Assembly (NCBI GenBank): GCA_017483945.1
Contig: JAFUUE010000091.1
Location: forward strand, 1-35,629
Reading direction: 5' to 3'
Length of the DNA stretch: 35,629 bases
DNA from: Paludibacteraceae bacterium
Lineage (GTDB): Bacteria; Bacteroidota; Bacteroidia; Bacteroidales; Paludibacteraceae
How positions within the stretch are numbered: the stretch's first letter is position 1; the number at the start of each line of letters is the position of its first letter. Made by a program: the position numbers and the translations under genes. Shown piece after piece: positions 1 through 35,629 of this stretch. The notes under the pieces are model-generated. The model had not been told where the DNA came from, searched no databases, and worked only from the letters and a program-made list of their open reading frames with translations.

Positions 1-16
1 AGAGTCGTATGACTCT
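1..16 (-). terminator. hairpin downstream of the tRNA pair (partial)
   Basis: AGAGTC (1-6) and GACTCT (11-16) form a 6-bp stem with a 4-nt loop, just past the tRNA-Asp 3' end in the minus direction. Any following T tract lies outside the window, so a terminator role is only suggested. Confidence 0.35.
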
Positions 17-23
17 CCTTTTG

Positions 24-97
24 CGGTGCCGACGAGACTCGAACTCGCGACCTCCGGCGTGACAGGCCGATATTCTAACCAACTGAACTACAGCACC
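24..97 (-). tRNA. tRNA-Asp (GTC)
   Basis: Read on the minus strand, positions 97 to 24 fold as a 74-nt cloverleaf. The acceptor stem GGTGCTG pairs with CGGCACC, the anticodon loop contains TGTCACG (anticodon GTC), and the T arm contains GTTCGAGTC. The discriminator base is G. The next bases are CAA, so the CCA end is not fully encoded and must be added. It lies 7 nt downstream of tRNA-Arg on the same strand, so the two are probably co-transcribed. Confidence 0.95.
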
Positions 98-104
98 ATT
101 TTTG

Positions 105-178
105 TGATCCATGCAGGATTCAAACCTGCAACCCCCACATCCGTAGTGTGGTACTCTATTCAGTTGAGCTAATGGACC
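105..178 (-). tRNA. tRNA-Arg (ACG)
   Basis: A 74-nt cloverleaf on the minus strand. The acceptor stem GGTCCAT pairs with ATGGATC (one G-U pair), with discriminator A. The anticodon stem CCACA/TGTGG encloses CTACGGA, giving anticodon ACG (Arg, wobble A read as inosine). The T arm is GCAGG/CCTGC with loop TTTGAAT. CCA is not encoded. It is the first gene of a two-tRNA transcript with tRNA-Asp. Confidence 0.95.
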
Positions 179-231
179 CTGCTATGAGTAGCAAATATGT
201 CAATGTTCTGCTTTCGTTTCAAAAGCGGGTG

Positions 232-263
232 CAAAGGTAATGCTTTTTTTTGATATGTGCAAA
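232..263 (-). promoter_or_regulatory. Bacteroidales promoter for the tRNA pair
   Basis: On the minus strand, the -33 element TTTG (260-263) and the -7 element TACCTTTG (232-239) are separated by 20 bp. This is the spacing seen at nearly all promoters in the window. The predicted start near 225 gives a leader of about 45 nt before tRNA-Arg. Confidence 0.8.
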
Positions 264-367
264 TTTTTTGGCCACTTTTTTCAAAAAAAACGCATTTTTC
301 TTTGTTTTTGCCTTTTGGAACGCCCCGTTTGTGCGGGATGAGGGGGGTGGGATGAGGGGAATGCCGG

Positions 368-661
368 TCAGACGGTGGCCTCTATATTCCACATGAACGC
401 GCGTACGCCCACCTCCGGGTTGCGCGCGTCGAGTTGGCGTACTGCCCGGAGCAGCGGTTCCACTTGTTCGTCCTCTACGACGGTGATGACTGCCGAGTTC
501 ATTTCCGGCCATGTGTGTGTACCTCGCCGGGGTTCGCCGCCGTTAGTGCCGCGTCCCTGCACTTGCTCGAAGAAGGTGAATCCGTGCACCCCCAGCGTGT
601 CGAGCATATACTCTACGCGCTCGGTGTTTGCCTGATTGAATACGATAAAGACACTTTTCAT
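368..661 (-). CDS. PII-like (GlnB-like fold) small protein
   Basis: A 97-residue protein with no signal peptide or membrane segment. The alternation of a short N-terminal strand (KSVFIVF), a helix (QANTERVEYMLDTLG), strands (GFTFFEQVQGRG), a TWPEMNSAVITVVEDEQ strand and a VEPLLRAVRQLD helix suggests a ferredoxin-like alpha/beta fold of the PII-like type. Small proteins of this kind are conserved in Bacteroidales, sometimes beside RND efflux genes. The classical PII T-loop uridylylation tyrosine and B-loop are not evident, so classical nitrogen sensing should not be assumed. The central GRGTNGGEPRRGTHTWPEMN stretch, rich in glycine and charge, is the likely ligand or partner loop. It stands alone on its strand, divergent from the aminopeptidase gene. 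The family assignment rests on remembered similarity and a pattern-based fold guess. Confidence 0.6.
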   Translation of the reverse strand: MKSVFIVFNQANTERVEYMLDTLGVHGFTFFEQVQGRGTNGGEPRRGTHTWPEMNSAVITVVEDEQVEPLLRAVRQLDARNPEVGVRAFMWNIEATV

Positions 662-681
662 ATAGACTTGTTTTTAGGTTG

Positions 682-713
682 CAAAGGTAATGTTTTTTCC
701 TTGTTTATGCAAG
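682..713 (-). promoter_or_regulatory. promoter of the PII-like gene
   Basis: On the minus strand, -33 CTTG (710-713) and -7 TACCTTTG (682-689) are 20 bp apart. The predicted start near 675 leaves a leader of about 14 nt before the ATG at 661. It is back to back with the aminopeptidase promoter (739-770), and only 25 bp separate the two -33 elements. Confidence 0.8.
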
Positions 714-738
714 CATGTGTGCATTTTTTTTGGATTTT

Positions 739-770
739 CTTGCATGTTTGCGGGATTATTTGTACCTTTG
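739..770 (+). promoter_or_regulatory. promoter of the aminopeptidase gene
   Basis: -33 CTTG (739-742) and -7 TACCTTTG (763-770) are separated by 20 bp. The predicted start near 777 leaves a leader of about 19 nt before the ATG at 796, supporting that start codon. Confidence 0.8.
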
Positions 771-795
771 CAGTCCTGAAAAATAACGTACTATC

Positions 796-2631
796 ATGAA
801 TACAACCATCATCCAACGTCTGAATGCGCTCCGCGAGTTGATGCGTGAGCACGGTTTGAGTGCTTATATTGTACCGGGTACCGACCCGCATGCCAGTGAG
901 TACATGGCGGCTCACTGGACGGAGACCACGTGGCTGTCGGGTTTTACCGGTGAGGCCGGCACCGTTGTTGTCACCCTTGACGAGGCGCTGCTCTGGACGG
1001 ACAGCCGTTACTACCTGCAGGCCGGTACCGAACTGGCCGGCACGACGGTTCTCCTCATGCGTGAGTCGGACATTGACTGCCCCTCTATAGCCGAGTGGCT
1101 GACAGCCCATATGGCTCCCGGGCAGTGTGTCGGTGTCAATCCGGAGATGTGGAGTGTGGACGCTTATGCCGCTCTGCGCGACCGGCTCTCGCAGGGGCGT
1201 ATCGGTCTGAGCAGCATCGACCTTATCCTGCCCCTGTGGACGGAGGGTCGTCCGGCTATCCCCCGCACGCCGCTCTACGCGTATGACGTCCGTTATGCCG
1301 GCGAGTCGGTCGGCGACAAGCTGGCGCGTATCTGGGCGGGGCTGACCGCCAAGGCACCGGAGGGCGACTGGGCACTCATCGTCAGCGCGTTGGACGAAAT
1401 CATGTGGCTGCTCAATATCCGCGGCGCGGATGTGGAGTACAACCCCGTGGTCATCTCCTACCTGGTCCTGGAGCGGGAGCGTGTGACGCTGTTTGTGTTG
1501 TCGGACAAGGTCGATGCCGCCGCTGCGGCGTACCTCCGTGAACAGGGCGTCAGTGTGCGCGAATACGGGGATGTCTATCGCTATATCGGCACGCTGCACG
1601 GCACTATCTTCTACGACGGAGCCCGCGTCAACGAGGCGCTCTATGAGGCGGTTCCCGAGGACTGCCGGCGCGTCAATATGCAGTCGCTTATCCTGCGTGA
1701 CAAGAGCCATAAGAACGCGGTGGAGTTGGAGGGCGAGCGTATCGCCATGCGCCGTGATGCCGTTGCGCTCACGCGCTTCTTCCGCTGGTTGGAAGAGGAG
1801 GCTTTCGCCGATGGGCGCACCCAGACCGAGTGGACGCTGATGGAGCAACTACACGCGTTCCGGGCCATGGGGGAGAACTTCGTCACCGAGAGCTTCGGCA
1901 CCATAGCCGGTTATCGCGCCAACGGCGCTATCGTCCATTATGCGGCCACGCCGGATAACTGCGCCGAGGTGCATAACTCGGGCATGCTCCTGCTGGACTC
2001 CGGCGGGCAGTACCTGGACGGCACGACGGACATCACCCGTACCGTCTGGCTGGGTGCGTTGCCGGAGGAGGGCAGTGCCGAATACGAGGATTTCCTGCGT
2101 GCACAGCGGGACTACACACTGGTGCTCAAGGGGCATATAGCCTTGGCGTCTGTCCGCTGGCCTCGCGGCACCCGCGGCAACCAGTTGGACGCGCTCGCCA
2201 AGCAGTTTATGTGGCAGGAGGGTATCACCTTCGGCCACGGCACCGGCCACGGCGTCGGCCATTTCCTCGGCTGCCATGAGGGCCCGCAGAATATACGCAC
2301 GGACATGAACCCGACCGTGCTGGAGCCCGGGCAGATATGCTCGGACGAGCCGGGCATCTACCGCACCGGCAAGTGGGGCGTACGTATAGAGAACCTGGTG
2401 GCGGTGACGGAGGTGCCGCAGACCGACGTGACGACCACAGACGACCGCTGGCTGTGCTGGGAGACGCTGACGCGCTGCTACTACGACACGCGCCTCATCG
2501 ACCGTACGCTCCTGACGGACGACGAGCGGCGCTGGCTCAACGACTACCACGCGCGTCTCCTGGCGGAGATGATGCCGCTGCTGGCTCCCGCCGATGCCGC
2601 CTGGCTCGCGGGTAAGTGCCGGGAGATATAA
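796..2631 (+). CDS. pepP: Xaa-Pro aminopeptidase (M24B family)
   Basis: A 611-residue cytoplasmic metalloaminopeptidase predicted to remove N-terminal residues that precede proline. Two creatinase-like N-terminal domains (about 1-310) are followed by the pita-bread M24 domain and a short C-terminal extension. This is the long three-domain architecture of eukaryotic-type and Bacteroidota APP, not the roughly 440-residue enterobacterial form. The five metal ligands are visible: Asp401 in LLLDSG, Asp412 in TTDITRT, a histidine in GHGVGHFLG (485 or 489), Glu518 in SDEPGIY and Glu532 in RIENLV. There is no signal peptide. It is monocistronic, with its own promoter upstream and a strong hairpin downstream. 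Confidence 0.95.
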   Translation: MNTTIIQRLNALRELMREHGLSAYIVPGTDPHASEYMAAHWTETTWLSGFTGEAGTVVVTLDEALLWTDSRYYLQAGTELAGTTVLLMRESDIDCPSIAEWLTAHMAPGQCVGVNPEMWSVDAYAALRDRLSQGRIGLSSIDLILPLWTEGRPAIPRTPLYAYDVRYAGESVGDKLARIWAGLTAKAPEGDWALIVSALDEIMWLLNIRGADVEYNPVVISYLVLERERVTLFVLSDKVDAAAAAYLREQGVSVREYGDVYRYIGTLHGTIFYDGARVNEALYEAVPEDCRRVNMQSLILRDKSHKNAVELEGERIAMRRDAVALTRFFRWLEEEAFADGRTQTEWTLMEQLHAFRAMGENFVTESFGTIAGYRANGAIVHYAATPDNCAEVHNSGMLLLDSGGQYLDGTTDITRTVWLGALPEEGSAEYEDFLRAQRDYTLVLKGHIALASVRWPRGTRGNQLDALAKQFMWQEGITFGHGTGHGVGHFLGCHEGPQNIRTDMNPTVLEPGQICSDEPGIYRTGKWGVRIENLVAVTEVPQTDVTTTDDRWLCWETLTRCYYDTRLIDRTLLTDDERRWLNDYHARLLAEMMPLLAPADAAWLAGKCREI

Positions 2632-2651
2632 CAGAAGAGAAGAGACTAACG

Positions 2652-2688
2652 CACGGCTCCTGCCATCCCCAAGGTGGCAGGAGCCGTG
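2652..2688. terminator. hairpin between convergent pepP and DUF2461 genes
   Basis: A perfect 14-bp inverted repeat (2652-2665 with 2675-2688) and a 9-nt loop lie between two convergent genes. No T tract follows on either side. It may act as a bidirectional terminator or a 3'-end stabilising stem. Confidence 0.6.
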
Positions 2689-2703
2689 TTCTATGTCGCG
2701 GGG

Positions 2704-3393
2704 TCAGCGGCTGCAGCGTGAGGGGAACTCACCGTACTCCTCGAACGTGTAGTTGAGGAAGTCGTTCATCGGCTTGGCGGCGCGGGAGAGCTCCATGACG
2801 AGGTCGAGGAAGTCGGGCGCGCAGACCTGTTCGTCCGTGAGGGGGGCGGAGACGGTGTAGGACTTGCGTTTGAGCCAGTCGGCATGCACGAAGTCGGGGT
2901 CGAAGCTCGCGGGGACCTTCTTGAGCATGTAGTCGGTGTCAAAGTCCGTGAAGAAGCGTTGCCACTCGGGCTGCGCCATGATGCCCTCTACCTCGTCGTA
3001 GTTGGCCTCTATCTCGGTGCGGAGGGCCTTGAGCAGTTCGGGTGTGGGGCCCCAGATGCCTGCGGCGAACATGCAGTGTCCGGGCTGCAGGTGGACATAA
3101 TATCCTCCGCGCATGCTCTTCTTGCCGCCCTTGACGGCGGGGAAAGCGCCGAACCACTCTTTATACGGCCGTTTGTCGCCGGAGAAGCGCACGTCGCGGT
3201 AGATGCGCCATATGCAGTCGCGCGGTGTGAGCGGCGCCATCTCGGGCTCTATCTCGACGAGTCGGCTCAGCCAGTCGGCGGTGAAGGCCTCGAAGTGGCG
3301 GTGGCAGCGGGTGTAGCGTTCCTTGTTGAGCAGGAACCAATCGCGGTTGTTATTGCACGCCAGTTCGTTTAGGAAATCAAGTATCTCTCTCAT
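2704..3393 (-). CDS. DUF2461 (TIGR02453-type) protein
   Basis: A 229-residue soluble protein of the DUF2461 family, whose biochemical function is unknown to me. Family hallmarks visible are the N-terminal FLNELACNNNRDWFLLNKERY segment (in other members typically NNNKEWF), WRIYRDVRFSGDKRPYKEWFG, and the GGYYVHLQPG stretch leading to GIWGP. The ATG lies 2 nt past the rmlD stop, so the gene is almost certainly translated from the same message. The cysteine-rich end (FPSRCSR) is unremarkable. Linkage to rmlD may be only positional. Confidence 0.85.
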   Translation of the reverse strand: MREILDFLNELACNNNRDWFLLNKERYTRCHRHFEAFTADWLSRLVEIEPEMAPLTPRDCIWRIYRDVRFSGDKRPYKEWFGAFPAVKGGKKSMRGGYYVHLQPGHCMFAAGIWGPTPELLKALRTEIEANYDEVEGIMAQPEWQRFFTDFDTDYMLKKVPASFDPDFVHADWLKRKSYTVSAPLTDEQVCAPDFLDLVMELSRAAKPMNDFLNYTFEEYGEFPSRCSR

Positions 3394-3395
3394 AA

Positions 3396-4337
3396 TCAGT
3401 CGTTGTATAGTTGTTGCATGCAGCGCGCGAGGGCATCCGTCCAGTAGGGGACGGGGACGTTATAGACGCGGCGTATCTTTTGTTTGTCCAGCACGGAGTA
3501 GTGGGGGCGGGGCGTGCGGTACTGATACTCCTCGCTGCGGATGGGGCGGACCGCACAGGTGATGAGGGGCATCTGCTCAGCGGGCTTGCCCTGCCGGTAG
3601 GCGAGGAGCAACTGCTGCGAGTTGTAGAGCTTGTGTATCTGTACGGTGAAGTCGTACCAGGAGCAGACGCCCTCGTCGGTGAAGTGGTAGATGCCGGGGA
3701 ACCAGTCCTCTGTCTCGATAATCATCCCGATGGCGGCGGCGAGGTCGGCGGCGTAGGTGGGTGTGCCTATCTGGTCAAAGACTACGCCCAATTCGTCGCG
3801 CTCCAGTCCGAGGCGTATCATGGTCTTGACGAAGTTGTTGCCGAAGGCGGAGTAGAGCCATGCGGTGCGCAGGATGATGGCGTCGGGGCAGACGGCGAGG
3901 AGCCGCTGCTCTCCCTGCAGTTTGGTGCGTCCGTAGGCGGTGCGCGGTGCGACGGGGTCATCCTCGCGGCAGGGCAGGTGCTCGTCGCCGCTGAAGACGT
4001 AGTCGGTCGATACATGGATGACGCGGCACCCGGCGCTGCCGAGGTTCTCCACGGCGTCGGCGTTGATGCGTGTGGCGGTAGGCTCGTCTTCCTCGGCCTT
4101 GTCCACGTTGGTGTACGCAGCGCAGTTGACGATGAGCTCTATCGCGTGGGTCTGCACGTACTGATGGACCGCCTCGCGGTCGGTGATGTCAAGCACCTCG
4201 ACGGGCACGGGGCTGTCGGCCGGTGCGATGATGTCGGTATAGAAGAAGCGGTGGTCGGGATGCAGCGGCGCTTGCAGGCGCATCTCGTTGCCCAGTTGGC
4301 CATTGCAGCCGGTGATAAGGATGTTCATAGTATTCAA
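3396..4337 (-). CDS. rmlD: dTDP-4-dehydrorhamnose reductase RmlD
   Basis: A 313-residue extended short-chain dehydrogenase/reductase making dTDP-L-rhamnose from dTDP-4-keto-L-rhamnose with NAD(P)H, the last step of the pathway. The nucleotide-binding motif is Gly10-x2-Gly13-x2-Gly16 (GCNGQLG). STDYVF (110-115) and the catalytic Tyr135-x3-Lys139 (YGRTK) are intact. The segment between AVENLG and RVIHVS looks about four residues shorter than in homologues I remember, which would trim a surface helix. Either the first ATG or the second (MNILITG) could be the start. It lies downstream of rmlC on the same strand across a 187-bp spacer with 11-bp repeats, and immediately upstream of the DUF2461 gene. 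rmlA and rmlB are not in this window. Confidence 0.93.
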   Translation of the reverse strand: MNTMNILITGCNGQLGNEMRLQAPLHPDHRFFYTDIIAPADSPVPVEVLDITDREAVHQYVQTHAIELIVNCAAYTNVDKAEEDEPTATRINADAVENLGSAGCRVIHVSTDYVFSGDEHLPCREDDPVAPRTAYGRTKLQGEQRLLAVCPDAIILRTAWLYSAFGNNFVKTMIRLGLERDELGVVFDQIGTPTYAADLAAAIGMIIETEDWFPGIYHFTDEGVCSWYDFTVQIHKLYNSQQLLLAYRQGKPAEQMPLITCAVRPIRSEEYQYRTPRPHYSVLDKQKIRRVYNVPVPYWTDALARCMQQLYND

Positions 4338-4389
4338 TACTCGATAGTCGGATAACCTCCGTATTTTCAGTGTGTTGCGGTAGTGGGTA

Positions 4390-4422
4390 ACAGACCTGGA
4401 ACAGACCTGGAACAGAGCTGAC
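4390..4422 (+). repeat. 11-bp tandem array, family B (ACAGACCTGGA), 3 units
   Basis: Three contiguous 11-bp units: ACAGACCTGGA, ACAGACCTGGA, ACAGAGCTGAC. The last unit changes its end from GGA to GAC and is followed by CC. The same terminal variant ends the other B arrays (10745-10777, and 26606-26671 in reverse). It is located in the transcribed spacer between rmlC and rmlD. Confidence 0.9.
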
Positions 4423-4458
4423 CCTGCTTCCGCCCATAAAATCAGGCTCTTGCATGCG

Positions 4459-4513
4459 TCAGGTAACGGTCAGGTAACGGTCAGGTACGGGTCAGGTACG
4501 GGTCAGGTACGGG
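4459..4513 (+). repeat. 11-bp tandem array, family A (TCAGGTAACGG / TCAGGTACGGG), 5 units
   Basis: Two units of TCAGGTAACGG are followed by three units of TCAGGTACGGG, exactly 11 bp each. The array starts 36 bp after array B ends and stops 11 bp before the rmlC stop codon. Other A arrays are at 10682-10725, 26537-26569 (reverse) and 26727-26769. Confidence 0.9.
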
Positions 4514-4524
4514 AGCCGGACGCG

Positions 4525-5085
4525 TTAGTCGAGGTCGCGGAACACGTCGCCGAGGTCGCGCAGCAGGGGGTGCTTCCCGTCTTTCTCGCTGAGGATGCGG
4601 TCGGCCTTAGGGATGCGCCAGTCGATGCCGAGGGCCGGGTCGCTGAGCAGCAGCCCGCCGTCAGCCTCGGGGTGGTAGAGGTTGTCGCATTTATAGGTGA
4701 AGACGGCCGTGTCGCTGAGCACGGAGAAGCCGTGGGCGAAGCCCCGCGGGATGTAGAACTGCCGGTGGTTGTCGCCGGACAGCTCCACGGCGAAGTGTTG
4801 CCCGTAGGTGGGGCTCCCGTGCCGCAGGTCCACTGCCACATCGAGCACCCGCCCCGAGAGGCAGGATACCAACTTGGCCTGGGTGTAGGGCGGACGCTGG
4901 AAATGCAGTCCGCGTACGACTCCGTAGCTGCTGCACGACCGGTTATCCTGCACGAAGCGTGCGGTGATGCCCGCGGCGCGGTACCGCTCTTCGTTGTAAG
5001 TCTCTTCGAACCACCCGCGGGCGTCGCGGAACACCTGCGGCTCAATAACCAGCAGACCCTCTATCGGCGTTTGTGTTACTTGCAT
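4525..5085 (-). CDS. rmlC: dTDP-4-dehydrorhamnose 3,5-epimerase RmlC
   Basis: A 186-residue cupin epimerase, normal length for the family, converting dTDP-4-keto-6-deoxyglucose to its L-rhamno epimer. The catalytic signature VVRGLHFQ carries the base histidine. DLRHGSPTYG (conserved family segment) and FYIPRGFAHGFSVLSD (active-site region) are present. The start MQVTQTPIEGL matches the usual family N-terminus. The ATG lies 19 nt after the stop of the upstream GH13 gene, so the two are probably on one transcript. rmlD follows after a repeat-containing spacer. Confidence 0.95.
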   Translation of the reverse strand: MQVTQTPIEGLLVIEPQVFRDARGWFEETYNEERYRAAGITARFVQDNRSCSSYGVVRGLHFQRPPYTQAKLVSCLSGRVLDVAVDLRHGSPTYGQHFAVELSGDNHRQFYIPRGFAHGFSVLSDTAVFTYKCDNLYHPEADGGLLLSDPALGIDWRIPKADRILSEKDGKHPLLRDLGDVFRDLD

Positions 5086-5104
5086 GTTGTCAGTCGTTTG
5101 AGCG

Positions 5105-7525
5105 TTATCGAACCAGCCGTCCCATCAGGTCGTAGTAGCGGCCGTTGCGGACCACATAGACCACACCGTCCAGCAGTACCTTGTCGGCCTTGGCCTCCTC
5201 GGACTGCACCTCCTCCACGGGGGTGTAGTTGATGTCGCTGATGACGGGTGCCTGTACGGCGGAGCCGGTGAAGATGCGCAGCTCGCCCGGCGCCAGGGAG
5301 ACGGACGATGACGTCATCTTGGCGGCGTTGTTGTAGTAGTCGTACCATGTGCCGGCGGGCAGGTTGACCGTCTGGTTGCCGCTCACGGCGAAGTTAGCGG
5401 CGGCGAAGACGTTGGTGCCCCACTGGATAGTGCGCAGCGGTTGCCCGCCGTTCAGGCTGGCGGCGGTCGGGTTGCCTGCGAAGACGTTGGGCATCAGCTT
5501 GGTACGCAGGGCGACTGCCTGTGCGCTGCGGCGGAAGGCGTTCAGCCGGTCGGGGTCGTTGAAGTAGCCCTTCGAGTCGGGGTGGGTCTTCTTGTTGCAG
5601 CGGTAGTCGCTGTTCTCGGCATTGGGATGGTCCACGTCGGAGTTGATGGAGAAGTCATAGCCTATCTCCTCGAACTGCCAAATCATGTGTGAGCCGTTGA
5701 GCAGGACGTTGAAGGCGATGTTGGCCGGCACGCGTGCGATACGTGCGGCGGTGTTGGTGGGCAGGTCGCCGTTGCCGTATTTCTTGGCTTTGTACTGCAT
5801 GCGTTCCTCGTCGTGCGACTCGCAGTAGCTGACATAGCCGTCCTGGTTGGCGGAGTTGAAGGCGTCCTTGTTGCTCTGTATCCAGCCCATTGCCGTCTCT
5901 TGGTAGGCCTCGCTGGTGTTGTTCCAGCAGAGCATGCCCCCGTTGATGAGCTGCGGGCGCTCTGTGTCCATATTGCTGCCCCAGTGCTCGAGGATGAAGT
6001 AGGCGCCGGGCGACGCGGCCTGCACGCCGTTGGTGTAGTAGTCCTTGATGTTCTGCACCGAGGTGTTGGCCACGTTGGAGCAGAATCCGTGGCTCAGGTC
6101 CATGCGGAAGCCGTCCACTTTGTACTCCGTGAGCCAGTACTTGAGTGCGCGGATGAACATCTTATGCGCCGGCTCGAAGCCGTGGTTCCAGTCCTCATAG
6201 ACGTTGTCGGGGTGGGGGGCGGTGACGTTGAACCAGGGGTTGCTGGCCAGGTCGGTGCCGTAGGGGTAGAGCTTGTTCATCGGGTTGAGGCCTGTGGCGT
6301 GGTTGAAGACCATGTCCATGATGACGGCGATGCCGCGGCGGTGGCACTCGTCGATGAAGGCCTTGAACATCTCCGGCGAGCCGTAGGCGCGGTCGAGGGC
6401 GAAGTAGTGGTTGGGCGAGTAGCCCCAGTTGTAGTTGCCGTCGAACTCGCAGACGGGCATCAGCTCAATGGCGTTGACGCCGAGGTTCTGGATATAGTTC
6501 AGCTTGTTCATCAGTGCGGGGATGGAGCGCAGGGCGGTGTAGTCATAGACCCAGACCTCGTAGATGACGAGGTTGTTCTTGTCCGGGCGCTTGAAGTTGA
6601 GCGTGGCCTGGCTCCATGGGTAGGCCGGTTTGCCGGGCTGTATGACGGTCACATAGCCGCCGTCGGCGCCCTTGATGGGGTAGTCGATGAGGGTCGGGTC
6701 CACCGACTTGGGCTCCCAAGCGTCGTCGGGGTGGATGACCTTCTCGGAGAAGAGGTCGGATATCTGCTTCTTGACGCCGTCGGCGCGTACCACGGCGTAC
6801 TGGAAGCGGTACTCTTTGCCGGGGGTCAGGCCGGTGAGGCGTATCCAGAAGTAGTTACCGTCGCGCTTGAGTTGGTACTGGTTGTTGAGTTTCCAGTCGG
6901 TCATGTCGCCCAGTAGGAACACGTGCTGCGCGGGCGCCGTCTTGCTGGCGGCATAGGTGCACAGGGTGACGGCAGTCGGGTCGTTGGCGTCGTAGTAGAT
7001 GCCCTGGTCGATGCCGGTGGGGCGGGTCTGCTGCTGGCATGCGGCGGGGGTGAAGCCGGCCCATATGTCGGAGCTGCTGCTGTCCTCGCCCAGGATGATG
7101 AAGATGTCACCTCCGGCTGCGGTCTTGCCCTCCTTGCTGCCGCCGGGGCCGTCGTGGAAGACGAAGGCCAGCGCGGTGACCTCCGTGCCGGCGGGGATGT
7201 GGTAGAAGTCGTACATGTTGTTGATGACCAGTTGCCACTTGCCGTCGGTGGTGGCGGTGAGTTGGGGCTGGTCGGCGGCGCGCCAGTTGGAGCCTGTCGC
7301 GTCGGGTGTGCCGATGACGCCGAGCCACTTCTGCGTGGCGGTGCAGTAGCCGGTGTGCGCGTAGCACTTGGTGGCGGTCCTCATGCCCCCGTTGCCGCCG
7401 GCGGGGTCAAACGTGATGACAATCTGGCCGGTGTAGCCGGGTTGGATGACTGCCGGAGTGGTGGTCACCTGTGCCGTAAGTGTCAGTGCGACACAGGAAA
7501 GGAGAAAAAGGAATACTTTTTTCAT
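5105..7525 (-). CDS. secreted GH13 alpha-amylase-family enzyme
   Basis: An 806-residue exported alpha-glucan-active enzyme. A signal peptide (MKKVFLFLLSCVALTLTAQ) is followed by an N-terminal beta domain resembling a starch-binding module (about 20-165). Next comes a CBM48/isoamylase-N-like domain (about 170-300; HVFLLGDMTDWKLNNQYQL), then the GH13 barrel (about 310-700) and a C-terminal beta domain. Catalytic regions are intact: DMVFNH, nucleophile Asp476 in GFRMDLSH, acid/base Glu513 in ILEHWGS, and Asp572 in ESHDEER. The domain order suits a debranching or branching-type or alpha-amylase activity; I cannot name the exact specificity. The last 25 residues form a tail shared with two other secreted proteins here. 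A matching promoter lies upstream, and rmlC follows 19 nt downstream. Confidence 0.9.
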   Translation of the reverse strand: MKKVFLFLLSCVALTLTAQVTTTPAVIQPGYTGQIVITFDPAGGNGGMRTATKCYAHTGYCTATQKWLGVIGTPDATGSNWRAADQPQLTATTDGKWQLVINNMYDFYHIPAGTEVTALAFVFHDGPGGSKEGKTAAGGDIFIILGEDSSSSDIWAGFTPAACQQQTRPTGIDQGIYYDANDPTAVTLCTYAASKTAPAQHVFLLGDMTDWKLNNQYQLKRDGNYFWIRLTGLTPGKEYRFQYAVVRADGVKKQISDLFSEKVIHPDDAWEPKSVDPTLIDYPIKGADGGYVTVIQPGKPAYPWSQATLNFKRPDKNNLVIYEVWVYDYTALRSIPALMNKLNYIQNLGVNAIELMPVCEFDGNYNWGYSPNHYFALDRAYGSPEMFKAFIDECHRRGIAVIMDMVFNHATGLNPMNKLYPYGTDLASNPWFNVTAPHPDNVYEDWNHGFEPAHKMFIRALKYWLTEYKVDGFRMDLSHGFCSNVANTSVQNIKDYYTNGVQAASPGAYFILEHWGSNMDTERPQLINGGMLCWNNTSEAYQETAMGWIQSNKDAFNSANQDGYVSYCESHDEERMQYKAKKYGNGDLPTNTAARIARVPANIAFNVLLNGSHMIWQFEEIGYDFSINSDVDHPNAENSDYRCNKKTHPDSKGYFNDPDRLNAFRRSAQAVALRTKLMPNVFAGNPTAASLNGGQPLRTIQWGTNVFAAANFAVSGNQTVNLPAGTWYDYYNNAAKMTSSSVSLAPGELRIFTGSAVQAPVISDINYTPVEEVQSEEAKADKVLLDGVVYVVRNGRYYDLMGRLVR

Positions 7526-7617
7526 GGGTATAATTAGTTAGTTGGTGATTCGGTGTTCGGTGTTGCCGTGGGCCGCTCGGGGACTCGGTCGGAGACCGCC
7601 CGCGGGAATCGGCGATA

Positions 7618-7649
7618 CAAAGGTAGTGATTTTTCTTGATATACGCAAG
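7618..7649 (-). promoter_or_regulatory. promoter of the GH13 gene
   Basis: On the minus strand, -33 CTTG (7646-7649, within CCTTGCGTAT) and -7 TACCTTTG (7618-7625) are 20 bp apart. The leader to the ATG at 7525 is about 85 nt. It may drive the GH13-rmlC-rmlD-DUF2461 unit, since no further promoter of this type appears before position 3393. Confidence 0.75.
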
Positions 7650-7710
7650 GGTTGCCGCCGTTCACGGCCACTTTTTTTTGTTGTGCGGCGGGTAGGGTGG
7701 GCATAAAAAG

Positions 7711-7746
7711 ACCGGCAGAGCCGCATAGGGATGCGGCTCTGCCGGT
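7711..7746 (-). terminator. intrinsic terminator of secG
   Basis: A perfect 16-bp stem (7711-7726 with 7731-7746) has a 4-nt loop. On the minus strand it is followed by CTTTTTATG, giving a classical Rho-independent terminator 57 nt past the secG stop. Confidence 0.9.
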
Positions 7747-7802
7747 AGGTTGGTCGGGGAGGGACTGTCGGCCCGGCGGCCCGGAGCAGGCTCCGTGTGC
7801 GC

Positions 7803-8168
7803 TTATTGCGCAGCCTCTTCGTTGAAGTCCGCAGCCGGAGCGGCGGTCTCAACGCTCGATTTGAGGTTGTCGATAGCCTCCTGGCTCACCTTGCTGTTCT
7901 GCAGCTGGCTGTCCTGTCCGTTGCCTGCGTTGTCGCTCTTGCCGAGTCCGACGGCAAAGATGCTCAGCAGCACGATGATAGCGATGAGGCTCCACGTCGT
8001 TTTCTCCAGCACATCAGCCGTCTTGGGGGCGCCCATCACCTGATTGCCTCCGGCAAAACCCGATGCCAGACCGCCGCCCTTGCTGTTCTGGATGAGCACA
8101 AGGAAGGTCAGCGCGAGGGCCAGAATGACGATTATTACAACCAATGTTGTTACAATAGTACTATTCAT
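7803..8168 (-). CDS. secG: preprotein translocase subunit SecG
   Basis: A 121-residue inner-membrane protein of the SecYEG channel. Two hydrophobic helices (about 5-24 and 58-76) flank the conserved cytoplasmic loop LVLIQNSKGGGLASGFAGGNQVMG. The acidic and alanine-rich tail after residue 78 is variable in the family. It has its own promoter and a strong terminator, so it is monocistronic. Confidence 0.93.
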   Translation of the reverse strand: MNSTIVTTLVVIIVILALALTFLVLIQNSKGGGLASGFAGGNQVMGAPKTADVLEKTTWSLIAIIVLLSIFAVGLGKSDNAGNGQDSQLQNSKVSQEAIDNLKSSVETAAPAADFNEEAAQ

Positions 8169-8228
8169 ATCGATGTATTTTTAATGTTTATTCGGTTTTG
8201 GGGTGCATCTGCGCACAAAATGCGAATG

Positions 8229-8260
8229 CAAAGGTACAACAAAAATTGCATATATGCAAG
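8229..8260 (-). promoter_or_regulatory. promoter of secG
   Basis: On the minus strand, -33 CTTG (8257-8260, within CTTGCATATA) and -7 TACCTTTG (8229-8236) are 20 bp apart. The leader is about 53 nt. It lies just past the 3' end of the Fur-family gene. Confidence 0.8.
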
Positions 8261-8295
8261 AGGGATGTGCATTTTTTCCGCAAACGGGGCATTTT

Positions 8296-8760
8296 CTACT
8301 TCTTGCCGGCGGCCAGACGGCGGCAGACCTTGCATGTGCCATACACGTAGAGCGAGAAGTGGCTCATGAGGAAATTGCTGTAGCGCCGCGCCTGGAGCAG
8401 GTTCTGCACGGCGGTGTCGCGGAAGTCGGCCACGCGCCCGCACCGGGTGCAGATAATCTGCAGGTGCGTGTCGCCCCGCGTGAGCAGTTCGTAGGTGGCC
8501 TTCTTATGCCCGTACTGGCGGTTGAGGGGGTAGAGGATATGTGCGTCGGTCAGCAGACTCAGCGTGTTATAGACCGTGGCGGGGCTGATGTGCTCCTCGC
8601 GGCAGAGGACGATGAGTTGTTCGGCGGAGAAAGGGCCGTGCAACGCGCATACGTGACGCAGCACCCACTCGCGCTCCTGCGTGTGGCGCAGGCCGTGCGC
8701 GTCTATATAGGTGTTCAGGCGCTCCGCCGCCTCCTGGTAAACGGTCTCCTCCTTGGTCAT
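8296..8760 (-). CDS. Fur-family transcriptional regulator
   Basis: A 154-residue metal-responsive repressor-type protein. The winged helix spans about residues 25-90, with recognition helix region HISPATVYNTLSLLTDAHIL. Two zinc-binding cysteine pairs are present: Cys104-x2-Cys107 (CTRC) and Cys143-x2-Cys146 (CKVC). The hinge carries HLQIICTRCG, as in Fur/PerR/Zur proteins. Which metal or peroxide signal it senses cannot be told from sequence. Its ATG overlaps the stop of the GNAT gene (ATGA), so they are translationally coupled. Confidence 0.9.
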   Translation of the reverse strand: MTKEETVYQEAAERLNTYIDAHGLRHTQEREWVLRHVCALHGPFSAEQLIVLCREEHISPATVYNTLSLLTDAHILYPLNRQYGHKKATYELLTRGDTHLQIICTRCGRVADFRDTAVQNLLQARRYSNFLMSHFSLYVYGTCKVCRRLAAGKK

Positions 8761-9887
8761 AGTTCTTTGCTGAACGCGCGGCGGCGCTTGTGCTGCTTGT
8801 GGTCGAACATCAGGAAGTTCGCCTGGTTCTTGCTGTTGGTCTCCAGTATGGAGGTCGTCTCCAACCGTTTCACCCCGTAGCGGGCAAAGGTGGGTATCTG
8901 CTCGGTGAAGATGAGGGCGGTCACGCCGCGGTCCTGGTAGTCGGGGCGTACACCGATGAGCAGCAGGTCAAAAGCGTCCATGTGTTTGGCATGCAGCGCT
9001 TTGAGGATGTGGTACCAGCCGAAGGGGAACAGGCTCCCGTTGGCCTTGCGCAGCGCCTCGCTGATGTCCGGCATGCCCAGTCCGATGCCCACTATCTCGT
9101 TCTTCGCGTTCTCCACAATGGTCACAAAGTCGAAGTTCAGCAGCCCGAAGTACATCTTGCTATAGTAGGCCTTCTGGCGGTAGGTCATGGGCTGGTAGTT
9201 GTAGAGCTTCTGGTAGGCGGCGTCCAGCACGTCGAAGTACTCCATGTTGGGATAGCGCTTGAGCAGTTCCTTGGAGTTGCGCACCTTGACCACATGCAAC
9301 TGGCTGCGCTCCATGACTATCTTGTTCATGCGCGCCCAGCGTTCGGGCACCTCCTTCGGCGGATAAATCTGGAACTCAATCCAGTCGGCCTCCTTCTGCA
9401 TGCCATAGTGCTCATAGTGAGTGATATAGTACGGGTAGTTGTACAGCGAGGCCATCGGGGCGAGGTACTCGTATCCCTCCACCAGCGCACCCTCTTTGTC
9501 GAAGTCGGTGAAGCCGACAGGACCGTTCATCAGGGTCATCCCCTTGCTCTTGCCCCATGCGGCCACAGCGTCCAGCAACGCCGTACTCACCTCGAAATCA
9601 TCGATGAAGTCGCACCAACCGAACCGCACTTTCCGCACGTTCCAACGCTCGTTGGCGCGACGGTTAATCAGGGCGGCCACACGGCCCGCTACCTCGCCGT
9701 CCTTGTAGGCGAGAAACAACTGATACTCACTGAACTCCAGCGCCGGGTTCTCCTTCTCGTCGAAGCAGTTCAACTCGTCGAAATCCAGCGTGGGACAATA
9801 GTATGGGCAGTCCTTATATAACTTGTTGGCAAACTGTACAAACACTTTGCGCTCCTTGCGCGTCTCTACCGGGCGAATAGTTATCAT
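8757..9887 (-). CDS. GNAT-superfamily acetyltransferase-like protein
   Basis: A 376-residue protein with a C-terminal GNAT-like region (about 240-350) including VENAKNEIVGIGLGMPD and LLLIGVRPDYQDRGVTALIF, the acyl-CoA loop equivalent. The N-terminal half (MITIRPVETRKERKVFVQFANKLYKDCPYYCP) is typical of a conserved Bacteroidota family of unknown substrate. I place the start at 9887, not at an upstream in-frame ATG at 9917: the -7 element covers 9915-9922, and the predicted transcription start near 9908 lies inside that longer reading frame. It overlaps the fur-like gene by 4 nt. Confidence 0.8.
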   Translation of the reverse strand: MITIRPVETRKERKVFVQFANKLYKDCPYYCPTLDFDELNCFDEKENPALEFSEYQLFLAYKDGEVAGRVAALINRRANERWNVRKVRFGWCDFIDDFEVSTALLDAVAAWGKSKGMTLMNGPVGFTDFDKEGALVEGYEYLAPMASLYNYPYYITHYEHYGMQKEADWIEFQIYPPKEVPERWARMNKIVMERSQLHVVKVRNSKELLKRYPNMEYFDVLDAAYQKLYNYQPMTYRQKAYYSKMYFGLLNFDFVTIVENAKNEIVGIGLGMPDISEALRKANGSLFPFGWYHILKALHAKHMDAFDLLLIGVRPDYQDRGVTALIFTEQIPTFARYGVKRLETTSILETNSKNQANFLMFDHKQHKRRRAFSKEL

Positions 9888-9914
9888 GGTCGGGTATATT
9901 GTGAAAAAACAGGG

Positions 9915-9946
9915 CAAAGGTACGATAAAAACGGCAATTACGCAAG
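9915..9946 (-). promoter_or_regulatory. promoter of the GNAT-fur operon
   Basis: On the minus strand, -33 CTTG (9943-9946, within CTTGCGTAAT) and -7 TACCTTTG (9915-9922) are 20 bp apart. It decides the start codon of the GNAT gene. It is divergent from the LOG gene promoter 16 bp away. Confidence 0.8.
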
Positions 9947-9961
9947 TAAAACGGCTAAAAA

Positions 9962-9993
9962 TTTGGTCAATTCGGTTATTTTTTGTACTTTTG
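9962..9993 (+). promoter_or_regulatory. promoter of the LOG-family gene
   Basis: -33 TTTG (9962-9965) and -7 TACTTTTG (9986-9993) are 20 bp apart. The predicted start near 10000 gives a leader of about 40 nt. Confidence 0.75.
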
Positions 9994-10039
9994 TCACCGC
10001 TTACGCCGCTAATATGAACTTGTTAATCCCTCTTTCAGT

Positions 10040-10618
10040 ATGAATATCGCTGTCTATTGCGCCTCCAGCAACCAACTCCCCGCCGCCTATTACGAGGCGG
10101 CCCGTCAACTCGGTCAATACTTCGCCCGCGCGGGTCACACCCTAATCTATGGTGACGGGGGCATAGGACTCATGGGCGCACTCGCCGACGGCGTGCTCGG
10201 TGCCGGGGGCGAGGTGGTCGGCGTCATCCCGCGCTTCATGGTCGAGCAGGGGTGGAACAACCCGCGCAGCACACGCACCATCGTCACCGAGACCATGCAC
10301 GAACGCAAGCATATCATCGCCGACATGGCGGATGCTATGGTCGCCCTGCCCGGAGGCATCGGTACCTTCGAGGAACTGCTCGAGTGCCTGACATGGAAGC
10401 AACTGGGGCTGCATACCAAACCGGTTGTCATACTGAACCTTAACGGCTACTACGACCACCTGCTCGCATGCCTCGACCGCATGGTGGACGAGCATTTCCT
10501 CCGCCCCGTCCATCGTGAGCGGATGTTCTGCGTCGTGGACCGTCCCGAGCAGGTGCTCCCCGCCATCGCCGACGCACCCGCCTGGTCACAAGATATCCGC
10601 CGCGAGGCCGCCATCTGA
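10040..10618 (+). CDS. LOG-family nucleotide 5'-monophosphate phosphoribohydrolase
   Basis: A 192-residue Rossmann-fold protein of the LOG (TIGR00730) family. Members split AMP-like or cytokinin riboside monophosphates into base and ribose 5-phosphate; the bacterial physiological role is often nucleotide salvage. The hallmark PGGIGTFEE (104-112) and the upstream catalytic Arg-Lys of HERKHIIADMAD are intact. YGDGGIGLMG (37-46) is the phosphate-binding loop. Length is normal. No second gene follows; the downstream DNA holds 11-bp repeats. Confidence 0.9.
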   Translation: MNIAVYCASSNQLPAAYYEAARQLGQYFARAGHTLIYGDGGIGLMGALADGVLGAGGEVVGVIPRFMVEQGWNNPRSTRTIVTETMHERKHIIADMADAMVALPGGIGTFEELLECLTWKQLGLHTKPVVILNLNGYYDHLLACLDRMVDEHFLRPVHRERMFCVVDRPEQVLPAIADAPAWSQDIRREAAI

Positions 10619-10681
10619 CCTCCCCCCTCCCGACAGCGGCAGGCCTGCACAACGTCCCCGTCGCCCCTGCCCGCTACCCCC

Positions 10682-10725
10682 TCAGGTAACGGTCAGGTAA
10701 CGGTCAGGTAATGGTCAGGTAACGA
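10682..10725 (+). repeat. 11-bp tandem array, family A (TCAGGTAACGG), 4 units
   Basis: Four contiguous units: TCAGGTAACGG twice, then TCAGGTAATGG and TCAGGTAACGA. It lies 63 bp downstream of the LOG gene and is followed 19 bp later by a family B array. Confidence 0.9.
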
Positions 10726-10744
10726 GGGGGATACGGAGCTCCTA

Positions 10745-10777
10745 ACGGACCTGGAACAGACCTGGAACAGACCTGAC
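10745..10777 (+). repeat. 11-bp tandem array, family B (ACAGACCTGGA), 3 units
   Basis: The units are ACGGACCTGGA, ACAGACCTGGA and ACAGACCTGAC, then CCTG. The terminal GGA-to-GAC change and following CC match the array at 4390-4422. Apart from these arrays, the stretch from 10619 to 10890 holds nothing I recognise. Confidence 0.9.
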
Positions 10778-10896
10778 CCTGTAAGGTGCTGTTATCGTGC
10801 CGGTTGCAAAAGCCCCCAAAAAGCACAAAATCCCCCTCCGAATGCACGAATACTTGGTGCCAAAATACATAAATTTCGTAGATTTCCGCCTCAAGA

Positions 10897-10928
10897 CTTG
10901 TGTGTTCCGAATATTTATTGTAACTTTG
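10897..10928 (+). promoter_or_regulatory. promoter of the decayed small gene
   Basis: -33 CTTG (10897-10900) and -7 TAACTTTG (10921-10928) are 20 bp apart. It lies 22 nt before the ATG at 10951, so it looks functional even though the gene appears broken. Confidence 0.7.
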
Positions 10929-10950
10929 CGCTTGCAAAGATGAAAGCATT

Positions 10951-11262
10951 ATGAACGATTACCGTTTTACGAATATTGACCAAGAGCCGACAGAGGCGCA
11001 ACTGAACCAGTTGATGTGCGAGGTGGCGGAAGAGGCCAAACAGCGTTGGGACATGGCTCGTACAGCCTATTTCGCACAAATCAAGCAAATGGCGCAAGCA
11101 TTATGAGGAAGCCCGTCCTGATTGTTATCGCAAGACGATAACTCGGTGGATGACAGGAATGCCCGACTGCTCTTCCGCACAACGGATGGTCAGTTCGCAA
11201 AGCAATATGTTGATTCGCTTCCGGAGTGGACGGAAACCATAACTGATAAACTGAAAGCATAA
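10951..11262 (+). pseudogene. small gene of unknown function, probably decayed
   Basis: From ATG 10951 a 51-residue frame (MNDYRFTNIDQEPTEAQLNQ...) ends at TGA 11104-11106. A second TGA in the same frame follows at 11119. From 11122 the same frame is open again to TAA 11260-11262 and reads like normal protein (NARLLFRTTDGQFAKQYVDS). Between the stops, another frame gives YEEARPDCYRKTI, protein-like and continuous in sense. The simplest reading is one protein of about 100 residues, mostly acidic and helical, broken by two compensating frameshifts or small indels. Alternatively the first 51-residue peptide alone is expressed. I do not recognise the family. The region is more AT-rich than its neighbours and has its own promoter and terminator. 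Confidence 0.5.
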
Positions 11263-11288
11263 CCGATATAACTCATATTTTCTATTTT

Positions 11289-11314
11289 AGCAGACTCTGC
11301 GGGGTCTGCTTTTC
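11289..11314 (+). terminator. intrinsic terminator after the small gene
   Basis: AGCAGAC (11289-11295) pairs with GTCTGCT (11304-11310), extended by one wobble pair and followed by TTTCT. It lies 27 nt past the last stop of the small gene, so this is a complete single-gene transcription unit. Confidence 0.75.
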
Positions 11315-11379
11315 TATGTCAAAAAGTGCGGATAAAATGCACGAATACATGCGAACAACGAGAAAAAAAACGGGTCCCT

Positions 11380-11411
11380 ATTGTGTATGTGTATTTTTTT
11401 TTGTACCTTTG
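11380..11411 (+). promoter_or_regulatory. promoter of the polysaccharide export operon
   Basis: -33 ATTG (11380-11383, within ATTGTGTATG) and -7 TACCTTTG (11404-11411) are 20 bp apart. The leader to 11479 is about 60 nt. No other such promoter is seen before wzc or topB. Confidence 0.75.
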
Positions 11412-11478
11412 CACGCTTGATGTGTTTATGTCTTGACTATGTTTGCACACGTAAGTGTGGCACAATACTATGCAGTGT

Positions 11479-12315
11479 ATGAGAAATAGTTTACGAATTG
11501 TATTCTTGGCGGGGCTGTGCACGGTGCTGCTCGGCAGCTGTGTGACGCGCAAGAAACTGACTTATTTTCAGGGAATTGATGCGGTTGTGATGGATAGTAT
11601 CAACCGCACCTACAGTCCGGTGTCGGAGCCGACGGCCCGTCCCGGCGATGTGCTGACTATCACGGTCACGGCGCTGGATGCCGAGGCGGCGGCCCCCTAT
11701 AACCTGCCGGCCGTGGTCTATGCCGACCCCAAAACGGCCCAACTGAACACCACGCCGGCCATGCAACGCTATATCGTCGCCGCCGACGGCACTATCGACT
11801 TCCCCATCCTCGGCACGCTGCCTGTGGGTGGCCTGACGCAGACCGGTATCCGGCAGATGCTGGAGGAACGACTGACGGCGCAACTGACTAATCCGCAGGT
11901 GATTGTCTCCATTATGAACCAGACGGTCAGCGTGCTCGGAGAGGTGAACCGACCGGGACGCTACAGCCTCAACAACGGGCGCATGACCCTGCCCGAACTG
12001 CTGGCCTCCGCCGGAGACCTGACAGTCTATGGCAAACGCGATAACATCCTCATCGCCAGGGAGACGGACGGCCACATGGAATACGGGCGTGTCAACCTGA
12101 ACAAGGCCGACATTTTTGCCTCGCCCTACTACTTCCTCCGCCCGAACGATGTGGTCTATATCGCGCCCAACAGCGTGCGCGCTATCCAGAGCCAGAACGT
12201 GAGCCTGTGGCTCTCGATGGTCTCCACCGTGGCCAGTGCCGCAACGGTCATCGTGACCGTGGTCAATGCGGCTAACTCGGCCGCCGCCAACCAAGCAAGC
12301 AGTAGCGGAAAATAA
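11479..12315 (+). CDS. outer-membrane polysaccharide export lipoprotein (Wza/BexD-like)
   Basis: A 278-residue lipoprotein, short for Wza as is common in Bacteroidota. The signal peptide MRNSLRIVFLAGLCTVLLGSC ends in a lipobox with acylated Cys21. In-frame ATGs at 11455 and 11470 exist, but 11479 gives the cleanest signal peptide. The Poly_export domain (about 40-135; RPGDVLTITVTALD, VAADGTIDFPILGTLPVGG) is followed by an SLBB domain (about 150-205; VSVLGEVNRPGRYSLNNGRMTLPELLASAG). A hydrophobic C-terminal helix (VSLWLSMVSTVASAATVIVT) probably spans the outer membrane. It would form the exit pore for capsule or EPS, with the Wzc-like kinase 34 nt downstream. Confidence 0.92.
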   Translation: MRNSLRIVFLAGLCTVLLGSCVTRKKLTYFQGIDAVVMDSINRTYSPVSEPTARPGDVLTITVTALDAEAAAPYNLPAVVYADPKTAQLNTTPAMQRYIVAADGTIDFPILGTLPVGGLTQTGIRQMLEERLTAQLTNPQVIVSIMNQTVSVLGEVNRPGRYSLNNGRMTLPELLASAGDLTVYGKRDNILIARETDGHMEYGRVNLNKADIFASPYYFLRPNDVVYIAPNSVRAIQSQNVSLWLSMVSTVASAATVIVTVVNAANSAAANQASSSGK

Positions 12316-12330
12316 CAACGATTCAAGACT

Positions 12331-12352
12331 GATAAGTATCCGATAAGTTATG
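12331..12352 (+). repeat. two-unit 11-bp repeat at the wzc start
   Basis: GATAAGTATCC is followed directly by GATAAGTTATG, 9 of 11 matching, and the second copy runs into the wzc ATG (12350). It is a minimal case of the 11-bp duplication pattern, possibly by chance. Confidence 0.45.
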
Positions 12353-14638
12353 GAAAATGAACCGAATACGATAGATGTGCGCAAGCTCCTGATGACGGTC
12401 TTGCGGAACTGGTATTGGTATGTGCTCAGTGTGGTGCTGTGCGGCTGTCTGGCCGTCTGGTACTACTTCTCCCATACGGCTAAGTACAAGGTCGATGCCT
12501 CTATCATGCTGCGTATCAACAACGATGACATGGCCCTGCCTCAGGCGGAGATGCTCTCCTTCATGGGCGTGTCGAGCGGCAAGCAGGTGGACGACGAGAT
12601 AGCTATCCTCTCCTCGCGCGACATCATCAGCCAGGTCATCCGCGACCTCGACCTGCAGACCGAGTATCGCAAGAAGAAAGGCCTGCGGTGGGTGGGGGAG
12701 TACCCGGTGAGCGACCTGCGCGTCGTCTATCCCGAGCACTTCACCGACACCCTCACACATCCGGTCCGCATCAAAATCAAGGCACGCAAGCATGATTATG
12801 TCGTCCGGGTGCGGTATGACAAGTGGCAGCGCAGCCGCCATGTAGTCAAGGACTTGACGCAACCTATCGCCACATGCGCCGGCGAACTGCGCTTCGTGGT
12901 GAACACGATGCCCGAACCCGGCGACCGCTATCGGATGAGGACCCTGCCGATGCTCTCCTGCGCGGAGAACTATGCGGAGAATATCTTCGTTACACGCTAC
13001 AAGAAAGAGTCCAACGTGATGCTGATAGACACCAAGACGGATATGCCGAGACGCGCTATCGACTTCATCAATAAGCAGATAGACCTCTATAATATGGACG
13101 CCGTGGTGGACAAGAATATCGTGGCGACCAACACGGCCGCCTTCATCGAGGAGCGCCTCCGACTCATTGAGGAGGAGCTGAGCACGGCCGAGGAGGATGT
13201 GGAGCAGTACAAGCGCGAGAACCGGTTGACCACCTTCACCGGCGAGACCGCTATCTATGTACAGGAGAGCACCACCTACCGCCACCGGTTGGCCGAACTG
13301 GAGACCCAGCAGAATCTGGTGGATTATGTGGATGATTTCGTCAGCGACGACAGCAAGAAAGGCACGCTCATCCCCGCCAATCTGGGCATCGCCGACGCCT
13401 CGCTCGTGGGACTGATAAATGAGTATAACCAGTTGCTGCTGAAACGGATGCGTATCCAGCGCACCGCTTCGTCCGACAACCCCGTAGTCGAGCAGCTGGA
13501 CATGCAGCTCGGACTGCTGCGCCAGAACATACAGACCTCGATAGCCAGTGTGCGCCGTAGCCTGCAAATCACGCGGACCGACCTGGAGAAACGCAACTCC
13601 GACGCGGGCTCGCATGTGGGTGCCCTGCCGACGATAGAGCGTCAGTACGTGGAGAAAGTGCGCAACCGCCAACTCAAGGAGAACCTCTACCTCTATCTCT
13701 ATCAGAAGCGTGAGGAGAACGCCCTGTCCCTCACGACGACCGTCATCCCCGCTAAGGTCATCGCCATGCCCCAGGTGCACCCCCAGCGCGTATCGCCCCG
13801 CCTGCGTATGTTGGCACTCATCGTGCTGATAATGGGTGTGTTGATACCTTCCGTCGTGCTCTATCTGCGCTACCTGCTCAATAACACCCTCGAAGACCAG
13901 ACAGAGTTGGCAAGTGCCGTCAGCTGTCCGGTGCTCGGACAAGTGGCACAGAACCACCGCGGCGTGCACATCGCCATCCATGAGGGGGAGAACTCCACCT
14001 CGGCGGAGCTCTTCCGGCTCATACGCACCAACCTCGGCTTCATGCTGCCGGGCACCAAGTCCCCCGTCCTGCTGGTGACATCCTGTATCAATGGCGAGGG
14101 TAAGTCCTACGTGGCCAGCAATATAGCTATATCACTCGCCCTGCTGGGCAAGAAGGTCGTGCTCGTCGGACTCGACATACGCAAACCCATGTTGGCCCAC
14201 TATTTCGGCCTGTCGGACAAGGGACTACTGACGGCCTATCTGGCGGATGAGTCCTATGAACTGGCGGACATCGTACAGCCTTCAGGGCAGCATCCTAATC
14301 TGGACTTGATACCGGCCGGCATGGTGCCCCCCAATCCGAACGAACTGCTGCAGTCGGAGCGTCTGGACGCCCTGTTTGCACTGCTGCGCGAGCACTACGA
14401 CTATATCATCGTGGATACCGCGCCCGTGGCTATGGTCAGCGACACCTTCCTGCTCGACCGTATCTCGGATATGACTATCTTTGTCAGCCGCGCAGGCTAT
14501 ACGCCGCGGGAGATGATTGCGTTCATCAACCGCCTCTGCGAGCAGAAACGACTGAAGAATATGGCTTGCGTGCTCAATGGTGTGAAGCAGGCGCAGGCCG
14601 GATACGGCTATGGCTACGGGTACGGACGCCAAGACTAA
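12350..14638 (+). CDS. Wzc-type polysaccharide co-polymerase / BY-kinase
   Basis: A 762-residue inner-membrane protein that controls chain length and drives export with the Wza-like pore. Transmembrane helices lie at about 18-37 and 490-512, flanking a periplasmic Wzz/GNVR region with coiled coil (about 255-440; EERLRLIEEELSTAEEDVEQ). The cytoplasmic kinase has Walker A (INGEGKS, about 579-585), Walker A' (VLVGLDIRKP, with Gly at the first usual Asp position) and Walker B (IIVDTAPV, about 684-691). The C-terminal tyrosine cluster is short, alternating Gly-Tyr (GYGYGYGYGRQD), the expected autophosphorylation tail. It is followed 9 nt later by topB. Confidence 0.93.
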   Translation: MENEPNTIDVRKLLMTVLRNWYWYVLSVVLCGCLAVWYYFSHTAKYKVDASIMLRINNDDMALPQAEMLSFMGVSSGKQVDDEIAILSSRDIISQVIRDLDLQTEYRKKKGLRWVGEYPVSDLRVVYPEHFTDTLTHPVRIKIKARKHDYVVRVRYDKWQRSRHVVKDLTQPIATCAGELRFVVNTMPEPGDRYRMRTLPMLSCAENYAENIFVTRYKKESNVMLIDTKTDMPRRAIDFINKQIDLYNMDAVVDKNIVATNTAAFIEERLRLIEEELSTAEEDVEQYKRENRLTTFTGETAIYVQESTTYRHRLAELETQQNLVDYVDDFVSDDSKKGTLIPANLGIADASLVGLINEYNQLLLKRMRIQRTASSDNPVVEQLDMQLGLLRQNIQTSIASVRRSLQITRTDLEKRNSDAGSHVGALPTIERQYVEKVRNRQLKENLYLYLYQKREENALSLTTTVIPAKVIAMPQVHPQRVSPRLRMLALIVLIMGVLIPSVVLYLRYLLNNTLEDQTELASAVSCPVLGQVAQNHRGVHIAIHEGENSTSAELFRLIRTNLGFMLPGTKSPVLLVTSCINGEGKSYVASNIAISLALLGKKVVLVGLDIRKPMLAHYFGLSDKGLLTAYLADESYELADIVQPSGQHPNLDLIPAGMVPPNPNELLQSERLDALFALLREHYDYIIVDTAPVAMVSDTFLLDRISDMTIFVSRAGYTPREMIAFINRLCEQKRLKNMACVLNGVKQAQAGYGYGYGYGRQD

Positions 14639-14647
14639 GACACGAAC

Positions 14648-16600
14648 ATGACAGTCTGCGTAGCCGAGAAACCTTCCGTAGGTCAGTATATTGCCAAAGT
14701 GCTGGGTGCCAACACCCGGCACGATGGCTATTTCGAGGGCAACGGCTACTGTGTCACATGGACCTTCGGACATCTCTGCGCGCTGCTTGACCCGCATGAG
14801 TATAACAGCCAATGGCGGGCATGGACGCTCGGCTCCCTGCCTATGATACCCGAACGCTTCGGCATCAAGGTCACCGACGAGAAGGGCGTCGTCAAGCAGT
14901 TCAACACCATCAAGTCCCTTATCGCACAGGCTGACGAGGTCATCAACTGCGGTGATGCCGGCCAGGAGGGCGAACTTATCCAACGCTGGGTCTATCAGAA
15001 AGCCGGATGCCGCGTGCCCGTCAAGCGCCTCTGGGTCTCCTCGCTCACCGAGGAGGCTATCGCTGAGGGATTCCGGCAGCTCAAGGACCAGGATGACTAC
15101 CAGCACCTCTACGAGGCCGGACTCATGCGCGCTATCGGAGACTGGCTGCTCGGCATGAATGCCACGCGCGCATATACCTTACGATACGCGCGCGGAGCCG
15201 GCAAGGACCGGCAGGTGCTCAGCATCGGACGGGTGCAGACACCTACCCTGGCACTCATCGTCAAACGACAGCAGGAGATAGAACGCTTCGTCCCACGCAC
15301 CTACTGGGAGCTCAAGACACAATACCGCGACACGCTCTTCTCCGCCCAGATACCCGTCGAGGAGGATGAGTATGCCATCACCTCTGCCGAACAGGGGCAG
15401 GAACTCGTCAGCTCGATTGAGAACGAGCCCTTTACCGTCACGCAGGTGGAGAAGAAGAAAGGCACGGAGTTCGCGCCGAGACTCTTCGACTTGACCTCGC
15501 TGCAGGTCGAGTGTAACAAGAAGTTCTCCCTCTCCGCCGACGACACGCTCAAGCTCATCCAGTCCCTCTACGAGAAGCGTGTGACCACCTATCCCCGTGT
15601 TGATACCACCTTCCTCAGTGAAGACCTCTATCCCAAAGTGCCCGCTACGCTGCAGGGCATCAAGGACTATTTCCCTCAAACAGCCCCTCTGCTCGCCCTC
15701 AAAGCGGACGGAGGCAAGGGCGCCGGCTCACTGCCTAAGTCGAAGAAAGTCTTTGATAACAAGAAGGTGACGGACCACCATGCCATCATCCCGACCGGAC
15801 AACGCCCCGACAACCTCACCGCCGAAGAGCGCAAGGTGTACGACCTTGTGGCGCTGCGCTTTATCGCGGTCTTCTATCCCGATTGTGAGGTGGCGAACAC
15901 CACCGTCCTCGGACGCGCCGGAGAGATAGATTTCCGTGTGACCGGCCGGGAAGTCCAGCGGCCGGGATGGCGCACCGTCTTCGATACGAAGGAGACCGAT
16001 ACGCCTGATAATCCGGACGGGCAGGAGTCGCAGGACGAGGACTCCGCCAAGACGCTGCCCTCCTTCACGAAGGGCGAGTCCGGATCCCATACGCCTCTCC
16101 TCAAGGAGAAAACGACCACTCCCCCCAAGTACTACACCGAAGCCACCCTGCTTCGCGCCATGGAAACGGCCGGAAAAACCGTCGAGGACGAGGAGCTGCG
16201 CGACGCCATGAAGGAGAACGGCATCGGACGACCCTCCACCCGTGCGGCCATCATCGAGAAACTATACCAACGCAACTATATCGTCCGAGAACGCAAGTCC
16301 ATACACGCCACACCCCTCGGCGTCGAGTTGATACGGCTCGTCATATCACCCCTGCTCAAGTCCGCCGAACTGACCGGACTATGGGAGAAGAAGCTGCGTG
16401 AGATAGAACGCGGCGAATACACCGCACGACAGTTTCTCGACGAACTCAAAACAATGACGGCCGACGTCGTCCGTGAGGTCAAACTCAACAAGGCCGGCAT
16501 GCAGTGCCCCGTCTGTCGGCGGGGAACCGTCATTCGGGGCAACACGCGCTACGGTTGCTCTCGCTGGAGAGAAGGATGTACCTACGCTGAACCATTTTGA
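14648..16600 (+). CDS. topB: DNA topoisomerase III (type IA)
   Basis: A 650-residue type IA topoisomerase that decatenates DNA and resolves recombination intermediates. The TOPRIM domain starts at VCVAEKPSVGQYIA and includes CGDAGQEGELIQRW, with the metal-binding acidic residues. The catalytic tyrosine is Tyr315 in VTTYPRVDTTFL. The RPSTRAAIIEKL segment and a C-terminal zinc-ribbon remnant (MQCPVCRRGTVIRGNTRYGC) complete the family pattern. The C-terminus stops right after the ribbon. It is 9 nt downstream of wzc, so probably co-transcribed with capsule export genes, an unusual neighbour. No clear terminator follows. Confidence 0.93.
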   Translation: MTVCVAEKPSVGQYIAKVLGANTRHDGYFEGNGYCVTWTFGHLCALLDPHEYNSQWRAWTLGSLPMIPERFGIKVTDEKGVVKQFNTIKSLIAQADEVINCGDAGQEGELIQRWVYQKAGCRVPVKRLWVSSLTEEAIAEGFRQLKDQDDYQHLYEAGLMRAIGDWLLGMNATRAYTLRYARGAGKDRQVLSIGRVQTPTLALIVKRQQEIERFVPRTYWELKTQYRDTLFSAQIPVEEDEYAITSAEQGQELVSSIENEPFTVTQVEKKKGTEFAPRLFDLTSLQVECNKKFSLSADDTLKLIQSLYEKRVTTYPRVDTTFLSEDLYPKVPATLQGIKDYFPQTAPLLALKADGGKGAGSLPKSKKVFDNKKVTDHHAIIPTGQRPDNLTAEERKVYDLVALRFIAVFYPDCEVANTTVLGRAGEIDFRVTGREVQRPGWRTVFDTKETDTPDNPDGQESQDEDSAKTLPSFTKGESGSHTPLLKEKTTTPPKYYTEATLLRAMETAGKTVEDEELRDAMKENGIGRPSTRAAIIEKLYQRNYIVRERKSIHATPLGVELIRLVISPLLKSAELTGLWEKKLREIERGEYTARQFLDELKTMTADVVREVKLNKAGMQCPVCRRGTVIRGNTRYGCSRWREGCTYAEPF

Positions 16601-16654
16601 CAAAATAGCGACTTTTTGTGTCAATTATTGCACATCGTTTCCAATAAAAAATGC

Positions 16655-16662
16655 TAACTTTG
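16655..16662 (+). promoter_or_regulatory. likely -7 element for the SusC operon
   Basis: TAACTTTG, followed by CA as in the other promoters. No good -33 element lies 20 bp upstream; the nearest is ATTG at 16627-16630, 24 bp away. A weak core would fit a gene needing an activator. The resulting leader of about 210 nt contains the repeat array at 16743-16786. Confidence 0.55.
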
Positions 16663-16742
16663 CACCATGCTATCAAGGATAACACATACCTCCTCCGCCA
16701 AAACTCGCTGTCTTACAGCAGTCAAACAGGGAGCGAACTTAG

Positions 16743-16786
16743 GTGATTCTTTAGTGATTCTTTAGTGATTCATAGGTGATTCCTAT
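16743..16786 (+). repeat. 11-bp tandem array (GTGATTCTTTA), 4 units, in the susC leader
   Basis: The units are GTGATTCTTTA, GTGATTCTTTA, GTGATTCATAG and GTGATTCCTAT. All four keep GTGATTC; the last four bases vary. The array lies about 75 nt after the predicted start and 91 nt before the susC ATG. The rest of 16601-16877 shows nothing else I recognise. Confidence 0.9.
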
Positions 16787-16877
16787 GTTATACACGGTGC
16801 AAGTCACTTATACATACCTGAATAACAACATCCGATACCCGACAAAAACTCAACTTTACTTATAACAAATCTAATCT

Positions 16878-19800
16878 ATGAGAAAACACATGCAAAACAC
16901 GTTCCGCGCCTTCTTTATGGCCGGATTGTTGCTGATTGGCGGGCTCGTCAATGCCCGTACCATCAGCGGTGTTGTGACGGACCAGACCGGTGAGACTGTC
17001 ATCTCCGCATCAGTCATCGTCAAGGGGACAACCATCGGTACCGTCACCGACTTCGACGGTAACTACGTCATTGACGTCCCCGATGATGCACAAGTGCTCG
17101 TCTTCTCCTATATCGGCCTCCTGACCCAGGAGGTGGAGATTACCGGCAATGTAATCAATGTCGTCCTTCGGGAGAATGCCGAGGTCCTCGACGAAGTGGT
17201 CGTCACCGGCTACGGCACTACCAAGAAACGTGACCTCGTCACCTCTGTCGCCTCCGTCAGCGCTGACCAACTCAAGGACGTCCCCGTTACCACTGCCGCC
17301 GAGGCGCTCCAAGGTAAACTCGCCGGCGTGTCCGTGACCACCACGGAAGGTTCACCCGATGCCGACGTGAAAATCCGTGTCCGCGGAGGTACCTCACTCA
17401 CTCAGTCCAACGACCCCCTCTATATCGTGGACGGTTTCCCCGTGAGCAGCATATCCGATATCGCTCCCGGTGACATCGCCTCCATGGACGTCCTCAAGGA
17501 CGCCGCCGCAACGGCTATCTACGGTGCACAGGGCGCCAACGGCGTTATCATCATCACCACCAAGGACACCAATAGCGACGACGACAAGATGGTCATCCAT
17601 GCCGATTATACGGGTTATATGGGATGGCGCACCTTGGCGCGTAAGTACAAGATGATGAATTCCGAAGAGTTCCTCCGTATGCAGTATGAGTATGCCTATA
17701 TGGCCGGCGGCGGAGCCGAGAATAAGTTGGCGAGCACCTTCTTCGCCTTCTATGACCCCACCTACGACAAGGACACCAAGAGCCACGGCACACTCCAGAG
17801 CGTCATCGACTTCTGGAATGCCCAACCCTATGAGGACTGGCAGGAACAGACCTTCGGAGGCAACCACCTCAACTCAAACCATGCCTTCAACGTCTCCGGC
17901 GGTAACAAGGCGGCGAACTTCAACTTCTCCTATAACCGTATCGACGACGAGTCCATCATGTATGGCTCTAACTATAGCCGTAACAACCTCTCACTCAAGA
18001 CTAAGTTCAAACCTATCAAGAACCTCACCATCGCGGCTACTGCACGCTATACCAACACCAATGTCCTCGGCGCCGGTACCAACACCGCACAGGATGCCGG
18101 CTCCACGAACGAGAGCCGTCTGCGTAATGCCGTGAGCTTCGTACCTCTGGACAACAAGACTATCAACGAGGTCTTCCAGCACAATGGCGTCAAGGTTACC
18201 GACGAGGATGATAACGACCTTGGCAACCTCTATCCCCCCCAGACGGCCATCGACCACAGCTACCGCAAGAAAGTGGACAACAAACTCACCCTCAACGGCT
18301 ACGTGAGCTATAAGTTTGCCAAGCATTTCACCGTCAAGGCGGAGATAGGCTATGAGAACCGCTCGGTCACCAACGATCGCTATTATGGCCCCACCCACTT
18401 CTACGCACGTCGTGGTGACGGTAGTGCCCATGTCGGCTCCGGCTACGGACACACCATCTCCACCATGGACGTCACCTCGCGGCTCAAGGAGACCAACACC
18501 TTCGAGTATGCCCAGAAGTTCAATAAGGCGCATGACTTCTCCCTCCTCTTGGGCGAAGAGCAGACTATCAACAAAGGCGAACTCCGCACCATCTACGGCT
18601 ACGGCTTCTCGCCTGAACTCACCGGCCCGCAGGTGTTCAACGTGCTCGGCCTCGCTAAGGCTTCCGCTATTAAGAACTATATCGACCCCACGGACAACAT
18701 GCTCTCCGTCTTCGCACGAGCTAACTACAACTATATGGGTCGCTACTACCTGACTGCCACCTTCCGCGCAGACGGCTCCTCACGCTTTGCCAAAGGTAAC
18801 CAGTGGGGTTTCTTCCCCTCTGTCGCCGCCGCTTGGCGTATGGCCGACGAGCCCTTCATGGAGGGCGCACAGGACTGGCTCTCTAACCTCAAGTTCCGAC
18901 TCTCTTACGGCTCCGTGGGTAACAACAACGTGGACCTCGGATATCTCCACTTTGACTACCTCGCTTCCCAGTCCGTCTATATGCAGGGCATGACCAATAT
19001 CCTCACCGATGGACAGAACGGCACCAACAGCTATCTCGTGGCAGCCAACCCCAACCTCAAGTGGGAGACTACCATCACCCGTGACTTCGGTATTGACTAT
19101 GGCTTCTTCAACGAACGCCTCTCCGGTGCCATCGACCTCTATTGGAACAACACACGCGACCTCATCCTCCGTTACCGCCTCGCTACCGGTGGCTATAACT
19201 ACCAGTTCCGCAACATAGGCTCTACGGATAACAAGGGCGTCGAGTTCTCGGTCAAGGGCGTCATCCTCGACCACCGCGCCAAGGACCTCTCCTACGGCTT
19301 GACCGTGGATGCCAACATCTCCTATAACCATAACACGGTTGTGGACCTCGGCGGTATGGACAGCTACTCCGTATCTTCCCAGAGCTTCTCCTCCTATTAT
19401 ACCCAGGGCTATGAGTATATGCTCAAACCCGGCTCCGCTATCGGAGACGTCTATGGCTATAAGACCGACGGTTGGTACAAAGCATCCGACTTCGCCTCCT
19501 TCAACAAGAGCGTCAGCGCTACCAACGGAGGCTGGTTCGACGAGAACGGCAAGAAGATATCCACTCCCCTCGGCGACGCCTATCCCGGCATGGCCAAGAT
19601 AGTGGATGTGAATCAGGATGGTAAGATTGACGAAAACGATATGACCAAAATCGGCAACACCCTTCCTGTCGTCAACGGCGGTTTCAACATCAGTTGGTAT
19701 GTCGGCGGAGACAACTGGGGCAAGGTGGACTTCTCTGCTAACTTTACCTACTCGGTAGGCAACGACGTGGTCAACCTCACCGGGCTGGATTATGCTTCCG

Positions 19801-20294
19801 TCTGCTCCTCAACACGCAACCGCAACCTGCTGGCCAACCGGGGCACAGGCTTCCGCTATTCGCTCTTCGACGGCGAGGCCTTCCTGCCTGTGGACGGTGT
19901 GACGGGCTATGCCGGCAATAAGATTTCCGGCGATGCCTTCGCGGCCATGGCGCAGATGGTGGACGATGCTAACATCGGTGCCACCGTTCCGAACCCCTAT
20001 TCCGAGAAGTCTCTCGTCCTCACCGATAGATACGTAGAGAATGCTTCCTTCGTGCGTCTGGCCTCCCTCAACGTAGGCTACACCCTCGCGACCAAGTGGA
20101 CCAAGAAAGCGCATATCTCTACCTGCCGCTTCTTCTTCTCGGCCACCAACCTGTTCGTCGCTTCGCCTTACTCGGGACTCGACCCCGAGGTGGACACTCG
20201 CTCTAAGATTAACCCGCTGGCTGTCGGAGTGGACTTCTCCGCCTTCCCCAAGAGCCGCGGATTCAACTTCGGTGTGAATCTCTCTTTTGAATAA
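16878..20294 (+). CDS. SusC/RagA-family TonB-dependent transporter
   Basis: A 1138-residue outer-membrane transporter importing oligosaccharides, here presumably pectic. A signal peptide (about 1-26, ending VNA) precedes a carboxypeptidase-regulatory-like domain (about 27-105; TISGVVTDQTGETVISASVIVKG). The SusC motif DEVVVTGYGT follows, then the plug (about 115-225; VRGGTSLTQSNDPLYIVDGF, LKDAAATAIYGAQGANGVIII) and the beta-barrel to the C-terminal aromatic strand (FNFGVNLSFE). It lacks the N-terminal STN signalling extension, so control should not be through an anti-sigma partner. It is followed 24 nt later by its SusD partner. Confidence 0.95.
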   Translation: MRKHMQNTFRAFFMAGLLLIGGLVNARTISGVVTDQTGETVISASVIVKGTTIGTVTDFDGNYVIDVPDDAQVLVFSYIGLLTQEVEITGNVINVVLRENAEVLDEVVVTGYGTTKKRDLVTSVASVSADQLKDVPVTTAAEALQGKLAGVSVTTTEGSPDADVKIRVRGGTSLTQSNDPLYIVDGFPVSSISDIAPGDIASMDVLKDAAATAIYGAQGANGVIIITTKDTNSDDDKMVIHADYTGYMGWRTLARKYKMMNSEEFLRMQYEYAYMAGGGAENKLASTFFAFYDPTYDKDTKSHGTLQSVIDFWNAQPYEDWQEQTFGGNHLNSNHAFNVSGGNKAANFNFSYNRIDDESIMYGSNYSRNNLSLKTKFKPIKNLTIAATARYTNTNVLGAGTNTAQDAGSTNESRLRNAVSFVPLDNKTINEVFQHNGVKVTDEDDNDLGNLYPPQTAIDHSYRKKVDNKLTLNGYVSYKFAKHFTVKAEIGYENRSVTNDRYYGPTHFYARRGDGSAHVGSGYGHTISTMDVTSRLKETNTFEYAQKFNKAHDFSLLLGEEQTINKGELRTIYGYGFSPELTGPQVFNVLGLAKASAIKNYIDPTDNMLSVFARANYNYMGRYYLTATFRADGSSRFAKGNQWGFFPSVAAAWRMADEPFMEGAQDWLSNLKFRLSYGSVGNNNVDLGYLHFDYLASQSVYMQGMTNILTDGQNGTNSYLVAANPNLKWETTITRDFGIDYGFFNERLSGAIDLYWNNTRDLILRYRLATGGYNYQFRNIGSTDNKGVEFSVKGVILDHRAKDLSYGLTVDANISYNHNTVVDLGGMDSYSVSSQSFSSYYTQGYEYMLKPGSAIGDVYGYKTDGWYKASDFASFNKSVSATNGGWFDENGKKISTPLGDAYPGMAKIVDVNQDGKIDENDMTKIGNTLPVVNGGFNISWYVGGDNWGKVDFSANFTYSVGNDVVNLTGLDYASVCSSTRNRNLLANRGTGFRYSLFDGEAFLPVDGVTGYAGNKISGDAFAAMAQMVDDANIGATVPNPYSEKSLVLTDRYVENASFVRLASLNVGYTLATKWTKKAHISTCRFFFSATNLFVASPYSGLDPEVDTRSKINPLAVGVDFSAFPKSRGFNFGVNLSFE

Positions 20295-20318
20295 TCACCT
20301 ATATAACTGATATCTGAT

Positions 20319-22289
20319 ATGAAACGCATTCAATATATTATGCTTGCCGTAGCGGCACTCTCCCTCACGGCTTGCGAAGGATTCTTCAACAACGAGTCCC
20401 CCTCGGCGATTGATGCCTCGGCTGTCTTCTCCAATCCTGTCAATACCGAGCAGGCTATCTACGGCGTCTATGACCTCTTCGGCAAGAACAACTCTTACCT
20501 CAACCGTCTGGCGTGTGGTTACAACGGACTTAACACCGACATCGAGTATAGCACCAAGTCCACCTCCACCGATGGCGTAGAAGAACTCATGCTCTATGAC
20601 TGCTCACTCGGCAATACGAATGTCAGCAGCGTGAACGGTACCGACATATGGTCGTACCTCAATACTATGATTGAGCGCTGCAATAACATCATCGAGGGAC
20701 TCGACCAATATGGTGATGTCGAGCACAATGCTACGATGGCTTACTACCTCGGCGAGGCACATTTCCTCCGCGCTTTCGCTACCCTCGAGCAGGTGAAGTA
20801 CTGGGGTGATGTCCCCGCACGCTTTGTCTCGCTGGCCAAGGATGAGAAGGGCGTCGATGCCCGCAAGGCGGACCGTAACCTCTGCTACGAGCAGATTCGT
20901 CTCGACCTCAACCGCGCAGCCGAACTGCTCCCCTGGTCTGCTGAATGTCCTGAGTCTGTGAAGAATAACGTCGGGCGTGCCAGCAAGGCCGCCGCGCTCG
21001 CGCTTCTCGCTCGCGCAGACCTGATGTATGCCGGTAAGGCCGTTCGCCCCAACACGATTGAAGACCCCTCCGGCTACTCCGTGACCTTCAATGTCACCGA
21101 TGCAGACAAGCGTCAGCAGCTCTACAAAGAGGCGCTCGATGCCTGTGCACAGATTATCGCAACGGAGGACTTCAAACTCGCAGCCGACTTCGCAACGCCC
21201 TTCAAGCAGATATGCTCCGACGTGACGGACTACTCCAAGATGGAGCACATCTGGGTCATCCCCTTTGCTGACGGCGCACGCGGACGTGTGCTCAACTACA
21301 ACGCCCCCAAGCTCTCCGACGATGCCAAGACAGCCGTACCGGGACACCTCCATGGATATGCCAAGGGCGGCAAGTCCAACGGGCACGTGTGTATATCCCC
21401 CGCTTTTATCTTCCAGTTTGACAAGGCGGACAAGCGTCGCGAAGTCACCTTCGTCACGGGCCAGTGGGAGTACAACAACGGCGCTTCCGAGGTCAGCGAC
21501 GATAGCGCACGGGCAGTCCTCTTCCCCATCGTAGCACCGGACACCGTATCTGACCCCAATGCCTTGCGTCTCTTCCAGAAGCATAACTCTATTGACAAGT
21601 TCTTCCTGGGTAAGTATCGCTTCGAGTGGATGGCATCTACACGCGCCCTCTCCAACGATGAAGACGGCGTCGATTTCCCCATCCTGCGCTATGCCGACGT
21701 GCTCCTCATGTTCGCTGAGGCCTCTCTCGGTGGCATCAGCGGTGACGCTCCCGCTAACGAGAGCGGACTCTCGCCTGTGGAGCAGGTGAACAAGCTGCGC
21801 CGCCGTGCCGGTGTCCCCGAACTGGCTACACTCGACATGGATGCCATCAAGCAGGAGCGCGCCTTCGAGTTGTGCGGCGAGTATGTCCGCAAGTACGACC
21901 TCATGCGTTGGGGATGCCTGCGCGAGAGCCTCGTGGCTACGCAGAACACAGTCCGCAAGATGGCAACCTCTGCCGGACGCGCCGAACTGAATATCGCTGA
22001 CTCTATCTGCTATAAGTACCGCTACGACAGCGAGGTCAAAGGCTATGTCATGGACAGCATCTACGGCCTCGCTAAGGGAGAGACGGCACGTCCCGCCACC
22101 TTCAATAAGGCTACCGGATGGCAGATTAAGGGCATCTATTACTCAGACTCCAAGGGCAACCTGCTCCATGAGGATAATTATCCCATCTTCGTAGCCGAGG
22201 AGAATCTCGAGACTCGCCAGTACTGGCCCATCTTCGCTACCAATATCGCCGCTTCTAACGGCACTTTGTGGAACAACTACGGCTACTAA
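20319..22289 (+). CDS. SusD/RagB-family surface glycan-binding lipoprotein
   Basis: A 656-residue lipoprotein capping the SusC channel. The signal peptide ends in LTAC with acylated Cys19, followed by EGFFNNESPSAI, the usual SusD start. The helical TPR-like core (about 90-350; YLGEAHFLRAFATLEQVKYWGDVP) and the conserved C-terminal segment FPILRYADVLLMFAEASLG ... AIKQERAFELCGEYVRKYDLMRWG are clear. Length is at the upper end for the family. It is 3 nt upstream of the pectate lyase gene, which fits a pectin role. Confidence 0.95.
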   Translation: MKRIQYIMLAVAALSLTACEGFFNNESPSAIDASAVFSNPVNTEQAIYGVYDLFGKNNSYLNRLACGYNGLNTDIEYSTKSTSTDGVEELMLYDCSLGNTNVSSVNGTDIWSYLNTMIERCNNIIEGLDQYGDVEHNATMAYYLGEAHFLRAFATLEQVKYWGDVPARFVSLAKDEKGVDARKADRNLCYEQIRLDLNRAAELLPWSAECPESVKNNVGRASKAAALALLARADLMYAGKAVRPNTIEDPSGYSVTFNVTDADKRQQLYKEALDACAQIIATEDFKLAADFATPFKQICSDVTDYSKMEHIWVIPFADGARGRVLNYNAPKLSDDAKTAVPGHLHGYAKGGKSNGHVCISPAFIFQFDKADKRREVTFVTGQWEYNNGASEVSDDSARAVLFPIVAPDTVSDPNALRLFQKHNSIDKFFLGKYRFEWMASTRALSNDEDGVDFPILRYADVLLMFAEASLGGISGDAPANESGLSPVEQVNKLRRRAGVPELATLDMDAIKQERAFELCGEYVRKYDLMRWGCLRESLVATQNTVRKMATSAGRAELNIADSICYKYRYDSEVKGYVMDSIYGLAKGETARPATFNKATGWQIKGIYYSDSKGNLLHEDNYPIFVAEENLETRQYWPIFATNIAASNGTLWNNYGY

Positions 22290-22292
22290 CCT

Positions 22293-23807
22293 ATGTCTCT
22301 GCGCTATTCTCTGTCCGGACTGATGCTCCTCTCGCTACTGACTGTGTGCTGCACGGCTTGCGAGGATAAGGATACTCCCTCCGGCGATACGAAACAGCTT
22401 GCCGCCGCCTGCCGCTATATCAGCGGCGGCGGCGCTGCGGCTACAGGCGGCTCCGGCGGCACGTTCATATGGGTCGAGACGCTCGAGGATACGTACGACG
22501 CCCAGTCCGGCAAACCCTCTGAAGGCACCCTCCGCTATGCCATTGAGCAGGGAGGTACACGCATCATCGGCTTCCGTGTCGCGGGTACTATCCACCTGAG
22601 GAACCCCCTGACAATCAACAACGGCAATGTCACTATCCTGGGACAATCGGCCCCCGGAGACGGTATCTGCATAGCCGACTATCCGCTCATCATCAAGGCT
22701 AATAACGTCATTGTCCGCTTCCTGCGCTTCCGTATGGGCGAAGCCGGTTCGGTGGCGGATAAGAAGGAGTATGACGCCGTCTCGGTGAATAACACCGACC
22801 GCGTGGTGCTCGACCACCTGTCTTGCTCATGGTCGGTGGATGAGTGCGTTAGCTGCTATGGCAATACCAATTTCACCATGCAGTACTGCTTCATCAGTGA
22901 GTCGCTTCGCAACTCCGTCCACGGCAAGGGACGCCACGGCTACGGCGGTATATGGGGAGGCACGAACGCGTCCTTCCACCACAACCTGCTGGCCCACCAC
23001 GACAGCCGTAATCCGCGTTTTGACCACGACTATGTGGAGCATACCTGTCACGGACCGTTGGATTTCGTCAATAACGTGGTCTATAACTGGGGCGGTAACT
23101 CCGCCTACGGCGGCGAGTCGTCGTCCACCAACGGCGAGCCCCGCCATATCAACTTCGTAGCCAACTACTTCAAGCCCGGCCCCGCCACAGGGGATAAGGT
23201 GGGAACACGGCTGCTCAACCCGACAACCAAGTGCGACAACGTCAATAGTGAGGGTAAGCACGAGGGATGTCAACCGAAGTTCGGCGGTACCATCTTGCCT
23301 GCTAAGTTCTACATGGCAGACAACTATATGTACGGCTCTGACGCTGTCACGGCCGACAACTGGAGCGGTGTCTATCCCGACGATGCGTCGAAGAAATCGC
23401 AGTGCGTCGCTTCGGCGCGCTGGACCGAGGGACTGACCGCGCTCACCTCCGAGCAGACAGCCGAGCAGGCATTCGAGACCGTGCTCTCCAAGGGCGGTTG
23501 TTCCCTGGTGCGCGATGCTATCGACCAACGCCTCGTCACGGAGGTGCGGAACGGTACGGCTACATGCAAGGGGAGCAACGGCTCCTCCAACGGCCTGATA
23601 GACACACCCTCTGACGCCGGAGGATGGCCTACCTATCGGACGGCGGCGCTGCCTCAGGACACCGACCACGACGGTATCCCCGACGAGTGGGAGAAGACTA
23701 ACGGGCTCAACCCCGAGTGGTCTGCCGATGCACGCAAGCAGACGCTCGTCGAGGGCTTCACCAACATCGAGGTCTATATGAACAGCATCGTGTCAAGCCT
23801 GTACTGA
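22293..23807 (+). CDS. pectate lyase-like lipoprotein (PL1 family)
   Basis: A 504-residue parallel beta-helix protein resembling polysaccharide lyase family 1, which cleaves homogalacturonan by beta-elimination. The signal peptide ends with CTAC (acylated Cys23) followed by the acidic EDKD, consistent with surface export. The N-terminal GGSGGTFIWVETLEDTYD and IIGFRVAGTIHLRNPLTINNGNVTI open the helix. VVLDHLSCSWSVDECVSCYG is typical of PL1. A C-terminal calcium-type segment DTDHDGIPDEWEKTNGLNP (about 449-467) is of the thrombospondin-3/dockerin kind. It is last in the susC-susD operon. Exact substrate, pectate or another polyuronide, is inferred. Confidence 0.85.
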   Translation: MSLRYSLSGLMLLSLLTVCCTACEDKDTPSGDTKQLAAACRYISGGGAAATGGSGGTFIWVETLEDTYDAQSGKPSEGTLRYAIEQGGTRIIGFRVAGTIHLRNPLTINNGNVTILGQSAPGDGICIADYPLIIKANNVIVRFLRFRMGEAGSVADKKEYDAVSVNNTDRVVLDHLSCSWSVDECVSCYGNTNFTMQYCFISESLRNSVHGKGRHGYGGIWGGTNASFHHNLLAHHDSRNPRFDHDYVEHTCHGPLDFVNNVVYNWGGNSAYGGESSSTNGEPRHINFVANYFKPGPATGDKVGTRLLNPTTKCDNVNSEGKHEGCQPKFGGTILPAKFYMADNYMYGSDAVTADNWSGVYPDDASKKSQCVASARWTEGLTALTSEQTAEQAFETVLSKGGCSLVRDAIDQRLVTEVRNGTATCKGSNGSSNGLIDTPSDAGGWPTYRTAALPQDTDHDGIPDEWEKTNGLNPEWSADARKQTLVEGFTNIEVYMNSIVSSLY

Positions 23808-23834
23808 TTGCAGGCGGCACGACCTATTGATAAA

Positions 23835-23864
23835 CGTGGGCTGATTCGTGAGAATCAGCCCGCG
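23835..23864. terminator. hairpin between convergent PL1 and GH28 genes
   Basis: A 10-bp perfect stem (GGGCTGATTC 23838-23847, GAATCAGCCC 23852-23861), extended to 13 bp with one wobble pair, encloses a 4-nt loop. No clean T tract follows. It probably ends transcription from both sides. Confidence 0.65.
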
Positions 23865-23912
23865 CTGTTGTTGCCGTAGGGGGCGCGTATGTCGAAGGCC
23901 CCGGGAGCCGGG

Positions 23913-25409
23913 TTATTCCAGCGGCTTTCCGTTCCAGAGGAGGTTCTTGCTATGCTTGATGCTGTTCTCTTTCTGGGGCGTAATCAGGCAGTTGTTGAAG
24001 ATGAAATCCTCGGCGTAGTCGATGGTCATGCCCTCGCGGACACCGTAGAAATTCACGGCATCAAAGCGGATATTGTGCACGGGCAGTCCTTTCATGCCGG
24101 TGACATCCAGTGCCTTGCGGGCGTTGGCGCAGATGATGTTGCGGAAGGCGATGTTGCTCCATTCGGGGTAGAACTTCGACTTGTCGTCCATGTCGGTCGC
24201 GCCGCGTCCTCCGGCCGAGCGGTCCGCATATTCGGACAGGAAGAGGATAGCCGCTTCGCGGATGTTCTTCATAGTGATATTGACGCAGTAGATGTCTTCG
24301 CACTGCCCGCCGCGGCCGGGGGCCGACTTGAAGCGGCATCCGATGTCCGTGCCGTCGAACATGCAGTCTTTCACAATGATACGCTGCATGCCGCCGCTGA
24401 ACTCCGAGCCGATGACGAAGCCGCCGTGTGCGCGATAGACGGTGTCGTTGCAGATGAGGAAGTCGCGTTGCGGGCCGGCCGCCACACCTTTCTCGCCTAC
24501 GCCGCCCTTCATACATATGCCGTCGTCACCGGCGGAGATATGGCATCCGGCGATGAGGGCGACCTGGACATTGCCCGGGTCCATGGCGTCACCGTTCTGG
24601 GCCCACCACGGGCAGTCGATAGTGACGTCCTCGATGATGAGGTTCTGTATGCGCGTGGGCACCAGGTGGAACTTCGGGCTATTACGGAGTGTGATGCCCT
24701 GGACGACCACGTTCTTCGAGTCGGTGATGTTGACCAGGTGCGGACGCATCTTCTCTTGTATCTCGGGGGTGGCGGCGATGTTGGGGATACCGTTGTTGAG
24801 GTTGAAGGGGTACCAAAGGCGGTAGGTCTTGTCGTCCTGCCGGAGCGTGCCTCCCATGGCCAGGGCGGCGTCCCACACCTCGGGCAACTTGCCGTCACGC
24901 ACCACTTTCTTCTCTTTAATAGGGCGCCAGTAGAAGCCCTGTCCGTCTATCGTGCCCTGTCCTGTGATGCCGATGTTCTCGCACTTGGAGGCGCGGATGA
25001 GTGCGTAGCACTTCTTCGAGCCGTCACGCGGGTCGTTCGGCTGCACGTATAGCTCTTTGTTCTCGCTGAAGAGGATGGTCGCGCCGCGTTTGAGGTGGAG
25101 GTTGACGTTGCTGCGCAGCTGGATGGGGCCGGTCTTCCACACGCCCTTGGGGACGATGAGGTGGCCGCCGCCGCGCTTGTTGAGGTCGCGGATAGCCGCG
25201 TCGAAAGCCGCCGTGCAGAGGCTGTCGCCGCCCGGGACGGCACCGTAGTCCGTCAGCAGAACTGTCAGCGCGGGGAACTGCACCGGTTGCACATGTTCAA
25301 TCTCAATAGGCAGGTCGGTGTAGTACTTGTCGTACTTGTTGAGCGTCTGTGCCTGCATCGTCACGCACAGGATGGCCGTAGCCATCATCAGAGAAGCGAT
25401 TCGTTTCAT
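23913..25409 (-). CDS. GH28 polygalacturonase-family glycoside hydrolase
   Basis: A 498-residue exported beta-helix hydrolase acting on galacturonan chains. The start at 25409 gives the signal peptide MKRIASLMMATAILCVTMQAQ. Upstream in-frame ATGs at 25418 and 25469 exist, but the latter lies inside the promoter. The N-terminal LLTDYGAVPGGDSLCTAAFDAAI is the family opening. Catalytic landmarks: QNGDAMD with Asp274 and Asp277, Asp295-Asp296 in SAGDDG, HGGFVIGSE and the RFK triplet in GCRFKS. It is convergent with the SusCD-PL1 operon and complements it by hydrolysing what the lyase releases. Endo- or exo-action cannot be decided here. Confidence 0.92.
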   Translation of the reverse strand: MKRIASLMMATAILCVTMQAQTLNKYDKYYTDLPIEIEHVQPVQFPALTVLLTDYGAVPGGDSLCTAAFDAAIRDLNKRGGGHLIVPKGVWKTGPIQLRSNVNLHLKRGATILFSENKELYVQPNDPRDGSKKCYALIRASKCENIGITGQGTIDGQGFYWRPIKEKKVVRDGKLPEVWDAALAMGGTLRQDDKTYRLWYPFNLNNGIPNIAATPEIQEKMRPHLVNITDSKNVVVQGITLRNSPKFHLVPTRIQNLIIEDVTIDCPWWAQNGDAMDPGNVQVALIAGCHISAGDDGICMKGGVGEKGVAAGPQRDFLICNDTVYRAHGGFVIGSEFSGGMQRIIVKDCMFDGTDIGCRFKSAPGRGGQCEDIYCVNITMKNIREAAILFLSEYADRSAGGRGATDMDDKSKFYPEWSNIAFRNIICANARKALDVTGMKGLPVHNIRFDAVNFYGVREGMTIDYAEDFIFNNCLITPQKENSIKHSKNLLWNGKPLE

Positions 25410-25435
25410 GGGTCCCATACTTAGGTTAGTTAATG

Positions 25436-25470
25436 CAAAGGTACTAAATATTTGCGAATATCGTGCCAAA
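25436..25470 (-). promoter_or_regulatory. promoter of the GH28 gene
   Basis: On the minus strand, the -7 element TACCTTTG (25436-25443) is clear. The best -33 element TTTG (25467-25470) is 23 bp away, not the usual 20. Like susC, this gene therefore has an imperfect core. It rules out the ATG at 25469 as start. Confidence 0.65.
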
Positions 25471-25515
25471 ATAATGCAAGAAAGTCAATTTTTCTACATT
25501 TTCAGTCAAAATATA

Positions 25516-25547
25516 GTTGCATATACCAAATAAAAGCAGTATCTTTG
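25516..25547 (+). promoter_or_regulatory. promoter of the secreted hypothetical gene
   Basis: -33 GTTG (25516-25519) and -7 TATCTTTG (25540-25547) are 20 bp apart. The leader to 25723 is about 170 nt. Confidence 0.7.
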
Positions 25548-25637
25548 CACCGTTGAATGGTGTGACCTCCGGCCTCGGCCGTTCGCACCGACAATACAGC
25601 CCCGGAGGAGCAATGGGACAACCGAGATGAGGTAAGA

Positions 25638-25659
25638 GCATAGCAGGGGCATAGCACAA
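25638..25659 (+). repeat. two-unit 11-bp repeat in a leader
   Basis: GCATAGCAGGG is followed by GCATAGCACAA, 8 of 11 matching. It lies in the untranslated leader of the 25723 gene. Weak alone, but it has the same period as the other arrays. Confidence 0.45.
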
Positions 25660-25722
25660 TGGAACATAAAGGTATAATATACATATTAACCTAATTTATT
25701 AACCAACTAAAAACTCAACATT

Positions 25723-26469
25723 ATGAAGAAATTCTTCTTTTTTGCAGTAGCTGCCTTCACGGCTGTTACAATGAATGCGCAAGTTCTGTCATTTGGTGAT
25801 GCTGTTATTGCCAAGGCTAACTTCCCGCAGGACACTATCATCGCGTGCGCCGATAACGCCGAGTTCGCCCTCCACATTGAGTGCGATATTGACGGCGGTA
25901 AGGTAGAGATTGACGCAAACAACGCCAACTTCGGTACTCCCGAGGACTTCGTTAAATACTCATATCGTCTGAAGACCGGTGGTAAGTATGATACCACTGT
26001 CGGCAAAGGCAAACTGAACAAGATGACCCTGGCTATCCCCGAGAAAGGTACACTGAAGATATGTGCTCGTACCGGTTCTGCTACAACAGAGCGTGCTATT
26101 GTATTGGCAGCCGACGGTCAAGAAATCTTCCGTCAGGCGCTCCTTGACGAGCAGGCAACCAAATTAAAGGATCTTGATGAGGATGGCGTGCAGAAAACGA
26201 ACGATAAGGGCGAACTCAAGTGGCTCGTTTATTTCCCCGTTTATAGCGTTAACGTAGAGGCCGGTGACTATGACCTGATGTATCCGGATGGCGCTGTTAA
26301 CTTCTATGCATTCGAGCTCGTTACTGAAGGTGGTTCTGTAGAGCCCCAACCCGAAGGAGTAGAGGAAGTAGCCGGTGCTGTGAAGGCTCAGAAGGTAGTT
26401 GAGAACGGCCAGCTGTTCATCATCAAGAACGGTGTCCGCTTCAACGCTGTAGGTGCTGTTGTGAAATAA
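25723..26469 (+). CDS. secreted protein of unknown function with shared C-terminal tail
   Basis: A 248-residue exported protein that I do not recognise. The signal peptide MKKFFFFAVAAFTAVTMNAQ ends near residue 20. The body is beta-rich (LSFGDAVIAKANFPQDTIIA, KVEIDANNANFGTPEDFVKY, LKICARTGSATTERAIVLAA) and resembles a single beta-sandwich, perhaps a carbohydrate-binding or adhesin-like domain. A Glu/Pro linker (GGSVEPQPEGVEEVAG, about 206-221) precedes the last 25 residues, which form the tail also found in the GH13 enzyme and the protein at the right edge. It has its own promoter and strong terminator, so it is monocistronic. Codon use is more A/T-rich at third positions than in the PUL, perhaps reflecting high expression or different origin. 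Confidence 0.8.
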   Translation: MKKFFFFAVAAFTAVTMNAQVLSFGDAVIAKANFPQDTIIACADNAEFALHIECDIDGGKVEIDANNANFGTPEDFVKYSYRLKTGGKYDTTVGKGKLNKMTLAIPEKGTLKICARTGSATTERAIVLAADGQEIFRQALLDEQATKLKDLDEDGVQKTNDKGELKWLVYFPVYSVNVEAGDYDLMYPDGAVNFYAFELVTEGGSVEPQPEGVEEVAGAVKAQKVVENGQLFIIKNGVRFNAVGAVVK

Positions 26470-26491
26470 TTATCAACGGTTTACTGATACG

Positions 26492-26525
26492 AAGGACGCT
26501 CCGAGGCGAGGAGCGTCCTTTTTTT
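26492..26525 (+). terminator. intrinsic terminator of the 25723 gene
   Basis: An 11-bp perfect stem (26492-26502 with 26510-26520) has a 7-nt loop and ends in a run of seven T, 23 nt past the stop codon. Confidence 0.93.
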
Positions 26526-26536
26526 GTGAGACGGAA

Positions 26537-26569
26537 CCCGAACCTGACCCGAACCTGACCCGAACCTGG
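26537..26569 (-). repeat. 11-bp tandem array, family A in reverse, 3 units
   Basis: Plus-strand units are CCCGAACCTGA, CCCGAACCTGA and CCCGAACCTGG. On the minus strand this reads TCAGGTTCGGG, one base different from the TCAGGTACGGG units at 4481-4513. Confidence 0.88.
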
Positions 26570-26605
26570 TGGGTGGAAACGGCTGACTTACAGGGAATAG
26601 AATGG

Positions 26606-26671
26606 GTCAGCTTCGTTCCAGCATCGTTTCAGCATCGTTCCAGCTCTGTTCCAGCTCTGTTCCAGGTCTGT
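26606..26671 (-). repeat. 11-bp tandem array, family B in reverse, 6 units
   Basis: On the minus strand the units are ACAGACCTGGA, ACAGAGCTGGA (twice), ACGATGCTGAA, ACGATGCTGGA and the terminal ACGAAGCTGAC, then CC. Polarity and terminal GAC-CC are the same as in the arrays at 4390 and 10745. The 36-bp spacing to the reverse A array equals the B-to-A spacing at 4423-4458. Confidence 0.88.
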
Positions 26672-26726
26672 TAGGGGGTCTGAGAACCAGTCGAATAGCC
26701 GACGAGTCGGATAGTCAACTATTCCT

Positions 26727-26769
26727 TCAGGTAACGGTCAGGTAACGGTCAGGTAACGGCAGGTACGAG
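26727..26769 (+). repeat. 11-bp tandem array, family A, 3 full units plus a 10-bp unit
   Basis: TCAGGTAACGG three times, then CAGGTACGAG lacking its first T. It lies 18 bp past the hipA stop codon in the minus direction. With the reverse A array at 26537 it forms an imperfect inverted repeat around the B array. Confidence 0.88.
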
Positions 26770-26787
26770 TGTAGGGCGCGGAGGAAG

Positions 26788-28059
26788 TTATACGTAGGCG
26801 CGGGTGGACTCGATATAGTCGATGGTCGCTTGCGGGATGTCGGAGTGCTCCTTGGCGAGCGTGCGCCAGCGGCTTACCCCCTCCTGCACTTGGTCGATGA
26901 TTTTCGCCGCCTTCTTGATATTCATCTCGTATGCCACTCGGAGCAAGTCGTCACGGGTGATGGCCTCCCACTTGTTGTTAATGGACATCTGGTGTGTCTG
27001 CGTCCATGCTCCGCCGGCACTGTATGCCCACGACATGTCATACGCCGGCGAGAGACGCCATGTGCCGCTTCTGTCCATGAGGAACGAGATATTCTTCGTA
27101 TGGTCGTCCTGATTGCGTGCCACCACGTTGAAGACCATTCGCCGGTAGAACTCTTCCGCATCGGTGTAGGGGAGGTGTAACCGGCGCATGATGCCAAAGG
27201 CCTGTTCGTAGGAATAGGCGTGGAGCATGTTGTAGTCATAGTGCGCAATGCCGCAGAGGGTCTGCATGTGTATCTTCCCGCCCTTCTCGCGGTCGAAGCG
27301 TCTGGTCATGAAATGTGCCCGTCCGTTCTCTCGCATCAGGCGGCACTCGGTCATTCGTATGCCGCACTCTTTGGCGAGCAGGTAGTGGATGTACTCTATC
27401 TCTCCGAAATGCTGCGGGTCGCCCAGCTCCTTGTTGGTCACTCCGTCCAACTTGAGCAACCAGTAGTCGAATCCTTCGGGCGCAGAGACTTGCCCGCTGC
27501 GCACCTCGCCCGTCTGGTCGTTATAGGCGATAACGGCCTTTGCCCGTTGTCCTCCGGCAGATGTTCCCACGCGGATGATGTCCATGAGTGCGTCTGTCGG
27601 TTGTGTGAAGTTCGTCTGTAGTGTCTCTTTGCTTTGCAGCACTTCGCGCGCGGTCTCTACCAGACTCTTTATTTCAATCGTGTGTTCAATATCCAGTTGC
27701 CGCTCTTGAGAGGGTATAAACTCCAGTGCCCCCATGCTGCGTTTGCCTTGGAAACACAGCCGCTCTACAGGGTTAGCGGTTTGTCTATTGTGGGCAATGA
27801 GCCATTTGTCCAGCAACGCACGGCCAAAAGCGTCCGGCAACGCCTCTGCTAATAAGCCTGGCAAACCCATAAACGTTCGTCTGGACAGCTCGGAAAAGGA
27901 GTAGATACGAGGGCCTAACGGCATCATCAGCGGGGCGATTTCCAAACCGATGTTGATGAACTCGGGGGCGTACTCAAACGTAGCGTAGCCTTGACGCTCA
28001 TTCCAGAGGATAACACCGACGAGGTGATTCCACAGGTGGACTTCTGCTGCGATTACCAT
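26788..28059 (-). CDS. hipA: HipA-family serine/threonine kinase toxin
   Basis: A 423-residue HipA-like kinase. E. coli HipA causes growth arrest by phosphorylating glutamyl-tRNA synthetase; the target here is unknown. The N-terminal couple_hipA region is about 1-110. The ATP loop is GTSAGGQRAK (165-174). The catalytic stretch NVVARNQDDHTKNISFL contains Asp318-Asp319 and is followed by the metal-binding LSPAYDMSW. All key residues are present, so it should be active. It overlaps the stop of hipB by 7 nt, placing antitoxin first and toxin second as usual. Composition is less GC-rich than the flanks, suggesting acquisition by transfer. Confidence 0.92.
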   Translation of the reverse strand: MVIAAEVHLWNHLVGVILWNERQGYATFEYAPEFINIGLEIAPLMMPLGPRIYSFSELSRRTFMGLPGLLAEALPDAFGRALLDKWLIAHNRQTANPVERLCFQGKRSMGALEFIPSQERQLDIEHTIEIKSLVETAREVLQSKETLQTNFTQPTDALMDIIRVGTSAGGQRAKAVIAYNDQTGEVRSGQVSAPEGFDYWLLKLDGVTNKELGDPQHFGEIEYIHYLLAKECGIRMTECRLMRENGRAHFMTRRFDREKGGKIHMQTLCGIAHYDYNMLHAYSYEQAFGIMRRLHLPYTDAEEFYRRMVFNVVARNQDDHTKNISFLMDRSGTWRLSPAYDMSWAYSAGGAWTQTHQMSINNKWEAITRDDLLRVAYEMNIKKAAKIIDQVQEGVSRWRTLAKEHSDIPQATIDYIESTRAYV

Positions 28060-28394
28060 GTTGATTCGGGTTTAGAGGGTTGATGGTAGTTATGGTTGCG
28101 TACCCGTTGAGGCGTGGTACTCTTACGCAGAGCCTCTGCGTAAGCAATCGGACTGATTTCTTCCTCACGAAATAGGGGCTCCAGTAAGTCAAGGCTCCTC
28201 AGCGTCCGCAGTACTTGCAGGAAAGTGAGTAATGAACTATTCTGACCTTTTTCGATATTTCCGACCGCAGAAAGGGCGACACCTGCCTGTTCAGACAGTT
28301 GTTTTTGGGTAAGATTCGCCGTAATCCGACGATATTTCACCTTTTGCCCAATCTGTACTAATAGGGCATTATTGGAGGAGAAATAGATGTCCAT
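28053..28394 (-). CDS. hipB: HipB-family antitoxin, XRE-type HTH repressor
   Basis: A 113-residue DNA-binding protein with a Cro/C1 helix-turn-helix at about 14-70 (VKYRRITANLTQKQLSEQAGVALSAVGNIEKGQ). It should neutralise HipA and repress its own operon. The basic, proline-containing C-terminal tail (about 95-113, KSTTPQRVRNHNYHQPSKPE) resembles the flexible antitoxin tails of the family. A perfect inverted repeat overlaps its promoter. Confidence 0.9.
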   Translation of the reverse strand: MDIYFSSNNALLVQIGQKVKYRRITANLTQKQLSEQAGVALSAVGNIEKGQNSSLLTFLQVLRTLRSLDLLEPLFREEEISPIAYAEALRKSTTPQRVRNHNYHQPSKPESTW

Positions 28395-28408
28395 AATGAT
28401 TGCTTTAA

Positions 28409-28443
28409 CAGATTTTACGCTGCAAAGTTACAAATAAAATCTG
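28409..28443. promoter_or_regulatory. probable HipB operator (9-bp inverted repeat)
   Basis: CAGATTTTA (28409-28417) and TAAAATCTG (28435-28443) are exact inverted copies separated by 17 bp. Together they bracket the -7 element and the start point. Bound HipB dimers would block the promoter. The centre-to-centre distance of 26 bp is about 2.5 helical turns. Confidence 0.7.
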
Positions 28444-28453
28444 ATATAGCAAA
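28423..28453 (-). promoter_or_regulatory. hipBA promoter
   Basis: On the minus strand, -33 TTTG (28450-28453) and -7 TAACTTTG (28423-28430) are 19 bp apart. The predicted start near 28416 gives a leader of about 22 nt before the hipB ATG. Confidence 0.75.
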
Positions 28454-28511
28454 TATTATTGGCAAGAAAAATGCAAAAAAAGTGCATTTTGTTCGCTTCG
28501 GTGTAGGGAGG

Positions 28512-29996
28512 TCAGGCGGGGTGGGCGATGAGGAGGGCGGCGCGGATGCCGTCGAGTGCGGAGGAGGTGATGCCTCCGGCATAGCCGGCTCCTTCGCCGA
28601 CGGGGTAGAGCAGCGGGTGTGAGACGGACTGCATCGTCTCGGGGTCACGCACGATGCGTACGGGGCTGCTGCTGCGGCTCTCCACGCCGAGGATGAGTGC
28701 GTCGTTGGTCAGGTAGCCGGGATACTTGCGGTCGAAGTCGCGGAAGCCCTGCTGCAGCCGTTGGGCGATATTGGCGGGCAGCCATAGGTCGAGCCTCGAG
28801 GGCACGCATCCGGGCAGGTAGGAGCATGGGGGCAGGTCGCGGCTCTCGCGTCCTTCGACGAAGTCGCGCAGCCGTTGTGCCGGTGCCTGTTGGGCGGGTC
28901 CGCCGTGCTGCTTGGCCAGTATCTCCAGTTGCTCCTGCTCGTCGAGCGCTTCGGCGGCGCTGCCATGCGGCGGCACCTCGACGACGATGCCGCTGTTGGC
29001 ATAGGGGGAGTTGCGATGGCTGGCCGACATGCCGTTGACCACACATCCATCGCTGTCGCTGCCGGCCGGTACCATATGCCCTCCGGGGCACATACAGAAC
29101 GAGTACACGCCCCGTCCGGCGACCTGCGTGACCAGGCTGTAGGACGCGTTGCCGAGGTAGGGGACGTCGTGGCGGTTGTGGTGATAGACGAGGTCGTTGA
29201 TGAGCGCCTGCGGATGCTCGACGCGTACGCCGAGTGCGAAGCCCTTGGCCTCCATAGCCACGCCGCTGCGGTAGAGCATGCGGTAGGTGTCGTGTGCCGA
29301 GTGGCCGATAGCGAGCAGGACGGCGCAGCCGGTGAAGACGCGCTTGTCTTCGGTGTGGACGCTGTTGGCTTCGATAGCCGTCACCTTGGTGCCGAAGAGC
29401 ACTTGGCCTCCGTGGCTGATGATGCACTCGCGCATGGCGCGTATGATGCCGGGCAGGCGGTCGCTGCCGATATGTGCGTGCGTCTCGTAGAGGACGGTGT
29501 CGGGCGCGCCGAAATAGTGGAAGAACTCCATGACGCGCTGCATGTTGCCCCGCTTCTTGCTGCGCGAGAAGAGCTTGCCGTCGCTGAAGGTGCCGGCGCC
29601 TCCCTCTCCGAAGCAGTAGTTGGACTCGGTGTTGAGGCCCTCGTTGCGGTTGATGAGGGCGATGTCGCGCTTGCGTGCGGAGACCTCTTTGCCCCGTTCG
29701 AGGACGATAGGGCGTATGCCGTGTTCGAGCAGCGTGAGTGCGGCGAACAGGCCTGCGGGTCCGGCTCCGACGATGACGACCTGCCGGGTGCTGTGGTGTA
29801 CGTCGCGGAAGACAGGCGGCTCGTAGAGCGGTACGGGGGCGTCGTGGGGCACGGGGCGGCCCCGGTCGTCGGCGAGCAGCGTGAGGTTGACCTTGATTTG
29901 GCGTTGGCGTGCATCAACAGAGCGACGCACCACCCGGTACGTCGCCTCCATCTGTTTCGCCTCGGCAGGCGACAAAGTCAACTGCAGCGTCTGCAT
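28512..29996 (-). CDS. FAD-dependent dehydrogenase of unknown substrate (COG2509-like)
   Basis: A 494-residue flavoprotein. The dinucleotide-binding motif VVIVGAGPAGLFAALTLLEHG starts near residue 72, with ERGKEVSARKRDI just downstream. ESNYCFGEGGAGTFSDGKL is distinctive for this family of uncharacterised FAD-dependent dehydrogenases. SFCMCPGGHMVPAGS contains a CxC pair. The C-terminal GEGAGYAGGITSSALDG closes the FAD site. An extra N-terminal region (about 1-65) resembles a small alpha/beta domain found in the family. The ATG at 29996 overlaps the recA stop (TGATG), so the gene is translationally coupled to recA; no function in repair is known to me. Confidence 0.85.
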   Translation of the reverse strand: MQTLQLTLSPAEAKQMEATYRVVRRSVDARQRQIKVNLTLLADDRGRPVPHDAPVPLYEPPVFRDVHHSTRQVVIVGAGPAGLFAALTLLEHGIRPIVLERGKEVSARKRDIALINRNEGLNTESNYCFGEGGAGTFSDGKLFSRSKKRGNMQRVMEFFHYFGAPDTVLYETHAHIGSDRLPGIIRAMRECIISHGGQVLFGTKVTAIEANSVHTEDKRVFTGCAVLLAIGHSAHDTYRMLYRSGVAMEAKGFALGVRVEHPQALINDLVYHHNRHDVPYLGNASYSLVTQVAGRGVYSFCMCPGGHMVPAGSDSDGCVVNGMSASHRNSPYANSGIVVEVPPHGSAAEALDEQEQLEILAKQHGGPAQQAPAQRLRDFVEGRESRDLPPCSYLPGCVPSRLDLWLPANIAQRLQQGFRDFDRKYPGYLTNDALILGVESRSSSPVRIVRDPETMQSVSHPLLYPVGEGAGYAGGITSSALDGIRAALLIAHPA

Positions 29997-31003
29997 CACT
30001 TCTTGATAATCTCCATGATTTGTGCCTCGAGTTCGTCGGCCAGGTCGGGATTATCGCGGAGGACGTTCTTTGCCGCGTCGCGTCCCTGCGCCAGTTTCTG
30101 GTCGTTATAGCTGAACCATGAGCCTGATTTCTTGATGATTTCGTGCTCTACGGCCATGTCCAGTATCTCGCCTGTGCGGGAGATGCCTTCGTTGAACATG
30201 AGGTCGAACTCGGCGTTGCGGAAGGGAGGTGCGACCTTGTTCTTGACCACTTTGACGCGCACCTGGTTGCCGATGACCTCGTCGCCGTCCTTGAGTTGGC
30301 CGATGCGGCGGATGTCGAGTCGTACGGAGGCGTAGAACTTGAGCGCATTACCGCCCGTTGTGGTCTCGGGATTGCCGAACATGACGCCGATTTTCTCGCG
30401 TAACTGGTTGATAAAGATGCAGGTGGTGTTGGTCTTGTTGATGGTGGCGGTCAGTTTGCGGAGGGCCTGGCTCATGAGGCGTGCCTGCAGTCCGACCTTG
30501 TTGTCTCCCATGTCTCCTTCGATCTCCGCCTTGGGTGTGAGTGCTGCGACCGAGTCGATGACGATGAGGTCCACGGCTGCCGAGCGGATGAGTTCGTCGG
30601 CGATGTCGAGTGCGTCCTCGCCGCAGTCGGGCTGGGCGATGAGCAGGTTGTCGGTGTCCACGCCGAGCCGCTCGGCATAGAAGCGGTCGAAGGCGTGCTC
30701 CGCGTCGATGATGGCCGCTATACCGCCTTGGCGCTGCACCTCGGCCATCGCATGGATAGCGAGTGTCGTCTTACCGGACGACTCGGGGCCGTATATCTCG
30801 ATGACGCGTCCGCGGGGGTATCCGCCCACGCCGAGCGCGATGTTGAGTCCGACCGAGCCGGTGGGTATGACGGGCACATCCTCGACCTTGTCGTCTCCGA
30901 GTTTCATGATAGCTCCTTTGCCGAAGTCCTTGTCTATCTTCGCCATAGCCATCTGCAGGGCTTTCAGCTTCTCTGCTGACGGCATCTTCTTCTCTTCTGC
31001 CAT
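29996..31003 (-). CDS. recA: recombinase RecA
   Basis: A 335-residue ATP-dependent strand-exchange protein for homologous recombination and SOS signalling. Walker A is GPESSGKTT (72-80) and Walker B is [10 protein letters not shown]. The L2 loop region reads [37 protein letters not shown]. The C-terminal domain is shorter and less acidic than in E. coli, as in other Bacteroidota. A canonical promoter lies upstream, and no obvious LexA-type palindrome is seen. The FAD dehydrogenase gene overlaps its stop. Confidence 0.97.
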
Positions 31004-31067
31004 AGTTGTGTTGTTTATAGGGTGAGTGGCGCCGGGCGCCGTTAGGGGTTAGTTCGTTATCGTTATG

Positions 31068-31099
31068 CAAAGGTACGACAAAAAAATGACATGCGCAAT
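31068..31099 (-). promoter_or_regulatory. recA promoter
   Basis: On the minus strand, -33 ATTG (31096-31099, within ATTGCGCATG) and -7 TACCTTTG (31068-31075) are 20 bp apart. The leader is about 58 nt. The -33 element sits in the loop of the nth terminator hairpin. Confidence 0.8.
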
Positions 31100-31117
31100 A
31101 GCATGTCTCATTTTTTC
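31080..31117 (-). terminator. terminator of the nth operon, overlapping the nth stop and recA -33
   Basis: GACATGC (31088-31094) and GCATGTC (31101-31107) form a 7-bp stem with a 6-nt loop. It is flanked by A and T runs that extend the pairing past a one-base bulge. In the minus direction the stem is followed by a long T run. The right arm abuts the nth stop codon (31108-31110). Confidence 0.75.
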
Positions 31118-31752
31118 TGTGTTTGTTGGAAGTGGCGGCAGCAGTCGGTGAGTTCGCAGTTGTGGCACTGCGGTTTGCGCGCTTGGCATATGTACCGTCC
31201 GTGGAGGAGCAGCCAGTGGTGTGCTTTGGGTATGAGGCGGGCGGGGATATACTTGACCAGTTGCCGCTCGGTCTGCAGGGGATTACGGCTGCCGGTGGTC
31301 AGTCCGATACGCTCGCTCACGCGGAAGATATGGGTGTCCACCGCCATGGTCGGTTGCTGCCATATGACGGCACAGACGACGTTTGCCGTCTTGCGTCCCA
31401 CGCCCGCCAGGGTCTGCAGGTCGTCGATGTTGTCCGGCACCTGCCCACCGTAGGCGGAGACAAGTCGCTGTGCAGCAGCCACTAAGTGCTGCGCCTTGGC
31501 GTTGGGGTAACTGACGGAGCTGATGTAGGTGAGGACCTGTTCGGGTGTGGCGGCCGCCATGGCCTCGGGGGTGGGGTAGGCGGCGAAGAGGGCGGGCGTG
31601 ACCATGTTGACGCGCTTGTCGGTGCACTGGGCGCTGAGCATGACCGCCACGAGCAGTTGGAAGGGGTTGTCATAGTGCAACTCGCTCTCCGCTACCGGCA
31701 TGTTAGCCTCGAACCACTGCAGGCAGGTCTCAAATCGTTGCTTGGTCGTCAT
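31108..31752 (-). CDS. nth: endonuclease III (DNA glycosylase/AP lyase)
   Basis: A 214-residue base-excision repair enzyme removing oxidised pyrimidines. The helix-hairpin-helix LQTLAGVGRKTANVV carries catalytic Lys121, and VDTHIFRV carries Asp139, one residue offset from E. coli numbering. The 4Fe-4S cluster pattern is complete: Cys189-x6-Cys196-x2-Cys199-x5-Cys205. It overlaps the upstream DUF4924 gene by 23 nt, so it is translationally coupled, and it ends in a terminator just before the recA promoter. Confidence 0.95.
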   Translation of the reverse strand: MTTKQRFETCLQWFEANMPVAESELHYDNPFQLLVAVMLSAQCTDKRVNMVTPALFAAYPTPEAMAAATPEQVLTYISSVSYPNAKAQHLVAAAQRLVSAYGGQVPDNIDDLQTLAGVGRKTANVVCAVIWQQPTMAVDTHIFRVSERIGLTTGSRNPLQTERQLVKYIPARLIPKAHHWLLLHGRYICQARKPQCHNCELTDCCRHFQQTQKK

Positions 31753-32200
31753 CGTCGCGGTAGGTTTGACTCAGGAAACGCAGCAGGTCCGTCGCCTGTT
31801 TCTGTACGGCGGCAGTCTCCTGACTGATAGGCTTTTGGCGCAGGCGGAGCATCATGATTTGATAGAGCAGGACCAGGCAGGCCTCGATGTCCGACATGGT
31901 CGGCCGGTCGGTCTTGGCTTTGAGCAGGGCGAGTTGGGGCTGCAACCGCAGGATAGCCGCGCGGTAGGCGGCCTCCTCGCCGAGCAGGCGGGTGTGCAGT
32001 TCCTCCAGTTCGCCGAGGGCGTTCTGCGCCAGTTGCAGGTGTCCGCCCTCGATGATGCCCTCGGTGTGCATCATGGCACTCAGTTCGCCCAGCTCGGGGT
32101 CGGCCTCCGCCTGCTGCGGGAACGCGCGCAGATAATCCTCTATCTGCCAGAGATACAGGATGTATTCGGCTATATTGTCACGCTTACTCTTCATCGTCAT
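31730..32200 (-). CDS. DUF4924-family protein
   Basis: A 156-residue helical soluble protein resembling DUF4924, a Bacteroidota family with no function known to me. The typical N-terminal segment is SKRDNIAEYILYLWQIEDYLRAF. The rest is amphipathic helix with a leucine- and glutamate-rich central part (NALGELEELHTRLLGEEAAY). The end is highly acidic (YRDDDDQATI) and lies in the 23-nt overlap with nth. A start two codons later (MKSKRD) is equally possible. Confidence 0.75.
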   Translation of the reverse strand: MTMKSKRDNIAEYILYLWQIEDYLRAFPQQAEADPELGELSAMMHTEGIIEGGHLQLAQNALGELEELHTRLLGEEAAYRAAILRLQPQLALLKAKTDRPTMSDIEACLVLLYQIMMLRLRQKPISQETAAVQKQATDLLRFLSQTYRDDDDQATI

Positions 32201-32221
32201 AAGACACGATTATTAGCTATG

Positions 32222-32635
32222 TTATTCTTCATCGTCGTCGAATGTGTCGAATAGCGGGTCGTAGTCGTCGCTGAGGAAGGTCTCTATCTCGCGGCGGTCT
32301 TTCTTGGTCGGGCGTCCGGTGCCCCGGTCGCGTCCGGTCTGTCCGGCCAGCCGTGCCAGTTCGAGCAGCTCCAGTTGGTCGGGGGCTGTTATATCCCGCA
32401 TGTAGTCAGGCACAAGTTTGGCACCGAGGCGGTGCTCGGACAGCTGAAGCACACGGTAGGTGTAAGTGATGGGGCCTTTGCGCACGCTGAACACGTCGCC
32501 GACATGGAAGGTGCGTGCGGGTTTGAGTTGCACGCCATTCATGGTGACGCGCCCTTTCTTGCAGGCATCGGCCGCGATAGAGCGCGTCTTGTAGATGCGC
32601 ATGGCGAACAGGTATTTATCGACGCGTACTTCCAT
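32222..32635 (-). CDS. S4-domain RNA-binding protein (Hsp15-like)
   Basis: A 137-residue protein with one S4 domain at about 1-60: MEVRVDKYLFAMRIYKTRSIAADACKKGRVTMNG. This is the arrangement of E. coli Hsp15, which binds the 50S subunit carrying stalled peptidyl-tRNA. The tail after about 85 is charged, first basic (TGRDRGTGRPTKKDRREIE) then acidic (DDYDPLFDTFDDDEE). Location next to pth, which frees peptidyl-tRNA, fits ribosome rescue. A 21-bp direct repeat (CTTTCGACTATT at 32639 and 32660) lies in the spacer upstream. Confidence 0.87.
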   Translation of the reverse strand: MEVRVDKYLFAMRIYKTRSIAADACKKGRVTMNGVQLKPARTFHVGDVFSVRKGPITYTYRVLQLSEHRLGAKLVPDYMRDITAPDQLELLELARLAGQTGRDRGTGRPTKKDRREIETFLSDDYDPLFDTFDDDEE

Positions 32636-32656
32636 TCTCTTTCGACTATTGACTAT

Positions 32657-33223
32657 TTACTTTCGACTATTATACTGATTCATCGTGCGTTCTACGCCCT
32701 GCAGGCAGAACGAGCGGACTATCTCCGCCGCCGTCTTGAGCCGTTCGGGCAGTGCCTGCTCCTCCTCCCCGGTCCATGTGCCGAGCACGTAGTTGATTTG
32801 TGCGCCGTGGACGAACTCGGCGCCGATGCCGAAGCGCAGGCGGGCGTAGTTCCGGGTGCACAGGCAATCCTGGATATTACGCAGTCCGTTGTGACCCCCT
32901 TCGCTCCCCTTGCCTCGCAAACGCAGCGTACCAAAAGGCAGCGCAAGGTCGTCCACGAGCACTAACAGTTGCTCTATCGGTATGTTCTCCTTCTGCAGCC
33001 AGTAGCGTACGGCCGTGCCGCTGAGGTTCATGTAGGTGGAGGGCTTGAGCAGCACCAGTTCGGCGTTCTTGATGCGGCAGCGCGCGGTGAAGCCGTAGCG
33101 TCCGTCCACCCACGCGGCCTGTTGGTCGGCGGCGATATAGTCCGCGATGCGGAATCCTATGTTATGGCGGGTGTCGGCGTACTCGTCGCCGATATTGCCC
33201 AGACCGACAATGAGGTATTTCAT
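32657..33223 (-). CDS. pth: peptidyl-tRNA hydrolase
   Basis: A 188-residue enzyme that hydrolyses peptidyl-tRNA released from ribosomes. The start at 33223 gives [21 protein letters not shown] with Asn10 and catalytic His20, matching E. coli positions. The longer frame opening at 33268 lies within a hairpin and adds residues absent from the family. [28 protein letters not shown] contains the conserved acidic residue and substrate-binding loop. The order rplY-pth-S4 protein is common in Bacteroidales. Confidence 0.95.
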
Positions 33224-33236
33224 GCTTTGTGTCGTT

Positions 33237-33277
33237 AGACAATAATTGAGCGTCGTTCGGGCGCTCAATTATTGTCT
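33237..33277. terminator. 16-bp perfect hairpin between rplY and pth
   Basis: A perfect 16-bp inverted repeat (33237-33252 with 33262-33277) with a 9-nt loop. The lower part is AT-rich and the top ends in GAGCG/CGCTC. No T tract follows on the minus strand, so it may be a partial terminator or processing site rather than a full stop. Confidence 0.6.
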
Positions 33278-33297
33278 GTTGTGAATGTGTCGGTTGA

Positions 33298-33861
33298 TTA
33301 CTTGGCGGCGGCAGCGCTCTGGCGGGTAGCCTTCACCTGAGCCACGCAAGCGTCCTTGACGTTCATCATCTTCAGACCCTCGATGTGGATATCGCCCACA
33401 GCCAGTTTCTTGCCGATGCCCAGTTCGGTCACATCCAGTACGATGCGCTCGGGTATCCGGGTGTAGATGCCGTTCACTTTGAGTTTGCGCATCTCCAGGC
33501 TCAGTTTACCACCGGCTTTCACACCCTCGGCGTGACCGGTCAGTTGCACGGGGATAGCCACGGTGACGGGCTTGTTCTCGTCCACTGCGAGGAAGTCGAT
33601 ATGGAGCAGTTTCTCGCTTACGGGGTGGAACTGGAGCTCCTTGATGACAGCCATCTGCTTCTTCTCGCCGATAGTCAGGGCAACAGCCATGGTGTCCGGC
33701 GTGTAGATGAGTTTGCGTACGTCTGCTGCAGCTACCGTGAAGGTCAGTTGCTCACCCAGTCCGTACAGGTTGCAGGGTACCAATTCCTCCTTGCGGAGAG
33801 CCTTGTTTGCTTTCTTGCCGTACTCCGAGCGGGGAGTGCCGACTAATTCGAATGTCTTCAT
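33298..33861 (-). CDS. rplY: 50S ribosomal protein L25 (CTC form)
   Basis: A 187-residue 5S rRNA-binding protein of the long CTC type. The N-terminal L25 domain (about 1-90: FELVGTPRSEYGKKANKALRKEELVPCNLYG) is followed by the TL5-like beta domain (about 95-180: VAIPVQLTGHAEGVKAGGKLSLEMRKLKVNG). The Ala/Lys-rich C-terminus is usual. The promoter lies about 105 nt upstream. A GGAGTC/GACTCC stem (33895-33919) in the leader could attenuate or autoregulate expression. Confidence 0.95.
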   Translation of the reverse strand: MKTFELVGTPRSEYGKKANKALRKEELVPCNLYGLGEQLTFTVAAADVRKLIYTPDTMAVALTIGEKKQMAVIKELQFHPVSEKLLHIDFLAVDENKPVTVAIPVQLTGHAEGVKAGGKLSLEMRKLKVNGIYTRIPERIVLDVTELGIGKKLAVGDIHIEGLKMMNVKDACVAQVKATRQSAAAAK

Positions 33862-33894
33862 TGTTAGTTAGTTATTAGTTGTGTTACTCAAAAT

Positions 33895-33919
33895 CGGAGT
33901 CGTCATCATGGGGACTCCG
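33895..33919 (-). promoter_or_regulatory. small hairpin in the rplY leader
   Basis: CGGAGTC (33895-33901) pairs with GACTCCG (33913-33919) around an 11-nt loop. On the minus strand it is followed by ATTTTG. It may be a weak attenuator or an L25 binding site. Confidence 0.35.
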
Positions 33920-33967
33920 TTTCCCATCGCACTTCGCGTTATTGGTTAGCCACGCGAAAAAAGCATG

Positions 33968-33999
33968 CAAAGTTACAACAAAAATCCGACATACGCAAG
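33968..33999 (-). promoter_or_regulatory. rplY promoter
   Basis: On the minus strand, -33 CTTG (33996-33999, within CTTGCGTATG) and -7 TAACTTTG (33968-33975) are 20 bp apart. Confidence 0.8.
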
Positions 34000-34026
34000 A
34001 GTTCGCGCGTTTTTTTGTTGACAATT

Positions 34027-34117
34027 CTACTTATACCCCTCTTACAGACTGCTTTTACCCTTCTTACAGACTACTTATCCCCTTCTTAGAGACTGTTTAT
34101 ACCCTTCTTATACCCAT
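34027..34117 (+). repeat. 22-bp tandem array with 11-bp subperiod, about 4 units
   Basis: CTTACAGACT at 34041 and 34063, CTTAGAGACT at 34085 and CTTATACCCA at 34107 recur every 22 bp. CTT also recurs at the half positions 34052 and 34074 (GTT at 34096), so the underlying period is 11 bp. It lies upstream of the rplY promoter. Confidence 0.85.
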
Positions 34118-34133
34118 GCCTATATACATCAAT

Positions 34134-34166
34134 AAACCATTACTAAACCATTACTAAACCGCTGCT
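34134..34166 (+). repeat. 11-bp tandem array (AAACCATTACT), 3 units
   Basis: The units are AAACCATTACT, AAACCATTACT and AAACCGCTGCT, then AAAC begins a fourth. It starts 16 bp after the 22-bp array. Confidence 0.9.
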
Positions 34167-34191
34167 AAACTGCAAGCGATAACGGACAATT

Positions 34192-34224
34192 TACGGAGGA
34201 TATACGGAGGATATACGGAGGATA
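34192..34224 (+). repeat. 11-bp tandem array (TACGGAGGATA), 3 identical units
   Basis: Three perfect copies of TACGGAGGATA, then ATACG. Identical units suggest recent expansion. Confidence 0.92.
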
Positions 34225-34261
34225 ATACGTCAAGCATCTTACTTCCAACTATATTTAAGGC

Positions 34262-34294
34262 GACTTTTTCGGTATATTTTTAGTAACTTTTTAG
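34262..34294 (+). repeat. degenerate 11-bp array (TAACTTTTTAG), 3 units
   Basis: GACTTTTTCGG, TATATTTTTAG and TAACTTTTTAG follow each other at 11-bp spacing, sharing the T run and nearby bases. It is a weaker match than the other arrays and could be chance in AT-rich DNA. From 33976 to 34336 I see no gene; the stretch is filled mainly by these arrays. Confidence 0.5.
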
Positions 34295-34336
34295 AACCTG
34301 GTGGGGGACATTCGTGTTGGGCGGGAGGGCGTGTAT

Positions 34337-34370
34337 AAAAAACTCCCCGCAGAGACGTGTCTGCGGGGAG
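34337..34370 (-). terminator. intrinsic terminator after the 46-residue peptide gene
   Basis: An 11-bp perfect GC-rich stem (34343-34353 with 34360-34370) has a 6-nt loop. On the minus strand it is followed by TTTTTTATA. It lies 23 nt past the peptide stop codon. Confidence 0.93.
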
Positions 34371-34393
34371 GAAAACGAGGATGGGAGCGCGAC

Positions 34394-34534
34394 TTAGATT
34401 GCCTCGTCCGTGTCTCCACCGGGGAAATTGGAGTCATCCGGATCGCCGAGGAGGCTTGCAGGATTCATCAGAGAGGTCTTAACCGTAAGGACCATCGCAC
34501 TCGTCTGAGGCTCTAAATAAATATTCTTTTTCAT
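34394..34534 (-). CDS. 46-residue peptide of unknown function
   Basis: ATG at 34534 to TAA at 34394-34396 encodes a peptide starting MKKNIYLEPQTSAMVLTVKT and ending GDTDEAI. It has no membrane segment. The basic MKKN start, the YLEPQT stretch and the acidic, glycine-rich end match a pattern I associate with small orphan proteins near surface-protein genes in Bacteroidales (MKK-x-Y-x-x-P followed by an acidic tail). It begins 39 nt after the tail stop of the large surface-protein gene and ends just before a strong terminator, so it is the last gene of that transcript. Function unknown; precursor peptide, regulator or small partner are all open. Confidence 0.7.
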   Translation of the reverse strand: MKKNIYLEPQTSAMVLTVKTSLMNPASLLGDPDDSNFPGGDTDEAI

Positions 34535-34573
34535 GTTGGTAATTGTCTGTTATGTAATTATTCGCTAATAGAG

Positions 34574-35629
34574 TTATTTCACCAATTGTCCGTCCACGGT
34601 ATAAACCCGTTCGCCACGGATGATATAGATTTGTCCGTCGCGCAGGATTTGAGGAGTTGGATAGCTTCCGTTTGTGTTGGGTCTACGCCTGTGGTGACGT
34701 TTGCTTTGCCTGTTTCTTCAAATAGAACGGGCATGCCGCGGTGTACGGGTGTGCCTTGCGGGGCGCCGGTGGGCTTGACGTCGAAGTAAGCACGGAAGGG
34801 CTTGAGGGCATTGCCGGTGTTGGACCAGAAGATTTTGTCATTGACTCCGACAAAGAGGTGGTGGAAATCTTCTGCACTCTCAACGCCCGGAGTGAACGGT
34901 GTATAGAGACCTTGGAAGTAAACGTCGTCGAGTTCGACTACAGCGGGTGCGGCGTTGTCCACCGTGACACCGTCGAAGTGCAGTTCGTTCAGGAGCCCTT
35001 CGTTCGTGTCGTACTTCACGAGGTAGGGATAGCCGGCTTGGATAGAGGTCACTTCCTTAATCACGATACGCAGGGCACCGCCTTCGATATGTGCGCCGAT
35101 GAACTGCTTGATATGTGCGCCGTTCAGCTCGGACGAGGCTATCTGGGCTTCGTCAAGGTCGAAGGGAACGCAGAAGGTGTTGTGGCTGCCATCGCGGTAA
35201 ACGGGACGAACGACGGTGACGTCATACGCATTGCCATCCGCCAACGTGTTGATGAGCGGCATCTGGTCCTCTGCCACGTCGCCGTGGAGGATAATACCAC
35301 CGGACGACCATTCAGCACTGATGATACTGTTTGCTGCAATCATGGTTAAGGCATTACCGGAGAGGGAGCCGTTATCTGCTGTATAGCCGGTGCAATAAGC
35401 GTCGGTTTTATGGATATGGGACAATGCTAATGTTACCGTTTCTCCTTCTCCGCCATATACCACGTTGTTATATAGTATACCCGTTTCGGAAGCCGTAATA
35501 CCGCTGACGTTATACTCCGTAAGGGTACCGCCAAGGGCTACCGTCACTTCTGCATCACCGGCGACACTATATGCGAACTTACCTTTGTGTGAGAGTCCCT
35601 TGACAATTGAGTTGCCGTCATCGTCCGTC
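34574..35629 (-). pseudogene. C-terminal part of a large secreted surface protein, frameshifted near its end, cut by the window edge
   Basis: The reading frame enters from beyond 35629 and stays open to a TGA at 34579-34581, about 349 residues. It is beta-rich with Bacteroidales surface-protein features: GGEGETVTLALSHI, SHNTFCVPFDLDEAQ, AGYPYLVKYD and LKPFRAYFDVK. After VTTGVDP the frame gives low-complexity nonsense. Adding one base in the GGG run at 34679-34681 gives instead NTNGSYPTPQILRDGQIYII and a natural end LVK with TAA at 34574-34576. That restored end matches, without gaps, the 25-residue tail of the GH13 and 25723 proteins. The true gene therefore ends at 34574, with one base missing, either a real mutation or an assembly error. 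The upstream part is not in the window. Confidence 0.8.

Follow-up and report, generated by a model that had tools for sequence, protein, structure and literature searches.

Introduction

REPINs and BIMEs are described as short, dispersed, intergenic inverted pairs whose spacer is less conserved and of favoured length (PMC3116915). Five phyla, Bacteroidetes among them, are reported to contain CGTC repeats (PMC3733652). Long SSRs (Mrazek 2007, as cited in PMC4679880 and PMC4692102) are tandem repeats with units of up to 11 nt that are lineage-specific. An 11-bp unit is also found in parC of plasmid R1, where at least two of the direct repeats are required for ParR binding (PMC9426499). In the open-access literature, nothing was found on 11-bp intergenic repeats in Bacteroidetes, on parC with 39 bp, or on Paludibacteraceae with tandem repeats. 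Here, intergenic 11-bp tandem arrays were analysed in a draft genome of a Paludibacteraceae bacterium.

Materials and methods

The window is the whole stretch of 35,629 nucleotides that was analysed, contig 10 of a draft genome of 1.99 Mb that is related to rumen bacteria; the nearest named relatives are Paludibacteraceae (Bacteroidales) MAGs. Arrays were called by Tandem Repeats Finder and by a separate array caller with a working threshold of score 13, and the strict genome-wide count is based on 0.92 Mb of the 1.99 Mb. The period spectrum was taken from 65 kb of this genome's intergenic DNA, in 225 regions, with Markov-shuffled DNA and coding DNA as controls. An earlier tally pooled periods 11 and 22 (102 arrays, 20 clusters), in which the 22-bp arrays make the lag distances of this genome alternate; the later tally keeps the periods apart. 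Among the control loci, 18 of 20 were of sufficient length for use. Of 26 rows of inverted pairs, one (L320, 72 bp) listed an element a second time, which leaves 25 pairs. One altered core in the left array kept the element at G000:C4 out of the pair count; its spacer, counted by eye, is 39 bp.

Results

Arrays in the window

A sequence-only reading of the window had proposed that tandem arrays of unrelated sequence share an 11-bp period. All eleven main arrays were recovered with both programs, each outside the called genes, ten of them with period 11 and one with period 22. The units had been described as exact, which is true over the called length of two of the ten (26536–26568 and 26727–26759), while the other eight contain mismatched units.

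Two pairs of arrays, at 4390/4459 and 26537/26606, form inverted pairs that had been overlooked. The first composite element consists of a left arm of CAGGTCTGTTC type on the minus strand (4389–4420), a 39-bp spacer (4421–4459) and a right arm of TCAGGTAACGG / TCAGGTACGGG type on the plus strand (4458–4513). The second has a left arm of CAGGTTCGGGT type on the minus strand (26536–26568), again a 39-bp spacer (26569–26607), and a plus-strand right arm composed of CAGCTTCGTTC / CAGCATCGTTC / CAGCTCTGTTC (26608–26672, start also called at 26607). A further plus-strand TCAGGTAACGG array lies at 26727–26765. By eye, a hairpin with a T-run adjoins the arrays at about 26500–26526. A search of phage and plasmid collections with region 26530–26780 gave no match, and two tRNAs were the only RNA families found in the window at gathering scores.

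The TCAGGTAACGG array on the plus strand at 10682–10724 and the CAGGTCTGTTC-type array on the minus strand at 10744–10775 are arranged oppositely, CAGGT coming before ACCTG. The remaining arrays are all on the plus strand. The one at 16743–16782, with unit GTGATTCTTTA, has no kinship with CAGGT. The array at 34030–34110 (CTTATACCCTTCTTACAGACTG), previously placed at 34027, has the 22-bp period ascribed to it, but its 11-bp subperiod is weak, with 56% identity at lag 11. It is followed by an 11-bp array of TAAACCATTAC (34133–34170) and one of TACGGAGGATA (34182–34229), the latter with a second occurrence at G000:C1:4144-4187.

Five groups without mutual kinship were obtained in the window, namely CAGGT, GTGATTCTTTA, CTTATACCCTT, TAAACCATTAC and TACGGAGGATA. 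The arrays are nevertheless not all mutually unrelated: seven of the eleven (4389, 4458, 10682, 10744, 26536, 26608 and 26727) have a CAGG/CAGC core in common on either strand and therefore belong to one superfamily. Three weaker cases were lost, those at 12331 and 34262 showing no signal even with a lowered threshold and that at 25638 reaching score 8. Arrays had also been said to occupy most of the longest gene-free stretches; this is correct for intergenic gaps of 836, 717, 318, 277 and 187 bp, but the array caller detected none in the gaps at 7526–7802 and 25470–25722.

Period spectrum and array families

In intergenic DNA, lag 11 gave 16.9 matches per 1000 ten-base windows, whereas Markov-shuffled DNA gave 0.13 and coding DNA 0.26; at lag 22 the values were 10.3 and, for shuffled DNA, 0.11. 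These values exclude chance. Units of 11 and 22 bp are thus in excess genome-wide over shuffled intergenic DNA, the test that the sequence-only reading had proposed for itself. The self-match of intergenic DNA is about 130-fold that of shuffled DNA at 11 bp, with smaller increases at lags 7, 9 and 10, slight ones at 8 and 12, and none at 13. With the array caller, 59 period-11 arrays were found in intergenic DNA versus 0.2 per shuffled set. Tandem units of 1–11 nt exceed chance in the intergenic DNA.

The strict count gave 92 intergenic period-11 arrays in 17 sequence clusters; many unit families have the 11-bp length in common. This length is not constant as had been claimed, since periods of 7 (17 arrays), 9 (10), 10 (17), 20 (9) and 22 bp (10) coexist with it; heptamers compose four of the ten period-22 arrays. 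The largest cluster, the CAGGT superfamily with core CAGGT/CAGCT, includes 50 of the 92 arrays (core in 48). The unit dimer has 51 matches over 28 contigs, and three successive CAGGT-N6 units have 106 matches in this genome. The ends of 27 TCAGGTAACGG arrays fall at a constant phase of the unit. Because this superfamily is dispersed, the argument against a sequence-specific element is not supported. Dispersed repeats make up a noticeable share of the intergenic DNA, 14-mers present in at least four gaps spanning 8% of it.

Within the 11-bp arrays, variable columns show no significant clustering (p 0.11 in this genome, 0.98 in relatives), so that these arrays in general give no sign of a short binding core. 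The smallest p of six such tests was 0.026, for the 7-bp arrays of relatives.

Arrays of the CAGGT superfamily are depleted from divergent gaps (2/53 versus 15% of intergenic bases, p 0.009), and 3 of 22 TCAGGTAACGG clusters lie inside called genes. The orientation of the arrays relative to transcription is mixed. A reading as Rho sites was weighed against these mixed counts and set aside. A bias towards convergent genes was looked for in this genome and is absent.

Inverted pairs with a 39-bp spacer

Arrays of the CAGGT superfamily form inverted pairs, in the order ACCTG, then CAGGT. The spacer was exactly 39 bp in 13 of 14 pairs of a first set and, among the matches listed, in 22 of the 25 pairs examined, the remaining three having 17, 29 and 50 bp; both arms therefore stand on one 11-bp grid. 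Indeed, the core-to-core distance was 0 modulo 11 in 24 of these 25 pairs, again among the matches listed. Identity among the 22 spacers averages 0.56 (range 0.31–0.87), compared with 0.27 when the letters are shuffled: spacer length is kept far better than spacer sequence. It is solely from these inverted pairs, with arms in 11-bp register, that the earlier proposal of one unit per helical turn draws support.

Relatives

Related genomes carry 11-bp arrays with other sequences. Their raised lags are highest at 7, 8, 11 and multiples, and less so at 9 and 10. The composite pattern has 107 matches in this genome and 0–4 in each of 177 congeners, where the pairing is at chance level; any match occurs in 41 of 178 genomes, and congener G133 has 15 matches of the backwards control. 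CAGGT as a genus-wide signal is not supported, because 30 of the 178 genomes have three CAGGT-N6 units and 21 have the backwards control.

Discussion

We give about an even chance to the explanation that the arrays belong to dispersed, non-coding intergenic repeats of a REPIN/BIME-like kind, with 11-bp minisatellite arms produced by local duplication and a register held by the geometry of duplex DNA. Whole 11-bp units would be gained and lost through local tandem duplication, and the CAGGT element would have spread by copying inside this species. A hypothetical protein reading the duplex at an 11-bp pitch may hold the geometry of the element; candidates are a DNA-binding protein that binds cooperatively and an enzyme that mobilises the element. 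The non-CAGGT families would share a duplication length, with no geometric constraint observed. The constant spacer length could also stem in part from recent common descent of the copies, and a helical-turn rule does not account for the families of period 7, 9 and 10.

The strongest rival is purely mutational: replication slippage in this lineage would prefer units of 7–11 bp and leave neutral arrays outside genes. Long-SSR surveys covering 1–11 nt invoke polymerase slippage for heptamers (PMC4679880, PMC4692102), and relatives have a limited set of raised lags with other sequences. The difference between units grows with lag, from 0.99 through 1.66 and 2.25 to 2.43 mismatches over lags 1–4 in this genome (2.0 at lag 5, n=3) and from 1.58 to 2.25 in relatives (2.0 at lag 5, n=6). 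Array lengths approximate whole unit numbers, 41 of the 92 period-11 arrays measuring 31–35 bp and eight 43 bp. Copying in 11-bp steps, one of the two processes first suggested, fits well with adjacent units being the most similar and with this piling up of lengths. However, slippage alone gives no unit recurring at dozens of unlinked sites without common flanks, nor does it predict the 39-bp spacing or, in relatives, the difference in gene context between 7- and 11-bp arrays. As the whole explanation it is unlikely, though still a serious candidate.

Ribbon-helix-helix proteins include binders of heptad, 8-bp and 11-bp arrays. A bolder extension, which we regard as a rather improbable conjecture, is that the genus possesses an array-binding system reading the duplex at a fixed pitch of about one helical turn, for which the arrays would be binding scaffolds. 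From one species to the next, the units would change in sequence along with the reader protein, while the pitch and the inter-arm geometry (44 bp, four units) would stay conserved; arrays of 7, 8 and 10/11 bp, each in its own gene context, would be scaffolds for proteins of different geometry.

It is also conceivable, at a low probability, that the single Y1 transposase of the genome's own RAYT-REPIN system recognises TCCCAGGTG beside REP hairpins, the CAGGT arrays being amplified feet, that is, hairpin-less derived substrates. REP palindromes with a CGTC tag (GGGCGAGCCGCCCGCGTCCCAGGTG) occur in the genome, and its one Y1_Tnp gene, at G000:C9:464-1280, has inverted pairs of them, with a CAGGT foot, on either side. 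The right halves of 54 of 67 REPs run on as TCCCA, and at least 38 as TCCCAGGTG; the left-to-right order, ACCTG before CAGGT, is the same in REP pairs and array pairs. After 75 REP feet, a second foot follows at 15 bp in three cases, at 30 bp in three and at 11 bp in one, with 8 in all in the control at offsets 100–130. Against this, the arrays have no hairpin, CAGGT is absent from most 11-bp clusters, the Y1_Tnp match is limited to the second part of the profile, and a foot-to-array distance is available in two cases only, both out of register. Within the 1.2 kb inspected around the Y1_Tnp gene, no 11-bp CAGGT array was seen. RAYT as a genus-wide driver was rejected, as Y1_Tnp is about equally common in congeners with CAGGT arrays (13/30) and without (55/148), 178 in total.

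That the arrays act at transcript ends as terminators or stabilisers, in the form of structured RNA or of hairpins of single-stranded DNA, is very unlikely. The inverted arrangement of ACCTG and CAGGT would suit this reading, and 11-bp arrays of relatives are enriched between convergent genes (22/48). When halves were swapped among the 22 elements, however, no excess of covariation was detected (permutation p 0.86 for the arrays, 0.35 for the spacer), so a hairpin reading of the composite elements was rejected; moreover, orientation to transcription is mixed and a hairpin with T-run lies, by eye, next to the arrays at about 26500–26526. BrickBuilt-like MITEs, in which a transposable element bounded by terminal inverted repeats carries the minisatellites, have a precedent in dispersed minisatellites of another Bacteroidales genome (PMC4596501), and the flanks of CTGTT arrays and the tail of CCGTCGG arrays are partly conserved. 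They are nevertheless hardly credible here, since flank information is near 0 bits around the 27 TCAGGTAACGG arrays, the commonest unit, as the sequence-only reading had anticipated in seeing no terminal repeats, and BrickBuilt units are of 23 nt as opposed to 11.

With a conserved repeat length and a sequence that is not conserved, the arrays offer a natural setting for separating mutation bias from selection on DNA geometry. The 39-bp rule predicts a protein and is sharp enough to be tested on cloned DNA, with no need for culture.

Cyanobacterial STRR-type heptamers are defined by a 7-nt unit; here, period 7 accounts for 17 arrays and period 11 for 92. Heptamers are likewise the commonest class in most genomes covered by the long-SSR surveys, whereas 11 dominates here and one family has a composite geometry. 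The units of BrickBuilt elements of Porphyromonas gingivalis measure 23 nt and those of the related 464/PgRS elements 41 nt; the elements have terminal inverted repeats (PMC4596501), which were not found around the commonest unit here. ParR-parC is a plasmid centromere with par genes, in contrast to the dozens of chromosomal copies of the present element. The CGTC-tagged REPs of this genome are a family apart from the 11-bp arrays, with the CAGGT foot in common. Compared with REPINs and BIMEs, the arms are 11-bp tandem arrays instead of hairpins, compensatory changes are absent and a link to the Y1 transposase of the genome is conjectural; what the two have in common is a short, dispersed, intergenic inverted repeat pair, its less conserved spacer and the favoured length of that spacer.

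Period-11 arrays in intergenic DNA

The draft genome holding the window as contig 10 comprises 1,993,007 bases in 93 contigs and is 89% complete. All eleven main arrays listed by the sequence-only reading were recovered in the window. An excess at 11 and 22 bp had been set beforehand as the test, and intergenic lag 11 (self-match distance in bp) was about 130-fold over shuffled DNA, with lag 22 likewise high and lag 33 high as well. Coding DNA gave 0.26 at lag 11. Other raised intergenic lags were 7, 9, 10, 20 and 30, with slight rises at 8 (0.49 vs 0.11) and 12 (0.33 vs 0.07) and background level at 13. In an enlarged sample of 365 intergenic regions (105 kb), 92 arrays had period 11 and 10 had period 22, with heptamers making up four of the period-22 arrays; arrays of period 7 (17), 9 (10), 10 (17) and 20 (9) were also present.

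Single-linkage clustering at two mismatches divided the 92 period-11 arrays into 17 clusters (sizes 50, 9, 6, 6, 4, 3 and smaller ones), so that one unit length is common to several families. A CAGGT, CAGCT or CAGCA core occurs in 48 of the 50 arrays of the largest cluster. The proposal of at least five unrelated units is true of the window, where seven of the eleven arrays nevertheless belong to a single superfamily, here called CAGGT. Within the window, a short ATG-started reading frame of about 51 codons (10951-11106), uncalled by the gene finder, lies in an 836-bp gap.

Dispersal and growth of the arrays

The arrays are dispersed. The exact dimer of TCAGGTAACGG has 51 matches on 28 contigs (each trimer being counted twice), and CAGGT-N6-CAGGT-N6-CAGGT has 106 in the genome. 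Flanks of 27 TCAGGTAACGG arrays hold nearly zero common information, and all 27 end at the identical phase within the unit; flanks of the CTGTT and CCGTCGG families are partly conserved. With a simple gene caller, CAGGT-superfamily sites were assigned to co-directional (35), convergent (16) and divergent gaps (2; p 0.009, by bases), and 3 of 22 TCAGGTAACGG clusters fell inside called genes. Cluster orientation relative to transcription was mixed. REP-type elements (short palindromic repeats) have a similar genomic distribution.

Neighbouring units are alike. In arrays with at least four units, mean mismatches were 0.99 between neighbours and 1.66, 2.25 and 2.43 at two, three and four units' distance (2.0 at five, from three pairs). 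In relatives (22-bp arrays pooled in) they went from 1.58 to 2.25 across lags 1-4, and lag 5 gave 2.0. Mismatches growing with unit distance are a mark of local duplication, and arrays would grow by duplication of whole units. Lengths of period-11 arrays peak at 31-35 bp (41/92) and 43 bp (8/92). Slippage alone accounts for these lengths and unit gradients, but leaves dispersal and the spacing of paired arrays unexplained.

Shorter-period arrays were also observed. Arrays of the 10-bp GTTTAAAATG type nearly fill short co-directional gaps at sampled loci of the same genome (L037:14770-14834, L048:7667-7736, L175:12175-12218). A second composite, with a 10-bp array (AAACCATCTT type) between inverted 9-bp arrays TGCACTTTC and GAAAGTGCA, is present at L039:15154-15295, L043:10087-10251 and L172:13268-13463, and partly visible at L162, L165 and L178.

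A composite element of fixed geometry

Pairs with an ACCTG array on the left and a CAGGT array on the right have a fixed inter-arm geometry. The spacer was 39 bp in 13/14 pairs of the first sample and in 22/25 with added loci (the remaining three 17, 29 and 50 bp). This corresponds to 44 bp from core start to core start, i.e. four units, and the core-start distance was 0 modulo 11 in 24 of the 25 pairs. The window carries two such elements, at 4389-4513 and 26536-26672. Adjoining the arrays of the second, at 26788-28394, is a HipA-like kinase gene (PF07804, PF13657), beside which a small ORF has, by eye, a helix-turn-helix look; the two possibly form a toxin-antitoxin pair.

Mean identity among the 22 spacers was 0.56 (range 0.31-0.87; 0.27 with letters shuffled). 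Under an RNA or ssDNA hairpin, pairing should be better within an element than between left and right halves taken from different elements. It was not (p 0.86 and 0.35), and this candidate was rejected: a hairpin constraint is absent. Since spacer length is kept and pairing is not, the element points to a constraint of duplex-DNA geometry, which a putative protein would set. A binding scaffold accounts for the spacing, but the variable columns, scattered within arrays, lend it no help. Recent common ancestry of the copies may contribute to their constancy, and the element would have spread through some copying process. By manual count, arrays in the opposite arrangement lay at most 1 base off the same 11-bp grid in 7/8 cases, and same-direction pairs at most 2 bases off in 11/13; decayed units of once longer arrays would equally be expected to give this fit.

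Relatives and controls

The closest named relatives by a window flavoprotein query were Paludibacteraceae and uncultured Bacteroidales MAGs (62-74% amino-acid identity among the 80 matches kept), many of rumen or gut origin according to record titles. Congeners aligning across the full 2.5-kb recA region reached up to about 73% DNA identity. In 80 named loci of relatives (1.51 Mb), the top intergenic lags were 7, 8, 11 and multiples, lag 11 being raised in 49. Unit sequences differ, and some are shared between species. The 8-bp arrays, e.g. L067:3462-3532, L092:11575-11640, L101:11536-11619 and L122:8919-8996, frequently lie between co-directional genes; several have palindromic-looking cores (TATCGA, ACTAGA, TACGTA) differing by species, some within the same gap.

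In relatives, 11-bp arrays were denser in convergent than in co-directional gaps (1.28 vs 0.24 per kb), with the opposite trend for 7-bp arrays (0.12 vs 0.81), whose median distances are 5 bp to the stop and 13 bp to the following start. The contrast of 11 against 7/8 had a Fisher p of 4e-9, uncorrected for shared ancestry or repeat sampling of one region. It was not seen in the window's own genome (11-bp arrays 1.13 and 1.03 per kb; p 0.16). A small control sample from other families of the order (18 loci, 27.6 kb intergenic) gave zero period-11 arrays, one of period 22, and 0.20 vs 0.06 at lag 11. The composite pattern had 107 matches in the own genome vs 0-4 per genome across 177 other congeners.

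Comparison with known systems

CGTC-type REP palindromes of the genome form inverted pairs about 77-87 bp apart. The one Y1 transposase-like gene (L039:464-1280 = G000:C9:464-1280, minus strand; 33-35 bits, match limited to the second part of the profile) has an inverted CGTC-type REP hairpin pair on each side, a RAYT-REPIN-like locus. A second REP foot occurs at 15-bp steps at 3/75 REPs; one REP has it 11 bp away. That this REP/Y1 system is tied to the CAGGT arrays is an improbable rival reading. The REP foot TCCCAGGTG includes the array core; the association is not upheld across the genus. The literature listings searched contained no report of 11-bp arrays forming the arms of an inverted element with fixed spacing. 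Each ingredient already has precedent, in long simple sequence repeats, REPINs and MITE minisatellites.
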